Part shown: piece by piece, positions 1 to 64,000 of the stretch | Layout of the letters: each line of letters begins with the position of its first letter | Numbering within the stretch: the first letter of the stretch is position 1 | Assembly (NCBI GenBank): GCA_963924555.1 | Contig: OZ004588.1 | Location: 3,224,001 to 3,288,000, forward strand | Direction: 5' to 3' | Length of the DNA: 64,000 nt | DNA from: Crambe crambe | Taxonomy: Eukaryota > Porifera > Demospongiae > Poecilosclerida > Crambeidae | The notes under the pieces: model-generated | The model's database searches: none | Told to the model about the DNA's origin: nothing | The model's input: the letters and a program-made list of their open reading frames with translations, nothing else | Made by a program: the position numbers and the translations under genes

Positions 1-83
1 CCTAAAATAGCATACTCAAGTGGTTAAATGACTGTTGTATAATGTACATACATATGAAGTGTTTCCCTCTGTTTTCCATGTAG

Positions 84-684
84 ATGCTTCAACTTAAGGA
101 ATGCAAAGATAATGGAGCCCTAACATTCTGTGCCGATCTGCAAACTCATGGTGTTTTTATATTTTTATTGACTCCACCTCCTCTCCCCTCCCCTCCCCCT
201 GATGTTACGCCTGCAGAGATTACGTCCCCCAATGAAGGGATCCAGCTGGTCCTTATTAAAGACCACTTGCACTCACTATCGGATTCTGAAGGTATGCAGA
301 AAAGTCACTTTCTTATTCTGCACCTGTTTTGGTTATCTTGGACATGTGTCTTTTGAATATTTGACCTTGATGTGGTTAATGGAATGTTAATACCCTTTGA
401 TGGATGAGATGATCCCTACATAACACTCCCAATCTCTATGACCTAAACCTATGGGGTATGAATAAGTGTCCCTATGATTAGTCCATGAATGACCTTTGAC
501 CTTTCCAATGTATATAACAGAAAAGATGAATGTGAAGGTTGTCAATGTAGTGTCGCAAGAGTCTGAAGACAACACTTTAGAAGGTGATGGAGGTTCTACT
601 TCCACCAGCCTATACAGTGGTGACTGCAGGACCACACCCACTTATGTCTCATCTTTTTGTCTTTTTAAAGTGTATCATCTTTAA
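84..684 (+). CDS. Family X, copy 1 (exons A-B-C, hypothetical)
   Basis: Exon A-like sequence begins after an acceptor (ccatgtag) near 84 and encodes MLQLKECKDNG. Exon B is 217-291, flanked by ctgcag and a GTATGC donor, encoding a stretch containing SPNEGIQLVLIK; it enters and leaves at phase 1. Exon C starts after an AG near 521 and reads through SQESEDN and GGSTSTS to a stop at 682-684; it is acidic and Ser/Thr-rich. Copy 1 has lost the GAGAGGGA block present at the start of exon C in copies 2 and 3, so its splice may be impaired. I do not recognise the family. The B and C boundaries recur in other copies, which is the main evidence that they are real exons. Confidence 0.35.
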
Positions 685-827
685 TTCTATTATGTGTACG
701 TATTAATATTAATATTATGTGTGTATGTTGGGTTGAAAGAGTTCAGTGTCATTGTTGGTCATGTGACAAGTTGTGTCCTCATTCCTGATAACATCCTTCA
801 CTCCTGTATGTAGGTCATCAATTTTGC

Positions 828-1018
828 GCATGGGCATTGTGATTTTAGGGGGTGGGGCAGGCTGGTTGCATGGTGGGCATTATTTGCATCAGTAATATTC
901 TGACCGAGAGATCTGTTTGAAGATGGAGACAGCTTGCTTGTTGAGTGTCTGCAGTCGGCGCCATTGAACGAGGTTTCATTCAGATGGAAGTGTTCTGTAT
1001 AACTGGCATCTGTGTAAG
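828..1018 (+). promoter_or_regulatory. Family Y leader/promoter-like segment, copy 1
   Basis: A conserved segment recurring at 6163-6358 and 43661-43832. It contains a G-rich box (gggggtggggcaggctg), TTGCGCATGGGC and a GGCGCCATTGAACGAGG stretch, followed by an ATG reading MEVFCITGIC and a consensus GTAAGT donor at about 1015. It is richer in G+C than its surroundings and sits immediately 5' of the family Y exons. I infer a promoter plus first exon; no transcription-start evidence is visible. Confidence 0.3.
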
Positions 1019-1420
1019 TACCTGCAGCCTTTGGACATTTAGGTTTAACAAGTCTTGAATCAGTGATAGCTTCCAACTTGATCCACTCATCTTTAGCAAA
1101 AGGCACGTTTTCTTGGAGTCAGATATGATGATGTGCTCTTACATAGTATCCTATATGTTGTCATGTTTGTGTATGCATCAACCCCTTGCTTGCCAATGTC
1201 TACTCATATGGTACTGTTGCCTTACTGAATATGATGTGACCTTAATCAAGTTGGATATATCATCGAAGATTGGAAGCATCAAATAATTATGCCAGACATC
1301 CTTTTGTGTATATCTAATATTAGCAATGTGTGGATTTACAGTGTACACCCTTCCTCTTCACTTATTTACAGTTCCACACCTTTGTTTCAACTGCTGCATG
1401 CTTTTCATTTTGTTTTACAG

Positions 1421-2163
1421 AGTGGAGTTGTACTTCCAGCACAACTGGTCATACTTTGTTTCAGAAAAAAGTCTCTAAGCATCTGGTAGGTTGGAGATAT
1501 ACTTCTTTTTGTTCTAGCTAATCACTGTATGTTGTGTATGAAATTACAGAATGAGATGATGAAGTCCTCAAGGAAGAGGAGCAGTCGTAGCTGTCCCTCT
1601 AAGAGACCAAACCCTTACAGGTAACCATCAATCCTTTTCAATAGTGTCTGTTGGATCCAAGCAGCCCTTACTTATTTTCACGTGATTTCCTTTTGATGTG
1701 GTTTTAAGACATTGTTATTGTATATCAACCACCTTCCTCCCCTTTCCATTTGCTCTTTGTGATTGTGTGTACTAGCATGTGTGTGAATTCATGTCCTCTG
1801 TCTTTGTCAGAAGGTGCCAGTGCTTTATGTGGAAGTGGCTCACTTTGTCATGCTTAACAATAAGGTGCCACCTATGTGCAGTGCATCCCAGTTTCATAGA
1901 TAGTCTTCTGATTGTCCCTCCCTCCCCCTACATATCACTTTGTCCCTAGCATGGATAGTGGCGAGAGAGAGTTTGTAGACCTGAGGACTTCACAGCCCAC
2001 CACTGTCAATCTGGATACTCACTATTCTGTTTTTTACTTTTCTAGTGTTGAGACCCCTTGTCCCCCCCCCCCCCCCCCCCCCCCCCCCCATTTTTTCCCT
2101 AGCATGGAAGATGCTGATGGAGTTAGTAGACATGCCACCACTGTCATTCTATTGACTTTCTAA
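1421..2163 (+). CDS. Family Y, copy 1 (mid exon, E1, E2; hypothetical)
   Basis: Three exons chain in one frame. The mid exon 1421-1485 (65 nt) reads WSCTSSTTGHTLFQ and ends at phase 0. E1, 1550-1620 (71 nt), reads NEMMKSSRKRSS...RPNPY, is strongly basic and ends at phase 2 before GTAACC. E2 starts at 1950 after TTTGTCCCTAG and supplies the single nucleotide needed, reading MDSGEREFVDL. In copy 1, E2 runs through a C homopolymer into a second E2-like copy (2102-2163) that ends in a TAA. The basic E1 could be a nuclear-localisation or DNA/RNA-binding patch, but no known domain is recognisable. The phase agreement between exons that recur many times supports a genuine former gene. Confidence 0.4.
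2062..2089. repeat. Poly-C tract (28 C)
   Basis: Uninterrupted C homopolymer inside an E2 copy. It encodes a run of prolines in the long forward ORF. Similar long G runs occur at 24910, 30133 and 48011, so homopolymer G/C tracts are a recurrent feature here. Length is prone to sequencing error. Confidence 0.95.
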
Positions 2164-3039
2164 TGTTGAGACCCTTTACCCAGCTAATGTGTATAGAGTG
2201 GGCCGGCTGTACAGAAACTTGACTTTGAATGTTGAGTGTCTCTCCAGAGAGGTTGTAGCACTTTCAGTTGATATGATTGTTCCTTTCTGTTTCATAATGG
2301 CTCCTCCAATATCAAGCCAGTATATGTTTAGTCTTGGAATAACTTTATTTTAGGAGGGTGTGCTCTAATATGAATCAATGCATAGTCCGAGCATGTTTCA
2401 ATTAACCTTAAACGCTGAAGTCATTGGAATGTAATTACTGTGCAGTATAGATGTTAGTATGTGTGTGTGCTCTCTCCACTTTGCTTCCTTTCACATGTGA
2501 TTTCTGTTTTGATGTGGTTTTAGACCATTGATATTGCACCCCTTCCTTCCTTCTTGAGGTTGTACTATGATCATGTCTCTTATCAGTAGTTTATTTGGAA
2601 CTGACTCAGAAATTTTGATATGTGAGTTTCATAGGTACATATATCAGCACATCTTCTGATTGCCCCTCCCTCCCCCTATATATATTGTCCCGTCCCTAGT
2701 ATGGATAGTGCCAAGGGAGAGTTTGTAGACTTGACATGGACCACGATGACTATACTGCACTTGTGACTTTCTAATGTTTAGACCCTTTACCCACTCTAGT
2801 ATAGCGTGTCATATCCAGAGAAGGTGTCATATTAGCACTATCAGTATTCACTTTCTGTTTCAATTTGGATCCCTTTCTATTGTCCTGTGAGATAGCCTCT
2901 AGAAGAGGGTGTGCTTAGATTTGTGAGATCTGATGTTTGTATACATTGCAGATAGAGCTGTTTTTGACAAACACACCCCCCACCCCCTCCACACTTCTTT
3001 TTTTCTTTTCTTCTAGATAATCACTGTATGTGATTACAG

Positions 3040-3110
3040 AATGAGATGATGAAGTCCTCAAGGAAGAGGAACAGTCGTAATCGTCCCTCCAGGAGGCCAA
3101 ACCCTTATAG
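3040..3110 (+). CDS. Family Y E1 exon, copy 2
   Basis: 71-nt exon after TGATTACAG and before GTAACC, reading NEMMKSSRKRNSRNR...NPY. It would splice at phase 2 into the E2 copy at 3384, which reads MDSAERESVEL and meets a stop soon after. No mid exon is recognisable just upstream; in its place is an acceptor-like C-rich tract (acaccccccaccccctcc) shared with the right-block copies. Confidence 0.4.
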
Positions 3111-3787
3111 GTAACCATCAATCCTTCTCATTTTTGTCAAGCAGCCCTTACTTGGTTACTTTCCTTTTTCCTTTTAATTTGATGTGGATTTTGAACATTG
3201 CAATTTGTATTTCAACCACCCAACTGGCTCAAGCCTCTTTGTGGGAACTGGCTCAGAATGTAAGTTTGACAATAAGACCACATATGTGCAGTGGATACCA
3301 GTTGCATAGGGTACATATAATCAGTACATCTTCTGATTGTCCCTCCCTCCCCTATATATTGCACCATCTCGCTTTGTCCCTACCATGGATAGTGCTGAGA
3401 GGGAATCTGTTGAACTAACACCTCATGGCCCATCACTGTTAGTGAGATGATTGAGTGTTGAGACCCCTTACCCTTTTTAGCCTGATTGCAATCATTTTGA
3501 GCCATCTCTTGCTGAAATTTGTGTAGTTTGTGAATTTTAACCAATTTTTTATTCTATTATTCTTGCATAATGAACTGTGTTAGTTGGAGTCGTAATTGCC
3601 AAACCACCAAATCATCCATCCACATGGAAATCTGTGCATCATAATTATGACTTTAGCTTCTCCAGGTTGGAAAAACTTGCACCTCTGTACTGACATCAGT
3701 GTCACATTGATTAATCCCTCTCTCCCTTGATAGGGTCTGAATGTCTGGGATCCTACCCACATGCAAATTCAACTCCCTTTACCCCTT

Positions 3788-3970
3788 AAGTACGAGTTGC
3801 ATGCATGAAGGAAGGACTCGGTATTGTCGGTACATCTTCTAATTGCCCCTCCCCTATATATTTTCCCATCTCTGTCAGTAGTGGGGTGAATACGAGTTGC
3901 TTGCATGAAGGAAGGACTCTCTCTGATTGGTATAATTGTAATTCCCCCTCCCTCCCCTATACATTCAGTT
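3788..3970 (+). repeat. Two-copy tandem repeat, period about 103 bp
   Basis: The phrase TACGAGTTGC(A/T)TGCATGAAGGAAGGACTC occurs at about 3790 and 3891, each followed by the C-rich, TATA-like stretch that precedes E2 copies. It shows local tandem duplication of the region upstream of an E2 exon. Confidence 0.7.
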
Positions 3971-5447
3971 TGTCCCTAGCATGGAAGTGCTGATGGAGTT
4001 AGTAGATGTGAACACCTCATGGCCCACCACTGTCATTCTATTATGACTTTCTAATGTTGAGACCCTTTACCCAGCTAATGTGTATAGAGTGGCAGTACAG
4101 GAACTTGACTTTAAATGTTGAGGTGTCTCTCCAGAGAAGTTGTAGCACTTTCAGTCGATATGATTGTTTACTTTCTGTTTCGTAATGGCTCCCTTTCTAT
4201 TATCAAGCCAGTATGAATTTATTTATGGAGGGTGTGCTGTAATATCAATCCATGCACCCTACACACTTACCAACTCTCCAGCAGTCTGTCATGTTGTGTG
4301 TCGGACTTGTCAAGTGTGTGTGGACACATACTGTGTGTATTAAACATAATCAATGCAGTTTTCTATGAGTAGGTTAATATGCCTGTATCCTGTCCACCTT
4401 CCCCCTTTAGAAGGTGTCAGTACATTACCTTTCCATGGCTCAAAAGGTATCAGTATACCTCCTTTTTCACACCAATAAGGTGTGGATAAATCAACCCCTT
4501 TCCATGCTGAAGATAGAACCCTGCCTCAATACATCTTCACATTTTCTACGCACTCCTTCATATCATCCATCATCCTGTTGTTACCTAATAATGCCCCGGG
4601 AGAAGTGAATGTTCCAGTACTGTGTGTGTGTGAGTGTGTTTAAGGACTTTTAAGAGAAAATAAAAAAGAAAATAACATTAATTTTATGCAACATTTATGC
4701 AAAGGGTTAAGTATGTGTACCGCCCATATGCAACACAGTTGTCACATGACATCATAACGTTTGGGTTAATGATGTCATTAACTTATGTTTCAAGTATTCC
4801 ACTCAAATTTTGCTGCAAATTATTCCTGATTATGTATTCATATATGCTGAGTGTGCATGATATGAGATAATGTCGAACATAACCATGAAGACCCTTCCTC
4901 TGGTTGTGAACTGTCTCTGATTGCTCCTCCCCCTCCCCCTATATATTGTACCATCTCACTTTGTCCCTACCATGGATAATGTTGAGAGTTCGTAGACCTG
5001 AGCACTTCATGCCCCCCTGTCATTCTAGACAGTTGATATCAACTTGATGTTGAGACCCTTTACCCACTTCAGCTTAGTTAATGTGTATAGAGTGGTAAAA
5101 TGTTGAGGTGTGTATCCAGAGAGGTTGTCATATTAGTTGATATGATTGTTTATTTTCTGTTCCTGTATGGGGTTTTTGAATAGACCATTGGAAAGCTCTT
5201 AAATCATTTCTGGTGGTTTTAAGTGGGATCTATAAGAATCGAATTATTCATAATATTAATTATCACATAGTTGGTTAATGCCCTCAGCCTCAGAGTTCCA
5301 CATAGGACGGTTGTAATGACCTCAAGCTTTGCCCTCAGTCACCATAATAGCAACAACTCTCAGGTTCCTAAACTAGTGAAACTCCTTGACTTTGTGGAAT
5401 GACCTTTTATACTCAAGTGGTTAAATGACTGTTGTATAATGTACATA

Positions 5448-6025
5448 CATATGAAGTGTTTCCCTCTATTTTCCATGTAGATGCTTCAACTTAAGGAATG
5501 CAAAGACAATGGGGCACACATTCTGTGGTGATCTGCAAACTCAGAACTGGGTGCTGTTTGTTTTGTTGACTCCACCTCCTCTCCCCTCCTCTCCCCTGAT
5601 GTGACACCCACAGAGATTGCGTCCCCCCATCAAGGGATCCAGCTGCTCCTTATTTAAGACCACTTTCACTCACTATCGGATTCTGAAGGTATGCAGAAAA
5701 GTTCCTTTCATATTCTGCACAGTTTCCTGTTTGGTTATCTTGGACATGTGTCTTTTGAATATTTGACTTTGATGTGGCTAATGGAATGTTAATTACCCTT
5801 TGATGGATGAGATGATCCCTACATAACACTCCCAATCACTATGGGGTGTCCCTGTAATTAGTCCATGAATGACCTTTGACCTTTCCAATGTACATAGGAG
5901 AGGGAACAGAAGTGGACGTCATCGATGTATTCTCACCAGAGTCTGAAGATGACACTTCAGAAACACTTCTGCCAGCCCGTACAGTGATGACTACAGGGCC
6001 TAGGGCCACACCCACTTCTTTTTAA
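5448..6025 (+). pseudogene. Family X, copy 2 (disabled)
   Basis: Exon A-like sequence follows ccatgtag near 5480. Exon B is 5614-5688 with the same acceptor and GTATGC donor as copy 1, but its reading frame has a TAA (in cttatttaagac). Exon C, 5898-6025, starts GAGAGGGAACAG and reads EGTEVDVIDVFSPESEDDTSE in the phase-1 frame before a TAA, the best preserved acidic C exon in the window. Because exon B is stopped, this copy is probably a pseudogene. Function unknown. Confidence 0.5.
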
Positions 6026-6162
6026 AATGTACCATCTTTAATTCTATTATGTGTACATATTAATATTATTATTATGTGTGTATGTTGGGTTGAGAGAGTT
6101 CAGTATCATTGTTGGTCATGTGATCAGTTGTATCATCATTCTTGGCTGTTAATCAATTTTGC

Positions 6163-6425
6163 GCATGGGCATTGTGATTTTAGGGGGTGGGGCAGGCTGA
6201 TTGCATGGTGGGCATTATTTGCATCAGTGATAGCACATGCATTGAATATTATGACCGAGATGGAGACAGCTTGCTTGTTGAGTGTCTGCAGTCGGCGCCA
6301 TTGAACGAGGTTTCATTCATTCAGATGGAAGTGTTCTGTATAACTGGCATCTGTGTAAGTACCTGCAGCCTTTGGACATTTAGGTTAACAAGTCTTGAAT
6401 CAGTGATAGCGTCCAACTTGTAAAC
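6163..6425 (+). promoter_or_regulatory. Family Y leader/promoter-like segment, copy 2
   Basis: Second copy of the G-rich box and GGCGCCATTGAACGAGG segment, followed by a MEVFCITGIC reading and a GTAAGT donor. No mid exon or E1 follows it closely; the next 600 bp hold only diverged tail sequence and an E2 remnant at 6653. Confidence 0.3.
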
Positions 6426-7052
6426 ATCATCCATTGATCCACCCATCTTTAGAAAAAGACATGTTTCACCTGTAGGTGTCTGATTGACATGTCCAAATAA
6501 GAGCCAGTTGCTACATACATATGGTGGGCATTATATGTGACAGTCCCAGTCAGCACATTAGATTATTCATTCCTCAAATCATGCTTTATAATTATGAAAC
6601 AGTCCAAAACTTCTGTCATATATAATGGTTGTCCTGTCTCACCTTGTCCCTAGCATGGAGTGTTGAGAGGATTGTAGCCCTGTTATCATAGATGGTTGAC
6701 ATTGACAAGTCCTTTACCCAATGTACGTAGTACTTTCTAAATGTTGACACCCTTTACCCACTTAAATTAAGCAAGAAATTGACTTTTTTCACTTTTTGTT
6801 TCACTATGGTCCCCTTTCTATCATCCAACTATTAACCCATAAATATATTGTATGAATTTGATTGTATTGAGCAAAGAGGAGAATATGGATTCATAATCTG
6901 AGCATGTTACTGAAGACCTTTCACCCAGTGCTCACTCGTTCTGAGTGAGTCTGTCTTTCATAAACTACTCTGTATAGTTTTTGAATACTGGTTGCCTGGA
7001 GAGCTGAGTTGCTGTTAAGTTTGCCAGTATTTTACATTTTAAGTTGGTGAGT

Positions 7053-8745
7053 ATTAGGACTAGAGCAGTTGCACTAAATCTACGTAGCCGTACCAGCTGT
7101 GTGTATGGACAGGTGGTACCATCGTACTGGTACTGGCAAGCTGTGGACTGCTCCAAGCCCTTCAGTGTTCCATAAGACCAGGTAGCACTGGCACACTACT
7201 TAAAGACCTTCAATTAGAAATACTGTCCTGGCTCTGTTCCTCTGACATAATGTATTCAGAACTGGTGGGATTACCTTTCCACAGCAGATTGCTCCAACCA
7301 CATCATAATGAAGGGGGAGACCCCCTAAATTAGTGTTGTGTGTACTAACTGATCCTGTTATGTGTTTCATTATGCACACTATCACATGTTAATTTCCTCT
7401 GGATACCACATAATTATGTACATGCATGCACATCCACTGGCTTGACTACTGTGTGGCAATAACATACCATGCGCATAATTTCTTATGATCCAGGGACTGA
7501 TTGTTTTGGTGGTTGTACTATGTCTAGTATTGGACTTTAGACTGAAGTCCAGGTAAAGGGTCCCTATGGGTATGTTAACCATGTGGTCATTACTTGGGGG
7601 AATGATAATACTCTTGAGAGTATTTGCATTGGAGTATTTAATTTTATATTCCATACAACATGTGATATATTAATAACTCACAATCTTCTAGAGAAGAGTA
7701 GTTGGGTCTATACATACTAGTATGAGTCACATGATTGCTTGGTGGGTGTGGTTTGTTTGATTGACTCCACCTCCTCTCCCCTCCCCCTTATATGATACCA
7801 ACAGAGACTGCCTCCCCTGATGAAGTGATCCAGCTGGAACAACACTATCTTCACCCAAGGATTCTTGATCAACTGATGGTACGTACTTTAGAGTTATTTG
7901 GGTACAGAAAGTTCCATTTGTATTCTGTGCAATTACCTCTATATCTGAATATTCCATCTTATGTGGTTAATGGAATCCCTTTGATTGGTGAGATAATTCT
8001 TATGTATTATTACCTCAGCCTGTTTTAATTCCAGTGTCTTCCTTCACACCTCCCAATCACATGTGAATTGATTAGTGGATTGACCCTTTGACCTTTGTCC
8101 TATCTCATTTTATCATCACTAGCATGGATAGTGACACATGGGTAGTATTGAGAGGTGGTTTATAGACCTGAGCACCTCATTGTTATTCTAAATGGTTGAC
8201 ATTGACACTTGTGTCATTCTAATGTTGCAACCCTTTACCCACTCTAGTTCAGGTGTCTAGGTTATTATATTAGCACTTTCAGTCAATATGATTATTCACT
8301 TTCTGTTTCGGTATGGTCCCCTTTATAAGACATGAGCTTACCTTTGATAGAGATTTGAGAAGGGTATGCTATCCACAATCCAAGCATGTAATTGTTAGTG
8401 ATTGTCTTTTTAGTTTTCAGACTGAACCATGTGAATTACAAGTGTTTTTATGGTAACTGTTGTCAAGTGAAGTAAATCCATAATGGACCTTGCAGTTTTT
8501 ATTCTCTATCCATATGTAATCAATGGTCTTCAAATTGTATGCTCTATATAGAACTGGGATTCATGTGGATGGGTGGGTGTGTGATAAGATCTCCCCTCCC
8601 AAAATTGCTTTAGTGGTATTGTTTAAGAAGTAATTCTACAGCCTAATGTGTCTATTAAAACTATCAAGGATGTCATTAAAGCTTGTTCTGGACTCTCAGT
8701 GACAATTCTCATCGTATGGACCTAAAGTGTGACAAAAGTGGAAGT
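7053..8745. repeat. Segment duplicated at 50.5-51.9 kb and 56.3 kb
   Basis: 7053-7190 (AGGACTAGAGCAGTTGCACT...) is repeated at 56291-56420. The part from 7476 (TTATGATCCAGGGACTG) to about 8745 is repeated nearly base for base at 50718-51900. It includes an exon-B variant at 7804-7877 that reads TASPDEVIQLEQHYLHPRI and ends in GTACGT, and a degenerate E2 at 8123. The 8460-8550 part, missing from the 51.7 kb copy, is found at 55.0-55.1 kb. Confidence 0.8.
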
Positions 8746-8761
8746 ATGGCAAAAGTTGATA

Positions 8762-9380
8762 TGTGACCGGCTCTGGGAAAACCCTCCGTCCGGTGCAAAA
8801 ATCAATTATCAGATATGAGCACGTTTAGTTGGCAGTGCCAAAATTTGGCTAAAATTTTTTTTAAGCATAAATGACAACTATGATCCTTGAACAAAGCACA
8901 GATGAAGTTTGGAGCTCAGATTACAAGTACAAAGGCTTCAAATGAAGCGCTAAAGTTAGCTAGTCAGCCATTGAAGCTTCGTGCACGGAGATTCTAGTCA
9001 GGCTGAAATTCATTGAACTTTAGGCAGGCTTTCCAGCTTATGTAAAAGTAATAATAATAATAATAATAATGGTAAAAGGCAAGAAACTAGCTTCTTACTA
9101 ACTACAGTTCGAAACCCCACCCACCGTCAGTTTAATAGTCCACGGGCATGTCCGGAAATAATGTTCATGTTGCTTAGTCAGCTTTTCTCGAAAAAAACAA
9201 TAATGCTAATGGACGCTACCTCGATCTTTCTAAGAGCTGTTCCTCAGGCGTCATAAAAGCTATAGCTTTGAAATTTGCGCAATACAGAGCCAAAGGGCCA
9301 TAGATAATAAATCTTACCATAACAAAAATTTTTTAATTTTCACCGGATGGGGAAAACCCTCCATCCCAGAGCCGGTCACA
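8762..9380. mobile_element. TA-flanked MITE with 17-bp perfect TIRs
   Basis: TGTGACCGGCTCTGGGA (8762-8778) is exactly inverted at 9364-9380, with TA on both outer sides, the hallmark of Tc1/mariner-type insertion. The 619-bp interior has no ORF worth noting. A CCCTCC(G/A)TCC sub-terminal motif is also inverted. It interrupts the left duplication block at its right edge. Confident as a non-autonomous DNA transposon; the source transposase is not identifiable here. Confidence 0.85.
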
Positions 9381-9563
9381 TATGTATCTAGTTAGTAAGA
9401 AGCTAGTTTCTTGCCTTTTGGCTCGAGAAAGGTCCAACCAAAAGCTCCGAGAAGAGAAGCAAGGTACTGAAGGTAGCGCAGATAGCTTAGTAAGTTCATA
9501 TTTCCCAGTGCATAAGCTGGAAAGCCTGCCTAAAGTTCAATGAATTTCAGCCTGACTAGACAT
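8993..9563. repeat. Long nested inverted repeat overlapping the MITE
   Basis: The arm at 8993-9043 (TCTAGTCAGGCTGAAATTC...) is inverted at 9511-9561, and an inner arm at 9074-9104 (AAAGGCAAGAAACTAGC...) is inverted at 9388-9418. The right arms lie outside the MITE's right terminus, so this palindrome is a second structure overlapping the first. A short AAT microsatellite lies at 9050-9069. Confidence 0.75.
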
Positions 9564-10070
9564 TCAAACCCAATCACATCATTGGATTGCAATACAATGT
9601 CCTATGCCTTTGAAGTGGCTACAGGACAATAGCAGTTGTCTAGAGATTTGGTCAGATAAAAGATATTGACCAGGAAACAGTGAACCCTGACACACTATGT
9701 ACTAATTACTATAAGACTATGGCATCCATAATATGCTTTGAAGTTTCTACCTTAATGAGGTCTCTAATGAGGTCTTTAAAACAGGGATAAATGACCAATA
9801 TCTGTCTGGGCTCCATAAGCACCAGCTTCGACTCATTTTATAGTGTCATTGGGTTTCTTGTGTTTTTAAAAGAATGCAATTATTTTGCATTAACTTTAAT
9901 AGTGTTATCAAATAATTATTCTTTAAAAGCACCAGAAACCCAACAAGACTGCTGAAGGTTTGACAGTATCATTGAGTCTACATTATACTGTAAGTGCCGA
10001 GTTCCACTATTTTAGGACCTTCTAGTTGTCATTATAATGACCTCAAGCTTTCAGTCACCATAATAAAGTG
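9564..10070. other. No recognisable gene
   Basis: AT-rich sequence between the palindrome and family X copy 3. I see no ORF with family resemblance. A short hairpin-like pair (AAACCCAA... near 9560 and CAGAAACCCAACAAGAC near 9930) is not convincing. Confidence 0.5.
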
Positions 10071-10079
10071 GTTCAATGA

Positions 10080-10684
10080 CTGTTGTATGATGTACATGCA
10101 TGTGAAGTGTTTCCCTCTGTTTTCCATGTAGATGCTTCAACTTAAGGAATGTAAAGACAATGGGGCACAAACATTCTGTGGTGATCTGCAAACTCGTAGA
10201 ACTGGGTGTTGTTTGTTCTGTTGACTCCACCTCCTCTCCCCTCCCTCTGATACAATACCCACAGAGACTGCCTCCCCAATGAAGCTGGTCCTTATTAAAG
10301 AGCACTTGCATTCACTGAAGGTATGCAGAAAACTCACTTCATAGTTTGGACTGTTTTGGTCATGTTTCTTTTGAATATTTGACCTTGATGTGGTTAATGG
10401 AATGCTAATTACCCTTTGATGGATGAGATGATCCCTACATAACGCTCCCAATCACTGACCTAAACCTATGGGGTGTGAATAGGTGTCCCTATAATTAGTC
10501 CATGAATGACCTTTTGACTTTTCCAATGTGCATAGGAGAGGGAACAGAAAAGACGAATGTGAAGTTTGTCACAAGAGTCTGAAGGAGAGGACACTTCAGA
10601 AAGTGATGGAGGTTCCACTTCCACGAGTCTGACTACAGGACCACACCCACTTATGTCTCTCCTTTTGTTTTTAAAGTGTATCAT
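10080..10684 (+). pseudogene. Family X, copy 3 (disabled)
   Basis: Exon A-like sequence after ccatgtag (about 10131), exon B after ccacag (about 10264) shortened by deletion, and exon C from 10536 (GAGAGGGAACAGAAAAGACG). In the phase-1 frame exon C quickly reaches TGA, whereas the acidic SQESEGEDTSESDGGSTS reading lies in another frame, so a small deletion has shifted it. Compared with copy 1, the block missing there is present here, and vice versa. Function unknown. Confidence 0.5.
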
Positions 10685-10837
10685 CTTTAATTCTATTATG
10701 TGTGTATATGTATATTGGGTTAAGAGAGTTCAGTATCATCGTTGGTCATGTGACCAGTTGAGTCATCATTCCTGATAACACTTCTGTATTTGGCTGTTCC
10801 TTCTCCAAGATCTAATTATGTTGGGGTGCACATCTTC

Positions 10838-11138
10838 CCTAGGCCAGAGTAAACCAGTGTTGATATCTGTAGTGAAAAAGGTGAAGAAAAACTCTTGAAT
10901 GGTTGGTCTGAAGAGGTCCAGTGCAATACATGATGAATGAGGTAGATTCATCAGATGGTATGGCTCTACAGTGTGATACATGCAAGTGGGGATGAGGGTC
11001 TTTAGACTTCGTAGGACTTGTATTGATGTGCAGTACATATGTATGTACCTGAGTTATGAGTCTTTGTTTTGTGAGGGGAAGAGGACTTGGAAGACTTGTC
11101 CAGCTGCTCTGAGTCAACATCCTCTACGTGGGTTCACA
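10838..11138 (-). CDS. Possible minus-strand exon(s), hypothetical
   Basis: On the minus strand, a reading EDVDSEQLDKSSKSSSPHK lies after ccacgtag (about 11126) and ends at a GTACAT donor. A second open stretch below it reads SKDPHPHLHVSHCRAIPSDE. A diverged counterpart of the second stretch is present near 57220-57310, beside the family X copy in the right block, which suggests conserved sequence rather than chance. Ser/Lys-rich and low complexity; no family recognised. Confidence 0.2.
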
Positions 11139-11139
11139 G

Positions 11140-12530
11140 GTGTGCTCCCATCCTGCATGAAATTTCAATGTACATCATTGATCCCACTTCTTCCTTCACT
11201 CCCACTTCATACTTATAAGTTGAATGTTGTATATATTAAATTTTCATTGAAAATCTTTCTCTTAATAGTAGCAACTGGATCAAGGGTCAGAGGAAATGGT
11301 AACTCAGAGTTAATTACATTAATTTCTGTCACATTACATTCCACAGTTCAAGTGCTCACCCTTGGTGTGGAGGAAGGTTGAACACAGCTTCCTGTTTAGT
11401 GTTTCTTACAATTCCATTGAAGGATTGGAGATGACTAGGATATCTGCAATAAGTGCAGAAAAGATATTAAATATTAGTACAGTGATACAGTCAGAAATGG
11501 TACTCATTGTCATTTGTTGTCTGACTGTGGAATGGACTCTTAAGCATGAATCTGCTGATAGAACCTAGAAGTTAACACACAAATGCACTCAGTACAACAT
11601 TCAAAGAGATATACGTTATTCTTGGCAATGCATTGATAGGTGAGAGCAGTTCTAGATACAGCACTTAATACCGGGTCATTAAGTGTTACTGGGTATGTTA
11701 CATATGTACACACATGGGATGTCTAGATACAGAAAGGAGATTTTGCTGGGGTAATATTTCCCTATGATTTTGAATGTACACTACTCAAAAATTAACCCAT
11801 GAAAATTTGCACCACAGATTTTACATCACAGAAATCTCTAGTGTTACATGTACATGTATTTTACTGAGGTTGTCATAAAGAGACTATTTTGTTAGTATTC
11901 ATAAATCAAGCAAGGTTTTACCCTTTTATTCCATGAGATTTCCATTCTCACTGAGCTTGCCTTAGGACACCTGGATAGGAAGAATCCTATTAGGAGTGGA
12001 TTGGACAACTTCAATAAGTGGACCATGGGGCAATTTTCTGGTACAACTCAATGCCACACTCCCAGAGCTGCAAAGAAACAAAATAGCAGATAAAGAATAT
12101 CAAAACATTACATATTTGTGGGTTAGCCTGACTAGGGATTAGGGACTAAGACTAGGACTAGGGGCTAGGGCTAGGGCATCAGTACTACATGTAATATAGA
12201 GCTTCCAAGCCAGAGAAAAAAAGAACAGATCGGATTAAGGGTCTGTATATACACAATCAAACTGGTGGAATGTAAAGATGAGGGAGACAGGACCAATCAT
12301 CCCTAGGACATAACATGACTGGTAGTTTTTTCCCTTGCTGATCATCTGGTTATCATGTCTCCATAGCTACATCACCACAAACACTTCATACAACTGCTTG
12401 AGAGTTTCATCACACTTACCTGTCCAGAAGACCAGAACTCACTATTAGCTGGCAGGTGTTCACCTGCCACAGCCAGCTCAAATACAGGGGAGAGAATCTA
12501 GACTGATCTGGAAGCATGCAGTATATGCAT
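11140..12530. other. Intergenic, no recognised gene
   Basis: Contains only short unsupported ORFs. At 12125-12175 there is a degenerate CTAGGG-type repeat (GGGACTAAGACTAGGACTAGGGGC), echoed at 15660-15700 and 49505-49530. Nothing else stands out. Confidence 0.5.
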
Positions 12531-12603
12531 ACCCTTTACCATGTACCATATAGAGTTTAGATATGACTACCCTTTACCATATAGAGTTTAGGTACGACTA
12601 CCC
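12531..12603 (+). repeat. Promoter-proximal tandem repeat upstream of the GTPase gene
   Basis: Two copies of about 35 bp: ACCCTTTACCAT followed by ATAGAGTTTAG(A/G)TA(T/C)GACT. The second ends about 40 bp before the first ATG of the gene. It may be a duplicated core-promoter or transcription-factor site, but that is inference from position only. Confidence 0.5.
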
Positions 12604-12642
12604 TTAATTTTGGGCGTGGCACCAGGATGTGAAAAGAAAGAC

Positions 12643-13228
12643 ATGGGGAACAAGACGAATAAACAGAAGCGTGGGTCCGAGCCCGAGCCAAACTCTTTTC
12701 CTTCGAAGTCCGCAGGGAGCGATCTTTCTTCAGATTCCAACCTCCTAACCTGTGAAGTAAGCCAAAAAAAGACACACAAAGCTGCCTCCTCCCTTCCCCC
12801 TCCTGTAAACATTGACATTGGACCTTCCAGGCCAAATAAGGAAAGTGAGCCTTCCCCTGATGAGTTCTTTGATCCTCCAGACCTTCCTAGCATAGATGCA
12901 GGGAGTAAAAGTTTGTCGAGTGGACCAGCATTTAAGACTGAACCGAAGTCAGATCAATCTAAGTCTGCAGGGAGTGATCTTCCTTCAGATTCCAGTCCCC
13001 TATGCACCCCTGAAGCTGCCTCCTCCCCTCCTCATCTTTTGAACATTGATAAATCATCTGAACTTCCCATGTCAAATAAGGGGAGTGAGCCTCCCTCTGA
13101 TCATCCAGATCCTCCTCTAGACACTGGGAGTAAGAGCAGACCAGCATTTAAGACTGAGTCAAGTCCTCCAAAGAAAATATCACGGCAGGAGAGGCGACGA
13201 GAAAAAAGGGCGAAACGCAAGTTCAAAG
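12643..13228 (+). CDS. Exon 1: Ser/Pro-rich disordered region with basic tail
   Basis: Starts at ATG 12643 (MGNKTNKQKRGSEPEP), chosen as the first ATG of an open frame; the frame is open a few codons further up but only with non-ATG codons. It ends AAAG|GTATCT at phase 1. The 195 residues are rich in Ser, Pro, Asp and Lys with no globular domain. There is an internal duplication: SKSAGSDLSSDSN near residue 24 recurs as SKSAGSDLPSDSSP near 105, and GSKS...PAFKTE occurs twice. The C-terminal RQERRREKRAKRKFK is a likely nuclear-localisation or acidic-surface-binding patch. G2 is present, but position 6 is Asn, so N-myristoylation is doubtful. Confidence 0.6.
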
Positions 13229-16200
13229 GTATCTAGTTACACATTCATACCTGTGACTTCTCCATAGGAGTACAGAGGGATTGTAATGGCTGTGGTTTAT
13301 TACTGCTGGAGGGTGTGTCTATGGGTATGAAGTATACATGTGTCTGACCTCCCATGCAAATTCAAGACAGTTTTACTAACATGATGCAGCCCAAATCATC
13401 AACTTGTCTCACCTTTGGCCCAAAACTAACTTTGCTAAATTGATGGAGTTAGAGGAAATGATAAGGTCTTCTTTGTAGCATAAACAGCAGCAGGAGCCTC
13501 CAAAAGTGCAAACCAATTTAAGTACTACAATTTATGCCAAATACACCAATATGGACATAGCTGTTAAATTATAGTAAGCCACCACCTATTGCAACCTCTC
13601 TATAGGATCTTAGGGTACAGAAATATCATACTGTATGTCCGGCAGTCATCTTGCTCAGACATGGATGACTGATGACTCCCCCAGTCATTCCTGGTTGAGT
13701 TATAATGACTCCACGTAATCTTTATGGGAGACATTGTATTACTGTCTGCCATTTCCACACAAGCATTTCAATAGCTGGCTCCTCTTTTATTCTGGTCAAG
13801 ACAAATACCCTCTACATGTTCTCCCAGTGCAACACACAAACTGAAAGCAATCACAAAAATGCCTTAAGTGGTAGGTAGTAAGTGATAGGACTGATAGGGT
13901 GTGACTTCCTTCATGCACTGTGTGATCACCTGCATAAGTGGGGATAAGGTGCCCCCAAACTTGTGTGCTGCATTATGGATTGTGATAATTGGCATGGTTA
14001 GGGGGCACTACAATGCACCATCGTCTGGCTGGTAGGTGAGGGAGGGGCCTCAACCCCACCCCTGGATCAAGGGATCCAGCCATGTACTTATTACAAGATG
14101 CCACCATGTTGGTATATTGGCGAAGGGTGTGTCTTTGAGTATGAAGTGTCTGCTATTTCATAAACCTCATGCAAATATAAGTCAACTCTGACTTCTTTTT
14201 AGTGTTAAAACATAATCTAACATACCAGCAACAGGACTCCTAAAGGCACATCTCCCCTATACCATGTACACCAATATGGACAAGTCCAATGTTATAGAAA
14301 GCCACACCTATTGCAACCTCTCTATAGGAACTAAGGGGACAGAAATATCATACTGTATATATTGCCTGGATTAAAGGGCTCCTGCAGATTATGCTCAATT
14401 TATACACAAGATTCGATGCTCAGATTCTCACTCTAGCCTATTATTCTTTCAATTGTACCCATTATTCCCAAAGATTCTCCTATGACAACAGGGCTGGATT
14501 CGGATTATTAAATAGATGGGGTTGCATGACTAGGACTAGGGCCACACACTGGACCATGGGGGAGGCATAATTATTTGGAGGACCATGTATGTTGGCTTCA
14601 CTGATAGTTTGCCACATTTTGAGCTTTTAAATAATAATCCAAGTAGAGTAGTCTCCTATACCATAGATACATTTGTGTATGGTGTTACATTCCTGTGGGT
14701 TGTTATAAACTAATGGTTTGTAACCTCAATACATAATCAAACCATGATAATAACATTGAACTGTATGACTATACCAACTATCCCTAATAATGTCTGCATG
14801 TAGCAGTTATTTTTGCTGGCTTCTTCAAGCTTCTTCTTCATGTGAGTACCTGTATTACGGTATATTTTTCACTCCCGAACATCAATCTCGTTCAGCTTCT
14901 TGCCCAGGGTATGACAATTCCACCACCTCTAAATGGCATGCTTTGTGTGCTGTGTGGTCAGTCATATGCTAGCATTTGTGTAGGTAAGGGGTGAAACACA
15001 CCAAAATTGTGACATCTTTGAAGTGGTTACAGGTGTGATCAATAAGGAAATCACAGTTTGTATGCACTAAGTTATAAAATGTGTGACCAAGTCAAAGTAC
15101 AGTGCAATATGGATGTGTCGTGTATACATAGACTGTTTCTTCATTCATACAAGTAAGTGTTGGGGGGAGGACTCTTCATCCCAAACCCTGGAAGCATGAT
15201 CATCCCCTAAGTAAGTGAGTATGTAGGGACAAGCCACTAACATAGTTGCTAACTACTGGAAATAATAGTGACAGTCTATACGTGCCTATGGCACACACAA
15301 AAAATTCTTGTCCACACCCACTTTTTATTAAACATGCCCATTAGATTAAGCTTCAGCTCCACCAAAGAAAAGATGATGTCATTGGTCAGATCACATGATG
15401 TGTGCTGAGTGTTCATAATAATGCTACAGCTGAACTATAGTAACTACTTTTAGCTCCATGTAGCTCTATCTGTTGGGACAAGTAATATTTAGTTCACTCT
15501 TTTCTAGCTCTAAGTGTTTTAATGCACCTGCACGAGCATTATAGCATCATCCGAGTGCACCATGCATTAAAACACATGGAGCTAGAAAAGAGTGATCTAA
15601 ACATTTTAGTGCTGGTCACATGACTTGTGACCAATCAAATTCCAGTTGGTCCTTACAGAACCCTAGCCCTAGCCTAGCCCTAGCTAGCCCTGGTACCTAG
15701 CAAGCTCTGACACACTTTGGTTCAGTAAGAATGCTCTAATTTAATGATATTCAAAAAAATAAATGAGGTAAATTCCTGAGGTTTTCCTGTTTGAAACCCA
15801 ATGTAAAAAGTGAAATGCTAAAGTCTATAAAAGAAAACATTAAGACATATACTTGCTGTAAGCACTAGGGACTGAGGCTGGAAGGTCATAGTCCTAGTGG
15901 ATCTTCCACTAGGCTCCTATGTACCTTCAGCACGGTTTCTCAAGTGTGCACTAAATATTTAGTGCACATGAAAGTGTGCTTTATGAGATTTAAAGCACAC
16001 TTCAGAGAATCTGATTGGTCACAAGTCATGTGACCAGCACTAAGTCATTGTTAAAGCACTATTTCAGGCCATAGATTGTATAGACTACGTAACTGGGATT
16101 GGAAACGCCCCATAGCAACAATACAATCTGCGTGGTACGATCAGTATTGTGGTGCGTGGTAGAGATGAAAAGCTTAACATGGAGGAATCGACCACTCGAA

Positions 16201-19200
16201 GTTCAGAAGTAAGTCCATAGCATAGGTAGTAACTTCACTACCTTACTTGTGCAAAAAGCAAATTTTTGGCTGCTAAGACATCCATACCAGCCTGTTTTAG
16301 CCTGTTTTGGCTTTGTGTACCTGTATCTCATGAAAGAATAAATATTCAGCTTACAGTTTCAGAGTTTAGTATATAGCTACTCTACTTCATGCCCTCATAC
16401 GTGAACTTTGCATATATTCAAGAATTTTAGCCAATAGTTCACATTAGCTGGGTGTGTCTTTGCAAACTGAAATAAATTACCAGGATCAATGGCTGCACAC
16501 TTGATACCCATATATTTGATAATAATCCTTTTTCCTTGTATTAATTAATGGGGGCATGTGCAATAAGGAATGGCCAGGCAGTTTATATTGCGTTTCCAAT
16601 CCCGGTCACGTAGTCTATACAATCTATGGTCAGGCGGGACCAGGACAAGAGCTATAATATTCTGAGTGTCCATGCCAAATCGATAGTGTTGGTAGCTATG
16701 CACTAAATAGAACGGGTTAATACCTTTTGTGGACATCATCTTATTCACCATAATCTCCACTGTGGGGTGTGTTAGGTGTGGCAAATTAAACAGCTGTGGG
16801 TCCCTTTCCTGTCTATTATAGGAGCTGCTGAGTCAGTTTGGGGAATCCAAAACTCAATGTGTAGGATTTTCACCTGCTGATGTCAGAAGAGTGACATTTC
16901 CAATGAGACCAATAGTTGAGAATGCAAGCTTTGCAAATTTCCTAATATTCAACAACGTTATGTGAAAATAATGTGGATCATTTTTAAGGGGAAATCAGTC
17001 CTGATATTAGCAGAGACATATTCACTTATAATGACGTCACATTTTTATGCAAGGACAAATAGAGTCCCTATGAAGGGACTCACTTTTCTCTCACCACTAA
17101 ATGTGTACATGTTTATTCATATTGACTGAAGTGAAGTGGGTAGGTCCCTGCTGATATCTTTTAATTAGTGTATCATAGACGAGTTCATTTTAATAATTTT
17201 GCAATATTTACAGCTCCTGCCTTCAGTGTCAAGAACGTTATGGCAGTCCTAAAGACACTTTCATTGCACAATGTTCGTATCTGCCTGTGTATCCCTCACT
17301 ACAAGTATGATTCTATAAAATCCGAATATCACACAGACCAGGAAAGACTGGCAGAACTCATCAAGTATTGGATCTTTAATGATCCATGGGCATCCTGGAG
17401 GAAACTTATACAAAGGCTTGACCAGTGCAACGAGTCAGATATAGCGGACAGGATATGGAGGTATGCAGAGAAACTAACAGGTTAGTGAGTATCATTACTG
17501 AGATGCTGAGATGTGATAATGTAATTGAGCCCACACACTAATTGTATTAGTGAGGAAAGAAATATATGTACATTAACATATAGTACGTGGACAGATTCAG
17601 CATGCTGCAGTTCAATTCTAGAAGTTGGTGGTCAGTCAATCTATGGATCCTACATTCTTTTCTATCAGCATAGACTGTTCCTTTTAGATTAGATTCAGTT
17701 GCAGCTCGTGTATTATCTCTAATTCCTCTAAGTGTTAGTTTAGGTAATCTGTATTTATTTGACTGGCAGCACATAAACATATAAGGACATGAGAGTCTAA
17801 CTTCTATATCTGCTGAGTCAGCTATATCTTGGAGTTGATTGTAACTACTTGACTGCTGCACATGCTGAGACCCATGCCCAGTTGTTAAGAGTAGAGACTC
17901 AACATGTAACAAAGTTTAATTTTTTGTTTGTCAATTTCATTGCACTATTCTAACAAACCCTATTATAGTCTATTTACATTCACTCTGACACCTTGAAGTT
18001 AATGAGTCATGTAATCAGCTCTCTGCTGATGTCTGAAATCAGTCAGGAATCGACAAAGTTATGCTGTAGTTCCAGAAATTTCCAAGTTTAAATATTTTGC
18101 ATTTTAATTTTTCAATGAAATTTAATTTCGGAAATATTATATACAACATCCGAAAATTTTAAACAACGAATTGTTATTGCATCAAATGTGCGTTAATTAG
18201 AGTTCAACTAGTTACCGCATGTACGTATGTAATGGCAGAGTCCGTGGCTGAGTCACAATGTGAGGTGGATTCCTGCATCAGAGGCTATCATAAATACAGA
18301 GCAATATGGACAGCAGCTATTGGAGAGTCTCTTTGTTGTATTAGCAGAGCCTACTAATACAATAGATCAATATGCTGTTGCTGTAATTAGAAGTGGACTA
18401 GTTGTTGGACATTTGCCTAAGAAGATTTCAAGAGTTTGCTCACTTTTTTTGAGGAGAGGAGGTACCATAATAAATATTGTATAGTCACCAACACCAGGAG
18501 ATATTCCGCAGACCTCCCTCAAGGTGGGATTAGAGATCCCCTGTACTTTGCATTTTGAAGGGATCAATTCTTTGAGAAGACGCTTAAAAAAATGCATGCC
18601 CAATCTCAATTCATAATCAGTACTTAAATCATTGTTTTCATCTGCTAAAATTATATTATAAAAGTTACTACCGTACAGCGGTTTTTAAAAAAATATTTCG
18701 TTACGTAAAGAATTACATAAAGAATTATGGTAGTCTTTTATTCGGTATGGTACGATTATTTTAGCGGATGTACAACAATATCTACGGACTTCGCTTCACA
18801 GCTGCTTTTTCACTGGCTTGCATACTATTCTTTGCCTTCATTTCTTCAGGTATAGCCCTCTTCGCAATCGTGGCGACTTCTTAAGTGATGGAATCTAGCT
18901 AGCTAAGAAGAAAGTGGACCAGAAGGTTATGTAAGTTACATATATTGCATGCTGTAGTTGAATGTACGAACGTCTACATGTGGCTAAATGGTGGCTTTTT
19001 ATTGGAAATAGAAAAATTTTTGATAGACTGATTACTGAACCGAATTTTTATTCCCACCAAGATTATCCCGCTGTAAGGTACACATTAAGTACATCAATCA
19101 ATCACCGTTCACATCCACTTCTTCTATCTCTGAATCTTCCACACCAAGTGCTTTATTGTCAACATCAAGTGCTTGACATATTCCAGCTTCGTTCACTATG

Positions 19201-22200
19201 AATGACGGATTATCAGCAATGTGCTGAACACTCTTGACAAGCCATTTGGCACCAAGTTCTTTCATAGCTGGTAAACATAGGTCAGCAGGTTCCAATCTTG
19301 ATCCAACTGCTCTGCTATATGGTCTTGAAATTTTCGCTGAAGAAAATCCTTCACAGTCTTATTAACTGAGATGTCCATTGGCTGTAATAAATCTGTGGTA
19401 TTAGCAGGCAACAAACAAACACGAATAGAATTCTCTTCAAGAATACCTTTAACACATGGAGTGATTTGACCTTTAAAATTATCCATAATCACAAGGGCAG
19501 ACTTGTCTTCCCCCAAATTGTCTCTTTGCTTTTCAACATATGGAATGATTATGGCTTTGATGTATTGAAACATCGTTTCTTCATTTGACCAATGTTTGGG
19601 TGAATGTGTAATATCCCAGTCACTTGGAAATTTGAAATGGGGGTGTTGAATGGGGGTGACAACAGTTTGTCTTGACAGTGGAAGTGACATCATTTAGAAA
19701 TTCCTTCTTCAACTGTGAAAAATTGGCAACACTAAATTTGTTCTTTGTTCTGGTGGCTTTTCACTGGACAAATTCCATCCACACAAGAAGTGAATTTGCC
19801 CATGGTCTGTAGCCACCAAACTCTTCTAACTTGAACTTGCCATATGCCATCACAATACCTCGAGCAGCAGCAACAACAATACATGCAGATACAACACCTC
19901 CAGCTTCTCTCAGTTTCAGCAAATATGCTTGCACAACCATTGTCATAGGGTGGAATGTCCCCCGCTTAGAATGATCTGGGGGTCATTTTACCCTAGGGTG
20001 AAGTGACCTGGGGTCACTCTAACCTAGGCTGGAATGACCCCCCTGGGTCACTCAGCCCTAGGGTATATTGACCCCTCTAGGATGTAGTGACCCCCTGGGT
20101 CACTTTGCCCTTTGGTATAATGACCCCTCCCTCCCCGTCTCTACATAGGATGTGGAATTAGACAATCAAATCAATTACTTTGGTGAACATCAAAACCACT
20201 TGATACTTTTTTTTCTGCTGGTGCTGTGACACATTGCACTGAGTCTTGGCATGAGCTGCAACTGATCATTTTCCATATTCAGTTATAAAAAATCTCAAAG
20301 GTAATTGCTGCCAAACTTGAGCTTTTTTCTGGTTTTTCTGCCGTGGAAATGATGTCAGCGCCGATTTTCTAACAGTTGAAAAGATGCTTCCGAAACTTGT
20401 GTAATATATGCAACAGAGTGACGCTGCAAACAATCACTGCCATTACCCTGAATTTTTGCACATTGACGAAACATATATCCAGTGGAGTAGGAATAGGAAA
20501 TTTATCGGGGGGAGGGGGGCAGGGACAATAATAAGTTAATCACAGTAATAGCAACAAAATTCAATCCTTCTGTCATTAAATTGAACATATGCATTAGATA
20601 ACAGTCAGCAAGCAGCAGTGAAATTGCTGACATCACACTGCAATGACATGTAATTGCTTGGTGCTTGGTCTTACTTTCAATAATACTGTTCATATTTGGG
20701 GGGGCAGTGCCTCTCCATCTATAGTATTGGGGAGCTGTGGCCCCCCCTGCCCCCCTCTCCCCCCATTCCTACTCCACTGTCTGATATCATAAATATAGTC
20801 TCACGGGCCAATCCTTTACCAAAATACACCTCCCGCCGTGCTGATATCAACGGAAACTGTTGATATTAAATTAGCCAGGGGCTGCTAAAAAAACTGTAAA
20901 GAAATATTGTTCTGTGATCATCATGAAGTGCCGAATACTTATTAGACCATGCGCAACTCACATGTACACTTTACTTATGTAGGGGTCACTTGACCCTGAG
21001 GGGGGTCATTTAACACTAGATTGGAGTGACCTCAGGGTCACTACACCCTAGGGTAGAATGACCGGGGGTCACTATACCCTCCGACACCGTATCTAAATAG
21101 TCCCCCAGCAAAAGTGGCCTACCACACTTTCTTTCAGGAAGCTCATCCACTCATTATCTGTTTTCCGTTTCTCTCTCACACTTTCAAGATAGTCCTTGAT
21201 CGAGATGGTACTACTGTTGATTTTCACCCTCAACTTTCAAGAGAAATGTGCAGCAGCTGCTGAAACTCCATGCTGACTGCATATCTGCCCAATCCTTAGG
21301 ACTATAATAGAATTGTCATCTTTTTCCTAAGCTAGCTTAGCTACCTACGTAAGTATATACTTCATGTATGGACCACGTTTTTTCTGTTTCTTAGCTTCAC
21401 CCATCACTTTGTCCACTTCCTTATTAGCGAGCGCTACTGCCCTCAGGATCATAATGTTGGATAAAGATCCAAAGGGGCTTGGAAGTCCATCCTTAGCCTT
21501 GAAATACTTCCGTAATGACATGTCTCGAGTATGTCAGAGCCATAATTTCAATTTTCATACAAATATAATTTCTGGTAAGTAGCAATTTCGGAATACTTCC
21601 AACTTCCAAAAATATTTTAGTTTTGAATTCTTCTGGAACTACAGTAACTAGTATCAATACTCTACTGCTGAGTCAACTATATCTTGGGGTTATGACTACT
21701 GCACATGTTGAGACCCATGCCCAGTTGTTACGAGTAGTGACTTAAAGTCTGTACAAAATTCAATTTTTTGCTTGTCAATTTCATTGCACTATTCCAACAC
21801 ACCCTATTATAGTTCACTCTGACACCTTGAGTCATGTAATCAGCTCTCTGCTGATGTCAGGAGTTATACCCAGTTCCAGAAATTTCCAAGTTGAAATATT
21901 TCACATTTTAATTTATCAATGAAATTTAATTTCGGAAACATTATATACAACATCCAAAAAATTTAAACAACGAATTGTTATTGCATCAAATGTGTGTGAA
22001 TTAGAGTTCGATTAGTTATCGCATGTATGTATGTAATGGCAGAGTCCATGGCTGAGTCACAATGTGAGGTGGATTCCTGCATCAGAGGCTATCATGAATA
22101 CAGAACAATATGGACAGCAGCTATTGGAGAGTCTCTTTGTTGTATTAGGGGAGCCTACTAATACAATAGATCAATACACTGTTGCTGTAATTAGAAATGG

Positions 22201-24909
22201 ATTAGTTGTTGGACATTTGCCTAAGAAGATTTCGAGATTTTGCTCACTTTTTTTGAGGAGAGGAGGTACCATATATTGTATAGTCGCCAACACCAGGAGA
22301 TATTCCGCAGACCTCCCTCAAGGTGGACTAGAGATCCCCTGTACTTTGCACTTTGAAGGGAAATCAATTCTTTGAAAGACACTTGTAAAAATGCATGCCC
22401 AATCTCAATTCATAATCAGTACTTACATCATTGTTTTCATCTGCTAAAATTGTATTACAAAAGTTGTTTTTTTATATTTCATTAATCATCAAATGAAATA
22501 CAGTTGAAGAATTGCAACCAGAAGGTTAGGTAAGTTACATATAGTGCATGCCGTAGTTGAATGTACGAACGTCTACATGTGGCTAAATTGTGGCTTTATA
22601 TGGAAAAAATCGATAGTATAGACTGATTACCGAAATTGCCGAATTTTTATCCTCACCAAAATTATCCCGCTGTATGTACATCAATAAATCAATCACTGTT
22701 CACATCCACTTCTATCTCTGAATCTTCCATGTCTGAAAAACTGTCGGAATCCTACCTACGTAAGTACGTACTTCATGTATGGACCAGTTTCTTAGCTTCA
22801 CCCATAACTTTGTCCACTCCCTTATTATGAGCGCTACTCTCCTTGAGGTCATAATGTTGGATAAAGATCCACTGGGGCATCTTTAGCCTTGAAATACTTC
22901 TGTAAAGACATGTCTTGAGTATGTCAGAGCCACGTGTTATCTAAATTTCTGTAATTTACAAATATAGTTTTCTGGTAAGTAGTTTTATTCAGACAATTCA
23001 ATTTCGAATACTTCCAACTTCCAAAAATATTTTAGTTTTGAATTTTTTCTGGAACTACAGTAACTAGTATCAATACTCTAAGTGCTAAGTAGATTTTTCA
23101 GAGCTATCTAGATCTTGGGGTTAGTAGGTGAATGCACTGCACATACAGAAAGAGAGCAAAGAGCATTATAGAAATGCAACAGTCACTGAATTCAGGACAA
23201 CAAAGAGGTTCTATGTAACTGAAGTTATTCTGTAATGTATGGAAATGAGTTGTCTCACATAGCCAGCCTCTTGATTGCAATGCTGAGATCACTAGCATAT
23301 GTTAGGAAAGGCTATCGTAGAGGTTTTGTCCATAGGACCAGAAGAGGTGTGATTGAGTGAATTAGACTCTTGCTCTCTAATACAATTTCTTTCTTTTTTC
23401 TTGGCTAGCAATAGTCATGCAAAATGTTAAATTTTAATAATAAGGTCAGTCAGTCCTATTGAAGAGAACTGCAAGAAATGTGAACAAACTACGTATAGTA
23501 GTAAGAGACTTGCTGTATTCTATATTCTGGGGGAAAGTTTAGAATTATTTAGGACAACATCTAGGGGGTGAAATTTCCCCTATGCCCCCCCCCTTATGGT
23601 TAGTTAGGCACACGAATTAGGTAGTTTGAGGTTTCCATGCAATTGTTAACAGTGACTTCTAAATGTTTGACCTCGTAACTTCCCCTCCAAGTCGAAAATC
23701 CTCTTATTTGTATGCTATGGTACATTATGAAAGAGCCAACTTTGGAAAAGTTGGACCATCCACAGCTACTTTAATTAGGTATTGTGTCTCTGAGAGTTTG
23801 AGCTGAGCATTTGCATGTGATGATTATTTTACATATACACCATAGAATATGTGATTCATGATTGGAAGACTGTCAGTTCAGCAGACTAGATCCACCCTTA
23901 CATGCTCTTACCTGTACAGAAACTATTATGTGTGTCTATAATTGATTTTGTATTTAAAATCATTGAGTGGGAAATGGGAGTGGTTATGGGAGGAGTATTT
24001 TAGTTCCTCCTCAAAGAAGAATCACATGCCTTCATTTTTTCTAGATTCACCTACTGAGCATACAAAGTCACAAAAATAGCATACAATATGAGTGCATAAT
24101 TAATTTTGTTTACTGTGCAATGAAGACATGTGAACTTGACCAAACCCATTTCTTACATGTTAGTGATGCTATTCTGCAATCAAGTGAATGGCTACACAAG
24201 ACATGGAAGTGATGCTTTTAGCTAAGTAGAACCCTCACCTCCTAAACAGCCTAATTGATCCGTTGATAGCATAAACTTCCCCTCCCCTCCCACATTGATT
24301 ATTAATTGTATTATCCTCAAACATAGACACACCCACACATAAACATCCCAGCGCCTCACTCTCTATATGGAACCCTCTGCTTGACTAGTACTGTAAATTC
24401 TGTGGGTGTGTCTTATCTGAAGTGTTTGTGTCCTCCCCAGACCCCAGCTTCACCTCTCACAGTTTGCTGGATGCTCTGGATACTGTGGGGGACAGAAAAT
24501 TGAATAGTGTATTTGAGATCCCAAGGCCTATGGGGGGATTGGGGAGAGAGATGAAGTCACGCGAAGAGAAGATAAAGTACTACATGGACACTCATCCAAA
24601 CACTGGATGGAATCACTTGGCTGGGACTCTTCTCTACCAGGAACAACAGACAGCTCTTAAGAAAGTGAAGGGGAATGTTACAGCTGATAAAGGTAGGTGT
24701 GTACATACTAAGTGAGGCAAGGGTGAATATAGTCATGTGATTGGTCAACAGTGGATACTCTTATGAATAAATGACTCTCCAAGTTCAGGACTATAAATAT
24801 GTTTTTCTCACTAGAACACACTCCACCATGTATCCACCACTACCAGAGTATCTACACTCCAAAATACAATTTTTTAAGTTAACCTTATAATTTTTTCCGC
24901 CTAGTCCCA

Positions 24910-24945
<36 letters not shown>

Positions 24946-27900
24946 ATCTTCTCCAGTAATCCTGTTCCAGTGTGTCCACCACTATGTGGAAGTCCCAGTG
25001 TGTCCACCATTATTTGGAGGTTCCAGTGTGTCCACCACTCTTTGGAGGTCCCAGTGTGTCCACCACTATTTGGAGGGTGGAATTGATGTGTACAGAGTTT
25101 TGCAAGTTGCTTGTCACATTGCAAAATGCTAATACAAAAGTTATGACAACTAAATCAACAATGTAGTAAAGCTGAATAAATTTACCATCATGTGACTGTC
25201 ATGCATCAGCCAGATTTGAAAAAAATAGCCAGTACAAGTCTGTGTAGCTAACTATGTCCTACTACCAGCATTCTAATTACTTCTTTGGTAATGGCCAGAT
25301 GACTCCCCATTACTACCCTTGGTCACAGCCTCCTTATCAACAAGAATGGGCAGGTGTAAGTCAGCAAGACCGTGATAACAGCCCTATTCTCATTAGTCCA
25401 TCAAAGAGTACAGTTGAAGATTCTGATCATGACTCAAGTGTAACTGAGCCTAATTTCAGTTAGTGTGAAAATAATTTGTCCCAATGAAAAAAGGACTGAA
25501 CACAAGACATTCATGTTGCGTGACCTTGATATGGGGGAAGTGAGCTCAATATTGGCTTTTAGAAAAGAGATACTTACCCAATTTGGTGATGGACTTATTG
25601 ACGCGATTTTGATTTCGGATTCTACAAAGGAACTAAGCGAGTATGGGTTAGAAACGATCACGATTTTGATGAACTGATCCAATCACTTCAAACAAAATCT
25701 AATACTATAACTGTATGGTGTGAAGGACGCAGCAAGAAACGAAAGAAGGACTCCTCAGGCTCTGAAGATGAATCTAACGGAACAAAAAAGAAAAAAAAAG
25801 GATCTAGTGATGACAAAATGTCAAGAGTTGATGATATAACAGACAACTTGAGAGAAAAGCATGGGCATATGTACAGTAACCTACAGTATTGTGTATGGGC
25901 TGAAACAATTGTTGGAGGCAGGCATGCATCTATGGAAAATCCTCATATTTCAAGAAAACCAAAATTCTACCATCACGTGATGTTTCATCAGTAAATTTTG
26001 AGAGAAGAAACCCTACTGTGATTACTCCTGTTAAAGCTGCTGAATTGAAGACAATTTATATATCTCAAATTAAAGAACTCTACTCGTTGATCGAGGTTGG
26101 GGCTATAACAGATGGTGACTTTCAAAAAGTATTTTAGAACTGATGGATAAATTGTAAGGCTATGTTGCTTTTGATATTACCATACATTCTAATCTTAGCA
26201 CCCACTAAGATTATGGAGCAAGCAATTGCTTAAATGGAAAGAATAAATTAGGGGTCTTAATTTGTTATGCACTATTCTATTTAAGAACTGCTTGGTTTTA
26301 CCCAAAACTGGCAAGATCTAGACTAGCTGTAATTTGAAATGATCCTGCAACTTCAGTCTGGTCATAATGCTACGCCTAAAACTTTCTCAGAATATCAGTC
26401 TCTAAAAATATATTATATAAAAAGTTACATATAACCTGCATGTTTAATATAATTTACACAATCTAGTGGAGTAATTGAAGCAAATGCTTCATTCTAGGTG
26501 TGTTTGTGGATTGATAACTTAGTTCATTATCTCTAAGATATGACTTCACTTGACTAAATGCTTCCTCAATGGGGTTCAAGTCAGGGGAGTAAGGTGGTAA
26601 AAATCGTACTAAAGCACCAGTGGCTGAAATCAATTGAGTTACTGCTTCTACATGGTGGATAGATGCATTATCAAGTATGACTACAGAACAGGGATTGTCG
26701 CCACCATCGAATGGAAGTAGTATAGGAAGTAAGCACCGTTGTACAAAAATTCATGAAAACATCCGAGTTCACATTTCCCTCTGCAATATAAACATCTTCT
26801 ATTCCCCGAAAAGTCAGTATCCCTATGGCCGACAACCTCTTACCATATAAAGTAAATTTGTGGGAAACAGGTTTCATGCCTTGAAGACCATATCCATATT
26901 TACGTATTGTATTATGGTGGTTTGATCCTGTTTCATTAAAGTTTTGGGGTTAAATTCCATTATTTCAGAGATATATTTTACTTTCTGAACATCACACCTT
27001 TGTCTTGCTACTAGACGCATTTTCTGTCTAGTCATACCCAGTCTTTTGATGGTACAGCAAATAGTAGCACAATCATACCGGGATCCTGTTATATGTAACA
27101 GCTTTTGTTGTATCTCACGAAGATACATGCTGGGTGTACTCAGCAGCGTCTCTAAAATGGTGATTTCCTCAAACTCACTCATTTGTGGTAATGGACCATG
27201 CCTTTGGCATTCAGGTGATACATCCTAAGTTGTATAAAAAAGATAGATGTATCTCTCAATTGACCTGATATTTACATACAGTTCCCTAGAAATCTCTTTT
27301 ATTGTCTTCTTTTGTAGAAGATACTTCCAAATTATCCACCATCTAAGGTCTTTTGAGTATCCTTTTGGCATTTTGACTGCTTCTTGTACTGTACAGTAGT
27401 TATTTTGAATTTGAATTCTGAGCATGCTCACCTGTGTCTGCTAGCTAGATAGTACATACAGTGTACACAAGGGCTATAGTACTACTGAATTTCACTACAC
27501 TATATATATTGGTGTCTTAAAATTCATTCTTGTTTGCAGTTAAAATTTGCTACTGAATGGAATGGGAATTTCTGCAAAGTGCAGATTTTAGCTGCCGAAA
27601 CCAAATTGTGCACTACAAGTAGAAGTCCTGGGTTCCTGGGTTAGAAGTCCTGAGAACATAGTTTCTTACAATTATATGATGTAAATCTGGGCCATGGGGA
27701 CCATGATAATTTTAGTAATTATTAAACAAGTTCAACATAAAATTATAACCCTGATTATGCATGAGATTCACAGATCTATTTCTATTCAGCTTACTACATT
27801 GTTGATTTAGTTGTCACAACTTTTGTATTAGCATTTTGCAATGTGACAAACAACTTGCAAAACTCTGTATGTGTTGTCTACTCATAATTATGTTCATTTG

Positions 27901-30118
27901 GAGGAAATGTGTTTAAGTTTTGAAAACTACATAAATGTGGTCTGTGGCATGTAGTGTTGTTGATCAAATGTAAACAGTCTCTATGGCATGACATCTTGTA
28001 ACTATACATTCCTATTTGACATTAAATATGCGTGCCATTGTGGATATCCCAGGGTTCCAATTGTAATGTGTATAAGGAAGCTTTTGGGGGAGAGTTAGTA
28101 CGTAGGGGATGTCCCATTCAGCCAAGAAAATAAGCAATCAGGAAGTCACGCAATAGTATAGTGTAGTGATCGAAATAACAACCTGACACGACATTCTAAT
28201 CAAGTATATCAGGTACATGCATAACACCAGTAAAGGCATGTAGTCTTAGTGTTCACAATACGTAGTCATCCTGAAGAAAATCTAACCAAAGTGGACTATA
28301 TTAATATGCCCAAATTTCAGCTCTACAATGCTATACATTCCTATTTGACATGAACTTTCACATTCTTCCAGTCTAACATAATGTACTGTTGCCTCTGTAT
28401 TACTTTTTTTCCCGATGCAGTGCATTGGTTTTCAGTAAATCTAACTAAAAGTTGTTTTTAGTGTTTGTAACAGTTCCCATTGACTGGTTGGTTATTTCCA
28501 CTAATTTTTTTTAAAGTACTACTTACCTGATGACTATCCACATGTGAAATATACCACAATACAATTTAGTAAGCAACCACAAAATTAAGTGAGTGATTGT
28601 TCCAGGAAATTCCGTATACTATTCCGCGTTCACTTGCGTTTCACATCCATATGGAGTATCTATATTATCTATGGCCGCTGTAGAAAACAATCTAGCTCAA
28701 TTACAATTGGAGCATGTGCATTATGCATGCACACGTATGGCACCATACGTATGCCTGGGGCATTTTGTATTGTAGACATATATATATTACAATTTCAATG
28801 AGTCATGACCTGAGAGTCAGCTCACTCACTCTACTCGCTCGCTTAATTAAGATATCTGTAATTTAGGTCCTTATTTATAGGAATTGTGTAATCTGTACGG
28901 CATATCTGATTATTGTATATGACCACATGAATTCTTTTGCCAACGGATACAGTTGTTAGTACAACTGATAGTAATTTTGTTTGAGTGATTTTAGTCCACT
29001 GAGGTCCCAGTGTACTTTTAAATAGCAGTGGAATTAATGTGTATACACAGAAGATACTTTTTGTGCTCTGTGTTGTTTCCTGCCCATATATTAGCTAGCA
29101 TATATTCATTTGTTAGACAATAACATGAATAATTGCCTTTGATATAATGAGGTAACTATATCATGTAGTAACCACTTGTTCGGCATACAAGTGATCAGGT
29201 ATCTAAGTGTCTACTTAGAGACCAACTAAGAAACCTGTGATTGTCATCAGACTATATATACACAGTTTATACTACTGTCTAAGTCATTAGATCACTCCAG
29301 TGAGTAACTACAAGGTTTAAAATAGACACTTCGGCTCTGCCTCAGTATCTATTGTAAACCTTGTAATCACTCACTGTCATGATCTAACCTATACATAGGG
29401 GAAAATGTTGATGACTATCATAAATACCGTAGATTGTCAGTGGTATCTTGTGTGGTTGGTCAGGTATAAACAATCTCTATGGCATATATCTGTTAGTTCT
29501 GACTTGATCCATCGTATTGCTATTGGTCAAGAATATCTAGGCAAGTGTGCTTTAATTTTCATTTCATAGTTTCTTTGTTTTCATATGATTTCCTTGTTTG
29601 GATGACTATTTCACCTTTTTGTTTTCAATGAAGATACCTGATGGAGGTTTTAATATATGGGAATTGTGATATTTTGAACATCCAAATAGCAATTATTAAA
29701 GGGGGTGGTTAGATTGTTCCTATCTGTTTCATTAAAGTGGCATAAGCTTCTCTATAGTCATGGCTATGAGATACTGTATATGGAAATGATACATACCTAC
29801 ATCAAGGTCAGAGCATGCATACTACAACAGGGGTCAAAGGTCGGTTATCTAATGTTGGTGGCAATCTTCAAACTATAGGAGTTCAGTTTTTCTTCTTTTT
29901 TTTGTGTATTTGTGTAAGAATATTATTAAAGGTGTCATATCTATCACTCCATTGATTCTTTTGCCAACAGATACAGTTCTTAGTACAACTGATTTTTTCG
30001 GAGGGTTTTTTGTGTTTTTTCTATTTTACACTTAAGTCCAATTATGCACTCCTTGTTGAGTGTACATATGGCTAGAGGGTGTGAACCAGGATAGGTAAGG
30101 TTGTGCATCAGTGTGTGT

Positions 30119-30149
<31 letters not shown>

Positions 30150-33100
30150 GGGGGGGGGTAACAGCTGAAAGTTTATGGAAGGCATTATTTCATTATTATT
30201 ATTATTGAAATGTGCAACACAAGTCTTTTTATGTCAAAACAATTCCCACTATATACAGTACCTGTCATTCATCTCTTGATGTTAACACTAAGTGCATGCA
30301 TACACCTCATATTGTCTTTAGAGCATAAACTATAGTTGACTGAAGTAATACATGCTCATACTATTTCCATTTGTTCCTGTTACTTGTTGAATGGTCTTGT
30401 TTTTGTTGCTCAGCTCATGTTTTATTCTCTATGTTCTCTCCCACAGACCCCTCCCTCACCCTCACTAATCTCACTCAGCTGCTGGAGGATGTGAGGTATT
30501 TGGATCTTGTGTCTGATTATCTAAACATCCCCTTCTCAGTGTATAATAGTATTGCAACACAACAGTCCAGTGAGTCTGAACGTAGGAAGGCTTATTGGGA
30601 GTGGTACCTGAACAACCACCCATGCCCTTCATGGCGTCACATTGCTAATGCTCTGTATATGAGTAGGGAGCATGGAGTGCTAGAAGTGTTGAAGAGTCGC
30701 TACCTTAAAGGTGAGTGTGGTTCTCTGTGATGATTACTGGAATGGTTGATTTGCATGTGTCCTGTCCCCAACTATGTAAAAACATCATCCTACATGCCAC
30801 TGTTATTAATTAAATTTCTTCTCTCATAATCGATTGTTGTTGTTGTTGTTGTGATTGTTGTTATTTTTGTTTGTTTTAATTCATTGGGTAGATGATATGA
30901 ATATCGTGTATTAGTCATCTGCTATGGAGTACTGGCATGAAGTTACATATAAAAATACAATACTCTTTTTGCAGAAATATTAATTCAGTGTATTTTCTGC
31001 TGGTACTTAAGCCACTCTGTTTTTAGGAAAGAAGAATGAAGGAACCATTTGTAGTAGAAAATGGTAGTTCTTATGAAGAGATGCAGTCTTGCTGATATAG
31101 CTACTTACATTCAAGAATGAGCCTTCAACAAGAAAACAAGAAAACAGTGTTCTAGCATAGCTGTACTACTCCACTGACAGTTGATAGAATTCTTTCTCTG
31201 CATACCTATCACATGGTTTTATATGGATTAACAAATCTACATGAGGTCTTTACCATATGCAGGGTAACTTACCATGACAGTAGCTATAAATTTGAAGGCT
31301 CTCAATATACTGCTCTGAAAGCCTTGCAAATCGGCAGAAAAGAGCTATTGGGCCTCTGAATACCTTCTTATCAGACTATGCAGATTAACTCATTAACAGC
31401 ATTACATAACCACATACCTCAATATCTACAAACACATTACAAGCATGCATGAGACTTTTACAAGCTATTTGAAATAGGATTACAAGAAGATACGAAGACA
31501 ACAAGATGTCAGTCTAGGTGAATCTGGTTCTCTGTGATGATTACTGGAATTATTGATTTGCATGTGAGCCTCCCCAAGGAAGTGTTATTAAAGAAAGTTT
31601 AAATTGGTTCTCGATTATCGTTATTATTGTTGTTGTTATTATTGTTATTGTGATTGTTGTTGTTAATATTTGTTTTGATTCATGGGGTAAGTTGTATGAA
31701 TGTCATATATATTTGACATCTGCTATGGCTAGAATACTGGCAGGAAGTTGAAGAACTCTTGCTGTTTTGCTACAACAAAAATTAATGACCAATTTCCTAT
31801 GGCCATAAACCAAGGATTTGCTAAATTCATGAATGATTTGCTAAATTCATAAATTCATGAAGAATTCTGAGGCCGATCTATTTATAATCCAGCTAAGCCT
31901 AAAATCTTGATAGCTTTACTATCTAACGATAGGCAGCTCCGATACTATCTGCTGCTAGGCTAGCAAAGCGTAGTAACACTCGAATTCAGTGGCAGCTCAA
32001 TGCCTCTTCTCTTTGTTAGGCCTAGTTGGTCATGTGCTCGTGCATGGTTGTAGCACCAATTCGTCATGGTGATGTATGTATTTCCTTGGACTCACGGGTT
32101 TCTATGGTCTTGCGATATTTTCGAGTACCAGGCCCTCCACTATCATAATTGAAAAAGAGGGCCGGGGGACAAGGCTAATCATTTGATTTTGATTTATTTT
32201 CAGGGTCATTAAAATTAATCACATGACATTTAATTACCTTGTACAAAATGGAGTAAAAGGTAATTACAAGTATAAGCTGTAACAAAGAAAATAAACAAAT
32301 TAAAAGCATGAATTATTATTTAACTGAAAATTTCCCAATTTATGGTAGCTACTTACATTCAAGAATGAGCCTTCAACAAGAGAACAATGTTCTAGCATAG
32401 CTGTACTACTCCACTGACTGTTAAAGATCGATACTCTGCATATCTAATTCATGTTTTTATATCAAAATAAGACAAGTCCAAACTTTATTAGCTGATTCCA
32501 CAGTCTTCTGTGCCTAATTGCTTCAGCCAATTAACAAATATTGTGGTTATGTTTGACTACTTCAGGTTCAAAGTTGGATGAGCAGTGCTTGTAGGATGCT
32601 ATAACTGAGCTAGATTCATTTACAAGTAAAGGGAAAATATCTATTCTGAATAAAGAAGGAAAGTTAGGGGTGGCCATGTGTGATTCAAAAAGTTCAGCAA
32701 CAAGAGAGTAGGATAAGATAATATAAAGGGAGTGAAGTAGCTCGTAGTTTGGCTTACTTGACTGAAGTTCGCTCTCTTAACAGCATTACATAACCACATA
32801 CCTCAACTACAAGCACATTACAAGCTTATACATGACATTTTTAAAGCTATTTTACGAGGACACAAGTGGCATCAACCAGGCCCAAATTTTTGTGAGGTAG
32901 AATTAGTGAAAAAAACACTAATTTCATGAATTCCATACCCCACAAAATTTCGCACTATACGATAATGGAACTTCAGCACAATAATTATAATTTATTAGCA
33001 CTTTGTTGGCTACAGCAGAATTTGCTATAAGAATCAAAGTAGTTAGAACAGAGTCACTTAATATGGAAGCCGAGAAGGGCACTTTTTCTGCGAAATACAG

Positions 33101-36100
33101 CTGTAGTGGGTTCCGAATAACTTTTTATGTGTTCCACCTGATCGCCTGGATAGTGTGACTACTACTTTTAGGCGTTACCTTCACATATCACATAAATATG
33201 ATTTGCATTAATCATACCCACCAGACTTCCAGCAAGTTTTCTTCTCAAGTGAATAACCTCTGCCTTCAAACAACACTGACCTCATTTCGGTTTCGGTTTG
33301 CTTGATCGACCACATACTGATTTTTAACTTGGTGTAAGTGATGTATGAGCTTGTTTCACTCACCTGAGTAGCCAATCACTCTAGTATGTCTAACTATTAT
33401 CTTCTCCAACTAAACCACTAAATTTAATACTCACAAATTTAATGTTGTCATTATTAGGTAATACTTGCCAAGTATGTAACTTGATATTAAGCAAAGTGAC
33501 CTCAGAATAAGGATACAGTAACTTACACCTTCACTTTCTTAGGATGACTGAATAAAGAGCTCAAAAGTTGCTCCGGACACCATGCATGTGCTGCTGAAAT
33601 CGTCCAAGAACATTTTGGTGTGTGAAATGTGTCCAATACGGACACCAATGGTGTCCACAGCACACTTTCATTTTTACAGTGTACCTATTAGGAAGATTTA
33701 CTCATTGCATGTTAACAACATTACATAACCACATACCTCAATATCTATCAAGCATATTATTACAAGCATTACATGACAATTTTGCAAATTTACAAGCTAT
33801 TTGCAATGAGGTTACAGGAAATCATATGAAGCAGCTGAAAAAAGTATGAGTTCTTCAATGGTTTTGGACTATATACTCAGTTGAGTTATAATGAGCCCTA
33901 AATAGTGGTTAGTAGCATTATCATAGTCTGAAATTTTCACTGTTTAACAAAAATTGGAATGTGAACCGAAGTTCTAGTCAATATACTTCAGCACAATATA
34001 AACTTACCAAATGTTAGAATTCATATGCACAGGCTAGGATAACACTACACATGTATGTTACCTTAGAGATAAGTGTTTAAACTTTGGGTGAGACATGCTG
34101 GGTGAATACCCATGATATCTGCATAATGAGAAACTGCAGAAATATGTGAGGGTGCTAGTTTTCTCCTTGTTTACCTAAGTGCTGACTGAGCTTGGCCTTT
34201 ACGTAATAGTTATAGCACTCCCTTCAGTGCTCTATTGCATGGGTGGATTTACAAAGGAGCTGTACCACACTATATCTATGAGGACAAATCAATCTTGATG
34301 ACTATAATTGATAATGTTGATAGGGAATGTTAAGCTCCCCCCCCCCAAAAAAAAAATAATAATAATAATAAAATTAATAATTAATACTGTAAATGGTATA
34401 GTGTCAATCAAGTTAATGTTCATGGTACAGTTGGACTAATTTCCTGAGAATCCAAGAATATAGGTGCATTATAGGAGGTGTAACTTTCTCCTCATCAATT
34501 TAGACTTCGTCTTCAATTTTAATGATATTCATTGAGTCTTGATTAGATTTTTGGTCAATAATCACATTGTTTGGAAACCACACATCCTGTAAAACTGTGG
34601 ATACTATAAAAGTAAGAGTCTTTTTGCTTGTTTTGTAACTGTCCTAGTGTGTTCCAATTGGTGCATAGCTGGATCAGTTGTGCTTCGTTCAATTCATTGC
34701 GCATTGCATGCATGCAGCATTGTGCTGTATGGGCTGAACTGTATGAGTTTCATACAGCACAGCCTATTCAAAAACGGTGCTGTATGAAGAATATAGCACA
34801 GTACTGCTCCTTTGATCTCACCCACGCAAATACAATAATGCATTACACAGCCATATTCCTGTAAAGACTGCAGCTGAGATTTTTGTCATAGTATTTCTAT
34901 TTATACAACTACTGCAGGTTACCCTATATGAATCACTCTAAAGTGATCCACTTTCTACCTAGTGGTACTATCATGTGCATACCATGAAACTTTCCCTGCT
35001 GATCTTCGTCGATTCTTGAATAATTTCAAACTTGAAATACAGTCATTTAAAGCAAGAATGGAGAAAGTTCGTGTCTACAATGATTTACCCTTGCTCTGTA
35101 CTTCTCACTTGAATGATTTCAAACTCGAACTATTTGTAATCATTTAGAGAAAGTTCATGAGTATCGTGTCTCCAATGATTTGCTGGTAGCTTTTCTTGCT
35201 CTTATTGTAGGTGGGATCCTTGAAAATAATTCCACGAAATATTTAGAAATAACTATCCTCGAAATATTAGTGCCTCAAAAATAGAGCGCTATACGGTAAT
35301 ACCGTATAGCTGTAAATGTTGGTGGATAATTTTATTTCGCAGTTTGGCCATTATCGTATAGTATATTGAGAGCCTTCAGATTTATTGCTACTGTCATGGT
35401 AAGTTACCCTGCATATGGTAAAGACCTCATTAATATTGATGATTGAGTATTCAGGCCGAGGACAAGGCTATTCACAGTCATAATTTCCAAGTAACTACAC
35501 CTGATTGGTTAGATAGAGTGACTACTGCCTTTAGGCATAGTTACCTTCACAAACGGCTAAATAGTTAACTTTCAGGCTTGTTTATACAACAGTTCTGCAT
35601 GTGCTAGCACATAACATTCATGTTTTGCTTAAGTCATGCCCACCTGAGTTCAATTTTAACCCAACAAGTTTTCTTTTTGAATGGCCTGCTCTGCCTTCAA
35701 GAGATAGAGTGTGACACTGACCTTGAATGAATGGATTGATTGACCACATACCCATTTTTAACTGGGTATACGTTACTTACTTTGTATGAGCTCACTTCAC
35801 TCGCCCGAGTAGCCAATCACTCAGTATGTCTAACGGTATTTTCATACTTCATGTCTTCTTTCCATTACTCCCACTAAAACACTAAATTTAATACTCACAA
35901 ATTTAATGTTGTCATTATTAGGTAATACTTGCCAAGTATGTAACTTGATATTAAGTAAAGTGGCCTCAGTAACGTATACGTCTAAGGTATAAACCTCACA
36001 TCTTCACTTTCTTAGGATGACTGAATAAAGAACTCAAAAGTTACTTCCATGTGCTACTGAAATCATCCAAACATGCCTTTTTAGAAAGGAAGATTTACTC

Positions 36101-39100
36101 ATGGACATGTTAACAGCATTACATAACCACATACCTCAATATCTACAAGCACATTACAAGCATATACATGACAATTTTGCACATTTACAAGCTATTTGCA
36201 ATGAGATTACAGGAAGTCATATGAAGCAGATGCAAGAAGTAGTTCTTAGAAATTATATACTCAGTTGAGTTACAATGAGCCCTAAATAGTGGTTAGTAGC
36301 ATTATTATAGTCTGAAATTTTCACTGTTAAAAAAAAAATTGGAATGTGAACCATAATTATTACGTTTTGTGTACTGATTCTCTTCAAATCCAACGACAAG
36401 TTCCAGTCAATATACTCCAGCACAATATAAATTTACCAAATGTTAATACATGTTGAATTCACATGGACATGCTCAGTCAGCACTTAGGTAAACAAGGAGA
36501 AAACTAGCACCCTCACATTTCTGTGAGATGTCCAGTTTCTCATGATTCAAACATCATGGGTATCCACCCAGCATGTCTCACCCAAAGTTTAAACACTTAT
36601 CTCTATGGTAACATGCATGTGTATAGGTTTAATCCAACTGAGCTAAGATTGTGGTCATAGTATTTCTATCTATATGCTTCAACCAACTACCCTGTATGAA
36701 TCACTCCAAAATCATCAACTTTCTGTCCAGCAACAACCTAATTACCAACTTTGTGCTAGTGGTACTATCATCATGTGCATATATAAATCTATAAAACTTT
36801 TGCCTATCGATCCTTGAATGATTTCAAACTTGAATTATTTGAACAAATTGAGAAATTCCATGAGTATCGTGTCTCCGATAATTTACTTGTAGCTCCTCTT
36901 GTTCTTACTTCTCATTTGGAGGTCCTCGTCTTGGTACTTACTGCAGTCTCACTTGCTTTTTGTCTTGAATCACTTATCTTGAGCTAGTTAACAGCATCAC
37001 ATAACAACATACCTCAATATCTACAAGCACATTACATACAAATTTTAATGCGATTACAGGAAGTCATTTAAAAGTTAAATATGAAGAACCTAATAAGTTA
37101 TGTTGGCAAGACCATCATCCAAACCCAAGAACTACTTCTAGTTCAGAACATCGTTAAAACTTCAGTTATATTGGCTATAGCAGCTCCAGGACTTACAATA
37201 AATAGAAAACAAAGAAGATTTAGATATTCAACTGGACACATAATTGAAAGTTTACCATCTGTAATGAGCTTTCTAGAAAAGAATCACCTGTTCCTTGCAT
37301 TGATGAATTTGAGCATTTAGTTTAATAATAATTCATGAGGTTTGTATGATAAAGCACTAGCTATTGAAATATCAAAATCTCATGGAACCAATTAGCTAGC
37401 TCTTTGTGGAATCAGTGTACATAACATTGTGTGTAAGTGGTTGAACTTTCAATATTATTACGGTTTTCAGGAATGTGATAAGTAAATGTTTGTATGGTGT
37501 TAGTTTTATAGGAAGGCACTTCAGGAGTTGAATAGCATTATCTGGTTTTCTGTTTTGGCTAACACTGAAGTCAGCAGCTCCAGCTGAAGTGGTACTAGGT
37601 AGCTAGCCTGTGAATGGCTAGCAAACTATTGATTGCTGATTGAATACATAGCCATTCTTGACCTTCTGTAATTCAGCTGACTACTACTAACATGAGTAGC
37701 ACTTACTTTCCTAGGTCCAATGCACTTGGCAACTAGTGAGCATAAGAAAGAAGAAAATAAATTGTTTACTTATCATTCCACTAATATAGTAGAATGTTCT
37801 TACATGTGCATGCAAAAAAAGTATTCATATAGCTATTAAATTTTCAATCCCATGGTACAAATTATTCATGGTGTATGCAATGATGTTCTATGTCAGTTGT
37901 GTGCATGACACATACCAAGTAGAAAAAAATTAATTTCAGTGGGTATATTAATATAATTTGATGTTTATACATGCATAATAGCCTCGTACCCAGGCCCACT
38001 TTTTTCGCGAGGCAGTGGAAAAGTGAAGGGCCTAGTATAAGTTGCATGCGCATGCGCTTAATTAGACACGAGATAATACGTAAAATTTCGTAAAATTTCA
38101 TAATCATATGATTTTGAACTTACAATATACTGTCACTTAGTGCAGTCTAGAACTGAAATGGAGAAAGTTGAATATTGTGTCTCCACTGTAGCTCTGGACT
38201 TCTCACTTGGAGGTCCTTGTCTCAGTTCTTACTGCAGTCACACTTGCTTGCTTGTCTCAAATGACAATCACTTTACTCTTGAGCTAGTTAACAGCATCAC
38301 CTAACCAAATACCTCAATATCTACAAGCACATTACAAGCAACAACCCAAGAACCAAATTTAAAGTTAGTGCTTTCTAGCTCTATAGGAAGCATGCATGAA
38401 GAAATCCTTTAGTTAAAAACATGTTTACTATATCATCATTCTATCAAACGTTTCCCTGATTCCTCGTTGATTCTTAAATAACTTCAAACCTGAAATATAT
38501 ACAGTCACTTGATTAGAATAGTATAGAACTGAAATGGAGAAAATCCATGAATATCATGTCTCCAATAATTTGGCAGTAGTTCCTCTTGCTCTGGACTTCC
38601 CACTTGGTTGTTACTTCTTGCAGTCTTACTTGTCAAATAACAATCAGTTTACTCTTGAGCTAGTTAACAGCATTACATACCTCAATATCCACAAGCACAT
38701 TACAACCATATGCATGCAAATTTACAAGCCATTTGTAATGCGATTACAGGAAGGTTAGGGGAAGATTCAAAGAGTTATGTTCGTGGAGTTGATATCAAGG
38801 CAAGGCCATCATCCAAACTCAACAAAAGCCAAGAACTACTTCTAGTTCAGATCATTGATGAAACTTCAGTTATGTCAGCTCCAGGACTTACAATAAATAG
38901 AAAACAAAGAAGAAACATAAAGATTTAGATATTCAACTGGACACATTGAAGGCTTACCATCTATAATGAGCTTTCTATCACCTCATAGAAAAGAATCACC
39001 TGTTCCTTAGATTGATGAATTTGAGCATTTAGTTTTCATAAGGTTCATACGATGAAGCACTAGCTATATGATATTGAATTGACAAGGTCTCAAATTGCAT

Positions 39101-42100
39101 CTTGGAACCAATTAGCTCTTTATGGAATCAGTGTAAATACCATAATCGTATAAATTTTCAGAGGTTTAAAATTTCACGATTTCCGGAGCTGTTCCTATAA
39201 TAAAGAATTTCTGCAGATCTAATTTACACATGGAAAATAATGCATGCGCATAATAGCTATATCATTGCCTGCTGCTGGGGCTGAGTGACATGCATGATGG
39301 CTACCTTCTCGTGATTTGTGGCTACTACAGAGAAACCTAGATAGTCCCCCAAAAAGAAGAAAAGCTGGGCTGGCGATGTCAGACTAAAATCTGGACTGCT
39401 ACGGAAAGCGAGACACTTCATTGTAGAAGAGAGACAGGTAATGGCCATGATCCCGCATCACGCACGCATGCACATCGTTATCATTATGATGTCATAGTAC
39501 TAATTATTTTCAAGGATTCTGATCGACTACGAAAAAAATAAAATAAAATCCCATCGAAAATTTATACGATTACAGTATATTTTTTCACTGCTACTACTTT
39601 TCAGGAATGTGATAAGTATATATTATTAGTTTGATAGGAAGGCACTTTTGGCATTATCTGGTTCTCCACCATTGGCTGACTAAAGTGGTACTAGGTAGCT
39701 AGCTATCCTGTCAATTACTTGATTGCTGATTGATTCTTGACCTTACGTAATTTGGAGCTGGCTACCACTAACATGATCAGCACTCACTTGGCAGCTAGTG
39801 AGCATAAAGAAAGAAGAAAGGAAATTGTTTTGTTTATCATTCCACTATCATATCTGGAATATAGTAGAATGTCCTTACATGTGCATGCAAAAAACTGTTA
39901 CGTAATGTCCAAGAAAAAACTGCAGGATAGTATGCAATGATGTTCTATGTCTGTTGTGTGTGTAACACATACCAAGTAGAAAAAAATTAAATTTGAGTGG
40001 GTGTATTAAATATTAGTAATATAATTTATACATGCACAATGACATTCGTCTGTTTTTTGTTTCATTGACTACCCGTAGGTTCCGCTGAGTCACGTCGACT
40101 GTATAACGAAGCAATGAAGCAGGGACACGTAAAGTCCCAGATCAACAAAGCCCTCCTTTACGGGGCTCCAGGAACCGGAAAATCAAGTTCAATGGACCTT
40201 TTTGTCGGTAACCCTCCAAGACAAGCCAGAATAAGCACTCCTTTAGCTGCTCGTCCAATTACAATGATTCAAATGGGAATCACATCAAAGGAGTGGAAAA
40301 AGCTTCATCCAAAAGAACGGAAAGAAATTCTAGCAAGGGCCATATATGCTCAGCTTCATGCCAACGACACAAATTCAGGTGAAGATTGTGAGTCATCAGC
40401 TAATTCTGGTGAGAGTTCTGATTCTGATGAAATATTAACGACTCCTGAGCATAAAGAAGCTCGTAGTAAAGAGGATAAGTCTACACGTGACGTACATCCA
40501 CGAGTACACCCAGCAACTCCTTCCAGTCCAACATCTGCTAGCAAACCAAAGAAAGGTTCTCATTCGAAGGAAAAGATTTCACTGCCATCCCTTGGCACAC
40601 ATGATGAACTAACAAAATTATTGGATGAAATTTCCAAATCAGATGATCTTGAAGCTTTACCTGTCTTCCGGAAAGTTAAACTAATCGATTCTGGTGGACA
40701 ACCGCAATTTCATGAGGTGTTACCTGTATTTCTTCGTCGCATGTCCCTCTACATATTCGTCTTCAAGTTGTCAGAAGAACTCGCCACCAAGCCCATGGTA
40801 GAGTATTTTGGGGAAGATGGGAAACGTGTGGGGACACCTTACCAATCAGCTCAGTCCAACGAGCAGCTATTGAAGCACTGCCTTCGCACTTTGCACACTC
40901 ACAGATCGTCTCCCAATACTAAAGGTGAGTGCTCCAAAATCATGATCATAGGGACCCACAGGGACGAAGAACACCTGTGCACGACCGAGACAAGAGAGGA
41001 GAAGAACAAGAAGTTAGAAGAGCTGTTACTGCCGATGTTCCAAGAGGAAGTCGTCTATTACAACCTCGCAGAAAATGAGGTGATCTTTCCAGTCAATGCC
41101 AAAAATCCTGAAGAGCTTGATAAGAGTACAGCTAGAGATATCCAAAGTGTAGTCCTAACAAAGTGTATGCCTGATCCCATTGATGTGCCCCTTCAGTATT
41201 TCTCTTTGGAAATTATCCTTGAAGAAGTCAGCCTTTCTTTAGACAGAGGGGTATTGAGCAAAGAAGAATGCCTTAGAGCAGCAGATAAGCTTTTCTTTAA
41301 TGAGCATACACTGGATGCAGCTCTCCAGTTCCTAGATGAAATTTCATCAGTCTTTTATTTCCCCGAGGTTCTGGATGGTGTCGTATTTACTAACCCTCAA
41401 GTCCTTTTGGATAAGGTAACCGAGTTGGTGGAGATTACCTATTGCTTGAGAAAAAAGGTTGGTGGAAAAGCACTTCGTGCACTCTCTGGAGGCTGGAAGA
41501 AGTTTAAAGATCATGGCATTGTTAGCTTAGAGCTTCTGCAAGAGAAAGAGTTTAATAAGCATTATGTGCCTGATATCTTTACTCCTGTAGATCTGGTCAA
41601 GCTCTTTAGAAAGTTGCTCATCATAGCTGACTTTAGTGCTTCCGAGTACATCATGCCTGCCCTCCTTCCTGTCCTTGAAACTGAGAAGGTTCATGAATAT
41701 CGTGTCTCCAAAGATTCGCCTGTAGCTTCTCTTGCTCTGGACTTCCCACTTGGAGGTCCTCGTCTTGGTACTTACTGCAGTCTTACTTGCTTTCTTGTCT
41801 CCAATGACAACCAGTTTCCTTGTCCTTGGAAAATAGTGTTGCTTCCTCATTCCAACACTCCAGCTTGCCTGAATCGAAACTGCACCAAATTCATGGTGCC
41901 AGGCTTTCCTGGCTCTGTCACTTTGATTGACACATTTACACATTTTGAAATACATATGCACACTGCTGAAAAAGTACGCAGCAAGATGTGTTCCTTTGTC
42001 TCTCAAGCCATTTTTGCGGGTCTGAAGAAAGCAACAGTGGTCCTTGGCTACAACAACTCCATCCCATCTAAGGCACTGCTCTGTCCGTGTGATGGTAGTG

Positions 42101-42681
42101 ACCCTCATGTTGCCACATTTGGAGATGGAGTCTGGACCTGCAGTCGAGACTGTAGTGTGTTTGGAGACTTAACTCCTAGGCAATCCCAATGGTGTGATCA
42201 AGCTACTATGAAAGGTTGGCCAAATTTTGAACACTAGCTAATGTTACATCTTTGACTTATTGATGTTATTATTTATTTAGCTAGTGCCTTCCTCCACTAC
42301 TTTACTTTTGATAATTTTAGTCTTATCTTTATCATGGAATTTGTGATTATTTCATTTGCAGGAGCTTCTGCCTCTTCAACTCCTACTATGATGGAAATCA
42401 TTCGCTTCCCTCTAAAAGATTCCAAAGTGAACTTGGCTCAAGAAATCGGAACCAAGTATTTCGAATTTGGAACTTTCTTGCTTGAAGATGCCACTGGCGC
42501 TCGTATCAGTGCCTTGAAAAAAGAGTTGAGAGATAATGCAGAAGATATCAATCGCGAAATCTTCCAAAAATGGCTGAGTGGAGATGGGAAAAAGCCTGTT
42601 TCATGGGAGACTCTAATTACTGTACTTGAAGACATTGGATTGAGTGAACTAGCAAAATCGATAGCAGAAGTCAAGCAATAA
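12643..42681 (+). CDS. Multi-death-domain ROC-COR GTPase (six-exon model)
   Basis: Model: 12643-13228, 17214-17480, 24441-24692, 30447-30710, 40079-42214, 42362-42681. Every one of the five introns is phase 1, and the joined length (3825 nt) is an exact multiple of three, 1274 codons plus TAA. Domain order: Ser/Pro-rich disordered region with a basic tail (1-195), death-domain-like modules at about 196-284, 285-368 and 369-456, ROC GTPase with COR (about 470-1160), C-terminal death-domain-like module (1169-1274). ROC-COR-death-domain is the arrangement of the C-terminal half of DAPK1, so a role in GTP-regulated death-fold signalling is a reasonable inference. No kinase or LRR domain is visible. 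Introns of 4-9 kb are filled with transposons. The join of exon 1 to the rest, and of the separate DD exons to each other, is not proven; two adjacent genes or alternative exons are possible. Confidence 0.6.
13300..14360. repeat. Direct repeat pair in intron 1
   Basis: 13300-13640 and about 14105-14360 share GGGTGTGTCT(A/T)TG(G/A)GTATGAAGT, then CACCAATATGGACA and the run CCTATTGCAACCTCTCTATA followed by CAGAAATATCATACTGTAT. Insertions and deletions separate the matched blocks. No TIR or coding content is evident; it could be an old tandem duplication or a dispersed repeat. Confidence 0.7.
14361..15488. other. Intron 1 interior, nothing recognised
   Basis: AT-rich intronic sequence with a few short unsupported ORFs (the longest, at 14790-14972, has no family resemblance). 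I see no repeats or sites that I can support. Confidence 0.4.
15489..15603. repeat. Foldback element 1 in intron 1
   Basis: The arm AGTTCACTCTTTTCTAGCTC (from about 15489, extending through GTTTTAATGCA) is inverted from about 15566 to 15603 (TGCATTAAAAC...GAGCTAGAAAAGAGTGA). Arm length is about 37 bp with a few mismatches; the loop is about 40 bp. Hairpin-forming MITE or remnant. Confidence 0.7.
15945..15968. repeat. Perfect 24-bp palindrome
   Basis: TGTGCACTAAA at 15945 mirrors TTTAGTGCACA with no spacer (24 bp in all). It lies in a larger imperfect symmetric region with AAGTGTGCTTT and AAAGCACACTT nearby, and beside GTCACATGAC-type motifs that recur at 15615 and 16020. Possibly the centre of a degenerate foldback. 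Confidence 0.8.
16064..16631. repeat. Inverted repeat pair (about 45-bp arms)
   Basis: GGCCATAGATTGTATAGACT (16068 on, continuing ACGTAACTGGGATTGGAAACGC) is inverted at about 16585-16631 with two mismatches. The arms enclose about 480 bp that includes the candidate first exon at 16179. This may be the TIR pair of a small element or an inverted duplication. Confidence 0.75.
16179..16965 (+). CDS. Candidate two-exon small gene in intron 1
   Basis: ATG 16179 opens MEESTTRSSE and ends at a consensus GTAAGT donor (16209, phase 0). After TCTATTATAG the frame continues from 16822 as ELLSQFGESKTQCVGFSPAD, then FPMRPIVENASFANFLIF, to a TGA at about 16963-16965; about 57 codons. The two splice sites are in frame with each other, but the coding length is small and no family is recognised. 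It could be a 3'-truncated gene fragment carried between the inverted arms. Confidence 0.3.
17214..17480 (+). CDS. Exon 2: death-domain-like module 1
   Basis: 267 nt between TATTTACAG and a GTTAGT donor, phase 1 at both ends, 89 residues. The second half, ERLAELIKYWIFNDPWASWR followed by KLIQRLDQ...IADRIWRYAEKL, is a textbook death-domain helix 4-6 pattern (the buried Trp of ASW, the LI..L motif and the terminal aliphatic helix). The first half (VMAVLKTLSLHNVRICLCIP) is weaker and may carry helices 1-3. Death domains form homotypic assemblies in apoptosis and innate-immune signalling. It is the most canonical of the three central modules. Confidence 0.7.
17547..17912 (-). CDS. 121-codon minus-strand ORF, hypothetical
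   Basis: Uninterrupted ORF containing DIADSADIEVRLSCPYMFMC and LPKLTLRGIRDNTRAA. Its 5' part (ADSAD... through the N-terminus) overlaps the flank shared with the second unit at 21.66-21.77 kb, where it is broken. The composition looks like real protein rather than low complexity, so it may be a fragment of a retroelement or host gene. Family not recognised. Confidence 0.25.
   Translation of the reverse strand: MLHVESLLLTTGHGSQHVQQSSSYNQLQDIADSADIEVRLSCPYMFMCCQSNKYRLPKLTLRGIRDNTRAATESNLKGTVYADRKECRIHRLTDHQLLELNCSMLNLSTYYMLMYIYFFPH
18232..18600 (+). pseudogene. HIRAN-like domain ORF, unit 1 (frameshifted)
   Basis: ATG 18232 opens MAESVAESQCEVDSCIRGYH and continues KYRAIWTAAIGESLCC. The next expected piece, EPTNTIDQYAVAVIRSG and VVGHLPKKISRVCSLFLRRG, lies one frame over, so there is a frameshift within the TCTTTGTTGT stretch. 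The domain pattern (EPxNxxDxYAVAV, VGHLP) is that of HIRAN-like DNA-binding modules. The domain ends early here with a stop after RRGGTI; the match resumes in another frame (SADLPQGG region). Identification by pattern, not by search. Confidence 0.5.
19944..21085. mobile_element. Non-autonomous element with GGGTCA-repeat termini
   Basis: Both ends are built of diverged copies of a roughly 30-bp unit (CCCTAGGGT...TGACC...GGGTCACT), at 19946-20135 and 20985-21083, in inverted orientation: AGGGT(G/A)(G/T)A(A/G)TG inward on both sides. It splits the Pogo-like transposase between LESVREKRKTDNE and YLLKLREAGG, which dates its insertion after that transposon. No ORF of its own is recognised. No clear target duplication seen. 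Confidence 0.7.
20480..20779. mobile_element. Nested MITE with 15-bp perfect TIRs (hAT-like ends)
   Basis: CAGTGGAGTAGGAAT (20480-20494) is exactly inverted at 20765-20779, followed inward by G-rich/C-rich inverted blocks (GGGGGGAGGGGGGCAGG). The CAGTGG terminus resembles hAT ends. The 8 bp on each side do not match, so the expected target duplication is not seen. It sits inside the GGGTCA-repeat element, itself inside the Pogo-like element: a three-layer nest. Confidence 0.75.
21871..23061. mobile_element. Pogo-like transposon, unit 2 (internally deleted)
   Basis: Repeats unit 1 with a 1.2-kb length: AGTTCCAGAAATTTCCAAG at the left and TTCTGGAACTACAG ending about 23061 at the right. On the minus strand the transposase N-terminus (MSLQKYFKAKDA, from about 22920) is fused, after a deletion, to the DSEIEVDVNS C-terminus near 22700, so more than 2 kb is missing. 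The HIRAN-like ORF is retained. Confidence 0.7.
22036..22377 (+). pseudogene. HIRAN-like domain ORF, unit 2
   Basis: The ATG at 22036 gives the same N-terminus as unit 1 and hits the same frameshift. The shifted frame from 22064 is longer here: EPTNTIDQYTVAVIRNG, VVGHLPKKISRFCSLFLRRG, then RRYSADLPQGGLEIPCTLHF to a stop at 22373-22375. Because both copies share the frameshift, it predates the duplication, or else it is a real intron or alternative start rather than decay. Confidence 0.5.
23090..24420. other. Intron 2 tail, nothing recognised
   Basis: AT-rich intronic sequence. Only short ORFs without resemblance and a few C/G-rich spots (for example CCCCCCCCC at 23586). I see no repeats with matched ends. 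Confidence 0.4.
24441..24692 (+). CDS. Exon 3: death-domain-like module 2
   Basis: 252 nt between TCCTCCCCAG and a GTAGGT donor, phase 1 on both sides, 84 residues. It begins DPSFTSHSLLDALDTVGDRK and contains REEKIKYYMDTHPNTGWNHL, then AGTLLYQEQQTALKKVK. The spacing of the HP...W...LA..L motif matches exon 4. The middle segment (FEIPRPMGGLGREMKS) is unusual. Known role of the fold is protein-protein assembly; the partner is unknown. Confidence 0.6.
24910..25080. repeat. Poly-G (35 G) plus four-copy 30-bp minisatellite
   Basis: A 35-base G run at 24910-24944 is followed from about 24968 by four tandem copies of a 30-bp unit whose core is CCAGTGTGTCCACCACTATT with TGGAGGTC. A partial copy of CACTCCACCATGTATCCACCA precedes the G run. 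The tract lies just 5' of the Tc1-like element and 220 bp into the intron after exon 3. The G run could form a quadruplex, and its length is unreliable. Confidence 0.9.
25254..26137 (+). pseudogene. Accessory ORF of the Tc1-like element
   Basis: A protein split over several frames. The first part, from ATG 25254, reads MSYYQHSNYFFGNGQMTPHY (Tyr/Gln/Pro-rich, disordered). The second, from about 25465, contains MLRDLDMGEVSSILAFRKEI and GDGLIDAILISDSTKE, resembling a ubiquitin-fold/PB1-like module, continuing in another frame as VWVRNDHDFDELIQSL and TITVWCEG. A Lys/Ser-rich linker (KKRKKDSSGSEDE) follows. The end, AELKTIYISQIKELYSLIEV plus GAITDGDFQKVF, resembles a SHOCT-type short C-terminal module. 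At least three frame changes disable it. It lies inside the TIRs, so it travelled with the transposon. Its function in transposition is unknown. Confidence 0.6.
26464..27431 (-). pseudogene. Tc1/mariner-type (DDE_3) transposase
   Basis: Reading on the minus strand: MPKGYSKDLRWWIIWKYLLQ and an HTH (TIKEISRELYVNIRSIERYI), one in-frame TAG, then LREIQQKLLHITGSRYD (second HTH half), a catalytic region GSNHHNTIRKYGYGLQG in which the Asp expected before ETGS is Asn, KFTLYGKRLSAIGILTFRGI, VVILDNASIHH (second Asp) and PPYSPDLNPIEEAFSQVKSY (third acidic residue and NPIE motif), ending at a TAG near 26464. At least two frameshifts, the stop and the D-to-N change make it inactive. Start at 27371 is preferred over the upstream 27431 reading because MPKGYS begins the conserved region. 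Confidence 0.8.
27870..29286. other. Intron 3 middle, no recognised gene
   Basis: AT-rich. Contains short dispersed phrases: CTATACATTCCTATTTGACAT at 28003 and 28330, and TTTTGCCAAC(G/A)GATACAGTT at 28936 and 29958. A 60-codon ORF (28593, MAAVENNLAQ from 28671) ends soon and has no family resemblance. Confidence 0.4.
29287..29388. repeat. Foldback element 2
   Basis: TTAGATCACTCCAGTGAGTA...TACAAGGTTTAAAATAGA is inverted across a short loop at 29345-29388 (TCTATTGTAAACCTTGTA...TGATCTAA) with about six mismatches over 45 bp. Hairpin-type MITE in intron 3. Confidence 0.75.
30111..30158. repeat. (GT)n followed by poly-G (26 G)
   Basis: Eleven GT units run directly into 26 Gs, an unusual compound tract about 290 bp upstream of exon 4. 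Possible Z-DNA/quadruplex-prone sequence; length may be affected by sequencing. Confidence 0.9.
30447..30710 (+). CDS. Exon 4: death-domain-like module 3
   Basis: 264 nt between TCTCCCACAG and a GTGAGT donor, phase 1 on both sides, 88 residues. Begins DPSLTLTNLTQLLEDVRYLD, with LVSDYLNIPFSVYNSI as helices 2-3, then WYLNNHPCPSWRHIANALYM and EVLKSRYLKG. The shared start (DPSxT) and end motif with exon 3 make these paralogous modules, probably from exon duplication. The intact reading frame over 264 nt inside a repeat-laden 16-kb interval supports selection. Confidence 0.7.
30760..34980. repeat. Intron 4 repeat nest, left part
   Basis: Several repeats interleave. Direct repeat: AGCTACTTACATTCAAGAATGAGCC at 31103 and 32346, continuing into GTTCTAGCATAGCTGTACTACTCCACTGAC. 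A tail motif (ACAGCATTACATAACCACATACCTCAATATCTACAAGC... type, about 90 bp) occurs at 31397, 32780 and 33715. Blocks of TTG trinucleotides occur at 30835 and 31620. A hairpin-like CCAGGCCCTCC/GGGCCGGGGG pair lies at 32125-32168. No ORF with coding character. Confidence 0.7.
34046..36620. repeat. Inverted and direct duplication inside intron 4
   Basis: 34046-34190 (ATGTTACCTTAGAGATAAGT...) is inverted at about 36460-36620, arms of about 150 bp with some gaps. In the same interval a direct duplication links 33170-34000 with 35520-36450, sharing CACTAAATTTAATACTCACA and GGTAATACTTGCCAAGTATG. The interval therefore went through at least two rearrangements. Confidence 0.7.
34983..35217 (+). pseudogene. 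Decayed copy A of a COR fragment
   Basis: The stretch GAGAAAGTTCATGAGTATCGTGTCTCCAATGATTTG...GTAGCTTTTCTTGCTCT (from about 35147) matches exon 5 near 41685-41735 (AAGGTTCATGAATATCGTGTCTCCAAAG). A second partial copy (GAGAAAGTTCGTGTCTACAATG) lies at 35060. It is preceded by TTCTTGAATAATTTCAAACTTG, repeated in the other copies. Stops and frameshifts; no open frame. Confidence 0.65.
36795..37320 (+). pseudogene. Decayed copy B of a COR fragment plus downstream ORF
   Basis: 36848-36950 repeats the CATGAGTATCGTGTCTCC and GGAGGTCCTCGTCTTGGTACTTACTGCAGTC part of exon 5. It then departs into a tail absent from exon 5 (GAGCTAGTTAACAGCATCAC). An open frame at 37081-37320 reads TIIQTQELLLVQNIVKTSVI and APGLTINRKQRRFRYSTG. 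That frame recurs, broken, at about 38800-38930. It is unknown whether this tail is an old transposon or a lost part of a paralogous gene. Confidence 0.6.
37981..38060. repeat. MITE-like hairpin (GCCTCGTACCCAGGCCC)
   Basis: CCTCGTACCCAGGCCCACTTTTTT is followed after TCGCGAGGCAGTGG by AAAAGTGAAGGGCCTAG, giving a hairpin with short arms, then the alternating GCATGCGCATGCGC. A related CCAGGCCCTCC hairpin lies at 32125. Looks like one end of a dispersed element; the other end is not seen. Confidence 0.45.
38155..38345 (+). pseudogene. Decayed copy C of a COR fragment
   Basis: GAGAAAGTTGAATATTGTGTCTCCACTGTAGCTCTGGACTTCTCACTTGGAGGTCC parallels exon 5, then TGCAGTCACACTTGCTTGCTTGTCTCAAATGACAATCA, then the same tail as copy B. 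Frames are broken. Confidence 0.65.
38500..38930 (+). pseudogene. Decayed copy D of a COR fragment
   Basis: The best preserved copy: an ORF from 38534 reads MEKIHEYHVSNNLAVVPLAL, DFPLGCYFLQSYLSNNNQFT, paralleling KVHEYRVSKDSPVASLALDF and FLVSNDNQFP of exon 5, then leaves homology (LELVNSITYLNIHKHIT). A second ORF at 38710-38928 repeats the QELLLVQ...APGLTINRKQRR tail of copy B. Copies B and D, with about 1 kb downstream of each, form a tandem duplication: 37872-37980 matches 39930-40040. Confidence 0.65.
40079..42214 (+). CDS. Exon 5: ROC-COR GTPase core
   Basis: 2136 nt, open throughout, entered after ACCCGTAG at phase 1. G1/P-loop is GAPGTGKSS at model residues 485-493 (Lys491). G3/Walker B is LIDSGGQPQF (Asp660), the DxGGQ signature of Roc/Ras-like domains. 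The G4 position reads GTHRDE (Asp752) rather than NKxD. About 165 residues separate G1 from G3, far more than in a canonical small GTPase; the insert is Ser/Glu/Asp-rich (NSGESSDSDE) with a basic stretch. A COR-like region follows, with FPEVLDGVVFTNPQVLLDKV and FFNEHTLDAALQFLDEISS, and the end is Cys-rich (CPCDGSD, WTCSRDCS). The internal ATG at 40114 could be an alternative start, but 35 open in-frame bases after the acceptor match the phase of upstream exons. If the final intron is retained, translation stops at 42235-42237. Confidence 0.8.
42362..42681 (+). CDS. Exon 6: C-terminal death-domain-like module
   Basis: Starts after TTTCATTTGCAG at phase 1 and ends at TAA 42679-42681, 106 residues. 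Residues read NLAQEIGTKYFEFGTFLLED, then ISALKKELRD...REIFQKWLSGDG and PVSWETLITVLEDIGLSELA, the helix pattern of the death domains seen at the end of metazoan ROC-COR or NLR-like proteins. The preceding intron is only 147 nt, far shorter than the others. Its donor GTTGGC is non-consensus, so splicing may be inefficient. Confidence 0.7.
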
Positions 42682-42758
42682 GCACATTATTATATCTATC
42701 TTTATTCTGTGTGTACATTTTACTTCTGTACTCATACTACGTAGCTATAGCACTGTTC

Positions 42759-42764
42759 AATAAA
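42759..42764 (+). terminator. Polyadenylation signal of the GTPase gene
   Basis: AATAAA 78 nt after the TAA stop, followed by a T-rich stretch. Canonical hexamer at a plausible distance; cleavage site not determinable. Confidence 0.55.
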
Positions 42765-42852
42765 AAATTTTTTGCACATTAAATATAATGGACACCAACA
42801 GGAATAATAATAGATCATGTATATCCTCTTTATAATAATCTTCTAATTCCAG

Positions 42853-42955
42853 TGTCTTCCTCTCCTCCGACTAGCTATGATAGACATCCTTAATCTCTTC
42901 CTACCTCTACAAGACTCTCTAACAGAAGTGAACTTGGCTCAAGATTTATCATAGC
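42853..42955 (+). pseudogene. Decayed duplicate of the C-terminal death-domain exon
   Basis: After an AG, TGTCTTCCTCTCCTCCGACTAGCTATGATAGACATCCTT... follows the start of exon 6 (CTTCTGCCTCTTCAACTCCTACTATGATGGAAATCATT) and continues into GAAGTGAACTTGGCTCAAGA, which is identical in the two. Homology fades after that and the frame is broken by stops. It indicates tandem duplication of the gene's 3' end. Confidence 0.65.
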
Positions 42956-42959
42956 TATA

Positions 42960-43640
42960 CTCTGAACATTTCTTCATTTCTAGCACTTCAGATGAACATT
43001 CAATGGGCTGATCCAAAAGATGTACATCTGGTACACCTTTGCAAAAAGATTCTTTCCCAGATTTCGAGCCTGCAATCTTATAATGTGCCGAAGTCTCAGA
43101 GTCAAAGCAATCTTCCTATATGTTTCCAAACAATCTCCCCCTTGATGATTGGATATGCTTTCTCATACTTCCTCAACAGCCTGTGGTGTGGTTGGTACCA
43201 AACTCTGCTTCCAAGTTGTGACACTCGTTTACAAGTGTACAACTGATTGTACATCATTCATTATATGAGATTCAATGTTCTCCCTCTCATCCAATAGATG
43301 ACCAACCTCCTGTCCAGCTTATCCCGAATTACCAGTGTTGGAGAAATGTTTCAGTCATCTAAGACCCTGGCCTGCTTGCAGAATTTGCCCAGACTGACAC
43401 CACGTTCTTCTCAATTTTCACATGCATCCATAAGAAGCACATAAGAAGCACATAGGAAGCACACAAGTCTCAATCACTGATCTCACAGAAAGAGGACTCA
43501 GATCACCCTAATAACTTGCATCCTTTACATGGAGTTAGTGGCCAAAAGATTATGTCTCCACCAATAGCCACAACTCATTAATGTGGAAACCGTCTCTACT
43601 GTCTAGTTAGCACTCTAAAATGGACCAACTGAATTATTGT
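42960..43640. other. Downstream spacer, no recognised gene
   Basis: An 84-codon ORF at 42992-43246 (MNIQWADPKDVHLVHLCKKI) has no recognised relatives and follows the decayed exon. A short tandem CATAAGAAGCA repeat lies at about 43428-43460. Nothing else supported. Confidence 0.4.
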
Positions 43641-43660
43641 GATTCTCATTCATTCTTTTG

Positions 43661-43832
43661 CGCATGAGCATTCTCAATTTCATGGTGGGCATTATTTGCA
43701 TCTGTAGTTAGCACATGTTCTGACCGCGAGGACTCTGAAGATAGCGGTACCTGTTGAGTGTCTGCAGTTAGCGCCATTGAACGAGGTTTCATTCGGAGGG
43801 AAGTGTTCTGCATTCAAAACTGGCATCTGTGT
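43661..43832 (+). promoter_or_regulatory. Family Y leader/promoter-like segment, copy 3
   Basis: Same GGCGCCATTGAACGAGG-type core as copies 1 and 2 (here GCGCCATTGAACGAGGTTTC) with a GTAAGT donor at about 43829. The G-rich box of the other copies is shortened. The reading between ATG and donor is altered (the MEVFC stretch has an inserted CATTCAAA). Confidence 0.3.
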
Positions 43833-44219
43833 AAGTACCTGCCTTTGGACAATCAGTTCAACTTGTAAAGATCATCCATTGATCCACCGTCTTTTAGCAA
43901 AGACATGTTTTCTTGGAGTCAGGTATGATGTGCATTTACATTGTATACCTATTATGATGTTATGTGACAGCTATGGGCAGTACACATATATAAACAACTT
44001 GCTTATCAATGTCTACTCATAATGGTACTGTTGCCTTACGGAATATGATGTGACCTTAATCAAGTTGTTTAAATTATGTGCTGGGTTCATGATTTATGGA
44101 AGCAATATCTTTCTTTATATAAATATGCCTTAGCAATGTTTGGATTTACAGTGTACACCCCCCTCCACCTCCACCTCTATAAGTTATTCCTCACTTGTTT
44201 ACACTTCCACACCTTTGTT

Positions 44220-44570
44220 TCAACTGCTGCATGCTTTTCATTGAGTGGAGTTGCACTTCCAACACAGCTGGTCACTAGATTGTTTACTTTTGGAAAAAGG
44301 TTTCTGACCATTTGGTAGGTTTGGGATATTGTGAGCCCCCTCCCCCTTCACCCCCAATACAATAAACTAACATGTTGCATTTCCATGCAATCACTGGTAG
44401 TAGATGTTTGTATATACAGATAGAGCAAACACACCCCCCACCCCCTCCATACTTCTTTTGGTTCTAACTAATCACTGTATGTTGTGTATGCAATTACAGA
44501 ATGAGATGATGAAGTCCTCAAGGAAGAGGAACAGTCGTAATCGTCCCTCTAAGAGACCAAACCCTTACAG
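44220..44570 (+). CDS. Family Y, copy 3 (mid exon and E1)
   Basis: A mid-exon homologue (TGGAGTTGCACTTCCAACAC... to CATTTG|GTAGGT) at about 44246-44313 lacks the acceptor's TTTTACAG of copy 1. E1 is 44500-44570, with TTACAG and GTAACC boundaries, reading NEMMKSSRKRNSRNRPSKRP. It can join at phase 2 to the E2 at 44939 (MDSAEREFVASW...). E1 is the most conserved exon of the family. Confidence 0.4.
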
Positions 44571-46330
44571 GTAACCATCAATCCTTCTCTGTTGGATCTA
44601 ACAGCCCTTACCTGCTTTCACATGTGATTTCCTTTTGATGTGGTTTAAAAACATTGCTATTATGTCTCAACCACCCCCACCCTCTGCTCAAGCCTCTTTG
44701 TGATTGTATGTACTAGCATGTGTGTGGATTCATGTCCTCTATGCCTCCCCTTTATAAGCTGCCGGTGCTTTATGTGGAATTGGCTCAGAAGGTATAAATA
44801 TTCCTATTGCTTAACAATAAGGTGTTGATATGTCACCTATATGCAGTGCATCACATTTTTATAGGTACGTATAATCAGTACGTCTTCTGATTGCCCCTCC
44901 CTCCCTCTATATATTGTCCCATCACACTTTGTCCCTAGCATGGATAGTGCTGAGAGAGAATTCGTAGCCTCATGGCCCACCACTGTCAATCTATGGTAAC
45001 ATGCATACGCCTAGTAATAGTTAGAACACGGTAGTCTGGTGATTATGGCCAACAACCTTATCCTCGGGCGCATGTTTTGAGATAGACTATTCTGTTTTCG
45101 ACTTCTGGTGTTGAGACCCTTTACCCACTTTTGATGTTGTACAATCATTTTGAACCTTCTTTTGCTTAAATTCATGTAGTCGTTTGTGACATTATATAAT
45201 GAACTTTGGTACGTATGGTGGGCATTATTATGTGACAGTATCAGGTAGAAATCCTTAAATCATGCTTTTAATAATGAAACTGTCACAAGCTTTATCATTT
45301 AAGGTATTATTTGTGGTGTGAATGACCATCAATCCCTTACTTGGTCACTTTCCTTCCACTTGTGATTTTCTTTCTTTTTTTTTCTTGAACATTGATATTG
45401 TATTTCAACCTCTCTCTCTCTCTCAGCCTCTTTGTAGTCGTAATAAACTATATAATTATGTACCAACATGTGGAATCATGTCCTCTATGCCTCTTTCCCA
45501 GCTTCCCCCTTTAGAATACAGAAGGTATCAATATGCCAACTTTATGTCCCAGTCAGAGGTACATATAATCAATATGTCTTCTGATTGCCCCTCCCTCCCC
45601 CTATAATGCTGTCCCATCTCATTTTATCCCCTGCGTGCATGGATAGTCCAGAGTTTGTAGACTTGAGCACTTCATGGCTGGCTGGCCCACCCCTGTCATC
45701 TGGATGACTATATTCTGCACTTGTGACTTTCTAAAGTTTGCCCACTATAGCCCTAACTTGCTAAGGAAATGGAGTGGTGTATCCTCATAACAACACTTTC
45801 AGTCAATATGAGTTTCTGTTTCAATATGAATCCCCCTAATCAGCTGATTAAGATCTTTATGTAAGCAGTGGTGTTATCCATGCATGTGTGAAAGTTTCAG
45901 TGCCTGACAGATCCTGTCATTCCATAGAAGACTGCAAACTGAATAAAGTATCTGATAAGCAACTCTGAGACGTTGCATTTTTCAGTAAAATTGTATACTC
46001 TTCATATAATATAAACCTCCCTCCATTTAAAGATCAGACGTGTGTGTTAGTGAACTGGAAGTGGTTAGAATCTCTTCCAGAATTTTATGCTCAGCTGGTC
46101 ACTACATAGTTGCAAAAAAGTTTAAAATGCCACCCCTCCCATGCTGTCCTTTCTATTCAACCTCAATACATTAATTTTCCTACTAACTCCTTCATATCCA
46201 GCAACATCCTGTTGTCACATGATTATCATAGAGCGCGGTAGCGCTCTCTATGTAGGGATGACCTATGACCCTATATAGGACTAATACTAGATGCAGTTGG
46301 ATTTACTCAGAAAATAGTAAGTTGTAGCTG
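44571..46330. repeat. E2-type tails and diverged array sequence
   Basis: Contains E2 copies at 44939 and 45638, each after CCCTCCCTC...TATA and TTTGTCCC or TTATCCC. A hairpin CATAGAGCGCGGTAGCGCTC (46229 on) is followed directly by ATGTAGGGATGACC, the terminal motif of the foldback family described at 49833 and 59423. No coding potential otherwise. Confidence 0.6.
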
Positions 46331-47077
46331 CTATGACTGCTTACCCTGTATTTTATGCACATTCTTATCATGCAGGAGAATTTTGGAGACTGAAACCGTC
46401 AACACGGAAGAGCAATAAAAGCGTGCATATTCATGATTTCTTATTCTTCATGTTCTTAATCATCATATTCTTCATAATAATGGCACGATGTGGAGAAAAA
46501 TTGGGCCGCGTTATGGCTATGTTCTATATATGAATGTGTAGCATTTTACCCCGACTAGTGCAGTGTGGCATCGGTTTAGCCTCTAGTTCACTCAGAAAAA
46601 AGCCGCTCTCTTAGTACAGGGACTATACAACCAAAGAAATTGAACATAACGCGCATGCGTAACAAACGATAGTTGCCATGACTCTCGAAGCAAAAAGCCA
46701 TTTCGACCATAGAGATAGAGCAGAATAATATAGTCAGCTCTAAGCTAGCTATTACTAGCTAGAACTGTAAGGACAGCGTGTAAATTTTGAATGGTAGACC
46801 TAAGCTTACTCGAGCTCATAATCTGCCAGTGAGTTGTGCATTATTCAGTCGCGTAGCCACCGTGCAAATTCTATTGCAGACCGGAAGTGACGTCATGGGC
46901 CAAAATGGCCAAATTTTGTAAGGCCGAGGTGGTCAGTTTTATAGTTTCTTAACAGCGTGTAGCGGTGATGGAATGAGAAGTTTCTTACACAATTATTTTG
47001 CTAAATGAAAGTATTTTACTGATTTACCAACTTTTCGATGTAAGACTAGCTCCACGAAGAGAAACAGGCAGCTGACC

Positions 47078-47482
47078 TTGCTCCTTACCAATTTAGCAAG
47101 CTGCCTCGAGCTACGACTTTTGCCGCTAACATTCAGCAGAAGTATTTTGCAGTTTCAAGATTCAACGAAAGGTAAGTTCAGAGTATATTCTAGAGTATTT
47201 GGACAAAAAAAGGTTGAGTGCACGTTGCGGAATGATTTGTGCCAAGTGATCAGTGTTCGAATGAAGTCATTCCGTCACGTATTTGTGGTTAATCAGCATT
47301 CTATTGACCACATCAATGGGAAGATGTACTTGAAGGCATTGTGGGCCCTTATTCTTAAGATATACTGGGGAGAACACTGCTTTTTTACACTTGCATCTCT
47401 GTTGTACATGTCATTCAACAAGGATTCTATATGGTGCACACCTGTTCTTGGGTTCCACTTGCATATACCTTTTATTGCTTAG
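47078..47482 (+). CDS. ORF inside the hAT-like element, hypothetical
   Basis: An open frame of 134 codons beginning at a TTG. It contains CLELRLLPLTFSRSILQFQD and later YLKALWALILKIYWGEHCFF. A strong GTAAGT donor lies after CAACGAAAG (about 47172), so the upstream part may be an exon and the rest intron. No family recognised; probably element-derived. Confidence 0.25.
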   Translation: MLLTNLASCLELRLLPLTFSRSILQFQDSTKGKFRVYSRVFGQKKVECTLRNDLCQVISVRMKSFRHVFVVNQHSIDHINGKMYLKALWALILKIYWGEHCFFTLASLLYMSFNKDSIWCTPVLGFHLHIPFIA

Positions 47483-48010
47483 CTATGAGTAGATTTCTAT
47501 CTGGGATGTACTCTCTAATGCAAACCACCCAGTATTTCACTTTCTTTCTTTGTCCTTTTATCTTTCGGTGAATGTCCGACTCTCAAAGGATTTGTAGGCA
47601 TGGGGTGATTTAAGTTATACTACTGACCAATACTTATGATCTATTTATGAAAGAAGCAATAAAAGATGCAAGCGAGTCAGAAATAAGAAGAGATGCTTGC
47701 TCAATGCCTTTTTTTGTACATGTGATAGTTGAGGGTAGAAATCAAACTTTATTCACACTTTCTACTTTTGAAAAAAGTTTGAAAGGCAGAAATTTTCATT
47801 GTAGAGCATCAAAGTAAACTTTGACTAAAACATAAATAAATAAATTCTATCCTCGACTGTCACACAGTAAGATCATTGGCACAGATCTCATCACATGCCT
47901 AACCAAACACTAAGGGGATGGGGGTGTCTTTTGTAATTCTTGAAAAGATACAAGACGATCTCAAAGATCATGAATCTCTAGCTAGTACCTATCAGGGTTT
48001 CATTATACCC

Positions 48011-48034
48011 GGGGGGGGGGGGGGGGGGGGGGGG
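48011..48034. repeat. Poly-G tract (24 G)
   Basis: Uninterrupted G run inside the hAT-like element. Fourth long G/C homopolymer in the window, always on AT-rich background. Confidence 0.95.
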
Positions 48035-48603
48035 AGCATATCTGCACACTTGTGTGTGGAAAATTTTTGGCCTAACCATGCCCACTTTTGCCTGACCTCA
48101 CCTTTTGGGTGGACTGTATGATATTAACAATGACTATGTATTGTCAGTGGACATTACATCACCTGTCAATGGACATTACATCACCTATCAATATGTGCTC
48201 TAAGGACCTTCAGAGCTGGTACCTATTCCCGGAAATTTGATCTATCTATTCTTTGTAATGTCTCTTAGCCTTGGGGGACTCAGCCATGCTCATCTAACTA
48301 AACATAGTACTATAAATGGAATAGAAGGCTTGCCGTAACTATGTCATTTAGTTAATTTACTGAAATCCCAAGGGTGAACCCCTGCCTCTTCTTTCACATA
48401 CTATTATCTATCTCCCTTTCTGCCCCCACAGAGTTCACTTGTTGAAGTAAATCATCAAGATTGTGATCATGGCTTATGGTTTATGATTGAAAGGTGAGTG
48501 TTATAACAGTTAGTGCATGTATTGTCCTAGTATCGTCTCTTGATGTTTCAATGTCACCATGAGTAGAGAAATGAAGCTAGTGGTTTGGGGATCTGGGTAC
48601 CGG

Positions 48604-48822
48604 CAAGGGCGTATCGAGCTGCAAAGCGGCGAGAGGGCATGCAACTAGTATAGACGGCAAAATGTAAATTGTTACTATATTTAACCACAGTTTACTGCAG
48701 TATCCAGACATATGCAGACGGAACCTAAGCTATTTATAGTAATATTTTACATTACGCCGTCTATATACAGAGCATTGGAAGTTGCATGCCCTCTCATCGC
48801 TTCGCGACTCGATAAGCCCTTG
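48604..48822. mobile_element. Foldback MITE nested in the hAT-like element
   Basis: CAAGGGCGTATCGAGCTGCA... from 48604 is inverted at 48822 (…TCGATAAGCCCTTG). The arms extend through GAGAGGGCATGCAACT and TATAGACGGC to about 80 bp each with scattered mismatches, around a loop of about 60 bp. No clear target duplication. Confidence 0.8.
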
Positions 48823-49832
48823 TAGTGCCTGCTTGGGCCCATAATATATCGTCTACATCGTGGTGCACTGGAATGATGCAGTGATATACATTTCTTTTAT
48901 ATTCCTTTCATATAGCTTACAGATACAACTTGCCTCTCTAACTGAAGGAGTTTCTCTATAATTCCATGAAGATGGATGGGAGTAATAGTTTCACTCTTGT
49001 TTACAAAGAGAACATGGACCATCAGGATGTTGAGGGTGGCAAGGATGAACTTTGGACATGACTAATTTTGGTTTTTTTATTCAATAAATGAAGCACACAT
49101 AACTACTTGTATAATACTTTTGCAGTTACAGTTTTTGGATATTTGGTGCATCTATCATTAAGCTACTTAGTGAGGGGGGTGACTAATACTGTCTTGCTTG
49201 CGGAATGATTTGTGCCAAAAGTCTACAGACCTACCTGCTTACTTTACAACGTGGTTAATTACTTCGTACAAGGAAACGAATGAACATTTCAAGAACGATG
49301 GGATAGAACACTTCTTCCTTGTTATTTTTTAGCTGCTCTTGTAGCTAACCGTTTTTTTGCGGCCTGTGTATAATTTTTCATGTAGCTAACATTATTGATA
49401 AATTCGCGGAATTAAAAATTGCTTTGAAAAAGGAAATGTATTATTTCAATGTCACTTCCGGTCGGGTGGCTACGCGACTGTATTTAGAAACGAAAGCAGG
49501 CTCCCTAGCCTGCCCTAGCCCTAGCCCTTCTCCCTTCTTTTATCTATGAGCTCAGCTAGTTAGAAGATTTTAATTCAGGCTTGGTTGTGATCCAGATGAA
49601 AATTGAATTTCATGAAACAAGAACAGCTACAGTTACCTTGCCTCCTTCACCTACCACTCTATGAACCAGCATAACAATTAATATTAAAAACAGTTATAAT
49701 AAGGAGGAAAAAAAACACTAACTACTTCCTACTGAACAATAATCATAACAAGCAGCTATAATGAGGTATTCATAATAGATGCTCTAATGACCTCCTGCAA
49801 AAAGAATTCTATTTTTTTAAAAAATAAAAGAA

Positions 49833-50103
49833 ACAAGTAAAGAAAAAAACATTTATTCTAATAAATGAAGGTGATGTAGGGATGACTAGTTAACTGGTCA
49901 AAAAAGAGTTGGAACAAGAGCTGAATAGATGACTGCAAGGATGAAGTCGAATCCAGGTGCAGTCACTAGTGTGACGTACCCACATTCGACTTCATCCTTG
50001 CAGTCATCTATTCAGCTCTTGTTCCAACTCTTTTTTGACCAGTTAACTAGTCATCCCTACATCACCTTCATTTATTAGAATAAATGTTTTTTTCTTTACT
50101 TGT
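49833..50103. mobile_element. Perfect 120-bp foldback element
   Basis: Bases 49833-49952 are exactly the reverse complement of 49984-50103, 120 of 120 as read by eye, around a 31-bp loop. The arm contains TGTAGGGATGACTAGTTAAC. The same outer sequence (ACAAGTAA..AAAAACATTT) and the TGTAGGGATGAC motif recur in the element at 59423, so this is a family. Perfect arms imply recent insertion or active gene conversion. Confidence 0.95.
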
Positions 50104-50524
50104 GTTAATATCCCATGCAGGAGAAATGCTACTGTGTCACTCCAAAATTGACAGTTGGACTACTAGTGGGACACACACACAACAGGGCTCACAGTAACAC
50201 TACATTATTGTCCACACATGATTATCTAATAGCAGTTTTACTATAATAGAAAAATTGGTCAGACAAAGGCAGAAAATGACTGGACAAATGTCCTGTGACT
50301 GACTGTTATTGTGAGCCCTGACTCATTGTTGGCTAATTCTCCTTCCATTTTCATAACTGAATGTAAATTTTTTGTATTGAGCTAAAGAATTGTACTTAGT
50401 GCTCTCTGAGAGGAAATTGTGGATGTAGCATCAGTTTAACATTAATTATTAGTTGCTTTTTTCCTGTGTATATATCAAAGGGGGACGAATGTAATGCCCC
50501 CTGTGGCCCCCCAAATTCACCCCT

Positions 50525-51905
50525 GATAATATAATTGGTCTATTCTGAACTGGTGTAATTACTTTTCCACAGCTGATTGCTCCATAATGAAGCCTAAATT
50601 AGTGTCGTGTGTCCTGTTATGTGTGTCCTCTGGATACCACATATGTACATGCATGCACATCCACTGGCTTGACTAATATCTGTGTGGCAATAACATACCA
50701 TGTGCATTATAAACTAATTTCTTATGATCCAGGGACTGATTTTTTTGGTGGTTGTACTATGTCTGGTATTGGACTTTAGACTGAAGTCCTGGTAAAGGGT
50801 CCCTATGGGTATGTTAACCATGTGGTCATTACTTGGGGGAATGATAATACTCTTGAGAGTATTTGCATTGGAGTATTTAATTCTATTGGTGTGTTCTATT
50901 CCATACAACATGTGATATATTAATAACTCACATCTTCTAGAGAAGAGTAGTTGGGTCTATACATACTAGTATGAGTCACATGATTGCTTGGTGGGTGTGG
51001 TTTGTTTTGTTGACTCCACCTTCTCCTTATACGGTACCCATAGAGACTGCCTCCCCTGATGAAGGGATCCAACTGGAACAGTGCTTACACTCACTATCTT
51101 CACCCAAGGATTCTTGATCAACTAATGGTACATACTTTAGAGTTATTTGGGTACAGAAAGTTCCATTTGTATTCTGTGCAATTACCTCCATATCTGAATA
51201 TTCCATCTTATGTGGTTAATGGATTGGTGAGGTATTTACCTCAGCCTGTTTTGATTCCAGGGCCTTCCCTCACACCTCCCAATCACTATGGCTTATATGT
51301 TAATTGATTATGGCCCTTAGTGGATTGACCCTTTGACCTTTGTCCCATCTCATTTTATCACTGGCATGGATAAGTGACACATGGATAGTGTTGAGAGGTG
51401 GTTTATAGACCTGAGCACCTCATTATTATTCTCGATGGTTGACGTGTGTACGTATCATTCTAATGTTGAAACCCTTTACCCACTCTGGTGTCTAGGTTAT
51501 GTTAGCACTTTCAGTCAATAATTATGATCGTTCACTTTCTGTTTCAGTATGGTCCCTTTATAAAGTATTGTAAAACATGAGCTTAGCTTTGATAGAGATT
51601 TGAGAAGGGTGTGCTACAATATGGATTCACTATCCAAGCATGTTAGTGTTACCAGGTAAGTTTTCAGACTGAACCATGTGAATTACAAGTGTTTTCCATG
51701 TAACTGTTGTCAACTATGAAGTGAAATAGAACAGGGACTCGTGTGTGGGTGGGTGGGTATGTGATAAGATCTCCCCTCCCAAAATTGCTTTAATGGTATT
51801 GTTTAAGAAGTAATTCTACAACCTAATGTGTCTATTTAAACTATCAAGGATGTCATTAAAGCTTGTTCTGGACTCTCAGTGACAATTCTCATGTATGGCT
51901 GTGCT
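50525..51905. repeat. Right copy of the 7.2-8.7 kb segment
   Basis: From AACTGGTGTAATTACTTTTCC through TTATGATCCAGGGACTG to the CAAGGATGTCATTAAAGCTTG end, this parallels 7260-8700 closely. It includes an exon-B variant after CCCATAG (about 51043) and the E2 remnant at 51364. A block equal to 8474-8545 is missing here. Confidence 0.85.
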
Positions 51906-52727
51906 AATTGAGAAATTACCATGGTACAGGCATTAGACTGCTGCACTTAGTGAGTTTTGAATATCTTGCACTCTCATGTGTACATACCATAATGTACTTA
52001 ACTGTACATTATTTAGAAGTTTCATGTTAACAACCCCAGACAGAAACGAAATACACAATCTCACTTTGTCCCTAGCATGGATAATGCTGAGAGTTTATAG
52101 ACCTGAACACCTCATGCATGGCCCACACTGTCTTTCTATACCATTGCTTCAAATGTTTCGTATTCTGATGATGTCATGTGTGCTGGGTGTGCATGATAAT
52201 GAGATAATGTCGAGCATAACCATTGAAGGCCCTTCCTCTGGCTGTGAACTGTCTCTGATTGCTCCCCTCCCTCCCTCTATATATTGTACCATCTCACTTC
52301 GACCTGACACCACCCACTGTCAATCTAGATATGTTTTTGACTTCCTAGTAACACGCTTTACCCATTTTAGCTTGTACAATTCATCTCTTAATTGCTTAAA
52401 TTCATGTAGTCAATCCTTACCAGTTACTCTAAAATGTTATTATTCTTGAACCTTGACAGTTGAAATCCTTAATTGCCAAACCACCAAATTATCCAGCCAC
52501 ATGATTTTACGACTTTTCCTTGTCATGGAAGTGCTGATGGAGTTAGTAGACACTGTCATTCTATTCTGTACTCATGACTTTCTAATGTTGAGACCCTTTA
52601 CCCAGCTAATGTGTATAGAGTGGCAGTACAGGAACGTGACTTTAAACGTTGAGGTGTCTCTCCAGAGAGGTTGTAGCATATGATTGTTTGTGTTTACTCT
52701 CTGTTTCACAATGGCTCCCATTTAGAG

Positions 52728-53025
52728 ACTGACACATTCTGCCAACATTTTTTTGGGTCTATCAAAGCAGGAAGCATAATGCTGGCATAATAAGTTATGG
52801 TGAACTCCATGGTTGATCTTGATTCTTGAATGTATATATCACGTGTGCCTAAACTAGCTATAGCCACTTGACCAAAAGTGAGATTGCAAATAGCGTCATC
52901 TTTCAATACAGTCAAGAGCATAATTGAAGAATAATAGGTCAGTAAAAAAAGAATAATGACTTTATAATTATACAGCTGGAATTAGAGTTGAATAATAGGG
53001 AAGCAAAAAAGCATAATGTGCCAGT
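52728..53025. mobile_element. MITE with 15-bp TIRs
   Basis: ACTGACACATTCTGC (52728) and GCATAATGTGCCAGT (53011-53025) are inverted with two mismatches. It sits at a junction where the flanks correspond to different parts of the left block (4.2 kb on one side, 2.87 kb on the other), so it may mark a recombination joint. A 71-codon minus-strand ORF inside is unsupported. Confidence 0.7.
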
Positions 53026-53244
53026 CCCTTTTCTGTTTCAATTTGGATCCCTTTCTATTGTCCTGTGAGGTAGCCTCTAGAAGAGGGTGTGTTTAGATTT
53101 GTGAGATCACTGAAACACTGATGTTCGTATACATTGCAGATAGAGCTGTTTTTGACAAACACACCCCCCACCCCCTCCACACTTCTTTTTTTTTTCTTTT
53201 TCATTGTTCTAACTAATCACTGTATGTTGTGTATACAATTACAG

Positions 53245-53650
53245 AATGAGATGATGAAGTCCTCAAGGAAGAGGAGCAGTCATAATCATCCCTCCAGGAG
53301 GCCAAACCCTTACAGGTAACCATCAATCCTTCTCAATTTTGTCTGTTGGATCCAAGCAGCCCTTACTCGGTTACTTTCTTTTAATTTGATGTGGATTTTG
53401 AACATTGCAAATTGTATTTCTACCATCCCTTGCTCAAGCCTTTTTGTGGGGAACTGGCTCAGAATGCAAGTTCGACAATAAGACCACATATGTGCAGTGG
53501 ATACCAGTTGCATAGGGTACATATAATCATTACATCTTCTGATTGTCCCTCCCTCCCCTATATATTGCACCATCTCACTTTGTCCCTAGAGTGGATAGTG
53601 CTGAGAGAGAGTTCATTGACCTGACACCTCATGTGTCAATCTAGATATAG
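53245..53650 (+). CDS. Family Y E1 and E2, copy 4
   Basis: E1 at 53245-53315 has the same boundaries (TTACAG, GTAACC) and reads NEMMKSSRKRSSHNH. The following E2 begins near 53590 with the CATGG start changed to AGTGG, so the Met is lost but the phase-2 reading (VDSAEREFIDLTP) remains. Paralogous to 3040-3450. Confidence 0.4.
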
Positions 53651-53715
53651 TGAGATGTTTTTGAGTGTTGAGACCCCTTACCTTGTTGAATTAGTGAAAT
53701 CATTTTGAGCCATGG

Positions 53716-54160
53716 GTCATTCCATATCAATTCAACGAAAGTTGAAATGTGACCCCTTCAGAATTGGATAAAATTTGGTTGTATGTGAGGAATGATATAA
53801 TAACCTCTTGTGAAAAATGTTTAGTGTGGATACTGTATGGCTTCTCAGCTAGAGCCAATAAAAACCGATAAAATCCGCTATTTTTGGAGCAGTGGCTACT
53901 GTTTATTGCACTATAACTTTTGGACCATAAACATTTAGGACTATTAATGAATATCCTGTTATAGAGTGAAAATTTTTTCTTTTATTTGATGTTTTATGGC
54001 TTCATCCGATAAAAATTTTGGTGTTGTGCTTAATTAGTAACCTTTGAACCCTGACCAGTTGAAAAATGCTGTTTAGATTTTTTTAAGTTTTCACAGACAT
54101 TCTCTTTGTAACATCCTCTTGTGATCCTACAAGACAGCCTGTCCTAGACAGGCTATCAGT
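53716..54160. other. Insertion relative to the left block, unclassified
   Basis: The match to 3440-3510 stops abruptly after TTTTGAGCCAT and is followed by GGGTCATTCCATATCAATTC and about 440 bp without counterpart, before another E2-type segment resumes at about 54165. It has no TIR that I can find. A short palindrome, CCTGTCCTAGACAGG, lies at about 54139. Confidence 0.5.
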
Positions 54161-55159
54161 ATGTCCCCCTCCCCCCTCTACTAGTATGGATAGTGTTGAG
54201 AGGAGGTTTGTAGACCTGAACATCTCATGGCATATCCCTGTTGATCTAGAGGTTGACATTGACTATTCTGAACTTGTGATTTTCTAATGTTGAAACCCTT
54301 TACCCACTCAGCAGTTGTGCAGGAATTTGACTTCAAATATTAAGGTGTTTGAGAATGGAATGGGAGACATGCTGCACTTAGTAAGTATTGTCTGAATTTT
54401 TTAATGTCTTGATCAGCACTCTCATGTGTACCATATTTACTGTCCATTATTTAGAAGTTTGAGTATTATGATGCTAGTGTGTGTGACTGCCCCAGACAGA
54501 TTAAACACAACCCTTTAGAGCATATCCTCCATTGGTTGGTATGTACGTATGTGAAATTCCTGCCAGGTTGGGACTGTCACAATTAATGACTACAGCACAT
54601 ACGTAAAGTATGACATAGTGTTAAGATATCATGTGACAGGTGGGTTGCATAACATCTCACAGAGGACAAAAGGTTGGGTCCCAAGTATGTCAGGTTCCAC
54701 TGCAATAATCTCTATCCCAGTCCAATATGTCTTCTGACTGTCCCTCCCTCCCCCAATAATTACATTGTCCCATCTCACTTTGTTCCTAGCATCACTTTGC
54801 ATCTAGCATTGATAGTGAACACTTCATGCCCTGCCCTTTTCTTTCTAGATGGTTTAACTTTCTATTGATTATATGAGGCTTTATATCATTAGAGTAGTAG
54901 CTTTGATAGAGATTTGAGGAGTGTGTGCTACTTTATGGATTCATAATACGAGCATGTTACTGATGGCCTTTTCCCCATGGTAGTTTCATGGTAATTGTTG
55001 TCAACCATGTAGTGAAGTAAATCTATAATGGACCTTGTATTTTTTATTCTCTATCCATATGTAATCAATGGTCTTAAATTGTATGCTCTATATAGAACAG
55101 GGATCAATACTGAGGGGGAGACTCACCCATGGTAGTAATATACAATGGATGATGTTCAT

Positions 55160-55400
55160 GCACCCCCTTTCCCATATTGCATATTGGTTCTTAATGATGC
55201 TCACCCTTGGAGGTATATAATACATTGGATGCTGCTCACCCACCTTCCTGTACTATTACATTGATGCTCACCACCTTTCCCATATTACATATTGGTTCTT
55301 AATGATGCTCACCCTTGGAGGTATATAATACATTGAATGCTGCTCACCCACCTTCCTGTACTATTACATTGATGCTCACCACCTTTCCCATATTGATTAA
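55160..55400 (+). repeat. Tandem repeat, period 108 bp, two copies
   Basis: ATTGGTTCTTAATGATGCTCACCC... begins at 55183 and 55291 and is nearly identical through TATTACATTGATGCTCACCACC. Partial copies extend on each side. All share the phrase GCTCACC. Confidence 0.85.
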
Positions 55401-55449
55401 TGTATGGTAGTAACACATTGGATGTTGCTCACCACCCATCCTGTATTGC

Positions 55450-56280
55450 ATTCCTAATGATGTGTAATTCTTTGCTTGTCTAGAACATAGCATAAGGCAA
55501 ATCGACTGTATTAATGACACGGAAAGTGTACTGTAGTAAACAAACGTAAACGGAGTCTAAAGAAATGGCTGTATTGAAAAATGTATGGGAAAAGCTTAAA
55601 AAAGATTTCAAGAGAACTACGTATTTATCAGCTGTAGTATGAAAGTAAGTTACTAGCTCACGTTATCCATCCCTATAGCTCTGGAAGATTACTCAAAAGC
55701 TACAAAAACTGTCGACTAATGGTAGAATGGTAACTGCTGCAGAAGTTCTCCTTTTTGTTGGATTCAGATAATAATTCTCAGAAACAGTCTTCATTGGTCT
55801 GTGTTTCATATTGTTAGAAAATCTAGTCGTATCCATCCATACAGTCCTCGCTATAACAAGGAGCAAATTTGACCAAAATTGTGAAGCAGTTTATGACGGA
55901 AAAGCTTGGCTCATGTTTTATAAACTTTGTTATGATCATGTATTTTATGCTATAAAATAGTCTAAAAGTATCTTTCCTGACATATAGTGGAGCAAAAGTT
56001 TAATAAAAGAATGGGATGGACGATTATTGATATTTGATTTTCAACAGGTGGTCGAAAATAAGTAACAGTGGTCGATTGATGGTGCCTTAGTTGATGTAGT
56101 AGATTCAGGGTTACAAAATTTCAATTATGAGAGAAATGATTTATATGATGTTAAAGAGTTACTTTCCCTATGGTTGTTGTTTGAGGCTTTGACGACCATT
56201 ATGGTACGATGTTAATAGTCTGGTCGAAAGACGATGGTAATATGTTTTGAATACGTTTTGAATACTTAAGTTTACCGTAT
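55450..56280. other. Spacer, possible short 5' exon
   Basis: An ATG at 55565 reads MAVLKNVWEKLKKDFKRTTY and stops after 25 codons, with a GTAAGT shortly after. It might be a first exon but nothing downstream supports it. The rest is AT-rich without recognised features. Confidence 0.25.
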
Positions 56281-56284
56281 CAGC

Positions 56285-57024
56285 ATTTAGTAGGACTAGA
56301 GCAGTTGCACTAAAGCTAGCCATACCAGCTGTGTGTATGGACAGGTGGTACCATCTCGTACTGGTACTGGCAAGCTGTAGACTGCTCAAGCCCTTGAGTG
56401 TTCTATAAGGCCTGGTATAACCTTATTCATACCACTAAGGTGTGCAATTACCATTGTTCAGTGATTGTTGAAACTATTTTGTCCTGCACTTACTGGGTAT
56501 TCATTACTCTCTGTTTTCTGCTGCAGCTAAAGGAAAACTGAGATCTGCATTTCGTCCTTGTAAAACTTGGTTGCTGCTGATTTTGTTGACTCCACCTCTT
56601 CTTCCCTCCTCCCACAGAGATTGCCTCACCCCAATAAATGGGTCCAGCTGGTCCTTACTGAAGAGCACTTGCACACATGGATTCTGGATCAATTGAAGGT
56701 ATGTACATGGAGTTATTCATATGCAGAAAGGTTACTTATTTGCGTAATTTGGACCCTTCTATATCAATGATGTGGTTAATGAACCTTTGATGTGTGAGAT
56801 AATCCCTACACAATTACCTCAGCCTATTTCAATTCCAGTGTCTTCCCTCACACCTCCCAATCACTATGACTTGTAACTATAGGCTGTGAATTGATTATGG
56901 CCCTGTAAAGTCAATAATGATCCTTTGACCTTTGCCCTTTCTAGGAGAGGTGAGGGTTGATGTATCATCACAAGAATCTGAAGATGACAAACTCTATCAC
57001 TTCATGAATTTATGGAGGCTTTAA
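56285..57024 (+). pseudogene. Family X, copy in right block
   Basis: 56291-56420 repeats 7053-7190. Exon B follows CCCACAG (about 56619) and reads to a GTATGT donor, but its frame meets a TAA (in CCAATAAATGG). Exon C, 56945-57024, follows CTTTCTAG and in the phase-1 frame reads EVRVDVSSQESEDDKLYHFM to TAA. The acidic SQESED motif is thus conserved across all copies. Confidence 0.5.
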
Positions 57025-57099
57025 CTCTACCGAGAACCAGTGGTGACTGATCAGCCCACCCATGTGGCAACACCCACTTATATTGTAGTGGGTGTTGTC

Positions 57100-57980
57100 T
57101 AATTTTATCATCATTATTTTGTATGAGAGTTCAGTATCATTATTTGATGTGACCAGTTGATACTTTATTGTCAAAATTAATAATACACAATAGCTACAAA
57201 AAGAAGTTACAACAAAGTCCAAAATAGCACTCCAGTAGGTCCAGTACAGTTCAATTTCAATGTGGTATCAATTCATCAGGTGGTGAGGCCGTTTGCAACT
57301 GAACACTCGATTAGAAAGGAGAAGAAGAGTACTGGATGACATATACATCATATTATTGCTCTCAGGGTGGTGGCACATCCCGCCCACACATGGTTGCTAA
57401 GGGGTCATATACTTGCACCATAGATTTTTAACTGCACATGGCTATAAAGCAGCTTAGTAATACTACACACAAAAAAAGAAGAGGAAAGGTCAAGTCCTGC
57501 AGGTGCTATGAACAGTTTTCGAATTCAAAGTAAAAAGCATTACTTCTCATCAACCACCAAGCTTCACTGGCTGATTTTTGGTTTGTAGCTTTCTAGCATC
57601 ACTCTCTAAAAAATTTCAGAAGGGTTTGTTGATATCTATTTTACTTCTTGATTTGGCCCAGAAACTTAAATACTCACTTTTGGGAACTCAAAAAGTAAAG
57701 TAGCTAGATACCAACAAATCCTTCTGTAATTTGTAGAGAGGGCTACTAAGAAGCTTTAGGCCAAAAATCAGCCACTTAATTTCAGTAGTCAGTGAGAAAC
57801 AATGCCTTTTATCTCTAGAGTAAAAAGATTCATATCACCTGCAAGAATTAACAGTTTTAGTGTGTGTATTAGTGATATAGCTACTACCATATAACACTGT
57901 GCAATTTGAAGTCCATATATAGTTATAGTAATTTTGGAGTTTTTAATATTTAACTGTTAGCACGTGCATTGCTATGTGCC
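57100..57980. other. Spacer with a diverged minus-strand counterpart
   Basis: Near 57220-57310 sequence related to 10.9 kb occurs (CCACCTGATGAAT, CTGTACTGGACCT on the minus strand). At 57540-57800 two diverged inverted copies of CTTCACTGGCTGATTTTTGG / CCAAAAATCAGCCA and AGATATC...AACAAATCCTTCTG form a loose foldback. No gene seen. Confidence 0.45.
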
Positions 57981-57984
57981 ACCA

Positions 57985-58859
57985 CTAGGCCTCGATAAAT
58001 TATGCTAGCATTATTTTTGAGCATTTTAGGTATGTCAAAGCATAAGCATAATAGGCATCATTTTGAGAATTTTAGGTAATTAATTGCTTATTAATTTTTA
58101 TGCCTGTAGCCATAGAGTCTGCATGCACAGCAGCATGCAAAGTGGAGTTAGCTAAATGTATACAGGGCTCAATTGCAAGGTTGAGTCTCTCAGCACTGTG
58201 TCAGGTATTCTGAGCACATGATATAGCTACAGCTGGAATGGCTGAAGCAAGTGACCTTGTTGTTTTTGGTACAGACAGCTCACTGAGCTCAGAATTGGAA
58301 ACAGTGATTATGACATCACTAGACCTATCATTCAAGTACCAGTAGTTAGTCTTCTAGATAAGCTCAGAAAAACATCCTATAGGAGAGGGCCTTTCAGATG
58401 CAGCTCGTGTTGATCAAGTGACAGTAGTCACATGCAGGATCTCGCATAGAAGCTACTAAGACATTGGAACCTATGGCTAGCTCAGTGGAAAGGGAAATGA
58501 TTAATTGGCGTGCAACTATAAAAAGCCTGCAAAATTGCTTTACTCATGCAACCTTCATCAGCAACAGCGAAGTGCATTTTTCACTGTTATCAAAAAGTTT
58601 TAATTCTCAGCAAACTTCTTCTTTGGAAGACTACATTGAAACATCAACTACAGAAAAGTAGCTAACAGTTTCGTAACAGTGAATGGGAATAATGAGTATA
58701 ATGAGTCTCATTTTGTCACAATGTGAATGGGAATAATGAGCATAATGGGTTCAATTTTTTAGCATAATAGGTAGATTTCAAATCATAATAGGCACTGTGC
58801 ATGGGAATTTGAGAATAGCATAATAGGGAGAAAAGCTAGCATAATTTATCGAGGCCTAG
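57985..58859. mobile_element. 875-bp element with 25-bp perfect TIRs and CCACCA duplication
   Basis: CTAGGCCTCGATAAATTATG... (57985-58009) is exactly inverted at 58835-58859. CCACCA lies directly outside both ends (57979-57984 and 58860-58865), a 6-bp target duplication. Inside, AGCATAATAGG-type repeats are frequent, and an open stretch reads MAEASDLVVFGTDSSLSSEL (58237 on), with an ORF at 58464-58661. It looks like a non-autonomous element that captured or retains a gene fragment. Superfamily not assigned. Confidence 0.85.
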
Positions 58860-58879
58860 CCACCACCCTTAAAGAAAGG

Positions 58880-59109
58880 TTTGAAACATCTGGAGTGGAG
58901 ATAATGTGGGAAATCCCCCTCCCCTCAACACAATAATGTGTTGCTGCAATCACTGATAGTTGATGTTGTATACATTACAGATGGAGTTTTGTGCCTTTCC
59001 ATTTCTTTTGCATCATTACTATAATATAGTGTATACAATTGCAGAACGAGATGATGAAGTACTCAATGAAGAGGAGCAGTTGTAATTGTAAGAGACCAAA
59101 CCCTTACAG
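58880..59109 (+). pseudogene. Decayed family Y E1, copy 5
   Basis: 59045-59109 matches E1 (GAGATGATGAAGTACTCAATGAAGAGGAGC) but has lost a block in the middle and its donor is CAGTAACC instead of CAGGTAACC. The preceding pyrimidine tract and GTGTATACAATTGCAG acceptor are retained. Shows the Y family extends past the right block's main part. Confidence 0.6.
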
Positions 59110-59422
59110 TAACCAAATCATCACCTGTATAATAGTTTCTTTAAGATCCATTCGATCCTATAAGAGGTATGCATATGTGGTAAAATGATATCGCAGCAAG
59201 CAACCCTTACTTAGTTATCACATGTGATAACCAAGAAAATTTCCTTAGCTGTACTACTAGCATGTGGAATCATGCTCTTACAGAGGATTGCAGGTTGGAG
59301 GGAGAAAATTTTGCTTATTGACATAATATACCACTAGCCATTGTTCAGGACAATAGCTGGTGGCCTCTTATATCCCTATGCATAGCTACATACATGAAAG
59401 AGAGAGAGAAAACAGACCAGGA

Positions 59423-59692
59423 ACAAGTAAGGGAAAAACATTTCTATGAAATCAAAAAAATGTAGGGATGACCATTGCTCAAAAGGTAAGGAAACAAGGG
59501 TAGGGAGTGGAAATGGGATCAATCTTTGTTCTGTATATCCAGCCAAAGATCCCTACATATACATATATTTCTGCACTCTAATCTGTTAATACGTATGTAG
59601 GGATTGTTAGCTCGATATACAGGACAAAGATTGATCCCATTTCCCTTGTTTCCTTTTTTGAGCAATGGTCATCCCTACATTTTTTTTTTATT
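59423..59692. mobile_element. Foldback element of the TGTAGGGATGAC family
   Basis: TGTAGGGATGACCATTGCTCAAAA (59461) is inverted near 59650-59685. The arms, with GGAAACAAGGG and GGGATCAATCTTTGTTCTG, run about 95 bp and contain gaps. Internal ends read GATCCCTACAT and ATGTAGGGATTG. The left flank (ACAAGTAAGGGAAAAACATTT) matches the outer arm of the 49833 element, so the two are related, this one being older. Confidence 0.8.
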
Positions 59693-60479
59693 TTTTTTAT
59701 TGCACAGATATGATCCTTGATTATTTTTTGGCTTTTTGTAGTCTGAAGTGGGCATCCAGTATTCAAAGCTTCACGCTTCGTGTGGGAGGGGGTACACTCT
59801 CCCCCTCGAAGCAGCCTCTGGCCACACATTACAGATAACCTTGTCAGTATTGCTCCCATACTAAAAATCCTCTTTCTCTGCCTATGTTTATGCCACCCCT
59901 TTCTATGTTGAGGATAGACCTCCTTTTTACATCAACCTTAATACATTTTAAATACACATCCACCACCGTACTTTATAGCATACTGTAAAATTATTTTGGT
60001 ACATTTTATCATTTTTTTAAAATTATAACCAGTGAGCTAAAAAGGGGCCTATATGTAAAAACTATGGTATCCTATTACTAGCTAATTTTTTACTATAATT
60101 GTAATTTCTTATTTCGCTATAATTCCATTTTGACACTACATGTAGCAACCACCCAATGGTGGAAATCCGTTCTTTTGACAATACTTCCAATATCCCCGGC
60201 CCTGTAACACATGTGTAGTGTGCACACACTGAGCATGAGTTAGTAAACATTAATTTTAATTAGTTTTTGTGGTCAGATTAACATGAGTAATTCCAAATCA
60301 ACTGCGCATGCGTAGTTCTCATGATTGCATATCATCACGGCAATATAGAGAGCTTTTTCTCTTATCATCGGGTTTGATTTGCGTGAGTGTTGGAGTCAGT
60401 TTGCTGATAGATTGTGTCTAAACTAGTGCTAGAGTAGTAGTTTCTCTTCTAAGAGTACTCGGCGTAACTAACTAGTTGA

Positions 60480-60545
60480 AGTAGCGCCAGCTTACTTGTG
60501 GTCATTTTGGGAGGGCGGGGCTCGCTCTTGATCTCCAAAGCAAAG
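60480..60545 (+). promoter_or_regulatory. Possible promoter/5' noncoding exon of the SRCR gene
   Basis: A locally G+C-rich stretch (GGGAGGGCGGGGCTCGCTC) ends in AAAGCAAAG|GTACGT, a consensus-like donor. It lies about 1.5 kb upstream of the first coding exon. No ATG is needed, so it could be an untranslated first exon. Position and composition are the only evidence. Confidence 0.3.
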
Positions 60546-60643
60546 GTACGTATGATAGTCATCACTAAATAGCTACACTAGCTATAATATAGGTTGCAAC
60601 TACAGACTCTTGAGCGGCCAGCACAGTCAAGCAGCTGAAGTTC

Positions 60644-61390
60644 TAGGGCTCAATAAATTATGCTCCAAATTCTCCCCATAATGCTATTCCCTAATTCTCA
60701 TGCACATAATGCACAAATTCTTGATCATAGTTTTAAAAAGTTATCTAGCTATAGCTAGTTGTATTGGAGCATAGAAGTTTAAATAGTGTCATCCAAAGCA
60801 GAAGTTTGCTGGTCTGAAAAGTGAAAAAAAAACCAAAAAAACAACAAAAAAAAAAATGAAACAAAACAAAACAAAGCACTCTGCTGCAGTAGAGGAGGGC
60901 TGTACTAACAGAATCTGTTTGCAAGTAACAGACCAGTGAAGGAGCTGATTAGCATATTTCTTCCACCATTCAAGCTTATCCACTTCAGAAGAAATCACCA
61001 TCCACTTTTAAGTTGGAAGTTCTAAATCCTCTATTTGATCACCGAAAAAAATTGTTGTAGTCAATTAGTAAACTTGCAATGAACAGTCTCTGTGACTTAG
61101 TAGTGATTGTAATGGCCAAAATGTTCATATCTTAGGCTATTTCAGTCTCCTATCTCTTTATGTTGCAAAGTTGATGTTTAGCTAGCTAGCTATAATGTGT
61201 AATGATGTCCAAATTCTACTTAAAATGCTAAAAAATGCTGCAGCACACCTAAAATGCTCAGAATGCTTCAGTGTGCGTGCACTCATAATGCGCTTAAAAA
61301 ATGCCGGCACAATTATTAAGGCCTATGAAGTTATTTCGATATCTCAAGATTTTCATTGGCAAATTTTAATAGCTAGTTATGTGTAAATCT
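60644..61390. repeat. Diverged relatives of the 57985 element
   Basis: CTAGGGCTCAATAAATTATGCTCC (60644) resembles the 57985 terminus. It is followed by CCCCATAATGCTATTCCC and CTCATGCACATAATGC, similar to the inverse of 58785-58850. Further AAAATGCT/ATAATGC repeats lie at 61215-61320. A decayed, incomplete copy. An A-rich stretch (60824-60870) is also present. Confidence 0.55.
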
Positions 61391-62043
61391 CGAGAAAAAT
61401 GTGATATGATCTCAACACTATCATAGCTAGCTAGTACCTAATGGATAAAAACAGATGAAGGAATGCTTTGAAGCCTGTGGTCAATGTATAAAGGAAATCT
61501 TCATACTAGCAGTAGTAGTAGCTATAGCTAATACAACTTATAAAAAGGCTGGACTCGATTTATAACTATTAACTATTAGAAAATTTCCTTAGCTGTTTTA
61601 TTTTATGCATCAGCAGTTGAAATAGGAATATGAATAACAGGAGTAGTAGCTAATTCAGAATGTCTTCAACTCTGTGTAATAGCTAAATATCAATAAAAGC
61701 AGTCTGCATTAAGAGTATAATAGGAATAGGAATCAGACTTTGTGTAGCATGCTATGAATTATATATCAATATGTATAGCATGCTATGAATAATAATTCAT
61801 AACTAACTACATGTATAATTTCCAGCCATTCTCATATTATCTTACTGCATGTGAATCAGATACAAGAAGAGAGAAATAATGGCTTTACATTTTGAATGGC
61901 TGAGCATTTACCTTCAATATTAAAAGTAGGATGAGAATCGTGAGATTTATCGGCATAGTGGCAGTCCTTAGCTACTTTAAATCAACTAGCTTTGATTCCT
62001 GTTGGAAAGGCAGTGATGAGCTTATCATTTTAGGTGTGAGAGG
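61391..62043. other. Upstream region of SRCR/2A gene
   Basis: AT-rich, with two copies of GTATAGCATGCTATGAAT-like phrase (61745 and 61775). An AG at 62032-62033 could be an acceptor for a 5' leader ending just before ATG 62044. Nothing else supported. Confidence 0.4.
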
Positions 62044-62926
62044 ATGATCAGGTCTGAACTGGTGCAGTTGTGGAAGTCTCGGGTCCAGTACCTGAGGCAA
62101 TATTATTGCTTCAATGGCCATAGACCAAAGCAGAGAGGCTACCCCGTCCTTTCCCGCCATGTCTGGTTCATCCCTTTCATTTTGACTGCATGGTGGTTGT
62201 TGATAGCTGTCATCCTTTTATACAAGCTTAAAATGCAGGATTTATTAAACAACGGTGAGAATTATGTATAATTTATATTAAGTGTAATGGATAGTTAACC
62301 ACTATGAATAAAGTTGGTAGAATTACTTTGAAGTGTCTAAATGAGCACCTAAATGAAGTGTCTCTACAAAGATTACCATATACTTCGGTCTGTTCATTAC
62401 AGAGAGTTAGAATGTGTTGTTATAGTTACTTATAAGTTTGATCTTATTATAACTAGGGTATTTTGACAAGCATTGGGTAGACTTTGCCAGTTCCTGATCC
62501 TAAGAAAGCAAGCGATTATGTCCTGTCTTGGTGTGTCTAGCTACCAGGTAGCTCTATAGCTATGATGTTCCATTAAATCACTTCCTGTGTAAAGCTATAA
62601 ACTTAACTAGTTGCCTATAGTTAGTAAAATCTGAAGTATTAAAAGTCCATTTTTGGTGGTGTTGGTTACGCAATTAAACTTTGATGACATTTAGTTTGCA
62701 CAGAAGGTGATTTCAGACTTGTAAATGGAACTGGTACTGAGGGTTGTGTGGAGATATGTCTCAATGGAACTGTGTGTGACCAGATGTGGAGTGACACTGA
62801 TGCCAGTGTGGTCTGCAAGCAACTGGGAATGTCATCTACAGGTAGCACTATAACCTAAACTGAATATTTGAGAAGTGGAAATGCAAAATAATTAGTCCAT
62901 AATAAATTATTTAATATTGCATAGCT

Positions 62927-62960
<34 letters not shown>

Positions 62961-63889
62961 AGTAGCTCTCTCTTACCCCTCCTCCTTAGAAAAAAAAATA
63001 AAGTTAAAATTCATAATGCATTCTATAATTCTACAGTATTGAAGGAAAGACGGAGCTTACATAATTATATTTTTGAACTGGATTTTAAAGCTAATGATTT
63101 CACATAGCCCTACTCAGACTTGATGATTGTCAAAACTCCAAATTGCATGACTGGGACTTTGTACCCACAACCCAATGCTCCATGCTTGCATAAAAAATTC
63201 CATCCAATCTCTGTGATGTATTTTTTCTTCTTCATCATCATCTTCTTTTGGCCAACAGCACTATAAGTATAAATGAACCTATAATATAGAGTTGACATCA
63301 CACTAGCCTACTGAGCTGTCTGCGTTTAACTTTTCTGAGCATGGCTTAGAAATAGGACATGGGTTATAATTATGATAGCAGCAAAGTACATAGTCTAGTA
63401 GTTAGTATTGAGATGGAAAGAATAAACTAAAGTGCTTGTAAATCAGAAACCTTATATTACATCATAGAAAATTTCTTTGAGCTATTATAATTATTTTTAT
63501 TTCTACTAATGAGATAAAATTGAAATACTTATACTTAACTCTTTTAATGCTCTGTTTTTCTATAGGTGATATCACAAGATACTTGCTTGCTTTGAACTTC
63601 CTGCTGGTATTGTTGTGGTGGAAGCTTGCCATAACTGAATCTGAAGGAATGCTTAGACCTCACCTATATAAAGGCCCCTGTGGTTCTATGTGCACCAATC
63701 ACAAGCTTCAATATGGCTGCACTACTGCATACAAGAATGCTTCCGTAAACACTTTACCACCGCTTCATGATGACTGGAAGTGGTATCGAAGAAGAAGATC
63801 TCTTTTCATCATCCACTATTCTGACCTTCAAGTGTTGGCGCCATTAACATTACTATTGTGTGGTGATGTTGAAACTAATCCTGGTCCTG
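62044..63889 (+). CDS. Type II membrane SRCR-like gene with 2A-like motif (5' part)
   Basis: Exons 62044-62254, 62704-62841 and 63566-63889 are all phase 1 (224 codons so far); the last donor, GTGAGT, is used to leave the window. Exon 1: cytosolic, basic MIRSELVQLWKSRVQYLRQY, then a membrane anchor WFIPFILTAWWLLIAVILLY at about residues 43-62 and no cleavable signal. Exon 2: the first half of an SRCR domain (FRLVNGTGTEGCVEICLNGT, DASVVCKQLGMSSTG), with the intron at the usual SRCR position. Exon 3: hydrophobic YLLALNFLLVLLWWKL, a Cys-containing stretch, RRRRSLFIIHYSDLQVLAPL and LLLCGDVETNPGP. The second SRCR half is not seen, so exon 3 may belong to another transcript starting at ATG 63547. 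SRCR domains bind ligands on cell surfaces; joining is inferred from phase. Confidence 0.5.
62704..62841 (+). CDS. SRCR half-domain exon
   Basis: 138 nt after TTTGCACAG, before GTAGCA, phase 1-1. Reads GDFRLVNGTGTEGCVEICLN, then GTVCDQMWSDTDASVVCKQL and GMSSTG. It matches the N-terminal half of SRCR domains (RLVNG, GxVEICLNG, TVCD..W, DA.VVC.QLG) but lacks the usual residues between LNG and TVCD (normally xWG). The three cysteines (in GCVEIC, TVCD, VVCK positions) include the expected pair. Confidence 0.8.
62931..62959. repeat. (GA)n microsatellite
   Basis: About fourteen GA units in the intron after the SRCR exon, next to a short CTCTCTCTTA stretch that could pair with it. Confidence 0.95.
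63862..63888 (+). other. 2A-like ribosome-skipping motif GDVETNPGP
   Basis: The nine residues match the D(V/I)ExNPGP core of 2A-like sequences at every position, preceded by the typical hydrophobic run (LAPLTLLLC). The motif sits exactly at the 3' edge of its exon, so the Pro after NPG is the last full codon before the intron. By the known mechanism the chain would be released after Gly and translation resume at Pro. Such motifs are known in some invertebrate genes and non-LTR retrotransposons as well as in viruses; nothing viral is visible around it. Confidence 0.75.
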
Positions 63890-64000
63890 GTGAGTATGTT
63901 ACTTCATATTCAGTGTGTATTCAAGCAAGTGTATGTGAATCAAGTGTCTATATACGTACACAGTATGTCGGCTAATAATATACCAGAGAAAATTAATAGT

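Follow-up and report, generated by a model that had tools for sequence, protein, structure and literature searches.

Apparent exchange of death-type exons in a tandem family of ROCO-type GTPase genes of the sponge Crambe crambe

The gene described here lies in a 64,000-nucleotide stretch of the Crambe crambe genome (the window; contig C11, positions 3224001-3288000) and appears to be a member of a large tandem sponge family of ROCO-type GTPase genes, whose variable N-terminal modules would serve intracellular non-self recognition. The probability of this reading, and of a recognition role for the family, was put at roughly 0.6. The gene structure and the exchange of modules were considered very nearly certain on the strength of the sequence comparisons. 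What is new here is that the modules seem to have been exchanged between copies.

Gene structure and domain content

An earlier sequence-only reading of the window had joined six exons into one gene, with five joins (13228-17214, 17480-24441, 24692-30447, 30710-40079 and 42214-42362), phase 1 for all five introns, one symmetrical 1-1 exon for each central module and a reading frame closed across 30 kb. The joins were correct to the base, and the structural claims were borne out. Intron lengths reach 9.4 kb, and all five introns are of the GT-AG type in phase 1; exons 2, 3 and 4, each a single 1-1 exon, have 267, 252 and 264 bases; and the six exons, joined along the plus strand from 12643 to 42681, amount to 3,825 nt and 1,274 codons, with a single stop at the very end. 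The features of the gene are as follows.

12643..13228, plus strand: exon 1, with the ATG start, a Ser/Pro/Lys-rich leader of 195 codons and a phase-1 donor
17214..17480, plus strand: exon 2, Death domain in a symmetrical 1-1 exon (Pfam Death, 23.6 bits, above the cut-off of 22.6)
24441..24692, plus strand: exon 3, putative death-like module in a symmetrical 1-1 exon, homologous to exons 2 and 4
30447..30710, plus strand: exon 4, putative death-like module in a symmetrical 1-1 exon, homologous to exon 2, dN/dS 2.5
40079..42214, plus strand: exon 5, putative ROC-COR-type GTPase, with subthreshold Roc and COR-A matches
42362..42681, plus strand: exon 6, putative C-terminal death-like module and stop (Pfam Death, E 9.9e-4)

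The order and phases of these exons are judged to exceed chance, because the exon order 2-5 recurs, compressed into about 5-6 kb, in paralogs on C5, C10, C15 and C21, where phase-1 sites flank exons 2-4 and are also present at the exon-5 acceptor. The exon 6 of these paralogs was close to that of the window on C15 only (76%), and weak on C5, C10 and C21. A phase-1 AG acceptor, a GT donor and an open frame were found together in 54 of 56 exon-2 segments, 55 of 58 exon-3 segments and 53 of 56 exon-4 segments, a tally over all extracted segments in which a few exons are counted twice where loci overlap. About half of the eight misses were extension artefacts, and the rest were damaged or unclear exons. 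Pfam assigned no family to exon 1 and, at E values up to 1, found no kinase family and neither NACHT nor LRR in exons 1-6. A fragment of a DDE_1 transposase (44.8 bits, cut-off 22) was present within intron 2, on the minus strand at 19262-19693.

The death modules proposed from the sequence were searched against Pfam exon by exon; exon 2 was recognised directly, exons 4 and 6 weakly and exon 3 not at all. Twenty-six of the 27 members of the exon-2 family matched Death at E values up to 0.1, and the family profile matched the FADD death domain (E 0.0033); exon 2 is a Death domain. Direct Death matches were obtained in 4 of the 33 exon-4 members (best E 8.5e-6) and in none of the 32 exon-3 members, and the match of exon 6 reached 19.6 bits (cut-off 22.6). 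Profile comparisons returned homology between exons 2 and 3 (96.3%, E 1.6e-9), exons 3 and 4 (98.7%, E 2.6e-16) and exons 2 and 4 (97.7%, E 1.7e-12), while control comparisons of exons 3 and 4 with exon 5 stayed under 1%. In a comparison with a small profile built from six of the genome's canonical Death domains, exon 2 scored 34% and exons 3 and 4 under 1%. The predicted death fold of exons 3 and 4 rests on their kinship to exon 2, because their Pfam and canonical-Death matches are weak or absent: exon 4 would weakly qualify as a Death domain, and exon 3 as a death-type module solely by way of exons 2 and 4. Searches of the PDB with profiles of exons 3 and 4 gave nothing above chance, and NCBIfam gave no match to exons 4, 5 and 6. 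Weak Pfam matches of exon 4, that to Imm5 among them, fell below their cut-offs and were rejected. The exon-6-type module also occurs far outside the family arrays, on C1 at 8.1-9.25 Mb (dozens of matches, in a stretch that also holds COR-A matches) and on C18, C2, C6 and C20.

Exon 5 looks like a divergent ROC-COR. It contains a P-loop (GAPGTGKS, near 40162) and a DSGGQ motif (near 40687), which we take, on an assignment made by eye, to be its G motifs, followed by a COR-A match at 41188-41505. Roc was matched in all eight exon-5 members (best E 2.2e-4), none demonstrably above the curated cut-off. The exon 5 of the window itself scored 17.5 bits against Roc (cut-off 27), rising to 21.4 bits with an insert removed, and 18.7 bits against COR-A (E 0.0018, cut-off 35.3), which lies in the right place and order after Roc. 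Both domains of the ROC-COR assignment in the sequence-only reading were matched below their curated cut-offs, although colinear relatives on C9 pass the COR-A cut-off: each of the six above-cut-off COR-A matches at 4.3-5.04 Mb of C9 is preceded, within 30 kb and on the same strand, by exon-2-like and exon-4-like matches. In the PDB, neither the exon-5 profile nor pieces of this exon found anything above chance, and megablast of exon 5 against phages gave no match. A long Ser/Glu/Lys-rich insert at about 40366-40650 (residues about 95-190 of exon 5), between the P-loop and DSGGQ, is the least conserved part of exon 5 among the copies. The ROCO expansion in this genome is very large, with 149 of the 150 COR-A matches listed (from 339 candidates) passing the cut-off; the listed matches are on C1, C3, C5, C8, C9, C11 (7.1-7.3 Mb), C13 and others, many of them belonging to other arrays and often set within an open frame of roughly 700 codons.

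The C11 array and the histories of its modules

The genome searched comprised 143.14 Mb in 119 contigs, and the family counts are lower bounds, as taken from 150 scored matches, or 63 for exon 5. At least 40 copies of exon 2 were found in the 1.58-3.82 Mb stretch of C11, of which 37 are on the plus strand and 3 on the minus; in nearly all of them exons 3 and 4 come next. The tandem array holds about 40 copies over 2.25 Mb of one chromosome, with further copies elsewhere. Among the best 63 of 579 candidates in the exon-5 search, 62 were near full-length, 59 were without internal stop and 37 were on C11. Of the 57 copy groups extracted, 53 retain the order of exons 2, 3 and 4, and 38 of the 53 are on C11. 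Exon 2 of C10_8541 is broken, and its second piece makes up one of the 57 groups, itself among the 53. Exon sequences were extracted for the C11 copies and 15 copies elsewhere, and C1, C6, C9, C12 and most of C8 and C15 are represented by listed matches.

Two types of leader exon were found in the array. Exon 1 of the window gene matched 15 other C11 copies at 92-96% identity, 2.3-4.2 kb upstream of their exon 2, so that it precedes exon 2 in 16 of the 40 listed C11 copies, including that of the window, at 2.3-4.6 kb (5 of 21 exon-1 matches, partial or weak, were not used). An exon with a 2A motif was found in eleven other C11 copies, 6.7-13.7 kb upstream of exon 2; this count leaves aside one second piece, three C11 matches near 7.1 Mb, and two others on C11 that contain a stop and are 20 and 58 kb away from the following exon 2. 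No C11 copy had both leaders (p 0.001). The window holds one exon of the second type, and the exon 2 of the copy to which it would belong lies 9.6 kb further downstream, beyond the window.

63688..63889, plus strand: putative 2A-type leader exon for the following gene copy, with 67 codons, GDVETNPGP at its end and then a phase-1 donor

At all six loci read, that of the window among them, this exon has about 67 codons and ends in NPGP, followed by a GGTGAGT phase-1 donor, and the motif D(V/I)ExNPGP was present in the leader exons read. We infer that the 2A-type leader is spliced to exon 2, and it could send one protein to two places. At the C5 and C10 loci read, an exon-6-type module lies about 150 bases after the 2A exon, as a further 1-1 exon, identified by eye, near the N-terminus.

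The histories of the modules were compared in the 38 C11 copies (703 pairs). The identities of exon 2 and exon 3 were uncorrelated (r 0.05, Mantel p 0.13), and that of exon 4 was weakly correlated with exon 2 (0.24) and exon 3 (0.18; Mantel p about 0.003), so that linkage is not wholly lost. Within the exon-2 unit, the two halves and the flanking introns correlated at 0.83-0.92; the half-exon correlations were 0.64 for exon 3 and 0.54 for exon 4. In tree tests, the data of each of the three exons rejected the trees built from the remaining exons (dlnL 245-1500, AU p no higher than 1.1e-4). Exon 2 and exon 3 each have two main classes, and all four pairings of these were seen (in 16, 10, 8 and 3 of the 38 copies, with one copy apart); 36 of the 38 copies have a distinct module set at a 5% cut. 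Similarity showed no relation to distance along the array (r -0.12 to -0.03). The intact exon-6 matches on C11 fall at about 96-100, 88-90 and 66-68% identity to that of the window, and the nine matches of the 96-100% class belong, with positions matched by eye, to copies with all four combinations of exon 2 and exon 3.

A tract of apparently recent exchange between the window copy and another copy of the array, C11_2973, was located around exon 3.

23244..27743, no strand assigned: putative recent exchange tract spanning exon 3, 99.0-100% identical to C11_2973 in 300-base blocks

The tract is about 4.5 kb long and both edges are inside introns. Its flanks are 96-99% identical on the left and 92-98% on the right, with an unaligned stretch at about 21.7-22.9 kb, and the same two copies are 70.5% identical in exon 2 and 91.2% in exon 4. 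An open frame of 130 codons with a Lys/Ser-rich middle and no Pfam match lies inside the tract, in intron 3 (25602-25994, plus strand).

Exon shuffling had originally been deduced from intron phase alone. The conflicting module histories, the exchange tract with its intronic edges and the exon-6-type internal exon on C5 and C10 now support it, and suggest that the family was built by shuffling symmetrical exons whose modules have separate histories. The modules would have spread by crossing-over or gene conversion with edges in introns, and the frame would survive such exchange because every junction is phase 1. The accompanying suggestion that death folds might be gained or lost fared less well within the array, where the single clear-looking loss (C11_3712, with exons 2 and 5 and without 3 and 4) was rejected, as 200 N between exons 2 and 5 mark an assembly gap. 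A possible module gain was seen in C11_3482 (L152, C11:3487640-3495400), where exons 4 and 5 are separated by a truncated exon 4 and an additional exon 3 whose splice sites are good. In C11_3382, exons 2 and 3 are listed and exon 4 is not, and an exon-6-like match with a stop lies 0.8 kb past exon 3. Frame breaks in exon 5 (L149 and L150) and a broken exon 2 (L136) are either damaged genes or assembly errors.

Selection on the modules and possible roles of the family

One-ratio codon models were fitted to the C11 copies in IQ-TREE. The dN/dS was 1.21 for exon 2 (2dlnL against 1 of 2.8, not significant), 1.32 for exon 3 (5.5, a mild difference) and 2.52 for exon 4 (48.3), tree-based values that within-exon recombination (half-exon correlations of 0.54 in exon 4 and 0.64 in exon 3) can bias. 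It was 0.30 for exon 5 (6 rows, 621 codons; two rows incomplete at the 5' side, and the frame-broken L149 and L150 left out) and 0.17 for exon 6 (8 rows, 98 codons). By counting, the number of pairs in which dN exceeded dS, out of 703 that are non-independent, was 625 in exon 4, 264 in exon 3 and 242 in exon 2. These values point to diversifying selection on exon 4 and purifying selection on exons 5 and 6. Exons 2 and 4 have hypervariable residues around positions 18-25, 28-36 and 66-73, exon 3 has them at the matching places, and the hypervariable columns of the three modules coincide beyond chance (p 2e-6, 9e-4 and 3e-3). They presumably form the faces that take part in death-fold assembly.

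The likeliest biology would be intracellular recognition of non-self, either microbes or foreign sponge tissue. The three death-type modules at the N-terminus would form an array of interchangeable 1-1 exons, and their variation would give each copy its own recognition or pairing specificity, acting on the ROC-COR switch; the conserved C-terminal module of exon 6 would recruit a shared downstream adaptor and so provide a common output. The sequence-only reading had proposed that a protein with three such modules before ROC-COR and one after it would be a multivalent signalling scaffold. Against recognition, some copies carry frame breaks or stops, the dN/dS of exon 2 does not differ from 1 and that of exon 3 does so mildly, recombination within exons can bias these ratios, exon 4 keeps a weak correlation with exons 2 and 3, and exons 3 and 4 miss the profile of canonical Death domains. 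A more specific form of the proposal is that the death folds themselves are the hypervariable recognition parts, with about 40 tandem ROCO-type genes swapping 1-1 exons through their introns, varying at the same places in three modules and carrying either a plain or a 2A leader. We advance this form tentatively, at somewhat less than an even chance.

The same variation might instead be a wiring code, in which the variable death modules pair with co-evolving host partners and diversification separates parallel signalling lines, with no foreign ligand involved. Death folds usually pair with death folds, possible partners are numerous (at least 150 Death-domain matches in the genome, from 150 scored of 965 candidates), and the conserved exons 5 and 6 fit a common output. 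This would, however, require a partner set that diversifies in step, and where a large tandem family diversifies as strongly as exon 4 does, its genes more commonly act in host-microbe interaction or self-recognition, so that we regard such a code as rather unlikely. Tandem arrays also recombine without selection, and the damaged copies together with an exon 2 compatible with a dN/dS of 1 would fit neutral birth and death of copies with gene conversion and no special recognition role. The high ratio of exon 4, which the (non-independent) pair counts repeat, beside the low ratios of exons 5 and 6, and the coincidence of hypervariable sites between modules make this improbable. Most improbable is that exons 2-4 and exons 5-6 are separate genes that merely lie in one order: the window introns are long and the join is predicted from sequence, but the compact copies on C5, C10, C15 and C21 have the same order and phase-1 sites, and exon 5 begins at a conserved acceptor, upstream of which the frame is open for just ten bases.

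According to PMC5450542, sponges tell self from non-self with high specificity. The array is a concrete and testable candidate for this discrimination, and the recognition reading, if it holds, would suggest that death folds may serve as the varying component of recognition as well as its adaptors. The uniform phase-1 rule would make module exchange directly measurable between individuals by long-read sequencing.

Comparison with known systems

The gene resembles DAPK1, of the metazoan ROCO group with a death domain, in having a putative ROC-COR followed by a putative C-terminal death domain, and differs in having three putative death-type modules where the passages on DAPK1 place a kinase, before ROC-COR (PMC6337361). 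In Amphimedon, the passages on the NCOA6 clade describe 357 TRADD-N proteins with an N-terminal unit of 1-3 Death-like domains, variable architectures and a proposed counter-invader role (PMC8195603). The large sponge expansion and the N-terminal Death-like unit are shared with the Crambe crambe family; the death unit is followed by TRADD-N there and apparently by ROC-COR here, and those passages describe no such ROCO family and no exon exchange. A 2026 paper on sponge NLRs mentions neither ROCO nor GTPase in its main text (PMC12909245). A description of the family was not found in the open-licence literature on sponge ROCO or death-domain GTPases, shuffled death-domain exons, sponge death domains under selection and sponge 2A, a search scope that takes in few subscription papers.

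The LRR-ROCO genes of brown algae, proposed to be immune receptors, have one LRR per 72-bp phase-2 exon, and exon shuffling, diversifying selection and alternative splicing are reported in the sections concerned (PMC11378527). The sponge family resembles them in its putative ROCO GTPase and in N-terminal one-module exons of uniform phase; the sponge genes differ, as far as those sections describe the algal system, in their death-type modules, phase-1 exons and apparent exchange between tandem copies. If the sponge reading is true, receptor-like families that shuffle and diversify would have arisen from ROCO GTPases on at least two occasions, using LRR exons in brown algae and death-module exons in an animal.

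Sea urchin NLR genes, in the passages that treat them (PMC4981915), resemble the sponge family in having an N-terminal 2A-like motif and in being an expanded family with death domains. They differ in their NACHT-LRR architecture, and the putative 2A motif of the sponge stands at the end of a leader exon of its own, which some of the copies have. The 2A-type leader sequences are widespread in the Crambe crambe genome, with 111 matches listed, many of them on C8 and C9 and some near other arrays.
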